A stretch of DNA of 64,000 nt from Lachnospiraceae bacterium P6A3. Lineage in GTDB: Bacteria > Bacillota > Clostridia > Lachnospirales > Lachnospiraceae. The stretch spans positions 744,001 through 808,000 of the forward strand of contig JNKP01000001.1 in assembly GCA_000702085.1 (NCBI GenBank). The letters are read 5' to 3'. A program made the translations under genes and the position numbers. This document shows positions 1-64,000 of the stretch, piece by piece; positions within the stretch are counted from its first letter, which is position 1; each line of letters begins with the position of its first letter. The notes beneath the pieces are model-generated. The model had not been told where the DNA came from and ran no database searches. It saw nothing but the letters and a program-made list of their open reading frames with translations.

Positions 1-235
1 GTGGAATCAGCAGAGATGATACAATCGTAAAAGTACATCTCCTCCAGTTATATGCAAGCTTGGTATGCAGCAGCCAGGAAACTGCAACCATCAGGAGCAG
101 TATTATCCATGATCCGGTAACTGTTTTACCATCCAAGCATTTAAAAAAGAGGTTGTTATACCATATCAGTGCAATTAATCCCCAGATAATCGATTCCGCA
201 TAATAATTTTTTTTAGTCAATGAATTGTTGCACAT
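1..235 (-). CDS. Membrane protein fragment, truncated by left edge
   Basis: An open frame runs from an ATG at 235 to the left edge without a stop (78 codons). The start is well supported by AAAGGAGGG about 6 bases upstream. The visible N-terminal part starts with MCNNSLTKK and has two hydrophobic stretches (residues about 17-31 and 43-56), so it is probably a multi-pass membrane protein. It lies 35 bases downstream of the next gene on the same strand and is probably the next member of that operon. The family is not recognisable from the fragment. Confidence 0.65.
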   Translation of the reverse strand, partial: MCNNSLTKKNYYAESIIWGLIALIWYNNLFFKCLDGKTVTGSWIILLLMVAVSWLLHTKLAYNWRRCTFTIVSSLLIP

Positions 236-270
236 ATAGCACCCTCCTTTTGATTTATTTATCAGTCCGC

Positions 271-1119
271 TCAGCCGTATTTCTTCATATTGTTCATGAT
301 CTCCCTAATACGATTGAACCGGACCGCCTTACCGGAATTGAGAAATCTCAAAGCCTCAATCCTTTTATTCATCGGATATGTTCCTACATATTTCATTGCC
401 CAATTCGTAAATCCGATTTTTTTCTCATTCAGATCTTTTCTCGAAAAAGGATGAACCGAATGTAATCTTTCTATAACAAAATCCGCATCATAAGCCGGAG
501 TATCAGGTTCAGATATTTCCAGACAAGTAACCAGTTCATCCGAGACATCCTCCGAATTGGTCTTTATCGGAGGCAGACTTCCGACAGCGCTTCCGCATGG
601 AAAAAATCTTACTCCGGGTATATCCGGATCCCCCAAAGCCACGGCAAAGCTGAAAGGAATATCATTATGAGCACGATCAAACGGAAGAGAGTATTCCACA
701 TTGTGTTCTTCCAGGTATTCGTCCAGCTCTTTTTCATAAAGGCATTTCATTTCATAGTACTCATCAAACGTATTGGTTCTCACATAAGCCATCAGTTTAT
801 TAATCATAAGCCAGGCTGTCGGCATATACATCCAAGGTATAAACATGCCCTCAACGCTTGCACAAAGTGTATTATCCTCATCAACCCTGAGATTGAAGAT
901 AACCCCTCCCTCTTCAAAAATCAGAAGGAATGAATTGTCGTTATACAGCGATTCCTGCCCGCCGGTTAAGCCATATTTCAGTATATTTTTGTTATGTCCG
1001 AATAAGATTTTTTCTATGCATTTTTTACTGCCTTCGGGTAACTCTTCCGGCCAGAAAACACTGCATCCTTCATCATTTTCCATAGAAAAGAAGCTTGAAT
1101 ATTTGATCATGTAACTCAT
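271..1119 (-). CDS. Uncharacterised 282-aa protein of the GTPase/AAA operon
   Basis: I do not recognise the family. The start has a clear GGAGG 8 bases upstream. The protein is soluble-looking and acidic, with aromatic-rich segments and no signal peptide or membrane segment. Its N-terminal half (a WPEELPEG stretch followed by alternating strands) has the same general flavour as the start of the 292-aa neighbour (LLPESFPGEF). The two could be distant relatives, but this is weak. It follows that neighbour by 13 bases in an operon with a P-loop GTPase-like protein. A role as a partner or regulator of the GTPase is inference from position only. Confidence 0.7.
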   Translation of the reverse strand: MSYMIKYSSFFSMENDEGCSVFWPEELPEGSKKCIEKILFGHNKNILKYGLTGGQESLYNDNSFLLIFEEGGVIFNLRVDEDNTLCASVEGMFIPWMYMPTAWLMINKLMAYVRTNTFDEYYEMKCLYEKELDEYLEEHNVEYSLPFDRAHNDIPFSFAVALGDPDIPGVRFFPCGSAVGSLPPIKTNSEDVSDELVTCLEISEPDTPAYDADFVIERLHSVHPFSRKDLNEKKIGFTNWAMKYVGTYPMNKRIEALRFLNSGKAVRFNRIREIMNNMKKYG

Positions 1120-1132
1120 TCTTTTAGCCTCC

Positions 1133-2011
1133 TTAATCCGTTTTATATCCCAACAAAGAGTATCTTTTTCTTATACGCATTTCTTCGAGCATCAATCTGT
1201 CCATTGAAACAGTTCCTTTGAAGAAGCGTTTCGAGCTTCTTAACACGCGATTATCTCCCGGCTTTTGAAGAATCCATTCGTAACTTTGCTGCTTCCTGCT
1301 CTCTTTATTAAATCTGATCAACAGATTCATCGATTCGTTCATAGATTCCTCGTGAGTATTCACATCAGCCTGTGTTAAATAGTTCATGACCGCTTCGAAT
1401 GAATCCGGCACATCATAATGTTTAGACGGATCATAATATTCATTAAATAACGCTTTCCCATAAACGGTTAATCCTTGTGCTTTATGTAATATCATTTCGG
1501 AATTGGGACCGAATACGCATCCGTATCCAAATTCATGATGTCTGATATCGGTTATTAGTTTTTTGAAAGCATCCGTGTTCAGTTCATCATTCAGAGGATA
1601 CTCATCAACGGGCAGTAACGGGTTTAAATTGTCTTCTATGTAATATCCGTCCTCCAAGCATTCTCCATCCAGGTAAAAACCATTCTTATAAATATCGATC
1701 AGAAGATCCGGGACGGCATATATTGCTCTGTTATCATTTCCTGAATACGAATATCCTCGTATCGAATAAATAGGCCTCCCCACATAATCCTCTCCGGGAG
1801 AAACAACCTGACAGGCAATAAATGTTGAATCTATCTTCATGAAAAAGACTATTTTCTCCCAGTCTATTGATTCTTCATCCCTCAATCCATCACGCAGAAA
1901 GATGAACTTCTGAATCAAAGGATAGAATTCACCCGGGAAGGATTCAGGTAACAGTTTCCAGCAGTAATCTGTCCTGAGATCTCTGCTGTATTCAAATAGG
2001 CTATACCTCAT
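1133..2011 (-). CDS. Uncharacterised 292-aa protein next to the GTPase
   Basis: The family is not recognised. The start ATG is preceded by GAGGTGA at good spacing. The protein is soluble, with an aromatic- and charge-rich N-terminal half and a basic C-terminus (residues about 255-290 rich in Arg/Lys). The segment around residues 55-85 (FFMKIDSTF...VVSPGEDYVGRP) vaguely recalls GTPase-associated proteins that sit beside conflict-type GTPases, but I cannot establish homology by eye. It begins 8 bases after the GTPase-like gene, so the two are probably co-translated. Confidence 0.7.
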   Translation of the reverse strand: MRYSLFEYSRDLRTDYCWKLLPESFPGEFYPLIQKFIFLRDGLRDEESIDWEKIVFFMKIDSTFIACQVVSPGEDYVGRPIYSIRGYSYSGNDNRAIYAVPDLLIDIYKNGFYLDGECLEDGYYIEDNLNPLLPVDEYPLNDELNTDAFKKLITDIRHHEFGYGCVFGPNSEMILHKAQGLTVYGKALFNEYYDPSKHYDVPDSFEAVMNYLTQADVNTHEESMNESMNLLIRFNKESRKQQSYEWILQKPGDNRVLRSSKRFFKGTVSMDRLMLEEMRIRKRYSLLGYKTD

Positions 2012-2019
2012 AGTTCACC

Positions 2020-3174
2020 TCACTTTGCTATTCCGAATCTTCTGACGGAGGAAAATCTGTTTGAAAAACCATCATTGATTGCGGTTATCATATCCATATA
2101 TTTGTCACGTTTTTTTGCAAACTCATTCTTTTCCTGAGTCAGATATGTGATTGTTTCCTTACGCTGCTTGATATTAAATATAGCGGGTTTATTAAGTTCC
2201 TCATTGATCCTGCTTTCATATATGCCAACTTCTTTTGACATATACTTATACCTCTCGGAAAGAGCATTCTTTATGCAATAGATCAAAGCTACATCGATAT
2301 TCTTCTGATGGATGTCGGCATTGTACTTAAGAGCCGAGTAATATTCGTCAATTTCCGGGATATATTTGGTCACGGAGTTGTTTTCTCCGATTGCAGTTAC
2401 CGGAATAACCGCAAAACTCCATCCATGATTGCGAGACATAATTGAGCTTTTAAGATATATGCTGTCTATTGTCCTGCAGGCAAGATCACAAAGCCCTTGA
2501 TAGTCATGTGCCTTCAGTTCCTGTGGAATCTTGTCACTATCCACTTTTGTGATCATAACCATTACGGTTACGTCCTTATTTGGTGTTTTCATCAATGTGT
2601 TCATCAATGCATTAAGTCTGTCAGCTCCCGTCTTCTCCTTACGAAGAGACTCGTTATCACTGTACTGAGCAAGTGCAATTCCATCGAGGAGTATCATGAT
2701 GATCTCACTCTGATTCAGATTATCCATCAGCACTTTGCACTCAGAGATATCATTCTCCGAGATATTCGAACTATTAAGTGATAACAGTCCGCCCCTGTAA
2801 TCCATAATCTTTACGGTCTGGGACATTTCATTGCATCCCGGAGAAACAACATCCAGATCAAGAAAATAATGTGCCATATCAACCGTGCCCGCAGCGGATG
2901 AACCTATTTTGCCGTTCTTATCCACAGAGGCCATCAGAGATTTCTGGTTATACCCCCCCATCACGACCGAAGCAAGTATTCCGGAAAGCCCGTTGTCTCC
3001 ATCCGATGTCCTGAAATGTGCATCATCACCGGATCCGGTTGCAGTCATCGTAATTCCGTTTTCACCGGAAACACAGCCTTTAAGCAAAGCCTGCATCATG
3101 GCACCTATTGCCATAGACTTTCCTGATCCCGTCATTCCCAAAAGTGTTGTATATATGCTTTCCTTCTCTCTCAT
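2020..3174 (-). CDS. P-loop GTPase-like protein
   Basis: This 384-aa protein has a Walker A/G1 motif GMTGSGKS at residues 13-20, a DYRGG segment at about 125-129 that fits G3 (DxxG), and TKVD at about 209-212 that fits the G4 base-specificity motif. This suggests a TRAFAC-type GTPase domain filling the first 270 residues. The C-terminal 110 residues are charged and probably helical. The start was placed at ATG 3174 because GGGAGGT lies just upstream; an in-frame TTG 15 bases earlier would overlap that site. It sits in an operon with an AAA protein and membrane proteins, which suggests a switch or assembly role, but the partner is unknown. Confidence 0.75.
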   Translation of the reverse strand: MREKESIYTTLLGMTGSGKSMAIGAMMQALLKGCVSGENGITMTATGSGDDAHFRTSDGDNGLSGILASVVMGGYNQKSLMASVDKNGKIGSSAAGTVDMAHYFLDLDVVSPGCNEMSQTVKIMDYRGGLLSLNSSNISENDISECKVLMDNLNQSEIIMILLDGIALAQYSDNESLRKEKTGADRLNALMNTLMKTPNKDVTVMVMITKVDSDKIPQELKAHDYQGLCDLACRTIDSIYLKSSIMSRNHGWSFAVIPVTAIGENNSVTKYIPEIDEYYSALKYNADIHQKNIDVALIYCIKNALSERYKYMSKEVGIYESRINEELNKPAIFNIKQRKETITYLTQEKNEFAKKRDKYMDMITAINDGFSNRFSSVRRFGIAK

Positions 3175-3178
3175 AGCT

Positions 3179-3526
3179 TTACCTCCCAAGAATAAGTACC
3201 GATTGGAATAAATTTATTATTCCTAAAATCATCAGCCATATTGATCTCTTAAGATCAATTCCTCCGATATGCCCCAGTACACTTAATACGCAAAAAACCA
3301 ATCCCAAAACAATCATCCCGATACCGCATAGATTAAAAAACGTATAATACAATGTGTGTGAAACTCCCGATAAGCTGAAAATCATTTCTCCCACTTCCCG
3401 TCCATCGCATATATTCAGCGCCCATTTCACAAATATCAAAACAATATTCAGCACTTGGTTACATAGTGTATAATCGTGCAATCTGGCAGGAGATATCCAT
3501 GCTGCGATTATAGGTTTGTTTTTCAT
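3179..3526 (-). CDS. Small membrane protein, 2-3 TM segments
   Basis: This 115-aa protein has hydrophobic segments around residues 20-40, 63-85 and 93-112, so it is probably an integral membrane protein with no recognisable domain. The start was set at ATG 3526 because GGGAGGG lies 6 bases upstream. A longer frame starting at 3547 would overlap the preceding stop and lacks a good ribosome site. It ends 4 bases before the GTPase-like gene, so the two are likely co-translated. It may anchor the operon's cytosolic ATPase/GTPase at the membrane (inference). Confidence 0.65.
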   Translation of the reverse strand: MKNKPIIAAWISPARLHDYTLCNQVLNIVLIFVKWALNICDGREVGEMIFSLSGVSHTLYYTFFNLCGIGMIVLGLVFCVLSVLGHIGGIDLKRSIWLMILGIINLFQSVLILGR

Positions 3527-3539
3527 AAAGCCCTCCCAT

Positions 3540-4088
3540 TTATTCATCGATCACTTTGGTAATTCCGGATGAAGAAACTACACATATATGTCGTTCATAT
3601 ACCTCGATATAGCTGCATTCGGGATTTTTCTTATACATTTCATACCCCTTCTTTAATCTCTCAGGCATTTTATTGATAAGTCCAAATCCGGCTCCGCTCC
3701 TGCTACCGTAATGAACACAATTGGGAAGCAATGTATGGATCTGGCAGCCAGTTATATAGCATTTAGTAAGGCTGCATATCAGATGATCTACTTTCGTTTC
3801 TTCAACAACCTGCTTCTGTTCTTCCTCTACATGCTCCTGAACTGCCTGTATGATTTCCAGATCATCTTCGGTTAATTCATCACCTTTTTCCACAAGACTG
3901 ACCACGTATGAAGATCTGGCTTTTCCGAGTATTTCTTTGATCTTATTCTCATCAGCCGGTTCAACTGCCGTATCTGCGGTCCTTCTGCGGTATGCAGGGA
4001 TCATTCTCTGGTACAAGCTCTGGTCGGTTTTAGTTTCTTCCTGCCCAGCCTGATTTTGCTTAAATCTTTGACATGATAGTTGATTCAT
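3540..4088 (-). CDS. Uncharacterised protein, paralogue of the 17830-18333 product
   Basis: This 182-aa protein has a Gln/Glu-rich, likely disordered or helical N-terminal 100 residues and a compact C-terminal domain of about 80 residues. The C-terminal domain shares landmarks with the 167-aa protein encoded at 17830-18333: KCY (residues 109-111) then HTL (118-120), a basic LERA/ERLKK helix, IEVY (161-164), then a C-x-V-S-strand ending in VI. Order and spacing are similar in both, which supports homology. The start has GGAGGAAG upstream. I do not recognise the fold. It lies between the triple-AAA gene and a small membrane protein in the same operon. Confidence 0.7.
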   Translation of the reverse strand: MNQLSCQRFKQNQAGQEETKTDQSLYQRMIPAYRRRTADTAVEPADENKIKEILGKARSSYVVSLVEKGDELTEDDLEIIQAVQEHVEEEQKQVVEETKVDHLICSLTKCYITGCQIHTLLPNCVHYGSRSGAGFGLINKMPERLKKGYEMYKKNPECSYIEVYERHICVVSSSGITKVIDE

Positions 4089-4101
4089 TGCACTTCCTCC
4101 T

Positions 4102-7011
4102 TCACGCGACGTCCGGAATGTCCTCTGCTTTTATTACATTCATACCCTCTAAAGGGAAGTTCTCATCTCTGCCGATACGAGCCTGCAGATTTCGGATACT
4201 CTTTTCAGCAAGGTTTCTCATAGATCTTCCGTTACCGAAGTCAGGATCGGACATGTTTACATCAATCCAATCCGAAAGCTTCTCGCGGAATTCTCTGCTG
4301 TCGTCACATTTGATATCATTCTTATGAACGAATTGTTCAAATATGCTGACCAGTTCTTCTTTGGTATAAGGATTAAACTTCACATAGGTGGGGAATCTGG
4401 ATTTCAAGCCGGAATTTTTACACAGGAAATCGTCAACTTTATCAGCATATCCGCTTGCAATCACTATCAGATCATTACCTCTTGCATCAATACCCTTACA
4501 TAAGGCATTTATTGCACTTTGTCCGAAGTCTGTACCGTTATCCATCTGATATACTTCATCTATGTAAAGGATCCCTCCCACAGCCTCGTTGATTGTTTTA
4601 TTGACCCGTTCTTCAGTCTGACCCACAAATCCTGCTATAAGGTCCTTTCCGTCTATCTCTTTAATCTTGTCTGAATATTTCAGTAGTCCAAGCTCTGAGA
4701 ATAACCTTGCTATCAATCTGCAAACCGTAGTTTTACCTGTTCCGGGAGGGCCGGCAAAAATCATATTGTATGACGTCGGATCCATAACATTAATTCCCGC
4801 TGCTTTTTGTTTTGATCTTCCGTTGATGCCTTCCACCATTTCGTTAATCATTTTTTTCACTACATTAATGCCGATCATATCGGATAGTTCTTTTATAACT
4901 TCAGTGACTTTGCCCCCAGAAGATGAATTGATTGCATTAAGGAGATCATCTTTGGTGATAATGTCACTATCACAGGATGCTGAATCCATAAGTTCCTCAC
5001 ATATAGTTATTACGCCACCTGCGTTTCCGAAATTTTCACTTTTTCTTCTCATGTCAAGTAACGTATAAACAAGACTCTCCGAATCATTCTCCAATTCAAA
5101 ACCATTTTCTTTAAGATGGTATTTGAAAATATTTACCATTTCGTCAACGCTGTAATCATCTATCATTATCTTGTTTGGGAAACGTCTATTCATACCCTTA
5201 TTCATCTTGATAACAGGATCGATAGTGTTTGGATAACCAATAAGCACAACTACAACATCCTTACCGGGTTTACCAAGTTCATTGGTGAGAGTATCAACAA
5301 TTTCCTGACCATAATTGCCACTGATTCCGTTTCCTGCAGGCGCCAGAGTATATGCTTCATCGATAACCAGAAGTCTTCCTTTTGCCTTTGCAATCACCTG
5401 CTTTACTTTATCCGGAGTTGCCCCCACACTGGGATCCTGAAGATCCGCAATGGATACTATATACGGTTCATCCGAAGACAATACTCCGCAGGCTTTAAGA
5501 AGCTCTGCCAGCAAATAACAGGATGTTGTTTTTCCGACTCCGGCTTCACCTTCCAAAACAAAATTTGGTTGATCTATTTTTATTGGCGTTTTTCCATTAC
5601 GAATTCTGTCTTCATTGTCACTTGCCCGTTTATAGATCTTTTGTGCATACGCTTTAATCTGCTCCTGTCCTGTTTTCGAATCAATTTTTGCCTTTATTTC
5701 ATCAGCTTTTTCCTTATCGAATACTTTGATTTGTATATCCGATTTTATAATCGTAAAGCGATCTTCCTTCGATATAGAATTGTTTTTTGATACTCTCTCT
5801 TCAAGTTTATCTATTGCCTCTCTGTAAACATCGGCAACAAACCTTCCCTGACTGTACTCTTCAAATGATGTACGCTTTATCCTGTTCTTAAGCTGTTCTA
5901 TTGCATCTTCACTCATGGGATATTTTTGTTCATCAACAATTCTCTTTTTTGTCAGGGCAAGCAATTCATCATTCGAGTACTTATCAATAGGGATCTGATA
6001 GAATAAATCATCAACTCTGGTACTGAGCAGTCTCATTTGTTCCCTTAATTCATAGGATAATTCGAATATTACCGTAAGCTCTCCATTTATCTTCTTTATG
6101 ACATGTAACAAATCATTCAGTTTATTTGCATCTACCGATATTTCTCCGTCATTATTCATAAAGGCTTCATCCAGATGATCTTCGATCAAAACAGTCTTTC
6201 CCTTGTAGTCTTTAATAAAATTTTTCAAGCTTTTATCATCATTCAGCAGTGCCTCAAAATCCTTTAATCTGATACTTTCCGGCGATGCATTATTTCTCAG
6301 CCCTGCTATATTCAACATCTCTGTAACTATAAGTGATATCTCCGTTTTGCCCGCAAGCTCATCTCCGCACACAAGAAAACTCATTTTGGATATAGTTCTG
6401 TCTTCTTTTGCTTTTCCATACAGTGCATCTTTGAAGGAGGCATCACTCCATTCGGAATAATATTTTTCCAATAAAACTCTTACGGATTTCATCCCTATAA
6501 GATGCTTTCTGTCGAATATGTCCTCAACGACTGACTTCTTCACACCTAAAGCCGGAGTATTTGCAGTTGTTTTCACAGTTTGAACCGGCTGTACGGCCGA
6601 CTGTGTTTTCTGTGGAATCGAATATGAATTCTGTACGGTCGAAGGTGTCCTCTGTACCGTCGCAGGCGCTTCCTTTTTGGGTGCAACTATTTTCTGTGTC
6701 TGCGCGGGTACATCCTTTTTCGGAGCAGCAGTTTTCTGTACCACCGGTTTGGGTGCAACAACCTGAGGAGCCGGATTGGCAGGATTTGCCTGTTTATTCG
6801 TTTTAGGTTCATTACTGATCTGTGAAGGATATATGCTCGGATCAAAGCGCGCGGGTGCCTTCTTCCCAGCCGGTTTATTACTCCTGCTAAAACCAAGATA
6901 GGGGATCAGAAAAGCATTACATTCGGGGCAGCGTTCTCCTTCACTGTATATCTTCGGATCAGACTCTTTATCTTTGCTGTAGCAGCATTCACAGTATAAT
7001 TTTCTATTCAT
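4102..7011 (-). CDS. Zinc-ribbon, triple AAA ATPase (CbxX/CfxQ type)
   Basis: This 969-aa protein starts with a Cys cluster (CECC at 7-10, CPEC at 28-31) that fits a zinc ribbon. A Pro/Ala/Lys/Gln-rich linker follows (about 45-160), then three AAA modules. The first has a degenerate P-loop (CGDELAGKTE, 215-224). The second has GEAGVGKTT (488-496) and LLVIDEAY (547-554). The third has GPPGTGKTT (754-762) and ILYIDEVY (814-821). Modules two and three resemble the CbxX/CfxQ family, whose members remodel protein complexes such as Rubisco and conflict-system components. The inactive-looking first module may be structural or regulatory. The start has GGAGGAGG upstream. It is probably the central motor of the left operon; its substrate is unknown. 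Confidence 0.85.
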   Translation of the reverse strand: MNRKLYCECCYSKDKESDPKIYSEGERCPECNAFLIPYLGFSRSNKPAGKKAPARFDPSIYPSQISNEPKTNKQANPANPAPQVVAPKPVVQKTAAPKKDVPAQTQKIVAPKKEAPATVQRTPSTVQNSYSIPQKTQSAVQPVQTVKTTANTPALGVKKSVVEDIFDRKHLIGMKSVRVLLEKYYSEWSDASFKDALYGKAKEDRTISKMSFLVCGDELAGKTEISLIVTEMLNIAGLRNNASPESIRLKDFEALLNDDKSLKNFIKDYKGKTVLIEDHLDEAFMNNDGEISVDANKLNDLLHVIKKINGELTVIFELSYELREQMRLLSTRVDDLFYQIPIDKYSNDELLALTKKRIVDEQKYPMSEDAIEQLKNRIKRTSFEEYSQGRFVADVYREAIDKLEERVSKNNSISKEDRFTIIKSDIQIKVFDKEKADEIKAKIDSKTGQEQIKAYAQKIYKRASDNEDRIRNGKTPIKIDQPNFVLEGEAGVGKTTSCYLLAELLKACGVLSSDEPYIVSIADLQDPSVGATPDKVKQVIAKAKGRLLVIDEAYTLAPAGNGISGNYGQEIVDTLTNELGKPGKDVVVVLIGYPNTIDPVIKMNKGMNRRFPNKIMIDDYSVDEMVNIFKYHLKENGFELENDSESLVYTLLDMRRKSENFGNAGGVITICEELMDSASCDSDIITKDDLLNAINSSSGGKVTEVIKELSDMIGINVVKKMINEMVEGINGRSKQKAAGINVMDPTSYNMIFAGPPGTGKTTVCRLIARLFSELGLLKYSDKIKEIDGKDLIAGFVGQTEERVNKTINEAVGGILYIDEVYQMDNGTDFGQSAINALCKGIDARGNDLIVIASGYADKVDDFLCKNSGLKSRFPTYVKFNPYTKEELVSIFEQFVHKNDIKCDDSREFREKLSDWIDVNMSDPDFGNGRSMRNLAEKSIRNLQARIGRDENFPLEGMNVIKAEDIPDVA

Positions 7012-7023
7012 ATCCTCCTCCGA

Positions 7024-7863
7024 TCACAGCATTTCATTAATCGCATCAATACAAATCGATATATATGGTGTCGAAATCAATATCATAAGCAGCATCCCAG
7101 CCAAACTGTCTGCCAGTTTCGGAAGAAAATTGCTTTCAAGCGCCAATACCTTAAAAAACTCACCATTTGGTTTCTTATATGTCCGAATTACTTCTTTATC
7201 CCTGTATTCATCTATCAACAGGTATTTATCCATATACTGTTTGTCACAAATTTTCATAATCACTTCCTTATTTCCGGAACTGCACGATATCGAATCTTTG
7301 TACTTGACTGCTCTTTTTCTGAAATCACTGTCCGATTCAATCAAGGAAATATATTCTTTAATCTGTTCATATGAATCCGGAAGGAAAACATATATTGGTT
7401 TATTGTCGGGCAACACACTTATCAGGATTATCTCGGCAATCGTGGCTATCATTCCTATGAATATTGCGGTATATATATCAATATTCATTCCGTTAGAACT
7501 GCACGCCGACATCAGTGCGAAAATGAATGATGCTAAAAACGGAAAGATTAAATACGGCCACGAATGATAAGTTCTTGCATTTATCCTGTTTTCTTTCCGA
7601 GCTTCAAGAATCCAGCATGCAATACCGGCGATTCCAAAGGAGCAAATGGTTGTAACTATCAAAAAAGGGACTGTACATATCCTTGTATCCTGACCGTGGG
7701 ATGATATCATTCCCAGCCTTACTATCAGTGCGATTGAAATCGTCAGTATGAAGACTATTATGGTTATCGAAAATGACAACGCCTTCTCCGTATCCATTAA
7801 AGTTTCAAGTAACCTTTCGCAGGAATGTGAGGTTTCCTTTATGATATTCAAGTAATAATTCAT
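7024..7863 (-). CDS. Membrane protein with four TM segments
   Basis: This 279-aa protein has hydrophobic segments near residues 30-55, 65-85, 100-120 and 125-150, a soluble middle domain, and a C-terminal hydrophobic stretch. The family is not recognised. ATG 7863 was chosen because GGGGAGG lies 6-8 bases upstream. In-frame starts at 7920 (ATG) and 7965 (TTG) exist but lack good ribosome sites, and the latter sits on the T-run of the preceding terminator. It is the first gene of the left operon, 13 bases before the triple-AAA gene, and could be its membrane platform (inference). Confidence 0.7.
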   Translation of the reverse strand: MNYYLNIIKETSHSCERLLETLMDTEKALSFSITIIVFILTISIALIVRLGMISSHGQDTRICTVPFLIVTTICSFGIAGIACWILEARKENRINARTYHSWPYLIFPFLASFIFALMSACSSNGMNIDIYTAIFIGMIATIAEIILISVLPDNKPIYVFLPDSYEQIKEYISLIESDSDFRKRAVKYKDSISCSSGNKEVIMKICDKQYMDKYLLIDEYRDKEVIRTYKKPNGEFFKVLALESNFLPKLADSLAGMLLMILISTPYISICIDAINEML

Positions 7864-7963
7864 GCAGGCCTCCCCTAATCTCGTTTTAAAACCGATTGCC
7901 TTTTTCCTTTGCTCAACCATAAAATATCGTACTTCCCGAAATATATCGCCCCAATTAACACAC

Positions 7964-8007
7964 AAAAAAAAGACATTTAAATGTCCTGGGTAGACATTTA
8001 AATGTCC
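7964..8007 (-). terminator. Intrinsic terminator made of two identical palindromes
   Basis: Two copies of the perfect 14-bp palindrome GACATTTAAATGTC lie at 7972-7985 and 7993-8006, 21 bp apart. On the minus strand the second copy is followed directly by eight T. Because each unit is self-complementary, the RNA can form one 14-bp hairpin with a 7-base loop or two small hairpins. It follows the last gene of the seven-gene operon (kinase ending at 8042). The 21-bp period (two helical turns) would also suit a dimeric repressor regulating the membrane protein/AAA operon downstream. Confidence 0.7.
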
Positions 8008-8041
8008 GGTTTAGTTTTATGCTCCAATTATATAACCATTG

Positions 8042-8602
8042 TTATATAATCGCGTTCCTCAGCTTATCTATAACATATTCAAAGGCCTGATTCCTGTTAT
8101 CATAAGTATTTACGAATATATCCGAGCAGTCTTTTTCCAACAGAATTCTGTCATTAACCGAGATCCATCTGTCGCAGTGTTCCTTAAGCTCGGGATCCGA
8201 CATGTGATATGTAAAATCCGTATCGTCGTCGTATCTTCTGCACATCTTGACTAATTCGTCGGATAAAATATGGCCCAATGACAAAGAGACGGTAATAACT
8301 TCACCGGCAATACGATTTGTCAGAGAAGGAAAAAGCCTTGACCATTCAACAATATAGGGATATTCGCTTTCCATAATGCTTTGATTAATGAATTCTATCA
8401 TAAGATCCGTCATCATATTATCATCATGAAAGCATTTATCAAATCCGCTCTTATCCATCAATGATACAATCGTATTCCTGACCGTATCACAATGCAGAAT
8501 ATTATAATACGGCCATTCACGTTTTATCAGTGTGGATAAAGCGGTCTTTCCTGATCTCGGGCATCCGGATATTATTATATTTTTCTTATTTGATACCGAC
8601 AT
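8042..8602 (-). CDS. P-loop kinase-like protein
   Basis: This 186-aa protein has a Walker A motif GCPRSGKT at residues 13-20, directly after a short hydrophobic strand, as in small-molecule or nucleoside kinases of the adenylate-kinase fold. A C-terminal charged region would be the lid. ATG 8602 was chosen because the product then starts MSVSNKK just before the P-loop; an in-frame start at 8641 would add 13 residues lying within the upstream gene. It overlaps that methyltransferase gene by 17 bases and is the last gene of the seven-gene operon. Phosphorylation of a pathway intermediate is inferred. Confidence 0.7.
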   Translation of the reverse strand: MSVSNKKNIIISGCPRSGKTALSTLIKREWPYYNILHCDTVRNTIVSLMDKSGFDKCFHDDNMMTDLMIEFINQSIMESEYPYIVEWSRLFPSLTNRIAGEVITVSLSLGHILSDELVKMCRRYDDDTDFTYHMSDPELKEHCDRWISVNDRILLEKDCSDIFVNTYDNRNQAFEYVIDKLRNAII

Positions 8603-9521
8603 AAAAATATTCCATATATTCCGTTCTGTTCTCAAGTTCAAATTCTATATACGGTCCGCCTTTGAAATATTCCAAGGTGCGGAATCCACGTTTTTCAAAG
8701 GATTCTATAATCGAATTCATTGAATTCAGCACCCTCTGAGGGGCAGATCTGTCAAGCCGCCACCCTGCAAGGTCTGCATATACAACAACTCCGCCTTCAT
8801 TAAGCATAGATGTTATCGTATCCATAGCATGCTCATGATCTGGCATAAGGTTTATGGTATTAGAGCATACGATCAGATCATACTTTTTATTATGGGGTTT
8901 AACTATGTCAAACAACCCAAGCTTTACATTATCAAGTCCGAACGAAGCTATCGAGTATGTTGAAGAAATATCTCCCGCAGCACCGGTATCACGAATCGGG
9001 ATATCATATAACCCATCTTTGGAGACAAGAAATTTCTCAGCCATTTTCAGAGCCAAATATGAATAATCAAGTCCCCATACGATATTGTCAGGATAATGAA
9101 TAGCCAGGTCTGCAACTGTTCTGCCGGGTCCGCATCCAAGAACAGCAATTTCAGAATCCGGAGAAATATTTCCGTACCGCACTGCCAGATCACACAGAGC
9201 TGAATATAATCCCTCGGAATAAGAACACCGAAGACTTGAATATCTTCCGTATTGATAATTGATCAAACGGAAAACCTCAATCCAGGTAGTATACTTTTCT
9301 ATACGCCTTTCATGCAAAGGATTGTTCTGCACAGGCAAATCATTTGAATAAGCTTCCTTCTCCAGCGATGTCAGAGCATCATTCAGATAGCCTTCAACCA
9401 AGTTACTGTGCACCCAGGTTCTGTCCAATCTGTCTATTTCACTTTTTAATTGAAACAGTTGATTACTGATATATTGATTCTTATCAGTTTCTGTCAGTAA
9501 CCATTCAATACAATATGACAT
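8586..9521 (-). CDS. Class I SAM-dependent methyltransferase
   Basis: This 311-aa protein has a helical N-terminal 100 residues followed by a Rossmann methyltransferase: motif I VLGCGPGRT (about 127-135), GLDYS acidic loop, and a post-motif stretch DLIVCSNTINLMPDHEHA. This fits the small-molecule methyltransferase group (Methyltransf_11/25-like). GAGGG precedes the ATG. It lies between a HAD protein (17 bases upstream) and the kinase (overlapping) in a tightly coupled operon. The acceptor is unknown; the gene context (two radical-SAM enzymes, two HADs, a second methyltransferase) points to modification of a small metabolite. Confidence 0.8.
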   Translation of the reverse strand: MSYCIEWLLTETDKNQYISNQLFQLKSEIDRLDRTWVHSNLVEGYLNDALTSLEKEAYSNDLPVQNNPLHERRIEKYTTWIEVFRLINYQYGRYSSLRCSYSEGLYSALCDLAVRYGNISPDSEIAVLGCGPGRTVADLAIHYPDNIVWGLDYSYLALKMAEKFLVSKDGLYDIPIRDTGAAGDISSTYSIASFGLDNVKLGLFDIVKPHNKKYDLIVCSNTINLMPDHEHAMDTITSMLNEGGVVVYADLAGWRLDRSAPQRVLNSMNSIIESFEKRGFRTLEYFKGGPYIEFELENRTEYMEYFYVGIK

Positions 9522-9538
9522 ATATCCCTCAATTATAT

Positions 9539-10033
9539 TCAGATAATAATAGACACTACCTTATCATGTATTATATTATCTTCATCTTTATCATTTCCAA
9601 AATATAAAACATGATCACAATTATATTGGGTAATCAACCTATCCCAATCTTTCTTTTCAGTCTTTGAAAAAGTTTCCTTGCTGTATGCCGAATCAATCTG
9701 AAGACTGTTTTTTATTAATTCCAAATCATTATCCACTCTGAATTTCGAAGCAGAAGATATGATAACAATGGGAATACCGATATAATTGAAATAACGCAAA
9801 AACTCGATCATCCGGTCATTAGGTTTAAGCAGTTTTCTATATTCATTATAGACATCATCATACGAAACACCCAGGTCTTCAGCAATCATTCTCCTGGATT
9901 CTTTAGTCAGCAAGCGATCAAGCACAGCATTTTCGTCTGTTCCCGACAGTTTCGAGTATGCTGCAGCCCATGCATCATTGGATTTTACAAGTGTATTATG
10001 CAGATCGGTTGCCACTAATATTTTATTACTCAC
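9539..10033 (-). CDS. HAD-superfamily protein with altered DxD motif
   Basis: This 164-aa protein has a HAD core: motif I DLHNT at residues 10-14, IVIISSAS (motif II Ser), a Lys in the KTEKKDW segment and FGNDKDED as motif IV. The usual second Asp of DxDxT is His here. In phosphatase members that Asp is the general acid/base, so the reaction may differ from a simple phosphatase. The start is GTG at 10033, overlapping the stop of the radical-SAM gene, with AGAGGTGG upstream. It is part of the coupled operon, and a second HAD in it also lacks this Asp. Confidence 0.75.
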   Translation of the reverse strand: MSNKILVATDLHNTLVKSNDAWAAAYSKLSGTDENAVLDRLLTKESRRMIAEDLGVSYDDVYNEYRKLLKPNDRMIEFLRYFNYIGIPIVIISSASKFRVDNDLELIKNSLQIDSAYSKETFSKTEKKDWDRLITQYNCDHVLYFGNDKDEDNIIHDKVVSIII

Positions 10034-11057
10034 TCAAAACCACCTCTGAAGGAGAAAGTGTTTCCACTTCGGAATGAATATTTATCCCGTAAGCATTTCT
10101 GATAAAAGCAATTTCTTCCTGGTTTAATTCTCCATCCACCATAATCATGCCGTTGTTTTCATGATATATCAATTGCTTACCTAATTTGTCACTAACCGTC
10201 TCCATAATCTGATCCGAATCAGTGGAAACATAACTGCCGCATACACTGTAATTTCTGCATCCATCGTAGCAATGGCCACACTTTGAGAAATATCCGAGTC
10301 TGTTCCGTCTGCCAAAAGCATAATCGATAGCACATGAAGTATGCCTGAAAATCGCATATCCGCTTTTGTGATTTCTATAGATGTCTGAAATCACCGTATA
10401 TATATCATCATCCAATATTTTATGATTGCTTACAGGCTCAGTTTCGAGATGGCCTGACACCAGGTCCTTATTGGCACGAGTTATACGAAATCCGGAGACG
10501 ACGGTACCTTCAAATCCCGCATTTACAAATTGGTCTATGGTAGACTTTATTACTTCGATATTATCATTGCAGCCGGGAATAATCGGTCTGCAGTAATGAA
10601 ACAAATGCCCCCCGCGGAATGCGTCTTTCAACCTCTTCAACGAATTCAGGCAAGTATAATTAAAATCATCCTTAAGTCCGGAATACGAATACATGATAAC
10701 AAGATTCAATTTTTCGGATATACTCGAAAAATCTTCATCCGGGATAATCTTAGTAATCAGAACAACGGGAGATTTAACATTTTTTTGTATCAGAATCTCC
10801 AGCAGCTTCCCGGTAAATGGTAAAACCTGAGGAAGAAACGGATCTGTTCTGTTATTGATCAAAAGAGGAGTTGCTCCGTCAAGGAATAAAGCATTCGGTG
10901 CAAGGATTCTGTCTGTAATTTCCTCCGGTGATGCAATAAACCGTGGTTCCCCGTCAAATGCAGGCAATGACCGCAGAGTACAATATTTACATCCAAGAGG
11001 GCAACCGATATGCGTGGATAAAGACAGTCCGCTTTTTAAATGCTCAATCTCATACAT
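10026..11057 (-). CDS. Radical SAM protein (SPL-like family)
   Basis: This 343-aa protein has the cluster-binding CxxxCxxC at Cys19, Cys23 and Cys26 (CPLGCKYC). NRTDPFLPQ near residue 70 is typical of spore-photoproduct-lyase-like radical SAM proteins. A C-terminal Cys-rich stretch (SKCGHCYDGCRNYSVC, about 265-280) may bind an additional metal cluster. It overlaps the B12-type radical SAM gene upstream by 8 bases and the HAD gene downstream by 8. It probably performs a radical step on a small molecule of the operon; the substrate is unknown. Confidence 0.85.
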   Translation of the reverse strand: MYEIEHLKSGLSLSTHIGCPLGCKYCTLRSLPAFDGEPRFIASPEEITDRILAPNALFLDGATPLLINNRTDPFLPQVLPFTGKLLEILIQKNVKSPVVLITKIIPDEDFSSISEKLNLVIMYSYSGLKDDFNYTCLNSLKRLKDAFRGGHLFHYCRPIIPGCNDNIEVIKSTIDQFVNAGFEGTVVSGFRITRANKDLVSGHLETEPVSNHKILDDDIYTVISDIYRNHKSGYAIFRHTSCAIDYAFGRRNRLGYFSKCGHCYDGCRNYSVCGSYVSTDSDQIMETVSDKLGKQLIYHENNGMIMVDGELNQEEIAFIRNAYGINIHSEVETLSPSEVVLSE

Positions 11058-12318
11058 AGTTTCCGGCTCCGGTCTTCTCTTTCGGATACTCTAAACTGCG
11101 AAGTTCGGTTATACTCATATCTTCAAATGGATTCCATGTATTCCATCTGTCAAGCAAAGCGAAATTCACTTCGTCAATAGTATTACATTTAATCAGAACA
11201 TCATAATCCTGAAGCACTCTGAATCTTGCATCTATACGATTTTTCTCGCAGAACTCTTTGGCACGATAGATATCGTCCTTTGTTTGTCCTTTTAATCCTA
11301 TGATCAGCAGTGCTCTGGGTTTAATTCCGGCAGACAAGCACCACCCGGCAAATTGTTTTAATCTTTCTTCATCAATTTCCTTGCGATTATCTTTCTGTAT
11401 GCTTTTATCAAAAGTTTCAACTCCTATTGAAATCCTGTTGCATCCGGCTTCTGCCATAATATGGACCAGTTCCTCATCAACGCAGTCAAGTCTGGTGCAG
11501 GTTTTCCAATTCAAGTGTTTATTCTCTTCCTTTATACCGTTACAAAGCTCAATTACCCAATCTCTGTTATATGTAAATGTTGATGCATCCAAATATACGG
11601 ATTTAACTTTTTCATCATAATCATCACAAAGAAAATCTTTTACCTGTTTTGTCTCGCGGTAATAGACTCTGTTTGCAGATACAAGTCTTTCATTACAGAA
11701 TTTGCAGAAGAATGGACATCCCTTATTGATAAGAAGGTGAAGTTCTCCTCCGGAAAGCTCCAAATACTCGTCTATGGGAGAAATTGAAAAGTCTGTCATT
11801 CCCCATTTAGTATTGGGAAGCATTTTGACAGGTTTGAGGATTTTCCCCGAAATGCCGCATTCTTCATTCTTCAGATCATAAAAAGAATTCAGCTTTTCAT
11901 CTATACTTTTAATAACCACATATTCGATCCCATATTCGATCTGTCCGTTACCGATAACATAATCAACATCTTCCAATTTTGCGAATAACTCAGGATTACA
12001 TGTAGCTGCTTCACCGTATACTACAATTACAACTCCGGGATTAACACTTTTTAAAAATGCCGCAAGTTTACATGCTTCGGTTATATTATTCATATTCACA
12101 TATATGCATATAATCTTGCCGGCAAGCGCTGTCTTAACAAGATTCAGTGAAGTGATGTTTTGTACAGAGCAATCCACAATCTGCACATCCAATCCGCTAT
12201 TTCCGACAACATCACTTACATTTTTTAAATATCCGGCTATCTCGGTCAGCCCCGAATAGTGCCTGAATACGCTTTCCGTTATGATCAATTCAGGCGGCCA
12301 CATCAAGGTAAGTTTCAT
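11050..12318 (-). CDS. B12-binding-domain-like radical SAM protein
   Basis: This 422-aa protein starts with a Rossmann-like domain (1-140) in the position of a cobalamin-binding domain, but I do not see the DxHxxG ligand motif. The radical SAM core has CxxxCxxC at Cys201, Cys205 and Cys208 (CPFFCKFC), and SIGVETFDK later in the barrel. This is the architecture of B12-dependent methylases and mutases or of cobalamin-free relatives. The ATG overlaps the preceding stop by 4 bases (ATGA), so translation is coupled. It acts in the same unknown pathway as the neighbouring radical SAM, HAD and methyltransferase proteins. Confidence 0.85.
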   Translation of the reverse strand: MKLTLMWPPELIITESVFRHYSGLTEIAGYLKNVSDVVGNSGLDVQIVDCSVQNITSLNLVKTALAGKIICIYVNMNNITEACKLAAFLKSVNPGVVIVVYGEAATCNPELFAKLEDVDYVIGNGQIEYGIEYVVIKSIDEKLNSFYDLKNEECGISGKILKPVKMLPNTKWGMTDFSISPIDEYLELSGGELHLLINKGCPFFCKFCNERLVSANRVYYRETKQVKDFLCDDYDEKVKSVYLDASTFTYNRDWVIELCNGIKEENKHLNWKTCTRLDCVDEELVHIMAEAGCNRISIGVETFDKSIQKDNRKEIDEERLKQFAGWCLSAGIKPRALLIIGLKGQTKDDIYRAKEFCEKNRIDARFRVLQDYDVLIKCNTIDEVNFALLDRWNTWNPFEDMSITELRSLEYPKEKTGAGNYV

Positions 12319-12968
12319 ATTAACGATTCAATCTCCTTTATGCATCTTTCAATCTGTGTTTTATTAAACAAAACAGTATTAAATCCCATATCCCGGGCAG
12401 TGTTTATGCACTCTGTATTATCATCCACCAGCAGAATTTCGTCGGCAGAAACATCATTAATTTCTAGCAGCCTGTAAAATATCTTAGGATCAGGCTTTTT
12501 CATTCTTTCCGAATAGCTCAGGCACAATCCGAAATCATCAATATCCATACCGGAGTTTTTCAGAAACCTTATGACAGAGGGATAGGTATTGGAAAACAAA
12601 GCTTTTCTCGTTTTATTAAATTCATTTACATATTCAAAAAAAGGAGAAATAGTCTTGTACAGATTCCTTCCGTCAACCCTGTCTCGGCAGATCATTTCAA
12701 CTTCTTCAGATGACAAGTTAACAGGCCCAGTTTGTAAGGCAGGTTCGTATATTCGGACATAATACATATACTCATCGTCAAAATCAGCGATTGTGAAATC
12801 CGAATTAAGCAATTTTGCGTTTTTTATATTGTTCTTAATTGTACTAATTTGCTCATTTTCCGGATCATACAACAACATATATTGACGCAGCAAACAAGTA
12901 ATATCCCAATCACCGGATATCGGTTCTATAAGAGTATTTCCAATATCAACAGCCAGCAATTTAATCAT
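12315..12968 (-). CDS. HAD-superfamily hydrolase-like protein
   Basis: This 217-aa protein has a full HAD core with cap: DIGNT at residues 8-12 (motif I), ALFSNTYPS (motif II), KPDPKIFY (motif III Lys) and LLVDDNTECINTARDMGF (motif IV). As in the other HAD of this operon, the second Asp of DxD is replaced, here by Gly. This is seen in dehalogenase or phosphonatase-like members and in non-phosphatase HADs. The ATG overlaps the stop of the upstream 801-aa gene by 4 bases. Its substrate is unknown. Confidence 0.8.
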   Translation of the reverse strand: MIKLLAVDIGNTLIEPISGDWDITCLLRQYMLLYDPENEQISTIKNNIKNAKLLNSDFTIADFDDEYMYYVRIYEPALQTGPVNLSSEEVEMICRDRVDGRNLYKTISPFFEYVNEFNKTRKALFSNTYPSVIRFLKNSGMDIDDFGLCLSYSERMKKPDPKIFYRLLEINDVSADEILLVDDNTECINTARDMGFNTVLFNKTQIERCIKEIESLI

Positions 12969-15370
12969 TTCCGGTCATTTCTATAAGACGTGTCATTAAG
13001 TGATTCCAACACAAAAGGTTTGGAAGTATTAACGTTTGCCAAAGCATTACTGCTCACCTTAATTCTGGTGATTGAGCAATTATCAAATTCCTTAAGAATC
13101 TGATAACGATTAATCTGGGGAATATCAAGAATTCCACAGACCATAGACCTTAATGTCCCTCCATGAGTAAAAACGCATACCCGGTACGGGTCTTTTTCGG
13201 GCTTTGATTTTCTGGCATCATCCAATATACTATCAACAACATATTTTGATCTTAACCATACTTCTTCACCATTTTCGCCATGAGGAAATGGAAGATCAAA
13301 TTTGTGTTGTCTCCACAAATGATAGTAATCCTCATACATGCCCCATTTTTCGTCAGTGTCTACATCCCCACGATTAATCTCGTTAAGTTCTTCACACTTA
13401 TCTATAATCAAACCATGGCTTTCCGCAACAGGATTTGCAGTTTCTATCGATCTTCTCATTGTGCTGCAATAAACTTTATCAATTTTAAGGTCTTTTAAAT
13501 ATATGGATAATTGTTTGATCTGTTTCTTTCCATTGGGTGTGAAAGTATAAGATTTTTTCTCAGTATTATACGCTGTTTCAGCATGTCTGATCAGGAGGAT
13601 TTCAATATCTCTGTTAATTGTTTTCAAAAACATGGGATTTTCATTATAAGGTTTTTGCCCGATAGCAATATAATTCACAGTGCAAAACCAGAAATTATCA
13701 TGTTGAAACAATTTTGACAGCTCATTATTGGCAGAGATAATCTTGTTTAAACTGTTTTTATACTCCTCTTTATCCGATGCTTCTCTTAAATCTCCCCTCT
13801 CCAATTCCTTTTCGGCTCTCGACTTCCTGAATCCGACCATGATATTAAAAATATCGTTTTTTTCCACCTGAGATTTATTGCAGGTATCTATAACATCATA
13901 AAATAGCTCAACATCTTTTAATCCACTGTCCACCATCCAGGAATATACTTTTCTAGCGCAATTCCTGTCGGTAAAGCCGAATATCTTCTTATATTCATCA
14001 GCTGATTCGGACATCCATTTTCTGTCCAAATCTTCAGGCGAGTAATAGAGCTTAGAATCATCGTCCACTTCTCGAATAATAAAGTATCCGCCATCATTTA
14101 ACAGTTTATACGACAGGTCCTCTACAAGCTCTTTGGGAGAAGAAACGCTATGAAGAGACAGTGATGCAAAAATAACATCTATGCCACGGATGTTGTTTTC
14201 TTTCATTAAAGCCTTAACATCCTTGACAAAATCTTCCGAATTCATGTCCAATTGCTTAAATAATATTTTATTGTCAACTTCGTATTCTCTTGCTTTTGAT
14301 GCGGCAGTATCCAGTTGGCGTTGATCCTTATCAATTGCCAATATTTTGGTGAAGTTCTTGTATTTTCCAAATCTCGAACATGTAACCTCACCGTCTCCGC
14401 ATCCGAGATCCAGTACAGTCAGATCCTTTTTAGAGGAAGAAGCCAGTAGTTTGTTAATTGCCTTAAAATCAATATTCTGATACAGATTAGCCTGCCTCAG
14501 ATATTTATTATCTCTATAAAGTTCATTATCACCGTCATCATACTTAGTTACTTTTTTGTTTTTTGATAAAGCTTTTTTCGATAATTGATTATAGATCCAA
14601 TCTACTTCTTCTTTTGTTTTCTTATTTAGAAGCAAATTGTTTTTTACTATATCAAGAACCACATGCTTATTAAACTGTTCAATCACAGTATGCGTTGATT
14701 CATGCTGAAGTTTATCTATGCTCCATATAAGGAGAAATGTATAACCACATAAAATATCATAGGAAGTTACAGGACAAAGTTTCAGATCATCGCATCTGTC
14801 ATTGTTTATTATCGTTTCCCAATCCACATATTCCTTAAAAAAATTATACGGGCATATATTAGACATTACCTGATCTGACAGTTCAATGCCCAGTTCACAT
14901 GTTATTTCTTTTAATAAATCCCAAAAAATATTAAAATTCTTTAAGTTTGAATTACATAAATTTTTAGCCAATGATGCCGTAAGCAGAACAGAATATTCCA
15001 AAATTGTTTTATTCGTTTGTACCTGTCTATTCTCGAACATTCTTCTTATCCATATTTTATTTTCTTCGATCAGTTCAACAATATTAATCGGTCCATCACT
15101 ATTGCTAAGTTTCTTTGCACCTGCTTTTGAGGGATTTTTTAATGTATCTATTATCTTTGAATTAAGCGTTGTATTATTTTGTACGTATTCATTATGAAAA
15201 ATTAAATTTGCATATCTTGTAAGTAGTTTTGAATTCACCATCCAGAAATCATTCCTAGGAAAGCTTTTCCTAAAATGATTTTTATAGTCTGCGGCTACTT
15301 TGAGTTCTACATTTGTTTCTTTTTTGATATATAAATTGATAACGTCAGAACAACTCACCATTTTAGTCAT
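12965..15370 (-). CDS. Methyltransferase - histidine phosphatase fusion
   Basis: This 801-aa protein has an N-terminal helical region of about 290 residues that I do not recognise. A class I SAM methyltransferase follows (about 310-500; motif I DLGCGDG 321-327, acidic loop AIDKD). The C-terminal domain belongs to the histidine phosphatase (phosphoglycerate-mutase-like) branch (about 588-780), with catalytic LIRHAE (His596), CSTMRRSIET and the second His in FTHGG (His736). All key residues of both enzymes are present. It is the first gene of the seven-gene operon, with GGGAAGGTGA upstream. The fusion suggests methylation and dephosphorylation of the same small molecule (inference). Confidence 0.8.
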   Translation of the reverse strand: MTKMVSCSDVINLYIKKETNVELKVAADYKNHFRKSFPRNDFWMVNSKLLTRYANLIFHNEYVQNNTTLNSKIIDTLKNPSKAGAKKLSNSDGPINIVELIEENKIWIRRMFENRQVQTNKTILEYSVLLTASLAKNLCNSNLKNFNIFWDLLKEITCELGIELSDQVMSNICPYNFFKEYVDWETIINNDRCDDLKLCPVTSYDILCGYTFLLIWSIDKLQHESTHTVIEQFNKHVVLDIVKNNLLLNKKTKEEVDWIYNQLSKKALSKNKKVTKYDDGDNELYRDNKYLRQANLYQNIDFKAINKLLASSSKKDLTVLDLGCGDGEVTCSRFGKYKNFTKILAIDKDQRQLDTAASKAREYEVDNKILFKQLDMNSEDFVKDVKALMKENNIRGIDVIFASLSLHSVSSPKELVEDLSYKLLNDGGYFIIREVDDDSKLYYSPEDLDRKWMSESADEYKKIFGFTDRNCARKVYSWMVDSGLKDVELFYDVIDTCNKSQVEKNDIFNIMVGFRKSRAEKELERGDLREASDKEEYKNSLNKIISANNELSKLFQHDNFWFCTVNYIAIGQKPYNENPMFLKTINRDIEILLIRHAETAYNTEKKSYTFTPNGKKQIKQLSIYLKDLKIDKVYCSTMRRSIETANPVAESHGLIIDKCEELNEINRGDVDTDEKWGMYEDYYHLWRQHKFDLPFPHGENGEEVWLRSKYVVDSILDDARKSKPEKDPYRVCVFTHGGTLRSMVCGILDIPQINRYQILKEFDNCSITRIKVSSNALANVNTSKPFVLESLNDTSYRNDRK

Positions 15371-15443
15371 ATGTCACCTTCCCGAAATTCAACCCTTTAC
15401 TTACATCAATTAACGAATCAATTATAAACACTTGCTATTCATC

Positions 15444-16316
15444 TTACATACGTGTACGAAGATTTCTTGCATCATCTGCCCAAGAATTTAATTCTTCGCG
15501 GCCCGGAGTATATCCGACTTCTTTTGAGCTTTCCAGCGAAGTGTTATTACCAAGAATATAAGACATGAAAAAGAAATATTTAGACTTCTTTGCATCCGAA
15601 TCAGGATTATTTGTCATAGGTTTATACTGCCATGCAAGTCCTACGCATGCACTTTCAAACGCATCCCTGTCATTCGAAGCATGTGCCACTTCCAAAGCTT
15701 TTCTCAAGAGCTGATTATTCTTAGGTTTATCAAGCATATTCTTTGAAAGAAATGTCATATCAACATAAGCTTGAGCACATCCTTTGTCCGCTGCCTTTAC
15801 AAGCCATTTTTCCTTCTCGGATTCGTTCTTTTCTACAATATCTCCGATGCTATAGTCCCTTGCCAGTTTTAACATTGAAGATACATCTCCAAGTTCTGTT
15901 CCTTTCCTGGTCCAGTACAGTTCCTTTTCGGGATCAGGCCCAAAAGCTCCGTTCTCGGAATATGCATACATAAGGTATGTGACTGCCGGAATATATCCTT
16001 GCTCTCCCGATAAGTTGTAAAATCGTTCTGATTCTGCCTTATCAATTTCTCCAATCAGAATTGCATAATAATACTGAGAATCTGCCATTCCCTGATCTGC
16101 GCGTTTCTTATGTGCATCTCTTCGGATGCTTTGATATCGTTCTTCGGAAATGCCTCTGCTTTCGAGAATGCTTTTCAGCTCATCCCAGCTCATATTGCCA
16201 AGATCCTGATCCAAAATAGCATTCACTAACTGTGAATCCGCACCTGCTGACCCTAACCTGTTCTTTCTATACCAAACAACCGCAACTACAATGATAATCA
16301 GAATTAATACAATCAT
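15444..16316 (-). CDS. Membrane-anchored Sel1-repeat protein
   Basis: This 290-aa protein has an N-terminal transmembrane anchor (residues 1-16, nearly pure Ile/Val/Leu) followed by a basic stop-transfer KNR. After a helical region come Sel1-like TPR repeats (about 90-200), recognisable from EQGYIPAVTYLMYAY, TELGDVSSMLKLARDY and AADKGCAQAYVDM. Sel1 repeats mediate protein-protein contacts. AGGAGGAAC precedes the ATG. The gene is divergent from the peptide/radical SAM locus and lies 74 bases upstream of the methyltransferase-phosphatase gene on the same strand. Confidence 0.8.
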   Translation of the reverse strand: MIVLILIIIVVAVVWYRKNRLGSAGADSQLVNAILDQDLGNMSWDELKSILESRGISEERYQSIRRDAHKKRADQGMADSQYYYAILIGEIDKAESERFYNLSGEQGYIPAVTYLMYAYSENGAFGPDPEKELYWTRKGTELGDVSSMLKLARDYSIGDIVEKNESEKEKWLVKAADKGCAQAYVDMTFLSKNMLDKPKNNQLLRKALEVAHASNDRDAFESACVGLAWQYKPMTNNPDSDAKKSKYFFFMSYILGNNTSLESSKEVGYTPGREELNSWADDARNLRTRM

Positions 16317-16398
16317 GTCAAAGTTCCTCCTAACTTTAATATTTTATCATATTTTAATAAATTTTGTGCATAAATAATAAATTTTATTCTTTTTTTTG

Positions 16399-16456
16399 TA
16401 TAATTATATAGAAAATACACAATTTGGATGTTCATAATCTATATATATCGTATAAT
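16399..16456 (+). promoter_or_regulatory. Candidate promoter region for the peptide gene
   Basis: The 180-bp divergent spacer between the Sel1 gene and the peptide gene is very AT-rich. It contains two exact TATAAT boxes on the plus strand, at 16399-16404 and 16451-16456. The second would give a leader of about 35 bases before the peptide ATG. I see no convincing -35 box at standard spacing for either, so the assignment is tentative. Confidence 0.35.
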
Positions 16457-16496
16457 CAGATTAAGTCTTTGTTTTGCATCCGAAAAGGAGGTTTAC

Positions 16497-16616
16497 ATGG
16501 AAAACAAAAAAGAAAAGTTAGTTAAGATTGTTATCAACAACAAGGAAAAAATGAGCGGGTGTCCTCAAGGAAAGCTCAATAATGATTACGGAACACCGGG
16601 ACCCAAATGTAAGTAA
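16497..16616 (+). CDS. 39-aa candidate RiPP precursor peptide
   Basis: A short gene with a very strong ribosome site (AAAAGGAGG, 6 bases before ATG 16497) encodes a 39-residue peptide. The N-terminal half is Lys/Glu/Ile/Val-rich and leader-like (MENKKEKLVKIVINN). The C-terminal half is Gly/Pro/Cys-rich, with Cys at 22 and 38 (SGCPQG ... YGTPGPKCK). It is followed by a hairpin and then a radical SAM/SPASM maturase on the same strand, the usual arrangement for radical-SAM-modified RiPPs. There are two Cys and no Gly-Gly cleavage site. I do not recognise a known precursor family. No exporter or protease lies immediately beside it. Confidence 0.65.
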   Translation: MENKKEKLVKIVINNKEKMSGCPQGKLNNDYGTPGPKCK

Positions 16617-16619
16617 ATC

Positions 16620-16649
16620 AAATGCGACCGCTACGACGGTCGCATTTTT
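16620..16649 (+). terminator. Terminator/attenuator between peptide and maturase
   Basis: An 11-bp perfect stem (AAATGCGACCG pairing with CGGTCGCATTT) with a CTACGA loop is followed by a short T-rich tract. It lies 3 bases after the peptide stop and 12 bases before the maturase start. Such partial terminators allow high precursor and low maturase expression from one promoter. Confidence 0.7.
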
Positions 16650-16661
16650 ACGGAGCAGACT

Positions 16662-17840
16662 ATGACAGTACGTAGATCTATTGGTAATGTTTCATTAGAA
16701 ATCAATGTAAATGAAGCAAATGAAGTATTCCTTGAAGAAGATGTAGCAAGCACTATTACTCAGGACGGAATCAGTGGAATAATAAATGCAATTTATCAGC
16801 ATAATGAATCCACACATATTCCATTGTCTGTTTTTATAGAGCTGACAAACGCATGCAATTTCAACTGCCCATTTTGCTATATCAACGAATCAAATATCAA
16901 AAAAACTTATATGCCACGATGGGATGACTTTCAATCTGAACTGGATGACCTTATTGAGCTAGGCATGATATACTGCACTATCTCAGGTGGCGAATGCCTG
17001 ATTCACCCGGATTTCGAAACTATATATAAATATCTTAAACAAAAAGGAGTTCTTGTATCTGTATTCACAAACGGATATTTGATGAACGAGAATACAATTC
17101 GCTTATTCAAAGAATTTAAACCATTTAAAATCGAAATATCCCTTTATGGTGATAATGATAAGTCATATTCTGACACCACCATGACCGTTGGAATAGACTC
17201 AGGAAAAATCTATGACAACATTATAAAATTGTCAGAATCGGGGATTAACGTTGTTTGCAAAACCCCAATAAATCGATTGACCGAATATATATGGGAAAGC
17301 AACAAAAACTGGTGTGAAGAGCATAATATAGATTATTACTACGGATTTGAAATGCTGAAAACATACAGTAATAAATCCACTGACAACTTCAAAGCTTCAG
17401 AGGAACTGCTAAAAAAACTCAAGGCGGATGATGATAAAAAGTTCAAGGAAAGTCTGGATATGTATATTCTCTCGCATAAAGAAAAACAGTTCAAAAAGAA
17501 ATTTGACTGTACCGCCGGAAGAACCGATTTATTTATTTCCGCAACCAACATTCTGTATCCGTGCATGAAAGCAATTTATTCCAAAGACTGGGGATTTGAT
17601 ATAAATACCCTTGGTATCAAAAATGCTTATAATGCATACATAGAAAAACTCACACCCATTAAAGATCAAGTGTTAGAAGGCTGTATTGGTTGTAGCCATC
17701 ATGAAGTGTGTCAGGAATGTTTTTTCACCCAACTCGGTATAAATACAGATGTTGAAAAGAGAAAAACATACTGTGCCAGTTTAAAAGCATTTTGTGATTA
17801 CGCTAAACCATTGTCAGACAATCAGAATTCTAACAGCTGA
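16662..17840 (+). CDS. Radical SAM/SPASM peptide maturase
   Basis: This 392-aa protein has CxxxCxxC at Cys65, Cys69 and Cys72 (CNFNCPFC), SGGECLIHPDF typical of the GGE motif, and a C-terminal SPASM domain. Candidate auxiliary [4Fe-4S] ligands are Cys283, Cys301, Cys341, Cys344, Cys350, Cys353, Cys371 and Cys378. SPASM proteins beside short peptide genes install crosslinks (thioether or C-C) in RiPPs. The first 55 residues could include a leader-recognition element, but no clear PqqD-like domain is visible. GGAG lies 8 bases before the ATG. Its 3' end overlaps the convergent gene by 11 bases, with no terminator between. Confidence 0.85.
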   Translation: MTVRRSIGNVSLEINVNEANEVFLEEDVASTITQDGISGIINAIYQHNESTHIPLSVFIELTNACNFNCPFCYINESNIKKTYMPRWDDFQSELDDLIELGMIYCTISGGECLIHPDFETIYKYLKQKGVLVSVFTNGYLMNENTIRLFKEFKPFKIEISLYGDNDKSYSDTTMTVGIDSGKIYDNIIKLSESGINVVCKTPINRLTEYIWESNKNWCEEHNIDYYYGFEMLKTYSNKSTDNFKASEELLKKLKADDDKKFKESLDMYILSHKEKQFKKKFDCTAGRTDLFISATNILYPCMKAIYSKDWGFDINTLGIKNAYNAYIEKLTPIKDQVLEGCIGCSHHEVCQECFFTQLGINTDVEKRKTYCASLKAFCDYAKPLSDNQNSNS

Positions 17841-18333
17841 TTACTGACACGGAACCATTTGCGCTTACGGCTCTGCAGCAGTCCACATAAACTTCGATAA
17901 ACTCATAGTTGCCTCTCATTGCTATGCTGCGGGCACGCTCCAAACCGCCGGGAAGAGTCTGTCCGGACTTATAATGCTCAATTATGCCACCGGTTATATC
18001 CAGGGTATGAACCTCATAAGGATCACCTAGATAGCATTTAGAGACATATCCGAGAAGAATTCCTCTGATTTCCAGTTCGGGGAATTCATTCTTTATAGTG
18101 TCGATGATTGCGTTTACTTTCTCTCTGTTATGTACATGTCCGCCTGCATCCAGCTTATGCAGTGCTTCCATGTATTCCTTGGATCTGCTCTTTCTGAGAA
18201 GACGGTCCATCATCATCTTATCCATCTGCTGCTGTTGCTGATTCTGCTGCTGATTGGTATTTGTAGCACTCAGCAAGCTTGCAGACTGGGTCTGTGTCTG
18301 GGTTTGAGGTGTTCTAAGCATCGGTCTGGGCAT
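17830..18333 (-). CDS. Gln-rich protein, paralogue of the 3540-4088 product
   Basis: This 167-aa protein has a Thr/Gln repeat (TQTQTQ) and Gln-rich low-complexity N-terminus (residues 9-36), a Met-rich helix, then a compact domain. The domain shares KCY (99-101), HTL (109-111), a basic LERAR helix, IEVY (146-149) and a C-terminal Cys/Val/Ser strand with the 182-aa protein at 3540-4088. AGGAGGAT precedes the ATG. It is the last gene of the HerA/AAA operon, converging on the SPASM gene. Function unknown; the shared domain links the two NTPase operons of this window. Confidence 0.7.
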   Translation of the reverse strand: MPRPMLRTPQTQTQTQSASLLSATNTNQQQNQQQQQMDKMMMDRLLRKSRSKEYMEALHKLDAGGHVHNREKVNAIIDTIKNEFPELEIRGILLGYVSKCYLGDPYEVHTLDITGGIIEHYKSGQTLPGGLERARSIAMRGNYEFIEVYVDCCRAVSANGSVSVISC

Positions 18334-18352
18334 TGTGGTATCCTCCTGCGAA

Positions 18353-18862
18353 TTATATTTGTCTTGCCAATCTCAGGCTTGTTTTATCGGTTTTCTTAAA
18401 TGCATAATCCAAATCAATAAGGGTCTCGGACAATATTTCCTGAGCCTTTGTCAAATTATAAGGTTTTATTGATTCCAGGCAATCCGTTATGTCTTTCATT
18501 TGAGATTCATACTCTTTTTCGTCATTCAAAAACGCACCTGTCAGCCTGCACTTTTTTGCCTGATCAAAGGTAACCTCCGACAAGAAGCAAAGCTGCTGAA
18601 AGGCGGTATCTTTCTCGAGTACACTAAGCATTTCATCTCTCCCGAGACCCTTCCATTTTTCCTTCTCATCTTCAATATAGGTCTGAACTATTGCATTTAA
18701 AGTCTCTTCGTCAACCTCAGAAGCGAACTCTTCTAACAGCTTGGAGTACTTTTCACATAAATAGTCGTTATACTCCTTAGAGTATGCTTCATTATCACCC
18801 AGTACGCTCTTAATCGCATCATACGTGCTGTCATATATGGTTTTAATATTGTCATTAACCAT
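18353..18862 (-). CDS. Uncharacterised helical protein
   Basis: This 169-aa protein is acidic and predicted to be almost entirely helical (long Glu/Lys/Leu stretches, no membrane segment). The family is not recognised. GGAGGAGA precedes the ATG. It lies 5 bases downstream of the gene for the acidic zincin-domain protein and 19 bases upstream of the Gln-rich protein gene. A chaperone- or adaptor-like role for the neighbouring large acidic protein is possible, but rests only on size, charge and adjacency. Confidence 0.65.
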   Translation of the reverse strand: MVNDNIKTIYDSTYDAIKSVLGDNEAYSKEYNDYLCEKYSKLLEEFASEVDEETLNAIVQTYIEDEKEKWKGLGRDEMLSVLEKDTAFQQLCFLSEVTFDQAKKCRLTGAFLNDEKEYESQMKDITDCLESIKPYNLTKAQEILSETLIDLDYAFKKTDKTSLRLARQI

Positions 18863-18867
18863 TCGGT

Positions 18868-21207
18868 TTATCTCCTCCTAGCCATTAAATAGAACAAAAC
18901 AGAGTTCTTATTAGCATAGTTAATTGCTTCTCTGCGCTTAACATCCGTCTCAGTTTCAAGCATTTGACCGGTCTTTCTGTAGTGTTCTCTCTTGCGTGCT
19001 ATCTCTTCAGGTGTATAATCTGCCATGGAATCATCAAATGCTTTTGACATTTTTTCCCATGAGCCATCGCCCATAACAGCATCATATTTTTCTTTGAGCA
19101 GCTCGGGCTTATTCTTATAATATGCTTCCTTGAGTGTATCCGTTCCGAAACCGGGTTCCATCTTTTCCATTCTGTGCATGTTATCAAGATAACCGACATT
19201 GGGATGAGCGGGGTAATCAGGCCCCATCATTTTCTTGGTAAACATTTCCGTGAGAGCTTCGTTCACCTGTCTGTCGCGGCCGTCGATAGAAACACCTCGT
19301 CTATATTCTACAACTTTCCCATTAGCATCCTTAACATCATTGCATGATAATTGATGGTTATGCTCATGAATAGCGGTTTTCTCCGGATGTGGTCCGCTAT
19401 TTTTGACGTAAGACATTTTCCCGTTATTATATCCGTTTATATGTTCCGCACGTGCCGCATTACCATATCCTTTGGCAAATTCATCGTTATCCTGGAAGGT
19501 AACTGTATCTTTTAACCTGACAGCCTTCTTTTCATCCGATAAGACATTATCCAAATCAGATTTACAATATGCATCTATTATCTTTTGAGCTGATTCCGTT
19601 TTTTCGGATACTTCCTGAGATTCTTGTGTATTTTCAGTTCCTTCGGGTTTCCTGTTCAGAAATGCGGCTATTTTGTCTTTAAAAGATTCTACATTCGTCG
19701 GACCATCGTTAAAGGGCGGATCTCCGCCGTCTCTTATCGCATCCCTTAAAGCAGGATTTGTTTCAATCTCAGCTATCCTGTCTTTTGAACCGTTTTCGGA
19801 TAATCCGTTGAATACATTGGGGGAAACATCCTGTCCCGGGAAAGCATCCCTAAGGAATTCTTTCTGATAATTCCACTTGTCAACGGCAAGTCTGTCGGAG
19901 ATTTCTTTCTCGCTGAGGCCCTGATCTCTGTAATCATCAGCTTTAGCTTCCAGTCTGCTCTTTATTGCAGAATCTCCGGCTTTTAACAATTCGAGTTCAT
20001 CACGCTTCAGTACTTTCTGAGGGCCTGACGCGTCGCCACCATCATCAATAGCATCAGCAGACTGTGTATCGTATTCGACCTTCGTACTATCCTGATCATA
20101 ATCGGACAGTTTCTTATCTAGTTCTTCTTTCTCTGCCAGAGCATCGGTCAGCTTACCGTCATTCTCAGACTGTCTGTCTCTAAGAGCATTGTACTCGCTC
20201 AGTGCTTCCTTGTACTCATCGGTACCCTTTTCTTTATTCATTACGGCATCGAACTTCTCGGAAGATTCCTGCATCAGTTTTTGTTTTTCTTCCGTCAGAT
20301 CTTGGATCTTACGGGCATTTTCCTCCCGCTGTTCCATCAGCTGCCGATAATCTTCTTCATCACCTTCATCGGACTCATCTATATCATCGGATTCATCCAT
20401 ATCTTCATCCGACTCTTCTACATCCTCAGCAGATTCGTCTACCTCCTCAGCATCAGATTCATCAACCGAATCATCCTCAGATTCTGTATCCTCTGTAACT
20501 TCGTCCTCAACCTCAGGCTCTTCTTCTGTTTCTTCTACTACTTCGTCCTCAACTTCAGGCTCTTCTTCCGGCTCTTCTACTACTTCGTCCTCGACTTCGG
20601 GCTCTTCTTCCGGCTCTTCTACTACCTCGTCAGTCTCCTCAGGCTCAGCCTCAGATACCTCTTCAGGTTCCTCTTCAAGCGCTTCCGCAGGCTCTTCAAC
20701 TGGTTCTGTGTCCTCTACAGCTTCTACCTCTTCAAAAGCCTCATTATCCTCTACAGGCTCAGTCTCCTCCGAAGCGGCATCCGTTTCTTCCACAGGTTCT
20801 GCTTCTTCGAAAGCCTCGGTCTCTTCCGGCACTTCATCTTCGGATTCAATACCTTCTTCAAAAGACTCGTCATTCTCTTCGCTGTCTTCAAGTGAACAGT
20901 CATCGAAGTCATCAGCCGCCTCGGAATCAACTTCCTCAGCAGATGATTCGGGCGAAGCCTCTTCAGATGTTTCATCTATCGCGCAATCGTCAAAACCATC
21001 ATAATCTTCCGATACCTCTTCTCCGGCATCGGAAGATTCATAATCGGATTCGCTTACTTCAGAGCCCTCATCAAGACCGCAGTCTTCAAAGTCTTCAGTC
21101 GACTCATAGGATTCGGAAGATTCGTATCCGCCGTCAAAAGAAGATTCCGACACTTCGGAAGTTGTTTCAATTGAGCTCGAACTGCTGCTTTCGGTATTGT
21201 AATCCAT
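18868..21207 (-). CDS. Acidic repeat protein with C-terminal zincin (HExxH) domain
   Basis: This 779-aa protein has a Ser/Glu/Asp-rich N-terminal 285 residues carrying three FxDC repeats (FEDCGLDE 40-47, FDDCAIDE 72-79, FDDCSLED 101-108) and three 14-residue Glu-rich repeats (193-234). A charged coiled-coil region follows (285-370), then a globular C-terminal part. In that part, HEHNH (614-618) inside a hydrophobic helix, followed by VNEALTEMF (648-656), matches a zincin metallopeptidase with a downstream Glu ligand (Glu650 or Glu654). No signal peptide or membrane segment is seen. GGAGAAGGGG precedes the ATG. A toxin or effector protease carried by the ATPase system is a reasonable inference. 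Confidence 0.75.
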   Translation of the reverse strand: MDYNTESSSSSSIETTSEVSESSFDGGYESSESYESTEDFEDCGLDEGSEVSESDYESSDAGEEVSEDYDGFDDCAIDETSEEASPESSAEEVDSEAADDFDDCSLEDSEENDESFEEGIESEDEVPEETEAFEEAEPVEETDAASEETEPVEDNEAFEEVEAVEDTEPVEEPAEALEEEPEEVSEAEPEETDEVVEEPEEEPEVEDEVVEEPEEEPEVEDEVVEETEEEPEVEDEVTEDTESEDDSVDESDAEEVDESAEDVEESDEDMDESDDIDESDEGDEEDYRQLMEQREENARKIQDLTEEKQKLMQESSEKFDAVMNKEKGTDEYKEALSEYNALRDRQSENDGKLTDALAEKEELDKKLSDYDQDSTKVEYDTQSADAIDDGGDASGPQKVLKRDELELLKAGDSAIKSRLEAKADDYRDQGLSEKEISDRLAVDKWNYQKEFLRDAFPGQDVSPNVFNGLSENGSKDRIAEIETNPALRDAIRDGGDPPFNDGPTNVESFKDKIAAFLNRKPEGTENTQESQEVSEKTESAQKIIDAYCKSDLDNVLSDEKKAVRLKDTVTFQDNDEFAKGYGNAARAEHINGYNNGKMSYVKNSGPHPEKTAIHEHNHQLSCNDVKDANGKVVEYRRGVSIDGRDRQVNEALTEMFTKKMMGPDYPAHPNVGYLDNMHRMEKMEPGFGTDTLKEAYYKNKPELLKEKYDAVMGDGSWEKMSKAFDDSMADYTPEEIARKREHYRKTGQMLETETDVKRREAINYANKNSVLFYLMARRR
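20506..20631 (-). repeat. Three 42-bp tandem repeats in the acidic gene
   Basis: Three consecutive 42-bp units encode the 14-residue unit DEVVEEPEEEPEVE, with one Pro-to-Thr change in the third copy. A partial fourth unit (DEVTED) follows. The copies are nearly identical at DNA level, so copy number may vary between strains. Confidence 0.85.
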
Positions 21208-21225
21208 ACTTCCCCTTCTCCAAGT

Positions 21226-21264
21226 AATGGGTGTAAAAGCATATAACCTCTACACCCATTTTTT
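21226..21264. other. Intercistronic inverted repeat
   Basis: AATGGGTGTA (21226-21235) and TACACCCATT (21251-21260) form a 10-bp stem with a 15-base loop in the 64-bp gap between the AAA gene and the acidic-protein gene. On the plus strand it runs into six T (terminator shape, against operon direction). On the transcribed minus strand no T-run follows, so it is more likely an mRNA processing or stabilising hairpin or an antisense terminator. Confidence 0.6.
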
Positions 21265-21271
21265 GTTCTGC

Positions 21272-22849
21272 TTATACCAGCACTTTTCTGGTCTTGGGAC
21301 CGGTCTTGCTCTGTGACAGTTTAGCATCGCCAATCGGCTTATTTGATGCGGGAACAGCTCTTTCTCTTCCCCAATCTCTGATAGCTTCGATCTTCTCGGG
21401 GCTTGTCTGTGAAAGAGGAACAACATTGGTGAATGCGGTAATGATATTTTCTTCGTTCAAAACAAAACTGTCATTTGCAATCGAACGATATGAAAGATCT
21501 CTTACGGCAGATTCAAGATCCGCACCGGTAAATCCGTCGGTGATCTGTACGATCTTATCCGAAAACTCACCTGCAAAATTCAGGTTAAGATACTTTCTCA
21601 TATAAAGTGAAAGGATATCTCTTCTTTCTTCTTCCGTAGGAAGATCTACGAAGAAGAGTTCATCGAATCTTCCACGTCTTAAAAGCTCGGAAGGAAGCAT
21701 GGAAACATCGTTTGCGGTAGCAACTACGAACACCTGCTTCTTGCACTCCTGCATCCAGAACAGGAACTGTCCGACCATTCTGGTTGATACACCGCCGTCA
21801 CCGGCACCGCCTGTAGCTCCCGAAAGTCCCTTCTCAATCTCATCGATCCACAGAATACAAGGAGAAACATTTTCTGCGGTTGTAAGTGCATCCTTAAGCT
21901 GCTGCTCAGACTGTCCTACATAGCTTCCCTGAACGGTTGCAAAGTCAAGCCTGTACAAAGGAAGCTTCCAGTTTGCGGATATGGACTTTGCGGAAAGTGA
22001 CTTACCGCATCCGGGAACACCTACAAGGAGAATTCCTCTGGGAGGCTGAAGTCCTTTGGCTCTGAGTTCATCCTTCTTCTCGGGAGTAAACAGCTCTTTC
22101 TTCTCATTAAGCCATTTCCTGAGTCCCTCAAGACCGCCTACATCCTTAACGCTTTCATCCACGTCAATCTTCTCAAGACCGGATATATCGGAGAACAAGC
22201 GGTCCTTAGCAAATCTGACTTCATCCATGTCGGATTTGCGGATACACTTATTGGCAATAAGAGCTGCGATAACATTCTCTGCTTCGATCCTGGTAACGCC
22301 GTTAAGAGTTGCGGCTGCCTCACGGATATCGGTGTTATCCCACTCAATGGGAATTTCATTTCTGTAATCATCAATATATTCTTTGATGATCGAATACATT
22401 TCATCTTCATTGGGAAGATCGATCTTGATGGTCATTCCCTGTCTCTGAAGCTGGTTCCATACGGAGGTGTTGGTAAATACAATTACAACTCCGCCTGATT
22501 CATTTGCAAGGTTAACAAGTGCAAGGATCTGCTTCGAATCGGAATTCTCCGCACTAAGATCGGGAACCTCGGTAAGAACTATGGTCTGATACTGTTTGCG
22601 CTTCATCTGTTCGGTCATGTAATCGATTGCACCGTAAACAGATTTGTCGTCGCTCAGGTTCTTATCGGAAGTAAGATCATATACTCCCTTGGTAAGAGTA
22701 TGTACACTGAAGGGAAGCTGCAGATCCTCGGATATCTCTTTCAGCATATCCAGGGTTCTTGCGGGTTCGATCGTATTGATCGCAATAAAGGGTATTCTTG
22801 CAACGGAATACCTTCTTATCAGTTCTTTGCTTTCGGCAATATCACTCAT
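21272..22849 (-). CDS. AAA ATPase, Ycf46-like
   Basis: This 525-aa protein has an N-terminal degenerate P-loop-fold half (about 10-200, with VIVFTN and no Walker A) and a canonical classic-AAA module. The module has GVPGCGKS (277-284), CILWIDEIEK (331-340), sensor VVATAND (376-382) and arginine finger RRGRFDE (391-397). This two-part layout matches Ycf46-like AAA proteins. GGAGACTGAC precedes the ATG. It probably remodels a protein partner within the operon's complex. The C-terminal 40 residues are basic and unstructured. Confidence 0.85.
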   Translation of the reverse strand: MSDIAESKELIRRYSVARIPFIAINTIEPARTLDMLKEISEDLQLPFSVHTLTKGVYDLTSDKNLSDDKSVYGAIDYMTEQMKRKQYQTIVLTEVPDLSAENSDSKQILALVNLANESGGVVIVFTNTSVWNQLQRQGMTIKIDLPNEDEMYSIIKEYIDDYRNEIPIEWDNTDIREAAATLNGVTRIEAENVIAALIANKCIRKSDMDEVRFAKDRLFSDISGLEKIDVDESVKDVGGLEGLRKWLNEKKELFTPEKKDELRAKGLQPPRGILLVGVPGCGKSLSAKSISANWKLPLYRLDFATVQGSYVGQSEQQLKDALTTAENVSPCILWIDEIEKGLSGATGGAGDGGVSTRMVGQFLFWMQECKKQVFVVATANDVSMLPSELLRRGRFDELFFVDLPTEEERRDILSLYMRKYLNLNFAGEFSDKIVQITDGFTGADLESAVRDLSYRSIANDSFVLNEENIITAFTNVVPLSQTSPEKIEAIRDWGRERAVPASNKPIGDAKLSQSKTGPKTRKVLV

Positions 22850-22860
22850 TGTCAGTCTCC

Positions 22861-23310
22861 TTAAAAAGCATTTATTTTATGATTTCTTACTATGCTGGAT
22901 AATTTTCCCGATCTGTCCATCTTGGCAGAATCTTCAAGTGATTTCTGCATATTATTGGCCTGTTCGATTACCAGACTGCGATACTGTCTGCGGTCGTTTT
23001 CGGGTATTACCGGCAGATCAATCGCATCCGCAAGAAACATCATTTCCTTACGAAGAGCCAGTATGGATTGAACTATGGAGCTTTCCGTTCCTCCGTTTCT
23101 GTTGATGTCCTTCTGGAACTTATCGGAAGCCATGTTCATTCGCTGGTTTACGGCATCTATCAGTTTCTTGGAAAAGCGCTCTGCAACTCCCGCCTGCCAC
23201 TCAAGGGTTCCGGATTTCATGGCGGCGAGCACTTCATCATCGTTAGTCTTATCCTTGAATGCAGATATTACCTTGGACCATTCTGCATATGTGTGAGGAG
23301 CTGCTATCAT
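22861..23310 (-). CDS. Uncharacterised 149-aa helical protein
   Basis: The family is not recognised. The protein looks all-helical, with amphipathic segments and no membrane or metal motif. AAGGAGG precedes the ATG, which overlaps the stop of the zinc-ribbon gene upstream by 4 bases (ATGA), so the two are translationally coupled. It lies 11 bases before the Ycf46-like AAA gene. It may be an adaptor between the zinc-ribbon protein and the ATPase (inference). Confidence 0.65.
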   Translation of the reverse strand: MIAAPHTYAEWSKVISAFKDKTNDDEVLAAMKSGTLEWQAGVAERFSKKLIDAVNQRMNMASDKFQKDINRNGGTESSIVQSILALRKEMMFLADAIDLPVIPENDRRQYRSLVIEQANNMQKSLEDSAKMDRSGKLSSIVRNHKINAF

Positions 23311-24089
23311 TTGCCTTTCCTCCTTACTACAATTTGAGGAGGCACCATGTCCCAGCTGGGAAGTCCTTCTGCAAATACACTAACCTCTTCCTGAAGCTCT
23401 TCAGCCGGTGTCTGAGGCTTTGAAAGCACCTGACTTGCTTTCTCACTCCTGGCCTGTCTTGCAGCTTCGTATGCTTTCATACGTGCACTGTTGCGGGGCC
23501 TTCTGGGTGTAACCGCACTGCTTGTGGTACCTTTATTAGCCGAAGGAGCTTTTTCCTCGGGCTTGCTTACTGTTTCAAGCTTTGCTCCGCAGGAACGGCA
23601 GAAACCTGATTCCGAAGAATTCTCTGTTCCACAGTTTGAGCAAAATACGGAAGCAGCGGCATTCGGCTGAACAGCCTGAAATGCAGGCTTATCAGCGCTT
23701 GAAGAAGGCACAGCTTCCTTAGCGGGCTCAGCTGATTCAAAAGGTACAGCAGTTTCATCTTTCTTTGTTTCAGGCTCTTCTTCCGAAGCAGGAGCAAATG
23801 CAGGAGACTCAAGAGGTGTCTTTTCACCCTCTTCAAAGCCTCCGATCCTTAAACCGCATGAGCGGCAGAAAACCGCACCGGGTTCATTTTCGTCGCCGCA
23901 TCCGGGGCATATATTCTTTTCGGTTTTAGGCTCTTCTGAAGCTGCAGGTGCCGTGTCAGGCTTTTCAATCTTTGCTCCGCAGGAAAAACAAAAAACTGCT
24001 TCGGGAAGATTTAACGAATTACACTTCGGGCAGGGGACTTTTTCTCCTGCTGCAACGGAATTTATGATATTAGCATTTGAATTATCCAT
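23307..24089 (-). CDS. Triple zinc-ribbon protein
   Basis: This 260-aa protein has three CxxC...CxxC zinc ribbons: Cys20/23/34/37, a second near residues 60-80 (CPGCG ... CRSCG) and a third near 147-165 (CSNCG ... CRSCG). They are separated by Ala/Pro/Glu-rich linkers, and the C-terminus is basic. Such zinc-ribbon-plus-linker proteins generally act as scaffolds. GGAGGGAAG precedes the ATG. It sits between the coiled-coil membrane protein gene and the 149-aa gene. Confidence 0.8.
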   Translation of the reverse strand: MDNSNANIINSVAAGEKVPCPKCNSLNLPEAVFCFSCGAKIEKPDTAPAASEEPKTEKNICPGCGDENEPGAVFCRSCGLRIGGFEEGEKTPLESPAFAPASEEEPETKKDETAVPFESAEPAKEAVPSSSADKPAFQAVQPNAAASVFCSNCGTENSSESGFCRSCGAKLETVSKPEEKAPSANKGTTSSAVTPRRPRNSARMKAYEAARQARSEKASQVLSKPQTPAEELQEEVSVFAEGLPSWDMVPPQIVVRRKGK

Positions 24090-24101
24090 TTATCTTCCCT
24101 C

Positions 24102-25829
24102 CTACATCTTAATTCTTCTGCCGGAATCAGCCAGCTTCTTAACATATTGTTCGGGTGAGATCTGCTCGAGGAAATCAAGAACCTGCTGACTTTCGGAATC
24201 TTTCTCTTCGAACTCTTCTCTGAAATCAACGACTTCTGCCAGAGTAGCTCTGATGATCTTGGTTCCGTTTTCTCGTTTATCTTCAAACTGGAAATCAATA
24301 TGCTGTCTGTTCTTATCAACCTGCTTTTTCTTGGAGAAGTGATTTATCACCATACCGATACCGGCAACAACTGCGATAAATCCGAGGAAGTGAGCACCGC
24401 CGATAAGCATCAGCAATCCGACAATAGCTATTGCACCGCCTCCCCATAGGCAGAACTGTTCGAAGCCGCCCAATACGCACTGTGATAATGCAACGGACTT
24501 TTCGGAATCAATCAGCCTATTGAAGTTTTCGATCATTTCCGTCTCATTCTCACCATCCTTGGTCTTATCATTGAATGTATCCACATTGATCTCGATGAAA
24601 TGGGGGATCTTACTTCTGTTGCTTGCTATAACATCATTGTATGCATTGGTTACCCACTCTTTGGAAAGAGCGAAGGCAAACTTCTGAGTGGATACACTTG
24701 AATGAGAAGTTTCGGGTTTCATTGCAGCATCGGTAAGGAGCTGTGTGAAATCCTTATGGGTTTCAAACGCAGTCTCCTCTACGGTCATATTCTGGCGGGC
24801 TCTGCTTTCATCGCCTTCAAAATCAACCACAAACTGCTCGAATTTCTCTTCTTTTCTCAGAGGTAATTCTTCATCATCAAAGTCGGTTACAAGGCTGTTA
24901 AGAATCTCATCGAGCTGTTCTTTTATGCTGGCGGTAGATGACTGCTGCTCAAAAATATTGATGAGGTAATCCAGCATTATTCCGTGGAGAGTTGCACCCT
25001 CCATGATATTCTGAAGAATAGGCCAAGTCTTACTGTACTTTCTCAAATATTCATATGAAGAAGTATCAACGGGTTTTCTCTTGGCTCTGATAGCATCCGA
25101 CCACTGCTTGGTCTGCTGTTCGGTAAAGCCGGGCTTTTCCTCAAGATTTGAAAGCCATTCGTTCATCTGCTTGGACACAACGCCCTCGGTGTCAGCTCCG
25201 AAAAGTCCGCTGGCAAATGCATCAAGCACAATAATAGTCTTACGATCCAGATTTTCTTCATCCTGCATCTCAAGATATCTCTGGATCCACTTCAAGCAAG
25301 CACCTTTCCTGTCCGCTCTTCTGCAGATAAGAGCAAAGAAAAGTGAAGTCTTCTCATCATTCCTCTTGATACCCTCTTTCAAAGCTCTTTCCGCAAGCTC
25401 GGGCTGATCGTTAATCCATGCCGCAAGAGCTACAAGACAGGGTGCAAGCCAGTATCCGGGAGTTGAGATCATCAGTTCCTCGGTGGCGTTACTGATTGTG
25501 TCTTTCTTTACGATTCCCAGATCGTCTGCCTGAAGAATACCGGTAGTGGTTCTTCTGACAATGTCATAATGACCGTACTTTTTCTCCAGTTCCTGTCTGA
25601 TCTTAACCAGACGAGTTTCAGCCTGATTAAGTCTGTTGGCCATTTGCTGCTGCATTACGAATGAATGGAAATCACGTGCCAGTGATCCAATCTCGTCATA
25701 CACAACTTTGACGTTGTCATTGACTGTACCGACTCTCTTGTCGATAGTGCCCAAGTCATCATGGATAACGCCGAGATTATTGGCTATCCTTGTCAGATCG
25801 GCCTGAGCGATAATTCTTTCATCAGACAT
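24102..25829 (-). CDS. Coiled-coil membrane protein, 575 aa
   Basis: The N-terminal 95 residues are heptad-like (DLTRIANNLGVIHDDLGTID), suggesting a coiled coil. A helical, TPR-like middle follows (about 120-330). Near residues 455-500 there are two adjacent hydrophobic segments (GGGAIAIVGLLMLIGG and FLGFIAVVAGIGMVI), likely a membrane hairpin. The C-terminal 75 residues are charged. The family is not recognised. AGGAGGAAT precedes the ATG. It lies 12 bases after the HerA-like gene and may anchor that motor to the membrane (inference). Confidence 0.7.
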   Translation of the reverse strand: MSDERIIAQADLTRIANNLGVIHDDLGTIDKRVGTVNDNVKVVYDEIGSLARDFHSFVMQQQMANRLNQAETRLVKIRQELEKKYGHYDIVRRTTTGILQADDLGIVKKDTISNATEELMISTPGYWLAPCLVALAAWINDQPELAERALKEGIKRNDEKTSLFFALICRRADRKGACLKWIQRYLEMQDEENLDRKTIIVLDAFASGLFGADTEGVVSKQMNEWLSNLEEKPGFTEQQTKQWSDAIRAKRKPVDTSSYEYLRKYSKTWPILQNIMEGATLHGIMLDYLINIFEQQSSTASIKEQLDEILNSLVTDFDDEELPLRKEEKFEQFVVDFEGDESRARQNMTVEETAFETHKDFTQLLTDAAMKPETSHSSVSTQKFAFALSKEWVTNAYNDVIASNRSKIPHFIEINVDTFNDKTKDGENETEMIENFNRLIDSEKSVALSQCVLGGFEQFCLWGGGAIAIVGLLMLIGGAHFLGFIAVVAGIGMVINHFSKKKQVDKNRQHIDFQFEDKRENGTKIIRATLAEVVDFREEFEEKDSESQQVLDFLEQISPEQYVKKLADSGRRIKM

Positions 25830-25840
25830 AAAGATTCCTC

Positions 25841-28516
25841 CTACTGCGTAGTTTTATTACTATATTTCAGATAGTCAGCCAGGATTTTCTGCCTCTGACC
25901 ATCATTAAGACTCTTATCTTTGCTTAAGATCATTCCGAGTATGCAGAGCTTTCTGTGAACATTGTCTTTCTTCAGTTCACTCAGCAAGCCCGATCCCAGG
26001 AATTGTTCGAGTGTACCCGGATTGTATCCGCTCTTATTAAACTTCTCGAGAACCTTACCAACCGCGATTTTTGCGTTGATAAACTCTTCGGTTTCCTCGA
26101 AATATTTACATCTGTGCTCACAAAATGAGCATCCTGCATGATGAGCATAAACCCGGTCATACCCTTCAGCAATGTCACTGACTCTCTTACGTGACTCGGC
26201 TATTACCTCATCCCTGTTCTTCTCGTAGAAAGACTGAATAAGGGGCAGCTTTACACATTTAGGTTCGTTATCGCCTTCCGCATAAACCGCCGCATATCCG
26301 CGTCTGAGCGAACTCAGATACTCAATCTGCTCTTCGTTCATGTTCATGGCTTTTCCCATGACTTCGCGGTCTTCCATGGCCACGGTTCTGTGAACGATCT
26401 TCAGGTTAGTATTCTTGATGGTATCAGGAGCAATCTTTGTGGGAATCTGATCGGCTATAATTATTCCCTGCCCGAAGGTACGTATCTCTGCCAGCATGTT
26501 ACAGAAAAACTCAACCGACTTGGCTCTTGTACTGCCACCTTCGCCGCCTTCCGAAACATTCTTAAGCAGGCGGTGCGCTTCCTCTATCATAAGAATGTGA
26601 GACAGCTTCTTGGCTCCCTTTGTCATCAGAGACTTTCTGTATTCATATAACTGAACCAACAAAATACCTATAACAAATGACTTTGTCTCGTCATCACCAA
26701 GATCTTCAAGTTCCATTACAACAGGTCTGTTTAATAATTCTTCAATAGGAACCGACTTCGGAGTATTAAGCATGGCTCCTTTTCCGCCTATCATCAGCGA
26801 ATATACTCTAGCCTGAAGTGCCGCTTTGACATTTGACTTAACTTCCTGATGATATCCCATCTCATCGATGATCACATCGATCTTGTTATACAGATCAGTC
26901 AGGGTAGGATATTCGGTAAGCCCATACCTGTTCCTGTTTTCGACAATATCCCATCCTCTGTCGCTGTATACGGCATAAACAGCCTTCTCCAGAATGTATG
27001 GCATGGGAGGATAGAGATCGAAGGCTGCTTTGAATGTTGAAAGCAGGTAATCGATATGCGTCTGAAGGGATATTCCCTTACTTGCTTCAAAGGGATTGAT
27101 CCTGTACTTCACCGATGTGCCGGAAGCTTCGGAACCCAGTGTAAAAACTATAAGATCTTCGAATCCCTTAAGATTTCTCAGTTCCCAGTACTCTCTCTTC
27201 GCAGATTCGATAACAAGAAAAGGAACCTTCTCCTGTGGATTCTCTGCGTTCCAAAGTACATTAAGCAGAGACTTCGAAGTGTTGGTCTTACCACCGCCGG
27301 TAATACCGATTATCAGAGCATGTCTGGTAAAATCATCTTTCTCGATGACATACTTATTATTTACGTGATCGTTTGAAACTCTTCCGGCCATGCATATATC
27401 GCCAATGGAAACAGGGTTCTTCACAAGTCCCTTGGTTCTGTTTGATACATCAAACTCGACATAATTATCGATGTAATATCCCGGAAATTCCTTGGTGGGA
27501 AGCTGACACAGCACGCCCAGCTGGTCACTGTTTAAAAGAGTCTGGAATTTATATACGTAAAGAGAGATGACCTGATTGATCCCATCTTCTCTCCACTGTC
27601 CGAGAGGATGCAGGTCCGGCTTTTCGATCAGATCCGCCATCATGTAGGTATTGGCAAGAACATCTTTGATTGAGTTGTATTCCAAAGTTCTGAAGGGCTC
27701 AGGTCTGGAATCATCACCCGAAAAAGTAGATTTAATAATGCTGCCCAGCTTCTTTGCATCAATGGCGTTATCGGATGCATAATATCCGTTTACTCTCCAC
27801 ATACCCCTGGAGACACCTTCTTTGATAGAGGCTTCAAGAAGTTCAAGATTCTCAAAATAATTCTTGCTGTGAAAATCCTGTCTCTGTGCCTGAAGGTTGC
27901 CCTGAGCTCCGCCGGTAATAGTCTGATTGATCAGAGAAAAGGTCTCCTGCATCTCTTCGAGAAGTCTTTCATGTCCCAGGGATACGGCTATGTTACTTAC
28001 TCCGGATGCCAGTACTACATAGGAAAAATTCTTACCCAGCATTCCGCGGCAGATATTCTCTATCTGATAATTCTTTTTATCTGCTCCGATTTTATTGGTG
28101 GGAATACCAGTAAACATTCCTCCGAAATTCCGTGCGCAGCTGCGCAGGGGATTATCATGCTCGGGCTGAATATCTATTCCGGGATAGGATGAAGCGTAAG
28201 AAGTCTGAAGACTTTCAACAAGCACCTTCAAAGTACCGACATATATGCGAATTCCGTCGGCATCTCCGAGAATCGCGTATGCGAAAGGAATACCGTGACG
28301 GACACAGCTGTTTAATATGTCTCCGGCAAGAGACGAAAAATCCATGGACTCTTCTCTCTCCCAGAAATCCGTCAGTCCCGCAATCCTGAAAAACTGCATA
28401 TTCTGGCACTCTTCATATCCGCCGGATAAGAAGTTGCCGTTAGCGATCATATCAAGTTCTTTACGGCATAGAGCGAAATTTTTCTCAGCTGAAGAATGAT
28501 CGAATCCCATACTCAC
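25841..28516 (-). CDS. HerA/FtsK-like ATPase (DUF87 type)
   Basis: This 891-aa protein has Walker A GITGGGKT (404-411), Walker B HILMIEEAHRLL (640-651) and an arginine-rich motif VHRTVAMEDRE. This is the HerA-type hexameric motor layout; the preceding 370 residues form an N-terminal domain. A CxxCxxxC cluster (Cys796, Cys799, Cys803) near the C-terminus probably binds metal or an Fe-S cluster. HerA-family motors translocate DNA or, in secretion-type systems, protein. No nuclease partner (NurA/SIR2-like) lies beside it. The start is GTG 28516 or ATG 28510; both fit the upstream AGGTGAGGG. Confidence 0.85.
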   Translation of the reverse strand: MSMGFDHSSAEKNFALCRKELDMIANGNFLSGGYEECQNMQFFRIAGLTDFWEREESMDFSSLAGDILNSCVRHGIPFAYAILGDADGIRIYVGTLKVLVESLQTSYASSYPGIDIQPEHDNPLRSCARNFGGMFTGIPTNKIGADKKNYQIENICRGMLGKNFSYVVLASGVSNIAVSLGHERLLEEMQETFSLINQTITGGAQGNLQAQRQDFHSKNYFENLELLEASIKEGVSRGMWRVNGYYASDNAIDAKKLGSIIKSTFSGDDSRPEPFRTLEYNSIKDVLANTYMMADLIEKPDLHPLGQWREDGINQVISLYVYKFQTLLNSDQLGVLCQLPTKEFPGYYIDNYVEFDVSNRTKGLVKNPVSIGDICMAGRVSNDHVNNKYVIEKDDFTRHALIIGITGGGKTNTSKSLLNVLWNAENPQEKVPFLVIESAKREYWELRNLKGFEDLIVFTLGSEASGTSVKYRINPFEASKGISLQTHIDYLLSTFKAAFDLYPPMPYILEKAVYAVYSDRGWDIVENRNRYGLTEYPTLTDLYNKIDVIIDEMGYHQEVKSNVKAALQARVYSLMIGGKGAMLNTPKSVPIEELLNRPVVMELEDLGDDETKSFVIGILLVQLYEYRKSLMTKGAKKLSHILMIEEAHRLLKNVSEGGEGGSTRAKSVEFFCNMLAEIRTFGQGIIIADQIPTKIAPDTIKNTNLKIVHRTVAMEDREVMGKAMNMNEEQIEYLSSLRRGYAAVYAEGDNEPKCVKLPLIQSFYEKNRDEVIAESRKRVSDIAEGYDRVYAHHAGCSFCEHRCKYFEETEEFINAKIAVGKVLEKFNKSGYNPGTLEQFLGSGLLSELKKDNVHRKLCILGMILSKDKSLNDGQRQKILADYLKYSNKTTQ

Positions 28517-28522
28517 TTACCC

Positions 28523-29464
28523 TCACCTAAACAGCCTTCGTATAAACGAGAAAATCGCACCTAATATGAGTAAAAAGATCTTAAAGACAAGTGACAGATG
28601 TGTCAGGCAAAGCACCAGTATCACTGACCATATGATGCCCTCAACACCGAATGTGGTAATAAAAAACGCCAAGGCTGCAAATACGGCAATGGTGATCAGC
28701 CATACGACGGCAACAGGTATTACCCTCTCCGGTCTTATGACGGTTCCGCTTGCTTTATTTACAATCTTCTTGGCGACAATATTATTATTGGTATCTCTGT
28801 GCCCGTAAACCTCTACATCATTGTTTTCCGAAACGGCTCCGGCATTTAATTTACCGTATACGATAACCTGGTCGCAGGCATTGCCCATGGCGTTAAGAGA
28901 TGTTCCCGTAAAATCGGGGAACACCTGAAACATCGTGATCTCATTATCGAGTGTGTAGGGAATACCTGTGAAAAGAGTTCTGAACAGCTTAACAAGCGCA
29001 GACTTGCGCTGATTATCAACATTGATATTCTTGGTGATTCCGGATGTGAGAGGTTCATTTGACGCAGGCTTGGCAGAACCGTTCTGTCCTTTTTTGCCCT
29101 TCTTCAGTACCTGAACACCGAAATTAGATGATGTAGAGACATTCGGAACCTGTCCGGGCTGATATACCTGAACCTGAGGATCCGAGGTCAGAGTCATGGA
29201 ATTTCCGTAAGGATCCAGATTGCTTAATTCGGATCCTCCCCCGAGAAGAATCTTTCTGTTTTTCCCTTTACCGGGCACATAAGTATCCGTGCTTCCGGCA
29301 TTACCCGTAGGGAAGCTGCTTTGAACTTCCTTGTATTCCGGTGCGGGATTATTGTAATTCTGAAAAGCGGACGCATACGGATCCTGCCCTATTGCACACA
29401 GTTCGCAAACATCTCCCTGATGTTCAACGTCGTTGGTTCCGCATATTCTGCACTTATAACTCAT
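28523..29464 (-). CDS. Zinc-ribbon membrane protein
   Basis: This 313-aa protein starts with a zinc ribbon (Cys5/8/20/23) and has a Gly/Asn/Pro/Ser-rich linker. A small beta-rich domain around residues 175-245 (VIVYGKLN ... VEVYGHRD) could be OB-like. The C-terminus has two to three transmembrane segments (about 248-310). RBS-like GAGGGG and AGGGG precede the ATG. It is 6 bases upstream of the HerA-like gene and resembles a membrane receptor or scaffold for that motor. The specific family is not recognised. Confidence 0.75.
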   Translation of the reverse strand: MSYKCRICGTNDVEHQGDVCELCAIGQDPYASAFQNYNNPAPEYKEVQSSFPTGNAGSTDTYVPGKGKNRKILLGGGSELSNLDPYGNSMTLTSDPQVQVYQPGQVPNVSTSSNFGVQVLKKGKKGQNGSAKPASNEPLTSGITKNINVDNQRKSALVKLFRTLFTGIPYTLDNEITMFQVFPDFTGTSLNAMGNACDQVIVYGKLNAGAVSENNDVEVYGHRDTNNNIVAKKIVNKASGTVIRPERVIPVAVVWLITIAVFAALAFFITTFGVEGIIWSVILVLCLTHLSLVFKIFLLILGAIFSFIRRLFR

Positions 29465-29538
29465 TCCCCTGACCCCTCGTAAAATTTGATATAAGCCTAA
29501 ACTATAAATTTATTTCTTTTCTATGCCTGCTTTATACT

Positions 29539-29937
29539 TCAATATCCAGGCATGCAACCAGCAAAGTCTTGAAAATTTCGCATCCGGTAACTATTTTCAG
29601 CCAGATATATAGCAACCCCGGCACTCTCAAATACTACGTGCCACGACATGAAGGTGATAAGAATCAAAAGCAGTAATACGTGAAAAGATGCAACAGAAAA
29701 AGCCGAACGGTCGGCATCACCTTTATCTGCACTCAAGCCGGCGCTTTCTTCAATTTTCTTACCGCACTTTGTGCAGAATTTTGAATCATTTTCTATCGGA
29801 GAATGACACTGAGAACAAATCTTAGAAACGGCATTCGAACCCATGGACAACGCATTTTGAGGATTACTGTTTTTATAAAAGAAATAAGCAATAATCCCGG
29901 CCCAAACTATTGTTAATAGAATAAGCAAAAGTCCCAA
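29539..29937 (-). CDS. Small TM - zinc ribbon - TM protein
   Basis: This 132-aa protein has a first TM segment at residues 1-20, a zinc ribbon (CSQC ... CTKC, about 41-57), a linker, then a second TM segment around residues 83-108. It starts at TTG 29937 with GAGGG 8 bases upstream. It is the first gene of the HerA/AAA operon. The zinc-ribbon-plus-membrane layout matches the other two zinc-ribbon proteins of the operon. Confidence 0.7.
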   Translation of the reverse strand: MGLLLILLTIVWAGIIAYFFYKNSNPQNALSMGSNAVSKICSQCHSPIENDSKFCTKCGKKIEESAGLSADKGDADRSAFSVASFHVLLLLILITFMSWHVVFESAGVAIYLAENSYRMRNFQDFAGCMPGY

Positions 29938-29998
29938 CTGAATGCCCTCAAACAGAAAAGTGTAACTTTAGCATGTGGAATGAAAAACTACGTTACAT

Positions 29999-30004
29999 AT
30001 TATA
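29999..30004 (-). promoter_or_regulatory. Possible -10 box of the HerA/AAA operon
   Basis: An exact TATAAT on the minus strand lies about 62 bases before the TTG start of the first operon gene. A TTGACT hexamer is nearby (30014-30019) but only 9 bases away, too close to be its -35, and no other good -35 is seen. The assignment is weak. Confidence 0.25.
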
Positions 30005-30122
30005 CACCCTCACAGTCAAAATGTGTGAAAAATCCGAGGTTGAGAGCGAATATTTATACAAAAAATAACATACTATTAGCCGGCAGAATTATGTGGAGAG
30101 AATTAACACATTATGTAAACCT

Positions 30123-30203
30123 TTATTCTCCAACCGTAACCTTCCAGAGGTCAAATCTCTCCATACCCATGAATCCCATTCCGGGGTTGGTCAAATTCTT
30201 CAT
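30123..30203 (-). other. 26-codon ORF or gene remnant
   Basis: Just after the ferredoxin-GNAT gene there is an open frame of 26 codons (MKNLTNPGMGFMGMERF ...). Its composition looks protein-like, but no ribosome site precedes it. It may be the C-terminal remnant of a decayed gene or a real microprotein. The rest of 29938-30211 shows only the AT-rich promoter region. Confidence 0.3.
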
Positions 30204-30211
30204 TTATAATC

Positions 30212-30667
30212 TTATTCTGCTAGGACTTTGCTTGCGTAGGAACAGGTAGATGTAATCTTTATGCCTTTACGCTCTCCTTCTTCAAGAATTGAATATACCA
30301 GCCTTTTGGCTATTCCTTTTCCGCCATACTCCGGATCTACTTCTGTATGATAAATGCACCACCCGGACTCCGTTTCCCGGTAATCACACTCGCCGATAAG
30401 CTTATCACCATCATAAGCTACGCTTCGACAATTCTCCGGTTCCATCCGAGTATTTATGCCATGCCGATACAATATTCCCAATGCTCCCGAAGGACATTGT
30501 TCCACAGCATGCCATATCTCCGGATTGCTCGCATTTCCAAGCTGAATCCAAGGCTTCCTATTCACATCAAAAGTCTTCGGACTGGCTTGAATACACTTTG
30601 TAGAGTGAAAGCACTTGTCGGAGTTCCAGAAGATTACTATTTCATTGTTTTCATATAGTCTGTGCAT
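30212..30667 (-). CDS. YjdI-like Fe-S domain fused to GNAT acetyltransferase
   Basis: This 151-aa protein has an N-terminal mono-cluster ferredoxin-like domain (Cys19, Cys25 and Cys58 in CFHSTKC and EQCPSG). A small YjdJ-like GNAT follows (about 75-151), with the acetyl-CoA-binding region HTEVDPEYGGKGIAKRLV. Fusions and pairs of these two families are common in Firmicutes; the acetyl acceptor is unknown. It is monocistronic and divergent from the UDP-glucose dehydrogenase gene. Its ribosome site is weak. Confidence 0.8.
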   Translation of the reverse strand: MHRLYENNEIVIFWNSDKCFHSTKCIQASPKTFDVNRKPWIQLGNASNPEIWHAVEQCPSGALGILYRHGINTRMEPENCRSVAYDGDKLIGECDYRETESGWCIYHTEVDPEYGGKGIAKRLVYSILEEGERKGIKITSTCSYASKVLAE

Positions 30668-30864
30668 AACTACAACTTACTCATTATCGTAAAATATTAT
30701 TTTACATTCAATGATCGATACTATAACCATAATTTTAAGTTGATTATTTCTCATCATGATTACCTTTTTCATTATTATACACGATTGTATACTCACTTAT
30801 ATCAATCACAATTGGTTTTTTAATGATACAGCTTGTATCTATTTGCTTGCATATAAATTAATTC

Positions 30865-30893
30865 TTGTAGTATTTTGTGATAAATTATATCAT
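30865..30893 (+). promoter_or_regulatory. Candidate promoter and dyad before UDP-glucose dehydrogenase
   Basis: TTGTAG (30865-30870) and TATCAT (30888-30893) are separated by 17 bases. A dyad TGATA-AATTA-TATCA (30879-30893) overlaps the -10. Because the gene product carries a helix-turn-helix, autoregulation through this dyad is conceivable (inference). The remainder of the 259-bp divergent spacer is AT-rich without other clear signals. Confidence 0.4.
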
Positions 30894-30926
30894 ATACCAC
30901 AAAGGAATATATATAAAGGAGACATT

Positions 30927-32432
30927 ATGACTCTCGCAAAAAAAACAAACCTCTCAATCATCTCCGAGTCGATAAAATATACCCGCAAATTCCAACACCT
31001 CACCCAAGCTGATATTGCTGAGAAATCCGGCCTTAACCGTGCCACAATCGGGCGTATAGAAAACGGAACCTTCATGCCGTCTATCGAACAGCTTCAGGAT
31101 CTTGCCGAGGCTCTTGATATTGATGTTACGACATTGTTTCAGCCTATTGATTCTAAAGGTAGTTCATCAGAAAAATCTGCACAATCAACCGAAAAACATA
31201 CAAAGCCCTATAACATCGCCGTAGCCGGCACCGGATATGTCGGTCTTTCCCTTGCTGTCCTTCTCGCACAGCATAATCATGTAACAGCGGTTGATATCAT
31301 TCCCGAAAAGGTTGATAAGATCAACAATCGTATATCCCCAATTCAGGATGACTACATAGAAAAATACCTTACCGAAAAGAAATTAGATCTTACAGCCACT
31401 TTGGATGGTGAATCTGCATACAAAAAAGCTGATTTTGTTATAATCGCAGCCCCTACCAATTACGACAGCAAGCTTAACTTCTTCGATTGCTCAGCAGTTG
31501 AAGCGGTGATTGAGCTTGTCCTCAAAGTAAACCCCAAGGCTACAATGATCATCAAGTCTACCATCCCGGTCGGATATACCAAATCCGTTCGTGAGAAATA
31601 TAAGACTGATAATATCATCTTCAGCCCCGAATTCCTGCGCGAGTCCAAGGCTCTCTATGACAACCTTTACCCTTCTAGAATAATTGTTTCCTGCGATGAA
31701 AAAACAAGAGCAAAAGCGGAAACATTCGCAAGCCTCCTTAAACAAGGAGCTATAAAAGAAGATATTGAAACCCTCTTTATGGGCTTCACTGAAGCAGAAG
31801 CAGTTAAGCTCTTTGCAAACACATACCTTGCACTCAGAGTCTCATACTTTAACGAATTGGATACATACGCAGAATCAAAAGGTCTTAATACAAAAGATAT
31901 TATCGACGGAGTATGTCTTGATCCCAGAATCGGAACGCACTACAACAATCCATCGTTCGGATATGGCGGATATTGTTTACCCAAGGATACCAAGCAGTTA
32001 TTGGCAAATTTTAAGGACGTACCTCAAAACATGATGTCTGCAATCGTGGAAAGTAACAGAACCAGAAAAGATTTTATAGCTGATCAAGTTCTGCACCTAA
32101 CAGGAACATATGAAGGCAGCAGTCAATGGGATCCCAAGAAAGAAAAAGAAACCATAATCGGAGTCTACAGACTGACTATGAAAAACAACTCCGACAACTT
32201 CAGACATTCTTCCATCCAGGGAATCATGAAGCGAATCAAAGCAAAAGGTGCTAAAGTCATCATCTATGAGCCAAGCCTCAAAACCGGCGACACATTCTTT
32301 GGCTCCGAAGTAATCAATAACTTGAAAACATTCAAGAAAAAAAGCCAGGCAATTATCGCAAATAGATACGATAATTGCCTGGATGATGTTAAAGAAAAAG
32401 TATATACAAGAGATATTTTCAAAAGGGATTAA
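30927..32432 (+). CDS. UDP-glucose 6-dehydrogenase with N-terminal XRE HTH domain
   Basis: This 501-aa protein oxidises UDP-glucose to UDP-glucuronate, a precursor for acidic surface polysaccharide. Residues 10-70 form an XRE/Cro-type helix-turn-helix ([20 protein letters not shown]). A Ser/Lys linker follows, then a full UDP-glucose/GDP-mannose dehydrogenase with GTGYVG (101-106), SPEFLRES and catalytic Cys350 in [13 protein letters not shown] 30927 was chosen for AAAGGAG 5 bases upstream; the upstream in-frame extension is AT-rich non-coding sequence. The fusion could let the enzyme or its substrate level control transcription. Its 3' end contains the terminator of the opposing cluster. Confidence 0.9.
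32337..32382 (-). terminator. Intrinsic terminator of the polysaccharide operon inside UDP-glucose dehydrogenase gene
   Basis: A perfect 14-bp stem (CCAGGCAATTATCG and its complement; arms 32345-32358 and 32369-32382, 10-base loop) is followed on the minus strand by C and seven T. It lies about 50 bases past the stop of the last minus-strand gene, within codons for the dehydrogenase C-terminus ([15 protein letters not shown] region). Both convergent genes abut at 32432/32433, so there is no intergenic space for a terminator. Confidence 0.8.
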
Positions 32433-33203
32433 TTATTTCTTTATTATATTACCGGTTCCGCCCTCAACAACTCCATCAGCTCTAGCCACAGAGAAAACCG
32501 TACCAATAAAGCATCTTACATCAAAAGCAAATGCTTTAAATCCGCCCTCCTCCATTTTCTTAACGTATTCACCATCAAGTTTTGCCTTGTCAGGTATTTC
32601 CAACTCATCGCGTCCATTTATCTGTGCCCAGCCGGTAAGTCCGGGCTTAACATCATTAGCACCATACTTATCACGCTCTGCAGTTAAGAAATCTTGATTC
32701 CACAAACCGGGTCTGGGACCAATTATTGACATGTTACCTACAAAAATATCCCAAATCTGCGGAAGTTCATCCAAGCTATGTGCTCTGATAAACTTACCAA
32801 CCTTTGTTATATACTGCTTAGGATTATCTAACATATGAGTTGGTCTGTCATGAGGAGTTGACATTTTCATCGATCTGAACTTATGAAGCTTAAAATACTT
32901 CTTATCCAACCCGATACGCTTCTGCGCAAAAAAGACAGGCCCTGGGTCGTCAATCACTATTGCCAAACCAAGTATAAAATACACAGGGGACAATATTAAA
33001 AGCCCGAAAAAACTGAGTAAGATATCTATGAACCTCTTCACTACAATTTCATAAAAACCCCTTTTGTGAACAGGATTTTCATCTCCTGCAGGCACCTCTA
33101 TAAGATGACCGCATATTCCGTCAGCATTCTGAGGCTCATCAGCGCACACCACTAATTGTACCCTTTTCCCCTCCATGGGGTTTTTATCTATTGGTTTATT
33201 CAT
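32433..33203 (-). CDS. Initiating sugar-1-phosphate transferase (PglC/WcaJ family)
   Basis: This 256-aa protein starts lipid-linked glycan assembly by transferring a sugar-1-phosphate to undecaprenyl phosphate. It has an N-terminal extension of about 50 residues, a re-entrant membrane helix (56-84), then the small catalytic core. The core has KFRSMK (108-113), SLDELPQ with the catalytic Asp-Glu (145-146) and IGPRPG (161-166). This is a monotopic PglC-type enzyme, not a multi-pass WbaP. Only a weak AGGTA precedes the ATG. It is the last gene of the long minus-strand polysaccharide cluster. Confidence 0.9.
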   Translation of the reverse strand: MNKPIDKNPMEGKRVQLVVCADEPQNADGICGHLIEVPAGDENPVHKRGFYEIVVKRFIDILLSFFGLLILSPVYFILGLAIVIDDPGPVFFAQKRIGLDKKYFKLHKFRSMKMSTPHDRPTHMLDNPKQYITKVGKFIRAHSLDELPQIWDIFVGNMSIIGPRPGLWNQDFLTAERDKYGANDVKPGLTGWAQINGRDELEIPDKAKLDGEYVKKMEEGGFKAFAFDVRCFIGTVFSVARADGVVEGGTGNIIKK

Positions 33204-33261
33204 ATCTTAATACCTACATATAGATATACCATAAGAATACACATTTCAAATCAAAGAAGCT

Positions 33262-34053
33262 TTAGGGATTATACGCACCTCTAGCATTACAAAATAGTAT
33301 TTTTAGTAGTTCACTGTTCCCCTTTAGAAAACTTATTTTTGTAGGTGTTTTCCCATTTTTAGGATATTTTCTAGTAACAGGTATTTCACAAGTCTTAAAC
33401 CCTAATTGATTTGCTCTAACAGAAAGATATGCCAATAATTCATATGTCTGAAATATATCCCTCAGTGGTTTGACCCTTTCATCAGTCATATACCGTCTGG
33501 AATATGCGCGAAATGCATTTGTTGTATCAGTATACTTATAGCGAGCAGTAAGAGAAATAATTGGAGCATGGATGGCTCTAACCGAAACATATCTTAAAAA
33601 AGGAGTATTTACAGCGTGTCCACCCTTTATAAAGCGAGATCCCTGTATAAAATCATATCCTTCTTCCAGTTTCTCTATGAACAATGGAATATCTTCAATA
33701 CTGTCTTTATTATTTCCATCTATCGTAATAATACCCTGATATCCTCGTTGCAGCGCCCACCATATCCCCATACGCAGTTGAGCTCCCTGCCTCCCATCAT
33801 CTTTCTTCGTCAATAGAGCATTAACATCTAAACTTCTAAGGATAGATTCATCTGTGCACCCATCAGTTGAACCACCATCACAAATTACAATATCTGTGAA
33901 AGAAGACACATTATTCTCTTGTGCACGCCTTAACTCAAAGTGAATTCTTTCCCCCTCATTAATGATCGGGATAAGTGTTACATATTGTTTCTGCTTGGGT
34001 GAATATTCCATGCATTCAAATCTTGGAACTCCAACTTGTCTTTCGTATACCAT
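33262..34053 (-). CDS. Family 2 glycosyltransferase (DPM1-like)
   Basis: This 263-aa protein has a GT-A fold with VTLIPIINEGERI, DIVICDGGSTDGCTDE and ITIDGNNKD (DxD-like). No membrane segment is obvious, and the C-terminal part resembles dolichyl/polyprenyl-phosphate sugar synthases. ATG 34053 was preferred because TTGGAGAG lies just upstream; an in-frame TTG at 34065 would sit on that site. The start follows the stop of the isomerase gene by 1 base. Donor and acceptor are unknown. Confidence 0.85.
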   Translation of the reverse strand: MVYERQVGVPRFECMEYSPKQKQYVTLIPIINEGERIHFELRRAQENNVSSFTDIVICDGGSTDGCTDESILRSLDVNALLTKKDDGRQGAQLRMGIWWALQRGYQGIITIDGNNKDSIEDIPLFIEKLEEGYDFIQGSRFIKGGHAVNTPFLRYVSVRAIHAPIISLTARYKYTDTTNAFRAYSRRYMTDERVKPLRDIFQTYELLAYLSVRANQLGFKTCEIPVTRKYPKNGKTPTKISFLKGNSELLKILFCNARGAYNP

Positions 34054-34054
34054 A

Positions 34055-34846
34055 CTACTCTCCAAAAATTCGTTTTACGTAACTCATCATTTCTTTTATT
34101 TCTACAACATTATCTTGTTTGCAAACTTCTATCGATATAAATCCATTATAGTTGACATTTTTAAGTAAATTAGCCAGTTCAAAATGTATATTTCTGTTTT
34201 TAAGTTGATTCAAACCCGGCTCGCTTACGTGAACATGATTAATTAAGTATTCTTTTCCTATAAGCAAATCTATAATCTCACCATTCTCAACCATTGTTCC
34301 AATATCTAAATTTAATTTAATTCCATCAGAGTCAATCGCTTTAATCAAGTCAAGTGCAGAGACAGTATCATTAATATAATTTGTATTATAAATAGGTGGA
34401 TTGGCTTCAATACCAATTACAGTATTGTGTTCGGCCGCGTAATCGCCTATCTCTTTAAAGAAATTAATCCCAACTAAAGAGTCGTAATCTTCAGGCACGC
34501 ATCTATTTCTCGGGCATCCAAAGACCAAATTCTTACATTCTATAGCCTCAGCAAAATCAATCGCTTCTCTTGTATATTCCGTAAGAAATCTTCGTTCTTC
34601 TTCGCTACCATATATTTTTTCCTGTCTGCCATACCATATAGATTGCATAGAAGATACAACATACCCATATTTTCCTTTTATATCTTGCGCCCATTTCTTG
34701 GCTTCAGGAATATGTTGATATGGATTTTCAGCAAAGAGTCTGGTTGGAGCAATCTCCAAGCCCTCAAACCCAAGCTCATGCATAATCATATACACTTGTT
34801 CATCTCTTTCAACTGACCATCCGATATTAGAAATTGATAATTTCAT
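34055..34846 (-). CDS. Sugar phosphate isomerase/epimerase-like TIM barrel
   Basis: This 263-aa protein belongs to the AP-endonuclease-2/xylose-isomerase-like TIM-barrel family. Metal-binding positions are visible in IGIEANPP, LNLDIGTM, NHVHVSEPG and SIEVCK. Members isomerise or epimerise sugars, inositols or hydroxypyruvate. AGAGGTT precedes the ATG. Position between a glycosyltransferase and a large membrane protein suggests supply of an unusual sugar, but the substrate cannot be read from sequence. Confidence 0.8.
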   Translation of the reverse strand: MKLSISNIGWSVERDEQVYMIMHELGFEGLEIAPTRLFAENPYQHIPEAKKWAQDIKGKYGYVVSSMQSIWYGRQEKIYGSEEERRFLTEYTREAIDFAEAIECKNLVFGCPRNRCVPEDYDSLVGINFFKEIGDYAAEHNTVIGIEANPPIYNTNYINDTVSALDLIKAIDSDGIKLNLDIGTMVENGEIIDLLIGKEYLINHVHVSEPGLNQLKNRNIHFELANLLKNVNYNGFISIEVCKQDNVVEIKEMMSYVKRIFGE

Positions 34847-34866
34847 TTTGAAATAACCTCTAACAA

Positions 34867-37317
34867 TTACTTTTCAGCGTGTCTTAACAATGCATCATCC
34901 TTGGTATCCAATGCTATAAACATTAACATTAAAAAGGCGGTGTTCATCAAGTTCAATGACCAATAATACCTATATTCCGACCACCCAGTCGAAAGTAATA
35001 AACTTATTACCTGACCTGCAATCGGTGAAATAATGCATAATACTCGTTTATCATCTCTCAAAAGAAGCAAAATGCCAAAACCAATAAATCCCAATAGTGT
35101 CAAAAGCCCGCATCTCCACACAATTGCATTTACCCATTGTGTGCCTACTGAATAAGAATTAATAGATACTACTTGATTATATATGCTCACATACTTTCTT
35201 TCCGGATAATTTTTTTCCCACTCTTCCCACAAATAGCTCCATTCGGGATATGTGTCAATTGAAATATAATAGTTTTGACATCCTAATATTGTATCTTGCC
35301 CCTGAAAAATATCCCAAATCGCATCATTTCTATCTATTATACTCCGAACTATTAATACAGGATTTTTAATAAAAGTATCAATATAATCTATAACAAATTC
35401 TTTGGGATCCATATCTATATTATACGAATCCCAAGTAGCGTCAGAGCAAGTAGGATTGTAATTATAGCCCGTTACATTTTTATCTGTCATTTTTGTAATA
35501 AACTTCATAGAGCTTTCATTAACTTCACCTCCGCTGTAATATGCACCCATCATATCAGCACCTAGTCCGATATATAATCCTCTTCTGCCAGCTGACTCAA
35601 CTTCATAGTATCTATATAAAGGGCCTTTTATCAGAGCAATTACACCAATGCAAATAAATACTGAAAGAAACAATTTAATATTGTGCTTAATCAAAGGTAT
35701 TAAACCTACAAAAATAACAGAAACTGTTGCAATTCCGTTCTTTCTATACAAAGCAACTCCAACTAGTGCGACAATCAATTCAAGATATATATACCATTTC
35801 TTGCTATAAATTGCTTCATCAATACAAAGCTTTGAAATAATTACAAAAACCCACAGAAGAGATAAAGAATAAGGAATGTCCTTCCATATAGTATTGATAT
35901 GTAAAACATTCCCTGGGTTAAAACCTATAAGCATAGCAAATATTATCAATGCTGAATCTCTAATGCCTTTTTTCCGTAGATATAGCATCAGCTCCAAAAC
36001 TATATAAACATAAAAAACATATTGAAAAATAACTATAATATATGTAGAATTCCAAATATTCAATAGTCCTTTCAACACAAAACAATAAAAAAACGGGTGC
36101 CAATCATACATTCCATGTAATTGTCCTGCGTTAACTATCATTGAATGAAATGAATCCGGAGATGTTATTCCTGGATTAAATGCGTATAAATTATAAACTA
36201 AGGGAAATACTAAAATTGCTATAATCATGCACAAAAACCAAGTGTTCTTCAATCGTTTTTCTGGCAAAAGAAAAAACATCCTGATTTTTGAAAAGTAAAA
36301 TATCAAACTATTGATTACCCACATGGACCAAACCGTTGTAATCAAGTATATAATAATCCCCGAAGCAGAGAGATTTTTATACAACGGGTATATAAATATT
36401 CTCTGGCCAACTAGAGAAAATGATGCATACGCATAAGTGCATACAAGAATCAGCCTTTCCCACATGCCATGAGAAATGCTCTGAATAAATATGTTTTTTT
36501 CTTCGAGATTAATTACTGAAACTAAGGAGATTACATAAATAAAAATTTTAGTTGTTTCTTGGAAATCTATACCACTACAATCGACAATCAATTTAGCAAA
36601 AAGTAAAACTAAAGTATAAGAAAAAGCCTGTTTACCGATAGTCTTTCTGATTGAATATAATATTCCATCAAATATCCTGAATATTGCATTTATATTTATA
36701 ACTAATGCGGAAAAAATCAAAAAAAGAATAATCCAAATTGAGCTTGCAACGAATCGATCAAAAAAAGAAACTTCTGCAAAATGGCCATAGGAAATTGCAA
36801 TATTTCCATCCAACTTCTGATTGTATTGATAAGAAGTAACAATTTCAGGAGCGCATAAATCCTTAGTTAGTGCAATTTGAGGAACTTGCGTGCAATCAGG
36901 CCAACTAGTAATAGTTAATCTATATATTTTATCAGAATCAACGGGGGCGTTCACAAACACACTTTTCCATTCCAAATCTTCTATATCATCCAACGATAAC
37001 CTTGTCATATATAATTCATCATCATCTTCTTCTGCACATATGCTAAGCACAACTGTACCAGTTGCATCTTCTGGAACATTTGAAAACATCAGTTGTATAC
37101 TATACAAACGATCATATGTGCAAGTAAATTCTTGTGATAAATCATTGCAATCAATAAATGAGGTTGATGACAAATTATATCCATCATAGTTTACAAATTC
37201 TTTATTAACTTGTTTTCCAATAAAAATATATATAATTCGCATTGCCACAACAAAAAAAATCAAACATAGCAACACCCTTTTATATAATTCTAATTTTTTT
37301 ATTCTATTCATCCGCAT
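34867..37317 (-). CDS. Large polytopic membrane protein (DUF6020-like)
   Basis: This 816-aa protein has a TM segment near residues 10-30, an extracytoplasmic beta-rich domain (about 35-180), then at least ten TM segments. It carries FNPGITSPDSF, YDWHPFFYC and IWKDIPYS, a motif set seen in DUF6020-type GT-C-fold proteins. A role as a membrane glycosyltransferase or a polymer-modifying protein is likely but not proven. The ribosome site is weak. It lies 20 bases upstream of the TIM-barrel gene. Confidence 0.7.
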   Translation of the reverse strand: MRMNRIKKLELYKRVLLCLIFFVVAMRIIYIFIGKQVNKEFVNYDGYNLSSTSFIDCNDLSQEFTCTYDRLYSIQLMFSNVPEDATGTVVLSICAEEDDDELYMTRLSLDDIEDLEWKSVFVNAPVDSDKIYRLTITSWPDCTQVPQIALTKDLCAPEIVTSYQYNQKLDGNIAISYGHFAEVSFFDRFVASSIWIILFLIFSALVININAIFRIFDGILYSIRKTIGKQAFSYTLVLLFAKLIVDCSGIDFQETTKIFIYVISLVSVINLEEKNIFIQSISHGMWERLILVCTYAYASFSLVGQRIFIYPLYKNLSASGIIIYLITTVWSMWVINSLIFYFSKIRMFFLLPEKRLKNTWFLCMIIAILVFPLVYNLYAFNPGITSPDSFHSMIVNAGQLHGMYDWHPFFYCFVLKGLLNIWNSTYIIVIFQYVFYVYIVLELMLYLRKKGIRDSALIIFAMLIGFNPGNVLHINTIWKDIPYSLSLLWVFVIISKLCIDEAIYSKKWYIYLELIVALVGVALYRKNGIATVSVIFVGLIPLIKHNIKLFLSVFICIGVIALIKGPLYRYYEVESAGRRGLYIGLGADMMGAYYSGGEVNESSMKFITKMTDKNVTGYNYNPTCSDATWDSYNIDMDPKEFVIDYIDTFIKNPVLIVRSIIDRNDAIWDIFQGQDTILGCQNYYISIDTYPEWSYLWEEWEKNYPERKYVSIYNQVVSINSYSVGTQWVNAIVWRCGLLTLLGFIGFGILLLLRDDKRVLCIISPIAGQVISLLLSTGWSEYRYYWSLNLMNTAFLMLMFIALDTKDDALLRHAEK

Positions 37318-37347
37318 ATTTGTTCCCGTTTTGTTCTTATGTCATCT

Positions 37348-38274
37348 TTATCTTGTATACTTCTCCACAAAAGAAGAAATCTGATTCAAAACTGTGTATT
37401 TATCACAAATATATCCATTATATCCACCAAACAATTCAGCATAGACAGTTCTATAGTCGTAGAAAGCAGGTGCTGCATCTAGTTCATTATTGAATTCATT
37501 TCCTTCAAGTTTGTAGTATACGTCCGAAGCAGAAACAGGTTCCGTAGCCGGATGCCACAATCTAATATCATTATTTATAGCAATTTGAATATCATCCCAA
37601 AGTCTAGAAAGATCATAGAATTGATAAACGCTCCTACTATCAGTAAAGTTTAATGCTGTAAATCCAAGTTTTTTAAACTTCGCCTTAAGCAACTCACGTT
37701 CTGATTCTTTAAAATCCGCCTTATAGAAACCATTATCCTGAAGCTTGTAATATTTTTGTATTTCTGAATCCTCACTTACAAGCTCATGGTATTTGTTCTC
37801 CTTTAACATGAAAGGAAACACATTAATATAGTCATAAATAAAATTTTTCTTGATATTCTTCCCAAACAATCCAGGCAATCTAATAATTAATGCATCTGGA
37901 TATTTCTCTCTCACCCATAATTCCAGTTGATACCTGTTATAACCATATGGATGAAGGTTTTCGATATCTATCTTAGATGTTTCATTTACATCCACAGGAT
38001 TCTTAAAAACATCAATTGTAGATATAAGCACTAACTTTTTCGGATCAATCTTTTTGATATTATCTTCCGCTTGACATATAAGTGCCTTATCTTTCTCTGG
38101 CGCATTATTTGCAAGATATTTTTCAGCACGAAGTCCTGCATATATCAAGAGATCTGGATTCTCGCCATACGCTTCATCAATATTTTTCGAATTGTAAGTT
38201 CTCTCAATCTTGCCCTTTGCCCCTTCATAGATGTTGCTTCCGACAAATCCTGTATATCCAACTAAAGATATCAT
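37348..38274 (-). CDS. NAD-dependent epimerase/reductase-like protein
   Basis: This 308-aa protein has a Rossmann N-terminus with VGYTGFVGSN (GxxGxxG), LISTIDVF and YGYNRYQLELWV (YxxxR/K region), as in extended SDRs. The Lys of YxxxK appears to be Arg or shifted (YGYNRYQLE), so catalysis may be altered. AAGGAGACTG precedes the ATG. It is in a subcluster with a GT2, an FAD oxidoreductase, another GT2 and an SDR; the sugar substrate is unknown. Confidence 0.75.
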   Translation of the reverse strand: MISLVGYTGFVGSNIYEGAKGKIERTYNSKNIDEAYGENPDLLIYAGLRAEKYLANNAPEKDKALICQAEDNIKKIDPKKLVLISTIDVFKNPVDVNETSKIDIENLHPYGYNRYQLELWVREKYPDALIIRLPGLFGKNIKKNFIYDYINVFPFMLKENKYHELVSEDSEIQKYYKLQDNGFYKADFKESERELLKAKFKKLGFTALNFTDSRSVYQFYDLSRLWDDIQIAINNDIRLWHPATEPVSASDVYYKLEGNEFNNELDAAPAFYDYRTVYAELFGGYNGYICDKYTVLNQISSFVEKYTR

Positions 38275-38284
38275 TGCAGTCTCC

Positions 38285-39223
38285 TTATTTTGTAAGCTTT
38301 TCTATACTCTCGAAGTTATAATGTTTACGTTTAAAAACCAGATTTACGACAAGCTGTAGATACTTGATAATAATTGTCAATATTCCAAACAATCCAAGAA
38401 AAGCTGCTGACAAGAAGAGAACCGTTGTCGTCCATCCTTCCACAGGTGATCCAGCCACAAAGATAATCACAGCATATAAAACCATGAATATTGACATCAA
38501 CATCATTAATATAGTCATGCATTTTGCAAAACTATATCCAAAATCGGTAAATAAAATCAGGGTATCAGATGCAAGCCTAGATCGATACTTGCCCTCATTT
38601 TTATCGAGTTTGTCATGTGGTATCTTCTTAATTTGATATTTGATGTTATCCGTTTTAAGCCCACTATTAGCATAAACAACTTTTCTATATGGAATTGTTT
38701 TATTCATAGAATTTATACGATTGATTACTCTGCGGCTCAAAACCCTGAAGCTCTCAGTTGTCATCGCATAGGAAACATCTGAAAAGCTATCAAATGCCTT
38801 ATAGAAAAATCTCGATGTCAGCTTCAACTTTTTGTCAGGTGATGCACTTACAATGTCATATCCTTCAAGCGAATGATTGTATACTTCCATAACCATTCCC
38901 GGTTCAAAATCCAAAACTGTATTATCAAACTCGAAAACAAAATCCCCTATTGATAAATCCATGCCTGCATCCATAGCAAGCTCGAGTCCGTGGAAACGGC
39001 TCATATTCACTACAGATACACTTGTACTGGTTGCTTTTTCACTCGCTTTTTTTATCAGTTCGAGACTATCATCTTCTGAGCAATCATTTACACAGATTAT
39101 TTCTGAATGCTCAAAATTCTGCTCCATGATATCTATTATTATCCCTAAAAACTTTTCAATCCTTCTTTCAGCGTTATGTACGTATATAATCGAAGATACA
39201 AAATTTTTTTCCTTATTTCCCAT
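38285..39223 (-). CDS. Family 2 glycosyltransferase with two C-terminal TM segments
   Basis: This 312-aa protein has SIIYVHNAERRI, EIICVNDCSEDDSLE and FEFDNTVLDFE in the catalytic part, then two hydrophobic helices (about 230-255 and 265-295). This is the layout of polyprenyl-phosphate glycosyltransferases such as ArnC or GtrB. It probably loads a sugar on undecaprenyl phosphate for transfer outside the cytoplasm. Its start overlaps the FAD oxidoreductase gene by 11 bases. Confidence 0.85.
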   Translation of the reverse strand: MGNKEKNFVSSIIYVHNAERRIEKFLGIIIDIMEQNFEHSEIICVNDCSEDDSLELIKKASEKATSTSVSVVNMSRFHGLELAMDAGMDLSIGDFVFEFDNTVLDFEPGMVMEVYNHSLEGYDIVSASPDKKLKLTSRFFYKAFDSFSDVSYAMTTESFRVLSRRVINRINSMNKTIPYRKVVYANSGLKTDNIKYQIKKIPHDKLDKNEGKYRSRLASDTLILFTDFGYSFAKCMTILMMLMSIFMVLYAVIIFVAGSPVEGWTTTVLFLSAAFLGLFGILTIIIKYLQLVVNLVFKRKHYNFESIEKLTK

Positions 39224-40355
39224 TCTCTAATGCCTCGTCCAAGTCATATACTGTGTTTATTTTTCCAGACAATACTCCAACAAAAGTTGGATTTTGGGAG
39301 TAAATTTTTATAACTGTAGGTCTTGAATCATCTATTTCAGAACTCATTAAAATAGGCTTCATAGAAAACAACGACTTCCGATATTCAAATTTGTAATCAT
39401 CAAGCATATATTTTCGAGCAAGACTTGCCATATACGGGAATGCCGTAACAGGTTTTGTTGGACAATAATTACAATTGCCAAGACGTTTTGTAGAACAATG
39501 CCCCTCGCTATTTTTCTGGCACGAAAATGTCGGCATTACATCATAGCTTGTAGTATGTGGTGTAAATGTAACTGAAGTTAGCGAATGGAAACCCGTTTTC
39601 CCAAAGGGCATTATCGAAAAAAATGGGCCATCCATAACAGTGAATCCAACCTCTTTTAATTTGTCATTAACATCACATAAAATTATTTCACATAGCTCAT
39701 ATTTTATTCCAAATTTTTCAAAACCAGCCATTTCTAAAATTTGATTTGTTCCAGCATAAGTCGCGTTAAGAACAAAACTCGCTTCATATTCACTCCCATT
39801 TTCATCTCTGATAACATATGAATCTGTTTGCTTTTCAATCGCCGATATTCGGGTCCCATACTTTATCAATACTTCATTAGGATATTTTGCAAGCTCATCT
39901 AAGAAATACTCCTTAAGAATCATAGCGTCATAAGTGAATTCTCTTGTCCTAAACACGCCATCACACATTCCATCTTTAAAATAATTGCCAGCATGTAACT
40001 CCTCACATGGAATCCCAGCTGCTCGGCAGAATTCCTTAAACTGTTTTCCATCCGACCAAGAATACTGGCTTGAAGTTGCATATATCTGATCAAATTCTTT
40101 GTTTATGCAGAAAGAATAGTCTTTATTAAATCGTTCAAAATAACCTGCGGATTTCATTGCCGTCGAAATGGACCTTGGATAATGATATCCCTGGTGAACC
40201 CTGGCTTGATTAATATATGTAGCTCTCATGAATGGTGCGGCATCGCATTCAAGGACTACAACATTTTCTCCATTTTTGCAACAAAAAAGCGCTGAATACA
40301 GTCCATACAGTCCAGCTCCAATAATTATTTTATCAAATTTGATTCGCACCTTCAT
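39213..40355 (-). CDS. FAD-dependent oxidoreductase (DAO family)
   Basis: This 380-aa protein has the FAD-binding IIGAGLYGLYSALFC (GxGxxG) and LECD near residues 12-38. A conserved YHYPRSISTA stretch, also seen in polysaccharide-cluster homologues, and a DAO-like substrate domain follow. Clustered Cys (CSTKRLGNCNYC, about 290-305) are unusual and may bind metal. AGGGAG precedes the ATG. It probably oxidises an amine or alcohol on a sugar or its substituent. Confidence 0.8.
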   Translation of the reverse strand: MKVRIKFDKIIIGAGLYGLYSALFCCKNGENVVVLECDAAPFMRATYINQARVHQGYHYPRSISTAMKSAGYFERFNKDYSFCINKEFDQIYATSSQYSWSDGKQFKEFCRAAGIPCEELHAGNYFKDGMCDGVFRTREFTYDAMILKEYFLDELAKYPNEVLIKYGTRISAIEKQTDSYVIRDENGSEYEASFVLNATYAGTNQILEMAGFEKFGIKYELCEIILCDVNDKLKEVGFTVMDGPFFSIMPFGKTGFHSLTSVTFTPHTTSYDVMPTFSCQKNSEGHCSTKRLGNCNYCPTKPVTAFPYMASLARKYMLDDYKFEYRKSLFSMKPILMSSEIDDSRPTVIKIYSQNPTFVGVLSGKINTVYDLDEALENGK

Positions 40356-40422
40356 TCTCCCTAACTAAATTAAATCTCCCAAGAACCCCCTCATTGATTC
40401 GCCTGCAATATGTATTCACAGA

Positions 40423-40454
40423 AGGCTGAGTGATGATCAGTTCATCCTCAGCCT
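40423..40454. other. Intercistronic stem-loop
   Basis: AGGCTGAG (40423-40430) pairs with CTCAGCCT (40447-40454). An inner GATGA/TCATC pairing extends the stem to 13 bp with one bulged base and a 5-base loop. It lies in the 151-bp gap between a GT2 gene and the FAD oxidoreductase gene. No T-run follows on either strand, so an mRNA-processing or stability element is more likely than a terminator. Confidence 0.6.
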
Positions 40455-40506
40455 AAAGCTTTACTTGACACATACCTTTCGAAGCATTAATCAAAATCCA
40501 AGTACA

Positions 40507-41649
40507 TCAATAAAATTTATATTTCATATGCCTAAGTAACTTATAAAAGTAATACGTGAAAAAAAAGCCAACCTCGACAACGAATAAAAGTGCAAACGCA
40601 ACAGATATTAACATTATTACAAAATTAATTACAATACTAATATTAAGTGAAAAAACCATAAGAAGAAGCAGCAAGACAACAAGAGTTTGGATGATGGTAT
40701 TGAAACTAATCAATTTTTTTATAAGGCTAACTCTGTTTGAATAATCACTTGCATTCCTGGCAAGTAATAGTCTGCACACCACAGGGTGCCTACACATCTT
40801 CAATGTTGTTTCTTTTTGATATTTAAAAAATTGGTAAGTCTGACAAGCCACAGCATATGAAGTTGCATCTAGTTTATTACGATACGGCTCAACTTGCGTT
40901 TCAAAAACAGTCATATAATCTTTACAGTAAAACGCATACAATTCACGTTTATTAGCTATATTCCCGTGACTAATCCCCCCACCTCGATGCTTGACGATAA
41001 CCATATCACACCAATATATATGATAGTTATTCCTCAATAGCCACATATGGCATGAATAATCCTCTACGAATTGATATTCATCCGAAAAACGAGGCAACTT
41101 AGCAAATAATGAAGTTCGGCACATGCACTGTCCTACCAGTCGTGATGTTTCAGATTCTTTATTCAGCAGCTCTTCCCAATCTTCATTTTTCAGCAATTCT
41201 ATAGTAGACTTTTCTACGCAATAACCACTTGAATTCTCCATGTCTTGATCAAACATTTCCACTTGTCCAATCATATACTCTGCCTCTGGGCCAAGTTGCT
41301 CGAACTCTTCCACCATTTTTGAAACGACGTCATTTGATCCAAATAAATCATCACCTGCAATCCCCATGCAAAACTCACCGTTACACATCTCTCTTATGAG
41401 CTCAACGTGTTTAACAGTACCAAGATTTACATCGTTGCGTCTAATAATAATATTATTTATATTATCTTTTTTATTCTTTTCAATATATGAAGCAACATCC
41501 CCCATAGGGGCACGATCAGAACAATCATCACTTATAATAAGCTCAATATTGCTATAATCCTGAGCAAGAACCGAATCAATTGTTTCATATACTATATCAC
41601 CGGTATTAAAATAAGTTATAAATATCGAAACTAAAGGTTTGTTAGCCAT
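40507..41649 (-). CDS. Family 2 glycosyltransferase with C-terminal TM pair
   Basis: This 380-aa protein has a GT2 N-terminus (VSIFITYFNTGDIVYETIDS, ELIISDDCSD, MGIAGDDLF as DxD) and two C-terminal hydrophobic helices (about 310-335 and 338-365) that anchor it in the membrane. Two adjacent ATGs exist (41652 and 41649); the second is better spaced from AAAGGA. The acceptor and linkage are unknown. Confidence 0.85.
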   Translation of the reverse strand: MANKPLVSIFITYFNTGDIVYETIDSVLAQDYSNIELIISDDCSDRAPMGDVASYIEKNKKDNINNIIIRRNDVNLGTVKHVELIREMCNGEFCMGIAGDDLFGSNDVVSKMVEEFEQLGPEAEYMIGQVEMFDQDMENSSGYCVEKSTIELLKNEDWEELLNKESETSRLVGQCMCRTSLFAKLPRFSDEYQFVEDYSCHMWLLRNNYHIYWCDMVIVKHRGGGISHGNIANKRELYAFYCKDYMTVFETQVEPYRNKLDATSYAVACQTYQFFKYQKETTLKMCRHPVVCRLLLARNASDYSNRVSLIKKLISFNTIIQTLVVLLLLLMVFSLNISIVINFVIMLISVAFALLFVVEVGFFFTYYFYKLLRHMKYKFY

Positions 41650-41671
41650 CATTGTTCCTTTCTAGGCTTTA

Positions 41672-42403
41672 TCAAAAGATTTCTCCCGCGGTAATTGGAA
41701 TATTTACCCCCGAAACATAAGTGTTCTCATCAGATAATAAATATTTTATGATTGGAACAACATCCTCAACTGTAGCATTCCGTCCTAAAGGATTATCTCT
41801 AGCCGCCAACTCAGCTGCTTTTTGGTTGTTCTCATTAAATTTCGTACTAACCGTCGATGGCGAAATCATGTTAACCTGAATATTCTTAGAAGCATACTCT
41901 GCCGCAACCGATTTCAGCATTCCCATAAGCATATATTTAGAAGCCGTGTATGATGTCATCCCTTTTGGAGGAACTCCAACAACACACGATGAAATAATAG
42001 AAACTACCTTTCCACATTTTGCCTTGCCCATCATTGGAAGAGTAACACGAAGAATTTCAAAAAAAGATTTACACTGAACATTTATCTGATTTTGATAATC
42101 TGACCAATTCTCCATCCTAAAAGGCATAGTTCTAACCGGAAGTGCAGATACATGTAATATGTGAGTAGGAACATAATTCATTTCTGAAATATAGTCACAA
42201 AAACTTTTTATGCCATCATCCGACAAAAAATCAGCCTCGACAGCCTCACATCTACAGACGCATTTTTCAGCAAATGAATCCAATCCTTTTTTATCTCCAT
42301 AGTAATGTGCAAGTATGTAATCATCCTGATTCCATACTTCTGAATTCAAATAGCCTAAAACTATGTCCGAAGTAGCACCGATAATCAAAAATTTTCTAGC
42401 CAT
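41672..42403 (-). CDS. Short-chain dehydrogenase/reductase
   Basis: This 243-aa classical SDR has a GATSDIVLG cofactor loop, a Ser near SIISSCVVG, catalytic YTASK (YxxxK) and ANMISPSTV-type NMISPSTVSTKF. It reduces or oxidises a keto/hydroxy group using NAD(P)H, possibly on an acyl or sugar intermediate of the cluster. ATG 42403 was chosen over TTG 42421 because the product then begins MARKFLIIGA directly before the Rossmann strand. Confidence 0.85.
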   Translation of the reverse strand: MARKFLIIGATSDIVLGYLNSEVWNQDDYILAHYYGDKKGLDSFAEKCVCRCEAVEADFLSDDGIKSFCDYISEMNYVPTHILHVSALPVRTMPFRMENWSDYQNQINVQCKSFFEILRVTLPMMGKAKCGKVVSIISSCVVGVPPKGMTSYTASKYMLMGMLKSVAAEYASKNIQVNMISPSTVSTKFNENNQKAAELAARDNPLGRNATVEDVVPIIKYLLSDENTYVSGVNIPITAGEIF

Positions 42404-42468
42404 TTTCTCATCTCTATCCAAATATTAACAGTTACACTTTGTACACATTGGGCATATAGCCACAAAAA

Positions 42469-42559
42469 TCAAATATGATCTAGTACAACACCCAGTTTTT
42501 CCATTCTATCTCTATAGGTTTTCCAAGCATCAATTCTGCAAAAACAATATAAGCATTAT
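42469..42559 (-). pseudogene. Possible short gene remnant between accC and SDR
   Basis: The 156-bp gap after the biotin carboxylase gene has no complete gene. One minus-strand frame ending at 42469 reads like a protein C-terminus (CRIDAWKTYRDRMEKLG ...). A second frame reads AELMLGKPIEIEW before a stop. Neither has a plausible start with a ribosome site. It could be the decayed tail of a lost gene; the evidence is only protein-like composition. Confidence 0.25.
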
Positions 42560-43897
42560 TTATAGAAGTCCGCTAACAAATGAGGTATCAACTTTTCCTT
42601 CACAATAATCATTATTGTTTAAAATCCTAAGCAGAAATTCAATATTAGTCTTTACTCCATCAATCTTAAACTCCTGTAATGCAAATATCATTTTTCTTAT
42701 AGCCTCATCCCTTGATGGTGCATGCACTATCACTTTACAAATCATAGAATCATACCATGGACTTATTGTAGTGCCGGCTTGAATAGCTGATTCAATTCTA
42801 ACGCCTTCTCCAGAAGGGTATCTTAAATATTCTATCCTACCGGGAGAAGGAGCAAAACCTCTATCTACATCTTCTGCATTCACTCTACACTCTATTGAAT
42901 ATCCTCTAACCAAAATGTCATTCTGAGCAAAATCTAGTTTTTCACCGCTAGCAATCAGTATCTGACTCCGAACTATATCTATACCTGTAATCATTTCTGT
43001 CACAGGATGTTCTACCTGAACTCTTGTGTTCATTTCAATAAAATAATGATTCTCGTTTGGATCCACCACAAACTCAACCGTACCGGCATTGGTATAATTT
43101 GCAGCACGAGCGGCTTTTATGGCAGCATCTAACAAATAAGATCGAATATCTCCGGTTAAACAATTTGCCGGAGCTTCCTCTATCATTTTTTGATTTCGTC
43201 TTTGGATAGAACAATCCCTTTCACCGAGATGTACGATATTTCCAAATTCATCCGCTAATATTTGTACTTCAATATGTCTGGGATTAAGAATATATTTTTC
43301 AATATATAAATCACCATTTCCAAAAGCTGATAACGCCTCAGAAGTTGCTGCATTAAATGCCTCATCTATTTCTTCGGCACTATTTGCGATTCGCATTCCG
43401 CGTCCACCGCCACCTGCACTTGCTTTTAGCAAAACAGGGAAACCTATATTAGAAGCTATTTCCTTTGCCTCATCAGCTGTTTTGACTATATCTTCAGAGC
43501 CGGGGACAATCGGAACACCATTTTCTTTCATCAACTTTCTGGCAGACTGCTTATCGCCCATGCAACGAATTACACTGGCTTTAGGGCCAATGAAGGATAA
43601 CCCATTATTCTCACACTTTTCAACAAATTCTGCATTTTCCGACAAAAAACCGTATCCCGGATGAATTGCTTCACATCCATGATGAATTGCCGTCTGTATA
43701 ATACTTTCTTGATTGAGATAGCTTTTTGATGATGCAGGAGGTCCAATGCAAACCGATGCATCAGCTAATTGAACAGGTAAAGAATCTTTGTCCGCACTCG
43801 AATAAACAATCAGTGTTTCTATTCCCAATTGTTTTGCGGCTTTTATTATTCTTAACGCAATTTCGCCCCTATTCGCTATAAGAATTTTATGAAACAT
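42560..43897 (-). CDS. accC: Biotin carboxylase subunit of acyl-CoA carboxylase
   Basis: This 445-aa protein carboxylates the biotin on the carrier protein using ATP and bicarbonate. It has KILIANRGEIALR at the N-terminus, the Gly-rich ATP loop KASAGGGGRGMR, EERDCSIQRRNQK-like ERDCSIQRR, FIEMNTRVQVEHPVTE and a biotin-carboxylase C-terminal domain. Length and motifs are normal. GAGGAAT precedes the ATG, 2 bases after the AccB stop. Its setting with a carboxyltransferase, ACPs and FabD, rather than with a complete fab operon, suggests it feeds malonyl units to a specialised acyl pathway. Confidence 0.9.
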   Translation of the reverse strand: MFHKILIANRGEIALRIIKAAKQLGIETLIVYSSADKDSLPVQLADASVCIGPPASSKSYLNQESIIQTAIHHGCEAIHPGYGFLSENAEFVEKCENNGLSFIGPKASVIRCMGDKQSARKLMKENGVPIVPGSEDIVKTADEAKEIASNIGFPVLLKASAGGGGRGMRIANSAEEIDEAFNAATSEALSAFGNGDLYIEKYILNPRHIEVQILADEFGNIVHLGERDCSIQRRNQKMIEEAPANCLTGDIRSYLLDAAIKAARAANYTNAGTVEFVVDPNENHYFIEMNTRVQVEHPVTEMITGIDIVRSQILIASGEKLDFAQNDILVRGYSIECRVNAEDVDRGFAPSPGRIEYLRYPSGEGVRIESAIQAGTTISPWYDSMICKVIVHAPSRDEAIRKMIFALQEFKIDGVKTNIEFLLRILNNNDYCEGKVDTSFVSGLL

Positions 43898-43899
43898 AA

Positions 43900-44457
43900 C
43901 TATTCCTCTACTATCAAGAAAATGGGACTGTCAAATTCTACAAACTGTTCATTTTGGAAGAAAATCTCTTTAATCACACCATCACATGGAGCAGTAATCT
44001 CATTGATCATCTTCATTGCTTCAATCAAAGCTACCGTATCGCCTTTTTTTACGCTTTTCCCAACTTCAACATATGGAGGCTCACCCGGTTTGGGCTGCAT
44101 GTACAATATTCCCGCCATAGAGGCTTTTACATATGTACCATCCTTATCGCCAATGACAGTACTTGCTTTTTTTATCGGCTCTTTCGGTTCGGTTTTTGTC
44201 ATAGATTCCTTAGCATCCGCCAATTCATCCTGCATTTCCTTCATTTTTGCAATTGACTGAAAGCTTTGAGGAAGCCCATATCCTCCGATATTTCTTCTAA
44301 AGGCACTATTATAGCCCACAGTCCCTTGAGCGCTTTCTCTATTAAGCACTATCTTTTTATCGCCATCTTCAATCTCGATTTTGCTCAAGTCAGACTCTTC
44401 AAATATGGCAATAACGTCTTTTATAGTTTCCACTGTCCAATCCATTATAGTTACCAT
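43900..44457 (-). CDS. accB: Biotin carboxyl carrier protein
   Basis: This 185-aa protein has a flexible middle and a C-terminal biotinyl domain with the biotinylation motif EAMKM (Lys149). This carries carboxybiotin between the AccC-type carboxylase and the carboxyltransferase. The N-terminal 45 residues (TVETIKDVIAIFEES) are of the AccB type. AAAGG lies close before the ATG. The gene is between the acetate-kinase-like gene and accC. Confidence 0.9.
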   Translation of the reverse strand: MVTIMDWTVETIKDVIAIFEESDLSKIEIEDGDKKIVLNRESAQGTVGYNSAFRRNIGGYGLPQSFQSIAKMKEMQDELADAKESMTKTEPKEPIKKASTVIGDKDGTYVKASMAGILYMQPKPGEPPYVEVGKSVKKGDTVALIEAMKMINEITAPCDGVIKEIFFQNEQFVEFDSPIFLIVEE

Positions 44458-44474
44458 TATACCTTTCTAAAAAA

Positions 44475-45695
44475 TTATCTATCTTTATAATAGTCTTTCA
44501 TATTTTGCAGTACGTTATAGGTTTCTTTGCAGATCTCATATTCCTCATTTGTAGGTATTACACATATAGCTACTTTCGAATCAATTTTTGAAATACAAGC
44601 CATACCAGCTACATTATTATTTTTTTCTTCATCTATACTTACTCCGAGGAATTGCAGATACGAACAAACTGCTTTTCGTACTATTGAGCTATTTTCTCCA
44701 ACGCCTGCCGTAAAAGCGATCGCATCCACTCCATTAAGCGACAGGATGCACGAGCAAATAGCTTTAGCGATATTATATGAATAAACTTCTAATGCTTTTT
44801 TAGATAACTCATTTCCTTCTATAGCTGTTTTCTCAATCTCTCTTATGTCCGAAGACAGCCCATTAGTTAAGCCAAGTAATCCCGATTTTCTACTTAGGAT
44901 TTCAATAACTTGACTCGTATCAATTTTCATTTTTCCGGCTAAATATGCAACAACATACGGATCCATATCTCCGGATCTGGTAGCCATTCCGATTCCTGAC
45001 ATAGGAGTAAATCCTGTAGAGCTATCTATGCTTATGCCGTTTTCCACAGCGCATATAGATGTTTCCGAACCCAAATGACATATTACCTGTTTAAAATTTT
45101 TTACATCTGCGCCTAAAAATTCTGCCATTTTTGAGGAGACATATTTATGAGATGATCCTCTAAACCCATATTTTCTAACGCCAAAATTTTCATATATGGC
45201 ATACGGTATTGAATACAAATATGCTTTCTCCATAATTGTATTATGAAAGCCTGTATCAAACACCGCTATCATGGGAGTATTCGGCATTTTCTCCCTGCAT
45301 GCGGAGACACAAACTAAGTTAATCGGATTATCCATTGGAGCCTGTTCCGAGAAAGACTTTATCTTATCAACAATATCTTTAGTAATCAGTACAGGATCAA
45401 CAAAATAATCACCACCATGGGCTATCCTATGTCCAACCGCATCAATCTTCGCATAGTCTTCCACCACGCCAAGCTCGTCATCTACGAGATATTTAAGCAT
45501 CAACATGATTGCCTCTCGATGCGTAGGGACCTCATAGTTATCAATCACTTTACCTGCGTTGGAATTCGTGTAATTAAATGTTGCCATTGAACCAATGTTA
45601 ACGCATGAACCATGAGCAAGTTCATTCCATCCATCTGAATCAACAAGCAAAAACTGTAGTGTTGTATAACTACTATTTACAGCAAGAATAATCAT
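44475..45695 (-). CDS. Diverged acetate kinase-like protein
   Basis: This 406-aa protein aligns over its full length with acetate kinase (acyl phosphate + ADP to acid + ATP). Many landmarks are kept: Asn7, GHR (Arg90), VFDTGFH (Asp147), TRSGDMDP (Arg240) and TNEEYEIC. Several usually invariant positions differ. The N-terminal phosphate loop reads NSSYTTLQ instead of NxGSSSxK. The LHNP His is Asp122. The YGFHGTSH His is Arg179. The HLGNG Asn is Ser210. It is therefore probably not the housekeeping enzyme, and may act on another acyl phosphate or have lost activity. GAGGTGA precedes the ATG. Confidence 0.8.
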   Translation of the reverse strand: MIILAVNSSYTTLQFLLVDSDGWNELAHGSCVNIGSMATFNYTNSNAGKVIDNYEVPTHREAIMLMLKYLVDDELGVVEDYAKIDAVGHRIAHGGDYFVDPVLITKDIVDKIKSFSEQAPMDNPINLVCVSACREKMPNTPMIAVFDTGFHNTIMEKAYLYSIPYAIYENFGVRKYGFRGSSHKYVSSKMAEFLGADVKNFKQVICHLGSETSICAVENGISIDSSTGFTPMSGIGMATRSGDMDPYVVAYLAGKMKIDTSQVIEILSRKSGLLGLTNGLSSDIREIEKTAIEGNELSKKALEVYSYNIAKAICSCILSLNGVDAIAFTAGVGENSSIVRKAVCSYLQFLGVSIDEEKNNNVAGMACISKIDSKVAICVIPTNEEYEICKETYNVLQNMKDYYKDR

Positions 45696-45736
45696 TTGGT
45701 CACCTCAATTTCAATGCAAAAATACAAGTATTGCCA

Positions 45737-47284
45737 TCACAATGAAATATTGCCATGTTTTTTCTTTACAGAATAAAGTTTTTTGCTTTCTAAGCCCGCC
45801 AAGGAATCAATTATTTTTTTTCTGGTTTCTTCGGGAAGGACCACATCATCAACCATTCCGCATTTTGCCGCAAAATACGGATCCAAATATTTATTTTTAT
45901 ATTCCTCTACCAAAGCGTTTCTTAATTCCTGAGGATTTTCTGCTTCTGACAACTTTTTATGATAAATGACATCCACAGCACCTTCTGCACCCATAACAGC
46001 AAACTCACAGATAGGCCAGGCAAAAACATAATCTGCACCAAGCGCTTTACTATTCATCGCGCAATATGAGCCTCCATATGCCTTTCTAAGGATTATAGAG
46101 ATTTTAGGCACTGTAGCCTCTGCAAACGCGTAGAGAATCTTACTTCCATGTCTAAGAATACCCTTGCGTTCCTCATCTATTCCAGGCATATATCCTGGGA
46201 CATCAACCAATGTAATTATGGGAATATCAAAGCAGTCGCAGAATCTGACAAATCTCGCACACTTATCAGCAGCGTTGCAATCCAAAACGCCACCACTTAC
46301 GCATGCCTGATTAGCAACAATGCCAACACTCCTACCGGCAATCCTGGCAAATCCGGTGACCAAATTACCGGCAAACTCCGGCAAAATCTCAAAGAAATCA
46401 AAATTATCTATAAGTCTTAAAATAACTTCTTTAACATCATAAGGGCGTTTTTTGTCCTCTGGAACAAATTCTTCAATCTGCTTGCCTAAAATCTGATAAT
46501 CAAATTCTGAAGCATCAGTATAATCACGCTTGGGATTTGTTATTATATCAAGAAGATTCCTAATACCGTATATACAATCTATATCGTTTTGATATACGTA
46601 ATGTACCTGACCACTATACTTGCTGTGAACATCAGCTCCACCCAGTTCTTCCATGGACACGTCCATACCAATAGTCGCCTTAATTACTTTAGGACCAGTG
46701 ATAAACAACTGTCCGGTCTTTTCAACCATAAAGATAAAATCGCACATCGCCGGTGAATACGATGAACCGCCTGCACAATTTCCCATTATGGCAGCGATTT
46801 GGGGAATATATCCTGATGCCTGAGTGTTCAAATAGAATAATCTGCTATAAGCCGAAAGCGAACGGATTCCTTCCTCTATTCTAGCGCCGCCGCCTTCGCA
46901 CAAACACACATAGGGGCTTTTATTTTGAATTGCAAGTTCCAATGTCCTGCATTGCTTTTCGAGCTGAGTTACACCACCGGCGCCACCACTAATCGTACTA
47001 TCAGTAGCTACCGCATATACGGTCCTTCCATTAACCTTCCCATATCCACAAACTATTCCATCTCCCATATAATGTTTTTTATTCACGCCTTTAACATCTA
47101 TATGAGAGATTGCATACATTTCTATTTCATTAAACTGTCCGTCATCAAACAGACTCTCCATCCTCTCACGTGCAGTCAATTTACCTCTATTATGCTGCTT
47201 ATCTATCTTGGTTTGACCACCGGCTAAGAATAGTTCTTTTTTATTCTTTATATAGTTTTGATTAACTTCAGGACTCCAAGCCAT
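45737..47284 (-). CDS. Acyl-CoA carboxylase carboxyltransferase subunit (PccB/MmdA type)
   Basis: This 515-aa protein transfers CO2 from carboxybiotin to an acyl-CoA (acetyl-CoA to malonyl-CoA or propionyl-CoA to methylmalonyl-CoA). It has the two-half crotonase-like carboxyltransferase fold with RGKLTARERMESLFDDG, GNCAGGSSYSPAMCDF and RKAYGGSYCAMNSK. Being a single fused chain, it is closer to PccB/MmdA than to the split AccA/AccD. AGAGGTTAGAG precedes the ATG. Together with the AccB and AccC genes it forms a complete carboxylase. Confidence 0.9.
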   Translation of the reverse strand: MAWSPEVNQNYIKNKKELFLAGGQTKIDKQHNRGKLTARERMESLFDDGQFNEIEMYAISHIDVKGVNKKHYMGDGIVCGYGKVNGRTVYAVATDSTISGGAGGVTQLEKQCRTLELAIQNKSPYVCLCEGGGARIEEGIRSLSAYSRLFYLNTQASGYIPQIAAIMGNCAGGSSYSPAMCDFIFMVEKTGQLFITGPKVIKATIGMDVSMEELGGADVHSKYSGQVHYVYQNDIDCIYGIRNLLDIITNPKRDYTDASEFDYQILGKQIEEFVPEDKKRPYDVKEVILRLIDNFDFFEILPEFAGNLVTGFARIAGRSVGIVANQACVSGGVLDCNAADKCARFVRFCDCFDIPIITLVDVPGYMPGIDEERKGILRHGSKILYAFAEATVPKISIILRKAYGGSYCAMNSKALGADYVFAWPICEFAVMGAEGAVDVIYHKKLSEAENPQELRNALVEEYKNKYLDPYFAAKCGMVDDVVLPEETRKKIIDSLAGLESKKLYSVKKKHGNISL

Positions 47285-47307
47285 CTCTAACCTCTGAAAA
47301 AAAAGTA

Positions 47308-47865
47308 TTAATTGTTTGCACTAGACGCCATATCTATCATTTTTATAATTCGATCACGTTTGCTGATATAATCTTCCTTTTTTAGTGAGGCAAACACAAC
47401 TTCCATACCATCCTGAATATGTTTATCATCAGGGATTACATAGCCAAACTTTTTTTGAACGCCTATGATATTTTTATTATCGGCACTCATATATCCCTTA
47501 AGTGCCTTCGCATTCATAACATCAAAAGCAAAATCTGTCATAATCAAATTAGTTTCGATATTCTGAATACTATTTCCATATGAAACTAATCTGCAGACCT
47601 CGCCGTAATCCGCGCCATATTCTCCAATATAGCCTACCATGCCCAGCGGATTACCCTTTTTATCCTCGATTACAAAAAAATAATCATCAGCTTTTAAACG
47701 TTGTTTTCTTATCCAACATTTTTCTTCTTCTTCAGATATATTTACATCATGAATATATCTACATAAATCTTTATCATTTCTAACCGACAGAATAAAACCT
47801 GCATCCTCTTCAGTTGCAGGTCTTATTGTTACGGTCTTTCCAATTAAATGCTTTTCATATACCAT
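47308..47865 (-). CDS. GNAT-family acyltransferase (RimJ/RimL type)
   Basis: This 185-aa protein has a GNAT fold: VTIRPATEEDAGFILSVRND at the N-terminus and PLGMVGYIGEYGADYGEVCR and a C-terminal acetyl-CoA region (NIIGVQKKFGYVI). In this cluster it is a good candidate to transfer the acyl group made by the ACP pathway onto the amino sugar made by the aminotransferase downstream (inference). ATG 47865 is preferred over GTG 47871 for ribosome-site spacing. Confidence 0.8.
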   Translation of the reverse strand: MVYEKHLIGKTVTIRPATEEDAGFILSVRNDKDLCRYIHDVNISEEEEKCWIRKQRLKADDYFFVIEDKKGNPLGMVGYIGEYGADYGEVCRLVSYGNSIQNIETNLIMTDFAFDVMNAKALKGYMSADNKNIIGVQKKFGYVIPDDKHIQDGMEVVFASLKKEDYISKRDRIIKMIDMASSANN

Positions 47866-47881
47866 TATCACTCACCAATAA

Positions 47882-48103
47882 TCAGCATTCCATCAGGTCC
47901 AAAACGTCCTGTACAGTTTTGATATTCTTTATATCATCACCGGTTACGCGCTTTCCGCACTCTTCATCAATCAATACTATGAGTGAAAGCTGAGCCATAG
48001 AATCCCAATTCTCCACCTCATTAATATCCATAGATGCATTTATTGATCCGGGATCAAGCTCCAACATTTCCTCAAGTAACTCAATTTTCTTCTCGTCTGT
48101 CAT
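47882..48103 (-). CDS. Acyl carrier protein
   Basis: This 73-aa protein is a four-helix carrier. The Ser of WDSMAQ is the phosphopantetheine site, and the surrounding ENWDSMAQLSLIVLID matches ACPs. It has DSM rather than the DSL of fatty-acid ACPs, as in dedicated carriers. ATG 48103 was chosen for GGAGG 8 bases upstream. It is one of two ACPs in the acyl cassette, so two acyl chains or steps are probably kept separate. Confidence 0.85.
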   Translation of the reverse strand: MTDEKKIELLEEMLELDPGSINASMDINEVENWDSMAQLSLIVLIDEECGKRVTGDDIKNIKTVQDVLDLMEC

Positions 48104-48124
48104 TTTATAATCCTCCAATTTCTT

Positions 48125-48883
48125 TTATGCCATATATCCGCCATCCACAAGCATAACGCTTCCGGTAACATAAGCAGATGCATCGCTCAATAAAAATGCA
48201 ACAGCATTAGCTATATATTGCGGTTTTCCAATTCCAAGCAACTGTCTCGAATTTGCAAAATTCTCAACCTCATCAGAACCCAATCTTTCATTTATTGAAT
48301 TAAAAATCTCAGTTCCGCCAATATAGCCTGTCGCAATGGCATTAACACGAATTTTCTTCTCTGCCAATTCTACAGCCGCACACCTTACTGCACTATTCAT
48401 CGCCCCTTTTGAGGCGCTGTATGCAAGCAAGCCTTTATCTCCCTGCAATCCACTAACAGATGACATTCCAACAAAGCTGGCACCCGGATTACAATTTCTT
48501 GCATTTGAAATACATCTCAAGGTTTCTTCAAATGCGAAATAATTTATCCTCATTACTTCCATAGCGTAATCGGGCTTAGTCATCTTTAATGGAACATGTT
48601 TTGCAACTCCGGCGCAAAACATCATTCCATCAAATTTTCCTTGTTCCGACACAATTTGTTTAATCAAATCTCCAATTTGATCTAGGTTGTTCAGATCAAA
48701 TTCATACACGCTATTACTTTCGCCGGACATTTCTGTCAACAGGGTATCCAACAATTCCTTTCGCCTTGCAATTGCTGTGACCTTCACTCCCAGTTGGCTT
48801 AAATATATTGCTACAGTTCTTCCAATGCCACTAGATGCTCCAGTGACCAATACATGCTTACCTTTCAAGTCTTCATATGCCAT
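48125..48883 (-). CDS. FabG-like SDR, 3-oxoacyl reductase candidate
   Basis: This 252-aa SDR has TGASSGIGR (NADPH loop), GMSSVSG with catalytic Ser, YSASK (YxxxK) and ATGYI before the C-terminus, ending in the YVTGSVMLVDGGY typical of FabG-like reductases. It would reduce a 3-oxoacyl-ACP formed by the FabH-like enzyme. ATG 48883 was chosen because AGAGGAT lies 6 bases upstream; an in-frame ATG at 48898 would overlap the neighbouring gene and that site. Confidence 0.85.
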   Translation of the reverse strand: MAYEDLKGKHVLVTGASSGIGRTVAIYLSQLGVKVTAIARRKELLDTLLTEMSGESNSVYEFDLNNLDQIGDLIKQIVSEQGKFDGMMFCAGVAKHVPLKMTKPDYAMEVMRINYFAFEETLRCISNARNCNPGASFVGMSSVSGLQGDKGLLAYSASKGAMNSAVRCAAVELAEKKIRVNAIATGYIGGTEIFNSINERLGSDEVENFANSRQLLGIGKPQYIANAVAFLLSDASAYVTGSVMLVDGGYMA

Positions 48884-48894
48884 AATTGATCCTC

Positions 48895-49311
48895 TCAACT
48901 TTCAAGTAATTCGACAATACCGAGCTTTCTGTTAAACATAAACACTGCTCTTTTACCGCCTGCGCTTTTAGAAACCCTAGGTTCTCCAATCATAACGTAT
49001 CTGTTTTCTTGCAGTATATTAATTTGTTCCTCGAAATCAGAAACTTTATACGCAACGTGATACATTGTATAGGGTTTAGACGCAATATACCTATCTATAG
49101 GTGATTCTTCACCTTTATTTAAAGGCTCCAGTAATTCAATAGTCTGCGATCCCAATTTCATCATCAAAGTATTGACTCCATAATCAACCTCACCAATTTT
49201 GGATCCAACTGCCGAGTAGCCTAAAGTTTCATATAATTTTTGAGCTTCATCAATATCCGGTACCGCTATTCCTATATGATCAACTCCAATAATAAAATTT
49301 TTGTTTTCCAT
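48895..49311 (-). CDS. VOC-family protein (methylmalonyl-CoA epimerase-like)
   Basis: This 138-aa protein has two beta-alpha-beta-beta-beta units. VDHIGIAVPDIDEA and IELLEPL, MYHVAYKV and GIVELLES supply the metal ligands His/Glu typical of methylmalonyl-CoA epimerase and related VOC enzymes. It may epimerise or isomerise an acyl-ACP or acyl-CoA intermediate. AAGGAAAA precedes the ATG. It lies between the MaoC-like and FabG-like genes. Confidence 0.8.
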   Translation of the reverse strand: MENKNFIIGVDHIGIAVPDIDEAQKLYETLGYSAVGSKIGEVDYGVNTLMMKLGSQTIELLEPLNKGEESPIDRYIASKPYTMYHVAYKVSDFEEQINILQENRYVMIGEPRVSKSAGGKRAVFMFNRKLGIVELLES

Positions 49312-49324
49312 AGTTTTTTCCTTG

Positions 49325-49741
49325 TTACTGTCTAACGGTTATCTCCATTTTTCCACGACAAACCTTTTCGTTGTTCTGGTTTGTAATTGAAACCTTAAGT
49401 GTTATTATATTAAATTTATCGTTTTTTTCATATACTTTGCCCTTAATTTGTAGTATATCACCAACATACACCGGTTTCACGAAAAACAGCTCTTCTGAAT
49501 TGATCAGGCTATACTCACCGGGCATGTAAACTCCCGCAAGAGTCGATAATAGGGAAGCTGTAAGCATGCCATAAACAACCCTCCCTTTATACCCTTCCTC
49601 CAAAGCCCTCTTTTCATCAGCGTGCAACGAATTGGTATCACCTGTTATCTCAAGAAATAATCTCATTTGATCTTCAGTTATTTCATGAGTAAAGATCTCT
49701 TCATCACCTATTTTAATGTCAGAATATGTATAATGGTTCAT
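49325..49741 (-). CDS. MaoC-like hot-dog dehydratase
   Basis: This 138-aa protein has the R-specific hydratase signature FLEITGDTNSLHAD (catalytic Asp and His) and VVYGMLTASLLSTLAG. It interconverts 3-hydroxyacyl and 2-enoyl thioesters. No enoyl reductase gene was found in the cassette, so the end product is probably a hydroxyacyl or enoyl group. The ATG shares one base with the stop of the upstream ACP (TAATG). Confidence 0.85.
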   Translation of the reverse strand: MNHYTYSDIKIGDEEIFTHEITEDQMRLFLEITGDTNSLHADEKRALEEGYKGRVVYGMLTASLLSTLAGVYMPGEYSLINSEELFFVKPVYVGDILQIKGKVYEKNDKFNIITLKVSITNQNNEKVCRGKMEITVRQ

Positions 49742-49983
49742 TATTTCACCTTCTGAATTATTAAATCCATCATATCGCCAACATTTTTCATTGCCAACGA
49801 ATCATCTAATGTAAATTCAATTCCGTATTTGCCTTCAATGGTTGTAATAAGCGTGATCTGCATCAATGAATCCCAGTCTTCAATATCCTCAGCATTCGTT
49901 TCCTCAGTAATAACAAGGTCATCATCCATAAATGCATCTTTGAAAATATCATTAATCTCTGCCAGCAACTGTTCTCTATTCAT
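49741..49983 (-). CDS. Acyl carrier protein, second copy
   Basis: This 80-aa protein has the phosphopantetheine site in DIEDWDSLMQ. It overlaps the end of the FkbH-like gene by 8 bases and the MaoC gene by 1, so it is translated with them. FkbH-like proteins load a phosphoglycerate-derived acyl onto an ACP, and this carrier is the likely partner by adjacency (inference). Confidence 0.85.
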   Translation of the reverse strand: MNREQLLAEINDIFKDAFMDDDLVITEETNAEDIEDWDSLMQITLITTIEGKYGIEFTLDDSLAMKNVGDMMDLIIQKVK

Positions 49984-51724
49984 CTTTACCTACCTCTCTG
50001 ATATTTGAATTTTTCATTTCATAATTATCTAATGAAAGTTCCCATTTATTTTCATCTAACTGTGTAAATCCCAGTTCATTATACAAGCCGGATACCATTT
50101 GATTCTTTTTCGTTTGGATGTATTCACCCAGTATCTTTTTAACTCCTAAGGATTTACTTATTTCCGTAATCTTATTAAGAACATATTGTTCAACGCCTCT
50201 TTTTAGCACTCTGCAACTCATAAGCCAAGTATCTACAAAGGCAGTTTCATTCTCAACGGACAAAATAATAACACTTATCAGGCCGTAATCCCCATATCTG
50301 TCTTTTAATTTAAAATACAGACCTATTTTATTTGGATTATCAATCACCTCTAATATTTCAGACTCAGTATATCTTATAGTCCTTAGATTAAACTGATTGG
50401 ACCTTTGGGTAAGTTGGGCTATTCTGGGCGCATTTAGTGCGTCAAAATATCCCCACTCGCATTCCATCTGCAAATCCTTTAAATATTCATCATAACTGGA
50501 GGCTTGCAATTTAAGTTCATTGCGCTTAGCCTCTATCTGATATTGCGATGTTCTATTAACATCTTCAGCTGAATAACTAGCTGTTTCAAACAGATTAATC
50601 GACTGTAAATAAGTCAGATATTTCGCAGGATCATCCGGCAATTCCGGAACACAAATCTCTGAAATATTCTCTCTAACAAGATTCCTCTCGAATGGATTAT
50701 CATCCAAGAATACCATGCTATCAAATCCAATATTTAGAGTTTTTTGTATATATCTTATATTATCAACCTTATTATCCCAATTGGCGACAAATATAGCAAA
50801 ATCATCAAGTTTTAATACCATTTCATCCAAAGTTTCAAATGGCTCTCTTGCAATATGATCATCATTTTTACTACATACCGCCAAAAGAACCCCTCTTTGT
50901 TGAAGTTGCTTGAGCCAAACCTGCAAATCCTCAAATGCATGACCGCTGCCAAGGTTTCCTATTTTAATTCCGGACAATCCGTCTTCGCCAATAATTCCAC
51001 CCCAAAGAGTATTATCCAAATCACATATAACACACTTTTTTACATGCCCCCTCAGTGACTCTATAACATCCACTGTTCTTTTCGCATAAATAGGCAAAAC
51101 GTCTAGTGACACAGACATCTTTGCCATATATAACATTTTGGGATCCAGCAGATTAGAACGTCCAACGTTATTCTGAACGCTGGAATAGTCCACTATATAT
51201 ACATCTTTTGCATCTGCAGCTCTTTCACAAATTAAATAGTTAAGTTTCCTCAATTGAAACAAAAATGACGATCTGGTTTTCCCGCCAAAAGAGCCAAAAA
51301 CAATATCATCATATTCTGTAATTGTATTTTGTATTATTATCGATTTAGAATTATTTCTAACTAAACTCCAATAATTTTCAATCTTTTCAATATATAAATC
51401 TGCAAAAGACATTTTTCCCGATGAATCTTTTGACACAAAATCCTCATATAATTTTTCTGGAGTTAAATATATTAAAATGGAGTCCGGCTTATACGCAAAA
51501 GTATCAGAATTTGCATCCAATAGTTGAATATCAATCTGATCGTAATCCGCATCAAAAACATCTATTTTGTAATCAAATAACTTTGCATATCCTTTAATGG
51601 CAATAGCTAAATGTTGTGTGGACGAATTACCCAATATGGCCAGCTTATAATCTTCTATCTCTTGCTTTTTATTTCTGGATGCCTTTTGCAATTCCATGAA
51701 ACTCGGCATTTTATCTGTATACAC
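49976..51724 (-). CDS. FkbH-like HAD-IIIC protein
   Basis: This 582-aa protein has an N-terminal SGNH-like region (about 1-200), a HAD domain with DLDNTLWGG (235-243) and a C-terminal GNAT-like region (about 420-575). This is the complete FkbH layout. FkbH-type enzymes in antibiotic pathways dephosphorylate 1,3-bisphosphoglycerate and load glyceryl onto an ACP; in surface-polysaccharide clusters they supply related acyl units. It starts at GTG 51724 with AAGGAG 9 bases upstream. It lies directly between the FabH-like and ACP genes, as in tetronate pathways. Confidence 0.85.
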   Translation of the reverse strand: MYTDKMPSFMELQKASRNKKQEIEDYKLAILGNSSTQHLAIAIKGYAKLFDYKIDVFDADYDQIDIQLLDANSDTFAYKPDSILIYLTPEKLYEDFVSKDSSGKMSFADLYIEKIENYWSLVRNNSKSIIIQNTITEYDDIVFGSFGGKTRSSFLFQLRKLNYLICERAADAKDVYIVDYSSVQNNVGRSNLLDPKMLYMAKMSVSLDVLPIYAKRTVDVIESLRGHVKKCVICDLDNTLWGGIIGEDGLSGIKIGNLGSGHAFEDLQVWLKQLQQRGVLLAVCSKNDDHIAREPFETLDEMVLKLDDFAIFVANWDNKVDNIRYIQKTLNIGFDSMVFLDDNPFERNLVRENISEICVPELPDDPAKYLTYLQSINLFETASYSAEDVNRTSQYQIEAKRNELKLQASSYDEYLKDLQMECEWGYFDALNAPRIAQLTQRSNQFNLRTIRYTESEILEVIDNPNKIGLYFKLKDRYGDYGLISVIILSVENETAFVDTWLMSCRVLKRGVEQYVLNKITEISKSLGVKKILGEYIQTKKNQMVSGLYNELGFTQLDENKWELSLDNYEMKNSNIREVGKDE

Positions 51725-51726
51725 GC

Positions 51727-52800
51727 TTATACTCCTTCTGTATAGTAGTCATCGCTTTCAATTAGTGGCATGATCACATCCGTATCTATATTAGAATCAA
51801 CAATTCCTATAGATAATCCAATTCCAAATCCACACATAATAAGTCTAAGGGACTTTGCTTCCTTTCCGCCCCATTCTGTTACCATAGTCAACGGAATGCA
51901 CGAGCCCGTCGTGTTTCCAAAATATTGGATAGATTCCGGTACTTTTTCCATAGGAAATTTGCTTTTTTTCGAGAAATTCTTCAAAATATATTCATTTGCC
52001 TGATGCAAAACCAAAGCATCATAATCATCCGGAGTAGTATGTTCTTCGTCTAAGTATTCACGCAATAGTTTCACCACATTCGATGTTGAATAGAAGAAAA
52101 TATTACCTCCATCCATATAGAAATCATACGGTCCTCTAACATTTCCATCATCTGCTAAAACTCTTTCCGGATTAGCGTTTGGATTTCTAAATCCTCCCGC
52201 GGGAATTATAGCTAAATTATACTTATCGCCATCACTTTGACCAACACACTTAATGGTAGAAGCAGTTTCCTCTTTCTTTAAAAGTAAAGCGCCCCCTGCA
52301 TCACCCAGTAACAGATAAATCGATCTGTCATCCGGTGATAATTTTTTTGTCATTGTGTCGCCAAAAAGCAAAAGACCATACTCAATGCTTGAAGTAGTCA
52401 TCAGTGCTGCAAGGGTATTAAATCCGGAGACAAAGCCACTGCATCCCAAATTAATATCAAAGCATATGCATTCATGTTCCAATCCCAGACGATATTGTAA
52501 AACAAACGCTGACGAAGGGGAAACATAATCCGGTGTTTCAGTAACAAATATAAGTGCCCCGATTTTTGATCTATCAACCCCTCTTGAAGATAGTAGTTTA
52601 TCGGCAGCCACGTATGCCAAATCAGATGCCGTCTGTTTTTCTACGGAATTGCGCTTTTCAATAACACCAGTCATTTTAATCAGTTTTTCTATTTTATCAG
52701 CACCAAATTTATCATTAAACTCCTCAGTTCGACTTTTGTTCTTGGGCACGCAGCAAGCTAAGCCATCGATTTTTATATTTTTATATTCTGATTTAATCAT
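51727..52800 (-). CDS. FabH-like 3-oxoacyl-ACP synthase III
   Basis: This 357-aa thiolase-fold protein has the catalytic Cys in INLGCSGFVSG, His in LVLHQANEYI and Asn in YFGNTTGSC, so the KAS III triad is intact. It condenses an acyl starter with malonyl-ACP or joins two acyl carriers. GAGGAAA precedes the ATG, which shares one base with the stop of the MBL gene (TAATG). It differs enough from housekeeping FabH (long C-terminus) to suggest a specialised starter. Confidence 0.85.
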   Translation of the reverse strand: MIKSEYKNIKIDGLACCVPKNKSRTEEFNDKFGADKIEKLIKMTGVIEKRNSVEKQTASDLAYVAADKLLSSRGVDRSKIGALIFVTETPDYVSPSSAFVLQYRLGLEHECICFDINLGCSGFVSGFNTLAALMTTSSIEYGLLLFGDTMTKKLSPDDRSIYLLLGDAGGALLLKKEETASTIKCVGQSDGDKYNLAIIPAGGFRNPNANPERVLADDGNVRGPYDFYMDGGNIFFYSTSNVVKLLREYLDEEHTTPDDYDALVLHQANEYILKNFSKKSKFPMEKVPESIQYFGNTTGSCIPLTMVTEWGGKEAKSLRLIMCGFGIGLSIGIVDSNIDTDVIMPLIESDDYYTEGV

Positions 52801-53468
52801 TATTTTTTCCTCGGTTTTTCAAATTTTTTTGCCAAACGTTCTCCAAGCACAAAACTCTCTCCATGCCCAGCATATACCACTATATCATGATTCAATCCCT
52901 CAATCCAAGGCATGCTTATTTCATTCAATTCCTCTTCGCTTCCGCTTAGCATACCAGTTCCCGTATACGTATCGCCAAGCAAAGTGTCACCTGAAAACAA
53001 TATCTCACCATCTACCAGCATACAAGCCCCACCGCTCGAATGTCCGGGGGTTTCTTTCATCATCAATACATGGCCTTCCCACTCAAGGGTCATAGAATCG
53101 CGAAAAACGAGATTCGCATATCCTATGTACTCATCAACATGAACCAAAGGGCATTCTTTCAGTCTTACTTGAACAAGTGAAAATGCATCGTAAAACCTAG
53201 ACTGATTTATCTTTGAATCGCCCAAATTATGATTGCATTTCTCTGTTGCTATGACAGGAACACCATTATCATGCATCCAATCCAATCCGGATATATGGTC
53301 ATAATGTTCATGAGTCAAAAAACAATAATCAATCTTTAAATTATTAGATTTTAATAACTCAGTTACAGATTCACATTCACAAGGATCTACGATAATACAA
53401 TGGTCATTCTCAATTAAGACGTAGGTATTCGAAAGCATATATTTCGTTACAAATTTATGTATCTGCAA
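52800..53468 (-). CDS. MBL-fold metallo-hydrolase (glyoxalase II-like)
   Basis: This 222-aa protein has FLTHEHYDHISG (HxHxDH), a His in KETPGHSSGG, SGDTLLGD and VVYAGHGE, the complete set of binuclear metal ligands of glyoxalase II-like thioesterases. It starts at TTG 53468, and the N-terminus MQIHKFVTKYMLSNTYVL matches family starts. It overlaps FabD by 14 bases. A thioesterase or editing role on acyl-ACP/CoA is likely. Confidence 0.85.
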   Translation of the reverse strand: MQIHKFVTKYMLSNTYVLIENDHCIIVDPCECESVTELLKSNNLKIDYCFLTHEHYDHISGLDWMHDNGVPVIATEKCNHNLGDSKINQSRFYDAFSLVQVRLKECPLVHVDEYIGYANLVFRDSMTLEWEGHVLMMKETPGHSSGGACMLVDGEILFSGDTLLGDTYTGTGMLSGSEEELNEISMPWIEGLNHDIVVYAGHGESFVLGERLAKKFEKPRKK

Positions 53469-54378
53469 TGATATCTTCAGCCTCCTTGATTACCTTCACC
53501 TGCGCCTTTCTTGAAATATACTTAAAAAACTTATAGCTTGTATCAGCACATATTTCATAATAATTGTTGATGTGTAATTTTTTGTTCAATAACTCTAAAG
53601 TTTGCTGCCACTTTACAGGGCTATACAGTTGCTTAACCAGCATTTCGTTGATTTTTGACTTATTGTCAATTATTTCCGCCGTAACATTTGCAATATAAGG
53701 TGTTTGTATATCTCCAAATGATACTTTACTAATCTCCTTCTCCAATTCGCTGGCAGCATCTTTTAAAAGCGCACAATGCGACATTACACTTATTTTCAAA
53801 GGTCTGATTGCAACTGCTCCGGCTTTATCTAGCAATTCATTAGCCTTTTCAACGTCCTGGGTATATCCGCCTATAACAACCTGACCGGGGCAATTATAAT
53901 TCGTTATGCTTAATGTCGGACTAATAGATTCACATATTTCCTCTACAGTAGCATTTGGAAGACCAATTATTGCCGACATCATTCCCGTACCAAGAGGAAC
54001 CGCATTTTGCATTAATCTGCCTCTAATCCTCACAAGTCTAACGGCATCTTCAAACGAAAGTGCGCCCGAAGCTACAAGTGCACTATATTCGCCTCCACTA
54101 AGTCCTGCATAATAATCCGCCTTAAGTCCCTCTTCCTGAAGAACTCTCAAAATCGCGATCTGAGTAACCAGCAACGCAGGCTGAGCATTTTCAGTTATAT
54201 CAAGTTCATCGTTTTCTTCAAAACATAATTTCTTTAAATCAATTTGTAAAATATCTGATGCTCTCTCATATATATCGCTAGCCGTCTTATACTTACGGCA
54301 AAAACTTTCTCCCATCCCAACAAACTGAGATCCGCCGCCGGGAAACAATACTGCAATTTTATCATCATTATTTATCAT
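53455..54378 (-). CDS. ACP S-malonyltransferase (FabD-like)
   Basis: This 307-aa protein has FPGGGSQFVGMGESF, nucleophile Ser in GLSGGEYSAL, RIRGRLMQ with the malonyl-binding Arg, and a catalytic His in VMSHCALL. It transfers malonyl (or methylmalonyl) from CoA to ACP. AGGTGA precedes the ATG. It is upstream of the MBL and FabH-like genes and downstream of the aminotransferase gene, tying the acyl cassette to the amino-sugar genes. Confidence 0.85.
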   Translation of the reverse strand: MINNDDKIAVLFPGGGSQFVGMGESFCRKYKTASDIYERASDILQIDLKKLCFEENDELDITENAQPALLVTQIAILRVLQEEGLKADYYAGLSGGEYSALVASGALSFEDAVRLVRIRGRLMQNAVPLGTGMMSAIIGLPNATVEEICESISPTLSITNYNCPGQVVIGGYTQDVEKANELLDKAGAVAIRPLKISVMSHCALLKDAASELEKEISKVSFGDIQTPYIANVTAEIIDNKSKINEMLVKQLYSPVKWQQTLELLNKKLHINNYYEICADTSYKFFKYISRKAQVKVIKEAEDIIADT

Positions 54379-54384
54379 TATTTT

Positions 54385-55497
54385 TCACCTAAATTCATTA
54401 ATCTTATCAATAACAAACTGTATCTCAGTATCCTTCATCCCATAATACATCGGCAAAGATAATTCAGTCTTACTTATTTCCTCTGCAATTGGATAATCCC
54501 CTTCAGAAAAGCCTAAATCTTCATATGCTTTTTGCAAATGAATGGGGATAGGATAATGTTTATTTGTTCCTATTCCGGCATCATTCAAGAATGTTTCAAG
54601 TTCATCTCTTCTAGAACATCTTATGCCAAATATATGCCATACAGGTTCAGCGTATTCAGGGACATACGGAAGAATAACCGCATCATTCTTGATTTCATGC
54701 AAATACCTGGAGGCTATCATACGTCTATTCTCATTTACTTCATCAAGTTTTTTTAACTTTTCATGAAGAAACGCAGCCTGCATCTCGTCCAGTCTACTAT
54801 TATTGCCTTTATAGATATGATGGTATTTATAATCAGAACCATAATTTCCATATGCTCTGATTTTATCGGCCAATTCAGAGTTTGAAGTAACAACTGCTCC
54901 GGCATCACCTAGTGCCCCTAGATTTTTTCCGGGATAAAAACTAAATCCGGATGCATCACCGAATGATCCAATCCTTTTTTTCGTACCATCCTTTGAAGCA
55001 TAAGTTGCACCATGTGCCTGTGCGCAGTCCTCAACTATGTACAAATTATATTTGTGAGCGATATCCATTATTTTATCCATATCGCAAGGCTGACCATACA
55101 AATGAACAGGCATTATTGCCTTAGTCCGTTTGGTAATTACCTTTTCTATATTGGCAGGATCAATATTGAATGTTCTTATGTCCGGTTCAACGAAAACCAA
55201 TTTCGCCCCGACATAAGTCACTGCTAGTGCAGTAGCTATGTAAGTATTTGAGGGAACTAAAACCTCATCGCCATCACCAATTCCCAAAGCTTTTAACGCC
55301 AAAACTAATGCATCCAAACCATTTCCACATCCTACGCAATAGTTTGTACCACAATAATCAGCAAACGCCTTTTCAAATCCCTCGTCTTCAACGCCTTCTA
55401 TATACCAACTGCGTTCGTATACCCTTTCAAATGCAGACCTGATATTTTTATCCAACTCATGTTCTAACGGTAAAAAAGATACGAAAGGAATCTTCAC
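54385..55497 (-). CDS. DegT/DnrJ/EryC1 sugar aminotransferase (FdtB/QdtB-like)
   Basis: This 370-aa PLP enzyme has [18 protein letters not shown] and the Schiff-base Lys191 in [12 protein letters not shown]. With the 3,4-ketoisomerase gene directly upstream it probably aminates dTDP-3-keto-6-deoxyhexose to the 3-amino-3,6-dideoxy sugar (Fuc3N or Qui3N). It starts at GTG 55497 with AGGAGA upstream. The acyl genes that follow probably provide the N-substituent (inference). Confidence 0.85.
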
Positions 55498-55515
55498 TTT
55501 TTATTTCTCCTAATA

Positions 55516-55917
55516 TCACTTGTTTTTTACAAACTTCAGAAACTCATCATAATTTCTTATATAATCTGATTCATCATATACCTCAGAAGCTAACACCATC
55601 AGCACAGCATCGGGACTAAAATCATACATTTCACGCCACATATTATTATCTATATAGAGTCCTTCATATGGCTTTTCCAAAATAACTTCTTTTTGTTCCT
55701 CCCCATTGTCCAGATGGATCTTACATGAGCCATGAACACAGATTAGAATCTGCTTTAGTTTTTTGTGAGCATGAAATCCTCTTCTAACGCCCTCACCGGT
55801 TTCATACATGTAATAGACCCTTTTGATTTGGAATGGAATATCCTTATATTCCTCCAAAGCAATTAACTGCCCCCGCTCATCTCCATGAGGTTGAAACATA
55901 TACTTTACAATCAGCAT
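55516..55917 (-). CDS. Sugar 3,4-ketoisomerase (FdtA/QdtA/WxcM-like)
   Basis: This 133-aa cupin has the family pattern DERGQLIALE, IKRVYYMYET, RRGFHAHKKLKQ with catalytic His residues, and CVHGSCKIHLD. It converts dTDP-4-keto-6-deoxyglucose to the 3-keto isomer. FdtA (Fuc3N) and QdtA (Qui3N) cannot be told apart here. It overlaps the upstream GT2 gene by 7 bases. No rmlA/rmlB genes are seen in the window, so the dTDP-keto sugar must come from elsewhere. Confidence 0.85.
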   Translation of the reverse strand: MLIVKYMFQPHGDERGQLIALEEYKDIPFQIKRVYYMYETGEGVRRGFHAHKKLKQILICVHGSCKIHLDNGEEQKEVILEKPYEGLYIDNNMWREMYDFSPDAVLMVLASEVYDESDYIRNYDEFLKFVKNK

Positions 55918-56894
55918 AATTTTTGCTTCCCTTCTATAATAGCAATAAAATTCACTTTTTTATCTATGGGAGACATTCTCCTCTTTTTTATGTGTAAATA
56001 AATCAAGATTCTTTCAAAAACCAAACTTAAATTCTTGCTATAAAACATCACCTTATTTTTTAACTTTACTTCTTCATCATTATATGCATTAATCAAAGTT
56101 AAAAGTTTTCTATCAAAAGGATCATTTGTATCAATCCATCCCTTCAAAATCTTATTCGCTTCTAACCAATCTCTTCTTATAATCCTATCCCAACCTCCTT
56201 CTCCTTTTGTAGAAATGCCGGTTCCATATTCATATAGCATGGATGAATTATCAAACCACGAGACCGGTTCCCTATTATATATCATCAGTCTATATATAAA
56301 ATCTTCACAGTACTTCACTTTATTTTCAATCATAGAAAGATATCTTTCAAAAACTTCTCGTTTAATAAGAGTTGATACCCCCATACATTTGTTATCTCGA
56401 AGTAAATAACTCTCCCTGAGCCTTTCTCCGCCATCCGAATAAGCGCTCACATCGAATGGGTATGCAGGGACACTAATTATTTCAATTCCATCATCTTCCC
56501 TGTACTTATAAGCAACGGTATCAGAAAAAGAGAGAACCGCCCCATAATAATCCATATTTCTTTTCCATAGAGCAAGGGTATTTTCTCCGTACAAGCAATC
56601 TCCTGGACCAATCGGTTTCACATACATGCCGTTACAATGCTTTAACCCATTTAACGCATTCTTCACAGTGCCTACATTAATTTGGTTTTTTACCAATTTG
56701 TAATCAGAAAAATCACATTCCTTAAAAAATTGCTGTATATATTCAAAATAATCTTCTTTGGAGCAATCATCGGTTATTATGATTTCATATATACAATTCC
56801 TTTGAGCCAATATGGATCTTAAAGTCATTTCCAATGCGTGCTTTCCAGGATTATATGTTGCAACCAAAACAGATATTTTTTCTAAGTCATCCAT
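55911..56894 (-). CDS. Family 2 glycosyltransferase
   Basis: This 327-aa protein has a GT-A N-terminus (ISVLVATYNPGKHALE, EIIITDDCSKED) and a later GPGDCLY in the DxD region (Asp-Cys instead of D-x-D). It has no clear TM segment, and a basic C-terminus may contact the membrane. It has no strong ribosome site. It lies between the Wzt-like ATPase gene and the ketoisomerase gene. Confidence 0.85.
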   Translation of the reverse strand: MDDLEKISVLVATYNPGKHALEMTLRSILAQRNCIYEIIITDDCSKEDYFEYIQQFFKECDFSDYKLVKNQINVGTVKNALNGLKHCNGMYVKPIGPGDCLYGENTLALWKRNMDYYGAVLSFSDTVAYKYREDDGIEIISVPAYPFDVSAYSDGGERLRESYLLRDNKCMGVSTLIKREVFERYLSMIENKVKYCEDFIYRLMIYNREPVSWFDNSSMLYEYGTGISTKGEGGWDRIIRRDWLEANKILKGWIDTNDPFDRKLLTLINAYNDEEVKLKNKVMFYSKNLSLVFERILIYLHIKKRRMSPIDKKVNFIAIIEGKQKLC

Positions 56895-56914
56895 GTTTGT
56901 AATTCGAGATAATG

Positions 56915-57652
56915 CTACCCCGCCTCATATGCGTCACAAACTACATTTGTTTCGCCAATCATCTGCATAATACCATTTTCAATCCAAACAACTTTATTAC
57001 ATAATTCTCGGATTTGTTCCAAGCTATGAGAAACGAACAGAACCGTAGTTCCGCCACTCATCAATTCTAACATTCTGTTCTTACTTTTAGCCTGAAAATC
57101 ACTATCTCCAACTGCAAGAATTTCATCAACTATCAGTATTTCCGGATTAACCAAAGTAGCTATAGAGAATGCCAATCTCATCATCATGCCAGATGAATAA
57201 TTACGTATCGGAGTTTCAATAAACTTTCCCAGTTCCGAAAACTCAACAATCTCATCATATTTCTCATTCAAATATTCCTCTGAATAGCCTAGAATGGCTC
57301 CATTAAGAAAGATGTTCTCTCTTCCGGTTAATTGCGGATCAAAACCACTTCCAAGTTCTAGCATAGGAACAACTCTACCATAGCACTTCACGCTTCCGCT
57401 AGCCGGCTTGATAATTCCGGATATAGCCTTTAACATAGTGCTTTTACCAGCGCCATTATGACCGATAATGCCCACAACATCACCGCGTTCAACGTTAAAT
57501 GAAATGTTTTTTAAGGCTTGGAATCTTTCATAAGTAATTCGTTTAGTTATAAATGCAATTAAAAACTCTTTCATGCTATAGATATGTTCACTAGCTAATT
57601 TATATTCTATAGTCATATCTTGGATTTCTATCATCAAATTATCTGTTTGCAT
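56915..57652 (-). CDS. Polysaccharide ABC exporter ATP-binding protein (Wzt-like)
   Basis: This 245-aa ATPase has Walker A GHNGAGKST, the signature YSSGMMMRL, Walker B ILIVDEIL and the polysaccharide-subfamily SGFDPQLTGREN insert. It energises export of lipid-linked glycan together with the permease encoded upstream. It lacks the C-terminal carbohydrate-binding domain of some O-antigen Wzt proteins, so chain-end recognition is not expected. AAGG precedes the ATG. Confidence 0.9.
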   Translation of the reverse strand: MQTDNLMIEIQDMTIEYKLASEHIYSMKEFLIAFITKRITYERFQALKNISFNVERGDVVGIIGHNGAGKSTMLKAISGIIKPASGSVKCYGRVVPMLELGSGFDPQLTGRENIFLNGAILGYSEEYLNEKYDEIVEFSELGKFIETPIRNYSSGMMMRLAFSIATLVNPEILIVDEILAVGDSDFQAKSKNRMLELMSGGTTVLFVSHSLEQIRELCNKVVWIENGIMQMIGETNVVCDAYEAG

Positions 57653-57666
57653 ATTTGCCTTATTCC

Positions 57667-59112
57667 CTATAAGTTAAAAACAAATTTGTCTTGGTTCTTC
57701 TTAAATACTATGCAACCTATCGCTAACATCATGACGCTTGTAAAAATACATGCAAAATAAGTTTCCGGATTTGGCGAATGGCCTTCAATTAGGCAAACCC
57801 TCATAAATGTAATATAGTGAAGAAGCGGGTTCATTCTATATATGCCCAAAAACTTTTCCGGTATAATACTTTCAGAATAAAATATCGGAGTCAAATACAT
57901 CCAAAAGATACTCATTATCCCCCACAGAAATGCTACATCTCTAAAAAACACCATCAAAGTACATAAAAGCATGCCAAAGCCAAGGCAAAACAGAACCAAA
58001 CAGATTAACGAAAACGGGGTCAAAAGCCAAGACCACGACAAATGCGTTCTGGTTATTAACAAAAACAATGCCAGCGGTATCATTGACATCAATAAATTGA
58101 TCAATGAAGACAAAACTCTAGCTAGGGGGAAGACATATTTAGGAATATAAACTTTGGTTATAAGTGACGAATTACCAGTAATAGCAGTTACATTCAATCC
58201 CACTGACTCGCTAAAAAAATTATACATTATAATGCCAATCAACAAATAAATAGCGTAATTTTCAATCACCGATTTAAAAAGTGTGGAAAAAACAAAATAT
58301 TGAACAGCCATAGCCATAAGAGGATTAAGCAAACTCCACAACGACCCTAGTACGCTCCTTTTGTATCGAGTCTTAAAATCTCTTTCCACCATCTGTTTTA
58401 ATAAAAATCTATAGTTAAGCAACGTTTTAAATGCTGCTATTATCCACACATACTTTCCAGTTCTATCAATATAATAAACTGTCCAAAACAGACAAATAAT
58501 CAGCACCAAACCAATTGCAAAAAAATGCCAATAATAAATACCCCAACTATAAAACTCTGTTCCCATCACGTCAAAGCACATCATCCCATCTACGGGCTGA
58601 CCGTTAATTAACATTCTATCGTTATCTGAAACGTTATAATCTACAACCCCACGGCTTGTAATCATTTTGCTTCCATAGCCAATCCCTATACCATTATTTC
58701 CAGACCCAGCCATGGATTCAAAACGGAAAACCAGATTCTTGCCTTTTACACCATTTATTCCTTCTCCAAATGAAATAGTATAAGGTTGCAAATATCCCAT
58801 AGATGCAGTATCTAAAAATGACTCGTATAAAACATTTTCATTCTCATCAAGTACAGAGAATCTTAAAGAATCATCATTCTCCCTCTCAAAAGTATTTGGA
58901 ATAATTGTAATACTATCTAAGCGATCAAAAGAAGGTTTGTAATTTTGTGAAACTACATCTCCCATAACCATATTGGGGCAAGCCATCTCATAAGCAACCA
59001 TGTCCTTACTCTTGTTGCCATAGGTTATGTCATCTTTTGCTATTAGATAAAAACCCACGCCTAATATTATGTATGTAAGGATCATATATATAAAAATTCT
59101 TTTGGAATTCAT
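57667..59112 (-). CDS. Polysaccharide ABC exporter permease with N-terminal extension (Wzm-like)
   Basis: The C-terminal 260 residues of this 481-aa protein are an ABC-2 permease of the Wzm/TagG type, with six TM segments after the conserved YKRSVLGSLWSLLNP amphipathic stretch. The N-terminal 215 residues are extra: a TM segment (about 7-25), an extracytoplasmic beta-rich domain and a second TM (about 190-215). This fusion is unusual and recalls the extracytoplasmic domain in the DUF6020-like protein. ATG 59112 was chosen for GAGGAG 5 bases upstream. Confidence 0.85.
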   Translation of the reverse strand: MNSKRIFIYMILTYIILGVGFYLIAKDDITYGNKSKDMVAYEMACPNMVMGDVVSQNYKPSFDRLDSITIIPNTFERENDDSLRFSVLDENENVLYESFLDTASMGYLQPYTISFGEGINGVKGKNLVFRFESMAGSGNNGIGIGYGSKMITSRGVVDYNVSDNDRMLINGQPVDGMMCFDVMGTEFYSWGIYYWHFFAIGLVLIICLFWTVYYIDRTGKYVWIIAAFKTLLNYRFLLKQMVERDFKTRYKRSVLGSLWSLLNPLMAMAVQYFVFSTLFKSVIENYAIYLLIGIIMYNFFSESVGLNVTAITGNSSLITKVYIPKYVFPLARVLSSLINLLMSMIPLALFLLITRTHLSWSWLLTPFSLICLVLFCLGFGMLLCTLMVFFRDVAFLWGIMSIFWMYLTPIFYSESIIPEKFLGIYRMNPLLHYITFMRVCLIEGHSPNPETYFACIFTSVMMLAIGCIVFKKNQDKFVFNL

Positions 59113-59199
59113 TTTTACTCCTCGTTCAAATATTTCTTGTATACTTATACAAATCTGCATATATATGTAAAAAACGTGCAGATAAGAATCTACTTTAAG

Positions 59200-60141
59200 C
59201 TAACAATTTTCTTGCTTTACTATTAACATATCACAGACAAATGTCTTTAATCTTATACTATGTCTATGTTTCAGGCCATTTGAAATCACTCTTGTAATTC
59301 TTCCGGATTCAAGAGCGCACTTCCTATCAACAATCTCTTTTTTCTTATTATTTAAGCAAGCTATTGCTTGTGGAATATTTAGAACCTTTTCTTGTTCAAA
59401 TGAGTCTAACAGCTTCAAAAAGCCGTCAATTTCCTCAAGCTTGCGCTTCTTACTAAGCAAAACATTTAATCGATATTCTTCTTTTGCCTCGTTATTCCCA
59501 TGAAGCCTGTGCACAGCGAGTTCCAGATCAAGTTGAAATAAGCCATCTTCCTCAGCTGCTTTTGAGCAGAATAGATAATCGTGAGGAATATTTGTTTCAT
59601 CAGTTAATACTCTCCAACTGTCATACCACTCTCTTCGAAACGCCAGTACCATAGCAGGCCACTCACATTTTTTAAAAACAGATTCTATGGAAACCGGTAC
59701 AACTTGTGAACTTTCTCTCGAGTGAGTTGGAGACATAATCCCGGAAACATCTGTACCGCAAGCATCAACCAGCCCAAACTTGCAGCAAACAACGCATGCC
59801 TTCGGAGTGTCATCAAACACAGCACACATCTTTTCTATTTTCTCACTACGCCAAACATCATCTTGATCAGCAAAAAAAATTATATCTCCTGTACATTTCT
59901 TACAGGCCTGATAAAAATTTGGCAGATAGCCCAAGTTCTTCGGATTAATGTGCAAGAACCATGAATCCCCCAATTGATACATATCAATAAATTTTTCGAT
60001 AATAGCAACAGTACCATCCGTAGAACCATCATCGCAAATAATAACCTCATCTGGTTTTCTGGATTGATCATAAATCGATGTGAGCTGCTCCTCAAGAAAT
60101 CTAGCTCCATTAAATGTACACATACACACAGAAATTTTCAT
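59200..60141 (-). CDS. Family 2 glycosyltransferase
   Basis: This 313-aa protein has ISVCMCTFNGARFLEEQ, EVIICDDGSTDGT and FADQDDVW (DxD), the pattern of rhamnosyl- or galactosyltransferase-type GT2 enzymes. It is soluble with a basic C-terminus. GGGATG precedes the ATG. It follows the second GT2 gene by 1 base. Confidence 0.85.
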   Translation of the reverse strand: MKISVCMCTFNGARFLEEQLTSIYDQSRKPDEVIICDDGSTDGTVAIIEKFIDMYQLGDSWFLHINPKNLGYLPNFYQACKKCTGDIIFFADQDDVWRSEKIEKMCAVFDDTPKACVVCCKFGLVDACGTDVSGIMSPTHSRESSQVVPVSIESVFKKCEWPAMVLAFRREWYDSWRVLTDETNIPHDYLFCSKAAEEDGLFQLDLELAVHRLHGNNEAKEEYRLNVLLSKKRKLEEIDGFLKLLDSFEQEKVLNIPQAIACLNNKKKEIVDRKCALESGRITRVISNGLKHRHSIRLKTFVCDMLIVKQENC

Positions 60142-60142
60142 A

Positions 60143-60880
60143 TCATCCCGCTATCAGTTTTACTATTTCCATAAAAACGCATTCAAAAAAATATAATCTA
60201 CTATATCCGTTAATCCTATAACAATACTTATATCTATCAGAAACTCTCTTTTTAATCATTCTCCAGCTTTTCTTATTGCTGATACCACCCATTTCAAAAT
60301 TCGCAAGCACTTCATCAACAACGCAAACACTTCGCCCTTGTCTTAGCATTTCGAGATAAAACCCATAATCATCATGAATTCCAAGGCATCTAAAGGGATT
60401 ATCCTTAATTAACTCACTTCGAACAAACATCCCAGGATGATTCCAATCCCTAGAAGTTTGGTATTTACGAACTCTACTTCTTTTAATGAAGGAAGAACCA
60501 TTTGTTTTATGAATTCTTAGGTTTCCAAGAACAATATCACACCCGGATTTTTCAAATACATTATTCACTTTCTCAACCGTACCTTTTTCATAGGTATCTC
60601 CGCAATTGAGAAAACCAATAACATTTCCGGTGGATATTTTAACCCCCTTATTCATACCATCATAAATTCCGTTATCCGGTTCACTTGACACACGGTATTC
60701 AATCCCATTGTCTTTCATGATTTTACAATATGATTGGGCTATGATCGCAGTTTTGTCAGAACTTCCTCCGTCAACAATAAGATACTCCAGATCATTAAAT
60801 CCCTGTGAGATAACCGACTCTATAGTTCTGGAAATACTATTTTCACAATTATATGCAACCGTAATGACAGTAACTTTCAT
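60143..60880 (-). CDS. Family 2 glycosyltransferase (WcaA-like)
   Basis: This 245-aa protein has VTVITVAYNCENSISRT, YLIVDGGSSDKT, GIYDGMNKG and LNCGDTYE, the typical pattern of small GT2 colanic-acid-type transferases. No TM segment. No strong ribosome site is seen; the start lies 3 bases after the GT4 gene, so it is probably translated by coupling. Confidence 0.85.
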   Translation of the reverse strand: MKVTVITVAYNCENSISRTIESVISQGFNDLEYLIVDGGSSDKTAIIAQSYCKIMKDNGIEYRVSSEPDNGIYDGMNKGVKISTGNVIGFLNCGDTYEKGTVEKVNNVFEKSGCDIVLGNLRIHKTNGSSFIKRSRVRKYQTSRDWNHPGMFVRSELIKDNPFRCLGIHDDYGFYLEMLRQGRSVCVVDEVLANFEMGGISNKKSWRMIKKRVSDRYKYCYRINGYSRLYFFECVFMEIVKLIAG

Positions 60881-60883
60881 GGT

Positions 60884-62074
60884 CTATTTACTCAATAGTG
60901 AAATGTAAAGATCTTCATATTGTTTTAACATTCTTTTCAGGTCGAAATACTCTCTGATTTTGATGAATCGATCACTCTGAATATTCTCAACCTGTAATAT
61001 TGCTTCCAAGATAGATTCAGCATTTCTTTCACACACAACCCCATAATAACTTGCACTTTCAGCACTTCCGCCAGTATTAAATGTTATTACGGGTGTACCA
61101 CAACAAATTGCCTCAAGATTTGTAGTAGGATAATTATCTTCCAATGTGGGATTCAAATATACATATGCACTTGAATAAACAGATGCCAGTTTTCTTCTAT
61201 CATCTATTCTCGGAAGCAAGAGGATAGAGTTCGGTAAATTAGATTTTTGCTTATTATCAACACCTACAAGCACAATTCTAAATTCTTTCGGAAGGATTTT
61301 CGAAAGTTCAACAAAGAATGACAATCCCTTTCTATCTTCCCAAATTGATGCTACGCCTAGTACCACTTTCTTATCTGTTAAACAATTCTCTAAAAAATAA
61401 TTGCGTTCAACAGGTCTGAAAATCGATGTGTCAATTCCATTTGGTATTACATACGCATCCCTTTTTAGCATAGAATGCTTTACTAAATTACCAAGCCATC
61501 TCGACGGAGTAACAACTTTCATCTTACTTAGGTTTTTATATAAATTTTCTTTCTTAAGCCAATTATCTTTTGATTTATCCAATAAAACCGATTTGGGGTA
61601 CTCTTTCTTTTGAGGGCAAGTTCCGCAACCGCTCATCCACTTATTACAACCAACATGATCAAAGTATGCACAATGACCAGTTAATGCCCAGCAATCATGA
61701 AGTGTGTACACTACAGGAACACTAAGCTTTTCTAATTCCGAAAACAATATTTGAAAATTAATATAATATCCATGTAAATTATGAAGATGAATCACATCTG
61801 GTTTAAATTCATGAATAAACCTTATTGCCTCCATGGTAGACGATCTGTTTCCAAGGCCACAATTGTCCATAACTCTAGATGAGAGAGCACTAATTAGTAC
61901 CTGCTTGCGAGTAGCTACTCTCACGCCATAACCGCTACATCTAACTGGAGCAGTAAGTCTCCCATAAAGAACTTTAACTTCATGACCTCTATTTAAAAAA
62001 TACTCAGCGAGATCCGCACATAATGTTCCAGTACTAGTCACGCCACATACTTCATTAATTATCAAAAGTTTCAT
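60884..62074 (-). CDS. Family 4 glycosyltransferase
   Basis: This 396-aa GT-B protein has an N-terminal Rossmann half with Gly/His-rich VIHLHNLHGYY and a C-terminal Glycos_transf_1 domain. The latter has VVLGVASIWEDRKGL, NPTLEDNYPTTNLEAICCGTPVI (E-x7-E region) and GGSAES. A Cys-rich stretch (HDCWALTGHCAYFDHVGCNK ...) is typical of one GT4 subgroup. It retains nucleotide sugars in the cytoplasm as donors; linkage unknown. Confidence 0.9.
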   Translation of the reverse strand: MKLLIINEVCGVTSTGTLCADLAEYFLNRGHEVKVLYGRLTAPVRCSGYGVRVATRKQVLISALSSRVMDNCGLGNRSSTMEAIRFIHEFKPDVIHLHNLHGYYINFQILFSELEKLSVPVVYTLHDCWALTGHCAYFDHVGCNKWMSGCGTCPQKKEYPKSVLLDKSKDNWLKKENLYKNLSKMKVVTPSRWLGNLVKHSMLKRDAYVIPNGIDTSIFRPVERNYFLENCLTDKKVVLGVASIWEDRKGLSFFVELSKILPKEFRIVLVGVDNKQKSNLPNSILLLPRIDDRRKLASVYSSAYVYLNPTLEDNYPTTNLEAICCGTPVITFNTGGSAESASYYGVVCERNAESILEAILQVENIQSDRFIKIREYFDLKRMLKQYEDLYISLLSK

Positions 62075-62146
62075 ATGTATATCTAACGCTTTTTATGAAT
62101 GTCTTAGAAATCAAGCATAAATCCAACACATATAGTCATTCTGTTG

Positions 62147-62206
62147 TCACTCCTCAAAACTATCCCCTAGTTTCTCTTCAGACAGAACAACCTTGTTCTT
62201 CTTCAT
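62147..62206 (-). other. 19-codon ORF between epimerase and GT4 genes
   Basis: An ATG sharing one base with the epimerase stop (TAATG) opens a 19-codon frame (MKKNKVVLSEEKLGDS ...). It ends at TGA and continues in frame for 14 more codons (QQNDYMCWIYA). It may be the start of a broken gene or a spurious ORF. The rest of the 131-bp gap is AT-rich without other signals. Confidence 0.25.
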
Positions 62207-63096
62207 TACACTTCTTCTGTTTTTTCAATAGACTTCTTTAAATCAACTTTACTGTATTCAAAATCATATTCACTTAAGCTATGATCAATCGTAACGCTTC
62301 CAAAAGCCTTGTTTGTCAGTTTACCTATCCTCCCACCAAAATGGCTCAGCACAATCACCGCAGGATTTAAAGCACGTGTTATCATTATTCTGCGTCCGAC
62401 AGTGCAGCTTATCAAATGTACCAAATCCGAGGTTGCAACATATTCTTTATTCTGTGGCCAGAACGCTCCTCTACGTCCCTTTATCATAACCTGTGCTAAA
62501 AATTCGCAAAGATTTTCTATATACAACATAGATCTTTCATTTTTTACCGCTGGGAAAAACGGAACTATCTTGGCTAATTTGGAAATATTAACATAATTTC
62601 CCTTGCATCCCTTTCCATAAACAAACGGTGGTCTTATAACCGTCACATAAAAGCTCTCATCCTCCAGCTCTCTTACTCCGACATCCGCCCTCCACTTACT
62701 GTCACCATAAAAATTCGACGGAGAAGGTTTTGTGTCAACAGTTATAATCTTCGACTTTCCATAGGGTGCTGAATCTCCATAAATTATTATAGAAGACATG
62801 AACACAAATTGTCCCACGCCTTGTTCTTTGCATTTCTTTGCAGTTTCAATAGCAAGATCCGTATTTACTGCATAATACTTTGCCTTATCTTCTTCACTTA
62901 CTTTTCCTATATCTGCATGTGCTATACCTGCCACATGAAAACAGATATCATACTCCGAAAAATCCTTATCCCGCCATGCATCATTCATCATATCCACTGT
63001 ATCGACGGATAATTCATCCGGGTACCTCTCCGAAACATATCTTTCAAAGCTGGTACCTATATATGAGTTTGCGCCGGTTATAAGAACTCTTTTCAT
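62206..63096 (-). CDS. NAD-dependent sugar epimerase/dehydratase
   Basis: This 296-aa extended SDR has VLITGANSYIGTSF, CFHVAGIAH, FMSSIIIYG, FYGDSKWRAD (YxxxK equivalent) and IRPPFVYGKG. It belongs to the WcaG/WbpV-like group acting on UDP- or GDP-sugars, e.g. 4-keto reduction. ATG 63096 gives the usual family N-terminus (MKRVLITGAN). A TTG at 63117, immediately after the upstream stop, would add 7 residues and cannot be excluded. Confidence 0.85.
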   Translation of the reverse strand: MKRVLITGANSYIGTSFERYVSERYPDELSVDTVDMMNDAWRDKDFSEYDICFHVAGIAHADIGKVSEEDKAKYYAVNTDLAIETAKKCKEQGVGQFVFMSSIIIYGDSAPYGKSKIITVDTKPSPSNFYGDSKWRADVGVRELEDESFYVTVIRPPFVYGKGCKGNYVNISKLAKIVPFFPAVKNERSMLYIENLCEFLAQVMIKGRRGAFWPQNKEYVATSDLVHLISCTVGRRIMITRALNPAVIVLSHFGGRIGKLTNKAFGSVTIDHSLSEYDFEYSKVDLKKSIEKTEEV

Positions 63097-63117
63097 TCTA
63101 AAATATTTAATAGCCAA

Positions 63118-64000
63118 TCATTTTTCTTCAATCTGAGGCTTGTATGTAACTACAGTTTTTTGGGTCAGCTTGATCAATTCATCTACATCATCGTTATACG
63201 CAGCTTCATTCAACAGTTTAAGATGTTCAAGAAATTCTTCTCTATCAAATTCAATAGGCATACCTATATGTATCAGGTGATTCTGGGTAGTTTTTAAACC
63301 CTCGCCCTCCATAAGTTTCTCTTCGAAAAGTTTCTCACCCGGTCTAAGTCCTGTATACACAATCTTTATATCAACATCAGGTTTAAAACCGGATAATTTG
63401 ATTAAATTTCTGGCCAGTGTGTCAATCTTTACAGGCGATCCCATATCAAGAACAAATATTTCAGAGCCATCTCCCATGACACCTGCACGAAGGACCAAGC
63501 TCACTGCTTCCGGAATTGTCATAAAGTATCTGACTATATCAGGGTGAGTTACTGTTACCGGACCGCCATCTGCAATTTGTTTTCTGAAAAGCGGAACGAC
63601 CGATCCATTGCTTCCAAGGACGTTCCCAAAACGAACTGCAACATAGCGTGTTTTAGCCCTAAAGTCATCAGGCAATTTTTCAGATACAGTATTTTTATCC
63701 AAATGAGCCGATAACTGGACCAGTTCAGCTTCTCGGTGTTTTTTGACCATGTAGTCAAATGTCTGAATGACCATTTCACAGAGTCTTTTACTGGCGCCCA
63801 TTATATTGGTAGGATTTATTGCCTTATCCGTACTGATAAGAATAAATCTCTCACAACCGTTCCTCATTGCAGCAAACGCTGTTTTATATGTTCCGATTGC
63901 ATTATTTTTGATTGACTCACAGGGACTGTCCTCCATAAGAGGAACATGTTTATGAGCCGCAGCATGATAAACCACATTTGGTCTGTACTTAGAGAACACA
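63118..64000 (-). CDS. CapD/PglF-type UDP-GlcNAc 4,6-dehydratase, truncated by right edge
   Basis: The C-terminal 293 residues are visible: YHAAAHKHVPLME, ISTDKAINPTNIMGASKR (with catalytic region altered to MGASKR as in this family), RFGNVLGSNGSVVPLF, and a C-terminal domain with TGLRPGEKLFEEKL. The frame stays open to the edge, so the gene continues beyond the window; the apparent GTG at the edge is an internal Val. It would make the UDP-4-keto-6-deoxy sugar used by the epimerase gene directly downstream (stop TGA immediately before it). Confidence 0.9.
   Translation of the reverse strand, partial: VFSKYRPNVVYHAAAHKHVPLMEDSPCESIKNNAIGTYKTAFAAMRNGCERFILISTDKAINPTNIMGASKRLCEMVIQTFDYMVKKHREAELVQLSAHLDKNTVSEKLPDDFRAKTRYVAVRFGNVLGSNGSVVPLFRKQIADGGPVTVTHPDIVRYFMTIPEAVSLVLRAGVMGDGSEIFVLDMGSPVKIDTLARNLIKLSGFKPDVDIKIVYTGLRPGEKLFEEKLMEGEGLKTTQNHLIHIGMPIEFDREEFLEHLKLLNEAAYNDDVDELIKLTQKTVVTYKPQIEEK

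Follow-up and report, generated by a model that had tools for sequence, protein, structure and literature searches.

Does the window, a stretch of 64,000 nucleotides from Lachnospiraceae bacterium P6A3, encode one multi-NTPase membrane machine split over two operons, as an earlier note had proposed from the letters alone, or two separate ones, and what might such a machine move? The open reading frames named in that note were all present where it had placed them (Table 1). The right operon spans 17830–29937 on the minus strand, and the region between the two operons (~8.0–17.8 kb) holds a different gene set. Our preferred reading, to which we give a probability of roughly 60%, is that the right operon encodes a putative motor-driven export system for polymorphic toxins; the export step itself is what we infer.

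Table 1. Genes of the right (R) and left (F) operons within the window.
Gene	Position	Strand	Features
R1	29539..29937	-	Zn_Ribbon_1 E=6.6e-7 (Pfam); hydrophobic segments 1-23, 76-108
R2	28523..29464	-	Two CxxC pairs, zinc-ribbon-like; hydrophobic 245-312, C-terminal TM region; gene immediately 5′ of motor
R3	25841..28516	-	VirB4/HerA-type motor ATPase; GITGGGKT and IEEAH intact; invariant C-terminal Cys set
R4	24102..25829	-	Coiled-coil protein; TM pair 458-499
R5	23307..24089	-	Three Zn_Ribbon_1 stretches, E=2.5e-18 (Pfam)
R6	22861..23310	-	149-aa core protein; no known fold assigned
R7	21272..22849	-	Ycf46/CDC48-like (CDC48/PAN-type) AAA ATPase; AAA E=7e-29 (Pfam)
R8	18868..21207	-	Predicted polymorphic toxin; acidic leader, coiled-coil-like middle, zincin-like C-terminus (HEHNH ... 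NEALTEMF)
R9	18353..18862	-	Candidate immunity protein for R8; directly 3′ of toxin gene
R10	17830..18333	-	Small conserved protein, last gene of right operon; F3 family
F1	7024..7965	-	Multi-TM protein, five hydrophobic segments
F2	4102..7011	-	Two CxxC and SpoVK/CbbX-type AAA repeats
F3	3540..4088	-	R10-family protein
F4	3179..3547	-	Small TM protein, two hydrophobic segments
F5	2020..3189	-	GTPase-like; P-loop in sequence
F6 + F7	271..2011	-	No function assigned

Several single-gene descriptions of the earlier note held. R3, described as HerA-like, matches DUF87/HerA at E=7e-9; the Ycf46-like R7 is of the CDC48/PAN type; R4, taken as a coiled-coil membrane protein, has two TM segments; and R8, described as acidic with a zincin motif, has both properties. 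Three zinc-ribbon proteins had been counted in the right operon, of which R5 (three ribbons) and R1 (one) stand, R2 having only its two CxxC pairs and no Pfam zinc-ribbon match. The supposed zinc-ribbon triple AAA, F2, resolves into two AAA and three AAA_lid_6 stretches by Pfam, nearest to SpoVK/EccA/CbbX, with two CxxC. For the GTPase-like F5 the P-loop agrees with the description, and at 15.5 bits (E=0.014) the match to DO-GTPase2 stays under the cut-off, which is 27.

The left operon, which joins a VirD4/TraG-like pump to a CbbX-type AAA and a GTPase-like protein, is a machine separate from the right operon. The window begins inside this operon, which runs on leftward (739.0–744.2 kb of G000:C1, G000 being the window's own genome), with genes for a 4-TM zincin-like protein (F8), a 274-aa protein, a VirD4/TraG-like ATPase (F10; T4SS-DNA_transf, E=9e-35) and a 537-aa protein. 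Scans of 299 family genomes, limited to two AAA candidates and at most three motor candidates per genome, found a close left AAA (E<=1e-55) in G000, G401 and G453, and a close motor (E<=1e-100) in G000, G427 and G529. Once every candidate was scored, no motor reached E<=1e-10 in G401 or G453, no left AAA reached E<=1e-20 in G427, and the only AAA in G529 was one of 514 aa that matches the last domain. Likewise, with all candidates scored, a close left-type TraG (F10 relative) was found in 0/8 class A genomes, those whose motor is 65–75% identical to R3 (L042–L047, L049 and L053); two of the eight have TraG matches at 25–26% identity. A joint two-operon system is thus refuted for the genomes tested, since the operons do not co-occur in them, a test that had been set beforehand. 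Of the membrane-associated sensing or delivery machine envisaged over both operons, a membrane-associated conflict system of the delivery type remains the likeliest interpretation for the right operon; as with the two-operon machine of the earlier note, no named system could be matched to it.

These results bear equally on the idea that the operons form one split T4SS-like apparatus, with the left TraG as VirD4-like coupling ATPase and R3 as VirB4-like motor. F10 and R3 would provide the two ATPases, the operons share the F3/R10 family and a genomic neighbourhood, and in G011, which has a close motor locus, a TraG gene on another contig has an F8-like zincin (E=3e-11) two genes away, the sole link found in TraG neighbourhoods; yet the two operons stand together in no tested relative and the class A genomes lack a close F10, so that we hold a split apparatus to be highly improbable. 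The eight stretches opened around TraG genes contained no left-type operon. F3 and R10 do form one small family, as had been claimed; aligning the two with each other does not show it (BLAST E=0.55; 23 residues aligned by hhalign at P=0.009), but intermediates do: L157 10381–10989 matches R10 (2e-13) and F3 (3e-11), and L158 9565–10086 matches F3 (2e-17) and R10 (5e-8). In the same two loci, the closest relatives found of F2 stand after an HSP70 gene. Assignment of the left operon to the GAP1-N2 systems was also considered and set aside, as the local GAP1 and DO-GTPase profiles were not convincing: Pfam found no GAP1 in the left proteins scanned, a two-sequence GAP1 profile gave at best P=0.09 over 10 residues, and a DO-GTPase profile into which dynamin-like genes had crept gave P=0.012 with hhalign.

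The right operon is conserved on its own in other Clostridia. The order R2–motor–R4–(R5)–R6–R7–effector slot–R10 recurs in five relatives (L042, L043, L044, L049 and L053), and in L046 the gene order agrees up to the contig end. Identities are 64–74% for R4 (L042–L046, L049, L053), 59–72% for R6 and 73–88% for R7 (both in L042–L044, L046, L049, L053), 67–77% for R10 (five relatives) and only 45–56% for R2, homologs of which lie 5′ of the motor in L042–L044, L046, L049–L051, L053–L055 and L057. R5 has shorter homologs in L043, L044 and L049 (31–48% identity) and is missing in other relatives. Over residues 238–543, R4 matches the PADLOC LeoBC profile (E=9e-7), a match otherwise unsupported, and against a dynamin set contaminated by non-dynamins hhalign gave P=0.044. 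The AlphaFold2 model of R10 is poor (pLDDT 50).

As modelled, R3 has the VirB4/HerA-type motor fold, with its Walker motifs intact. The best Foldseek match of the model is TrwK/VirB4 of the R388 T4SS, which covers residues 34–781 and superposes poorly as a single rigid body (rmsd 14.8). The fold also matches SIR2/HerA, DUF4297-HerA and HerA-NurA chains; the structural-match list (VIA-align) barely covers R3 residues outside 112–776. By sequence, three HerA/helicase matches were found in the PDB, the best at 2e-11.

R8 is predicted to behave as a polymorphic toxin, because a constant E/D-rich leader is combined with a variable end across relatives. The leader has 2–3 FDDC-like repeats in 6/6 effectors compared, with three copies in R8 (residues 40, 72 and 101). 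Expressed as [FY][DENS]DC, a motif defined after inspecting the effector sequences, 2–3 copies fall in the first ~105 residues of each of the six, the whole-protein shuffle means being 0.010–0.024. The middle of R8 is common to the effectors of L042, L043 and L044, and its C-terminus has homologs in L043 (2e-6) and L074 (8e-5). Among the window, L042, L043, L044 and L053, the last 220 effector residues are related in one of ten pairs; the motor, R4, R6, R7 and R10 are 59–88% identical to those of the window. The ends are zincin-like in the window and papain-fold deamidase, HNH-like or otherwise zincin-like elsewhere: the slot of L042 holds a papain-fold glutamine deamidase (Gln_amidase, E=4e-15), and in L053 a SUKH gene (E=2e-9) lies immediately 3′ of the effector, as a SUKH gene also adjoins the toxin in L060. 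Papain-fold and TNT toxins belong to polymorphic toxin systems. R9 is the candidate immunity protein of R8, judged from its position and from a weak profile match to the genes 3′ of zincin-like effectors in L043 and L077 (hhalign P=9e-4 over 125 columns; pairwise BLAST not significant, E=0.29).

By sequence, R8 has no match in the PDB and no Pfam domain, the zincin call coming from the motif and two homologs. That R8 has no Pfam toxin match, and that L049 keeps the machinery genes with the effector ORF absent from the slot, would suit a housekeeping or envelope-stress operon whose acidic R8 is structural or chaperone-like and no toxin. Such an operon, however, is hard to square with C-terminal ends that swap, with a slot that holds a known toxin domain in L042 and has a SUKH neighbour in L053, and with a patchy occurrence (3/299 family genomes with a close motor, the window's own included), and we give it next to no credence.

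The wider motor family was sampled as 80 loci chosen by the motor alone, 14 of which were dropped for want of a usable motor or downstream ORF; the 66 usable loci include seven of class A (L042–L046, L049 and L053), in which machinery genes, and not the effector, occupy the first two downstream positions. The 128 genes directly downstream include 22 LHH, 6 Colicin-DNase and 27 SUKH_6 members. An LHH or colicin-type nuclease lies directly 3′ of the motor in 28/66 loci (the L112 and L113 toxins being identical); at 22 of the 28, the nuclease gene is followed by one that fits a local SUKH profile. Each of the three is absent, as a family with at least two members, from 115 distant control genes (>4 kb upstream or >6 kb downstream, some belonging to the same systems). 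With one hidden control match allowed and genes assumed independent, Fisher tests gave p=2e-7 for SUKH_6 and p=4e-6 for LHH. No toxin was recognised directly 3′ of the motor in L048, L051 or L115, L055 has an acidic leader and no recognised toxin behind the motor, and a toxin was recognised in only 1/5 plasmid motor loci opened.

Neither R8 nor 64/66 first downstream genes have a hydrophobic segment near the N-terminus, and R8 lacks a Sec signal; nor was any LXG/WXG, T6SS or PVC trafficking domain recognised in it. The lack of N-terminal hydrophobic segments and a motor fold that also fits SIR2/HerA, DUF4297-HerA and HerA-NurA would accord with an intracellular suicide or antiphage system, in which the NTPases sense invasion and free a pre-made toxin, SUKH or R9 proteins are antitoxins, and the motor moves DNA; in excerpts of PMC7159879, the authors take most of their GAP1-N2 systems as intracellular. 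Against this, the effectors come from interbacterial toxin families with separate immunity-type genes and a common leader, the top Foldseek match of the motor is VirB4, and R1–R10, which adjoin or include the window motor, show no SIR2, NurA or DUF4297 Pfam match. We consider intracellular action unlikely, and prefer export because of the conserved operon, the constant leader and variable end, the toxin and SUKH families behind the motor, and the VirB4/HerA fold.

Under the export reading, R8 would be a polymorphic toxin, encoded together with a membrane-associated apparatus dedicated to it and with R9, probably its immunity protein. R8 may be addressed by its acidic leader, which carries the FDDC repeats, and by its coiled-coil-like middle. 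Capture and unfolding of the toxin would fall to the AAA ATPase R7 together with R6, R10 and R5, the zinc-ribbon protein; the R3 motor, seated on the TM proteins R2 and R4, would push the toxin outside or into a neighbouring cell while R9 shields the producer. These roles of R2, R4–R7, R9 and R10 are putative.

Among known systems, T7SSb (EssC/LXG) is alike in that, in Firmicutes, it pairs polymorphic toxins with a motor of the FtsK/HerA superfamily; EssC, however, is multi-domain whereas R3 carries one DUF87 domain, and the operon has no WXG100/LXG Pfam match at E<=0.5. T4SS VirB4/TrwK shares the motor fold, but Pfam recognised no VirB3, VirB6, VirB8 or VirB10 homolog in the right operon, nor any other known channel subunit in R1, R2 or R4, though remote homologs may be present. 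The SIR2-HerA, DUF4297-HerA and HerA-NurA systems have a like motor and partners that the right operon lacks by Pfam; they are not known to carry an immunity gene. LeoABC resembles the locus through the LeoBC match of R4 and the dynamin genes that precede the motor in many distant relatives, but the window's right operon has no dynamin. GAP1-N2 DO-GTPase conflict systems (PMC7159879) were reportedly set out by Kaur et al. in 2020. Their components adjoin relatives of the motor (G011, L065, and L055 with HSP70), whereas the window has a Ycf46-AAA, R4, R6 and R10 instead, with no DO-GTPase or GAP1 Pfam match at E<=0.5 among R1–R10. In excerpts of that paper most systems show no effector-secretion features, and ‘HerA’ appears once, in the reference list. 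Polymorphic toxin systems (2012, PMC3482391) are, in the passages available, like the R8 locus in their constant N-terminus, swapped toxin ends and adjacent immunity genes, SUKH included; the acidic leader with FDDC-like repeats and the VirB4/HerA motor of its own set the R8 locus apart. Those passages treat LHH, WHH and metallopeptidase toxins, and use HerA with reference to T7SS ATPases. The best matches of open-access PMC literature searches, in the parts retrieved, did not describe the motor with polymorphic toxins.

Motor relatives also adjoin GAP1-N2/DO-GTPase/tubulin genes, dynamins and HSP70. Near the G011 motor (48% identical) are DO-GTPase2 (E=1e-9) and Tubulin_2 (E=2e-55); in L065 GAP1-M matches at E=5e-8 and GAP1-N2 falls narrowly short of its threshold (8e-5); and L055 has an HSP70 gene. 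Dynamin-family genes lie 5′ of the motor in at most 27/77 loci, once L049, a polyphosphate kinase, and L072, which matched only FlgT_C, are taken out, and Dynamin_N was found by Pfam in 6/8 such genes tested. The order on the Lactococcus plasmid pB26B is dynamin–dynamin–two unnamed genes–motor–WHH DNase–DUF6985. We tentatively suggest, at somewhat less than even odds, that the VirB4/HerA-family motor is an unrecognised, widespread export route for leader-tagged toxins lacking signal peptides, with interchangeable NTPase front ends: Ycf46-AAA/R4 here, and elsewhere GAP1-N2/DO-GTPase/tubulin/vWA, HSP70/CbbX or dynamins. If so, the GAP1-N2 ‘intracellular conflict’ systems would be recast as toxin-delivery machines, and the DO-GTPase/tubulin, dynamin and HSP70 conflict operons would gain a common partner and a testable function, export of the adjoining toxin. 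Colicin-type and LHH toxin genes without a known export signal lie directly 3′ of the motor in several phyla, for which the motor is a candidate route; in gut Lachnospiraceae it would constitute a competition system outside T7SS.

Finally, the idea that the locus is a clean 39-kb island, gained by simple insertion, was not supported. In the congener G420, where neither a motor (E<=1e-10) nor a left AAA (E<=1e-20) was found, the UDP-sugar dehydrogenase of the right flank and one gene of the left flank have homologs 1.7 kb apart; a single other gene, and neither operon, lies between them. The region is rearranged in G420, with this left-flank gene turned round with respect to the dehydrogenase and another left-flank gene, which is superoxide dismutase-like, found on the opposite side.

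A three-sequence alignment of the right-operon motor (R3, VirB4/HerA-type), scanned against 84,980 species genomes, returned 80 loci. The gene order R2-motor-R4-(R5)-R6-R7-[slot]-R10 is common to L042, L043, L044, L049 and L053; L046 follows it up to its contig end, the loci of L045 and L047 being short fragments. Identity to the window in L042, L043, L044 and L053 is 65-74% for the motor, 71-74% for R4 (coiled-coil membrane protein), 59-72% for R6, 73-88% for R7 (Ycf46-like AAA) and 68-75% for the small protein R10, with R2 (CxxC membrane protein) lower in conservation at 45-56%. Judged by gene order and identity, the right operon is a conserved module.

The slot between R7 and R10 holds acidic proteins, R8 in the window. 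Their leaders carry two to three copies of [FY][DENS]DC, 24-33 residues apart, in 6/6 proteins (shuffled whole proteins gave means of 0.010-0.024, for a motif picked after viewing the sequences and a shuffling that takes no account of local acidity). A KFD.V..KEKGTDEYKEALSEYN stretch after the leader is common to the window, L042 and L044, and to L043 by BLAST. Among the C-terminal 220 residues, one pair in ten is related, window-L043 (E=2e-9), and the zincin-like end of the window protein is homologous to the ends of L043 and L074. At its C-terminus the L042 protein carries a papain-fold glutamine deamidase (PF15644, E=4e-15); that of L053 has a histidine-rich end, HNH-like by eye and with no Pfam name, and a SUKH gene behind it (E=2e-9). 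HExxH is present in the slot proteins of L043, L044 and the window, none of which gave a Pfam peptidase match. The candidate immunity protein R9, encoded behind R8, aligns weakly with the genes that follow the L043 and L077 effectors (P=9e-4; pairwise E=0.29). The L046 effector is cut within its leader, and L049, with the same class of machinery, has no effector ORF between R7 and R10. These comparisons show that the slot is the site of a swapped effector with a constant leader and a changing end.

Toxins were also found across the wider motor family. In 66 of the 80 loci, which had been picked by motor peptides, independent of toxins, the two genes next downstream (128 in all) were each represented by their C-terminal 240 residues. 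Pfam returned LHH (22), Colicin-DNase (6) and WHH (6), together with SUKH_6 (27), SUKH_5 (25) and SMI1_KNR4 (23), the three SUKH models overlapping. None of these families reached two members in 115 control genes of the same loci (>4 kb upstream or >6 kb downstream), for which 25 families were listed, single hits being possible outside the 25. By motif, the first downstream gene belongs to LHH at 22 loci and to TWHH at 6; the gene after it matches an L060-derived SUKH profile in 22/22 and 0/6 of these, respectively. L066 has a TNT-type toxin near the motor (E=5e-21), and in L070 a further papain-fold toxin follows the motor match at a distance of about 1.9 kb. No recognised toxin was found at the motor loci of L048, L051 and L115, and L055 has an acidic leader without one. 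Annotated plasmid loci gave a recognised toxin behind the motor in 1/5 (Lactococcus pB26B), in a scan that left out the first, 78-aa gene of L166. Taken together, the downstream genes indicate a toxin-linked motor family.

The analysis shows a conserved module, a constant leader with a swapped end, the motor fold and, behind the motor, families of toxins and immunity proteins. The first 60 residues contain no hydrophobic segment in 64/66 first downstream genes (R4 being that gene in seven class A loci, those with close right-operon machinery), nor in R8. The main rival explanation is an intracellular suicide system instead of export. For export, R7/R10 would recognise the leader, the toxin would be unfolded, and passage would occur at R2/R4, driven by R3; the toxin would be delivered to neighbours while R9 would protect the producer. 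Each part is of a known kind; in the literature searched, no paper was found that pairs a VirB4/HerA motor with leader-tagged polymorphic toxins.

Front ends vary. Local searches of 77 loci, many of them short, found tubulin-like and vWA proteins in 9, Ycf46-type AAA in 7 (including L119), HSP70 in 5 and CbbX-type AAA in 3. Upstream of the motor, up to 27 loci have dynamin-family genes (two false cases taken off a count of 29); of 8 such genes tested, 6 matched Dynamin_N. In G011, genes for DO-GTPase2 (E=1e-9) and Tubulin_2 (E=2e-55) are close to the motor (48% identical), and L065 contains GAP1-M (E=5e-8) and a just sub-threshold GAP1-N2 (E=8e-5). GAP1-N2 systems are described in PMC7159879 as mostly without features pointing to primary-effector secretion. 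In the present data, polymorphic toxins and a secretion-type motor adjoin such genes.

Motor homologs (E<=1e-20) occur in 33/295 genomes of the order, and the left-operon GTPase (E<=1e-5) in one, the window's own. In the family (299 genomes, with 2 left-AAA and up to 3 motor candidates scored in each), a close motor was found in G000 (the source genome), G427 and G529, and a close left AAA (F2) in G000, G401 and G453. With every candidate scored, G401 and G453 have no motor, G427 has no left AAA, and G529 has no more than a 514-aa AAA that matches the last domain of F2. Eight genomes have a motor at 65-75% identity (L042-L047, L049, L053). Of these, two (G299, G305) have F2 matches, to single AAA domains only, and two (G295, G305) have matches to F10, the VirD4/TraG-like ATPase of the left operon (T4SS-DNA_transf, E=9e-35), at no more than 25-26% identity. 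The operons are separate. The earlier note had read them as one system, and among the genomes tested a close motor and full left AAA occur together only in G000. The small family it saw in both (F3/R10) is borne out, single proteins in G401 and G453 matching both and the joint alignment holding. These lie directly after an F2-like AAA or one gene further on, and the AAA stands behind HSP70 in each (by Pfam for G401). This family is the remaining link between the operons.

The two genes bounding the stretch of both operons have homologs 1.7 kb apart in a congener, but the surroundings are rearranged, so that a simple insertion does not follow.

Locations of the operons and of individual features
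Feature	Location	Remarks
Window	G000:C1:744001-808000	source genome 2.98 Mb
Both operons and intervening genes	G000:C1 about 735.7-774.7 kb (window -8.3 kb to 30.7 kb)	about 39 kb
Left operon F1-F7	extends past window edge	then 4-TM zincin-like, 274-aa, VirD4/TraG-like ATPase and 537-aa proteins
Between operons	window about 8000-17840	radical-SAM-like, methyltransferase, HAD-like, kinase-like, phosphoglycerate-mutase-like and Sel1-like genes
Right operon R1-R10	17830-29937 (minus strand)	intergenic gaps <=74 bases
Motor	25841-28516	Cys set at residues 796-858
L049, R7 to R10	16838-16964
L066, second toxin-like gene	14001-14690	TNT by Pfam
L067, second toxin-like gene	13636-14295	TNT by eye
L078, second toxin-like gene	13782-14591	TNT by eye
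L150 (G011 contig 64), TraG-like gene	1813-5384

The motor C-terminus has an invariant Cys set (C796, C799, C858; C803 nearly so), possibly a metal or Fe-S site. The second toxin-like genes stand behind the LHH toxin and immunity gene and have a similar Ser/Gly/Asp-rich leader. In L150, a homolog of the left-operon membrane zincin F8 lies two genes from the TraG-like gene (E=3e-11). L146, L147 and L148 each encode a TraG-like ATPase with about 30% identity to F10, in a gene cluster that, by eye, also has an apparent E1/ThiF-like gene and, in L146 and L148, an apparent small ubiquitin-like gene.
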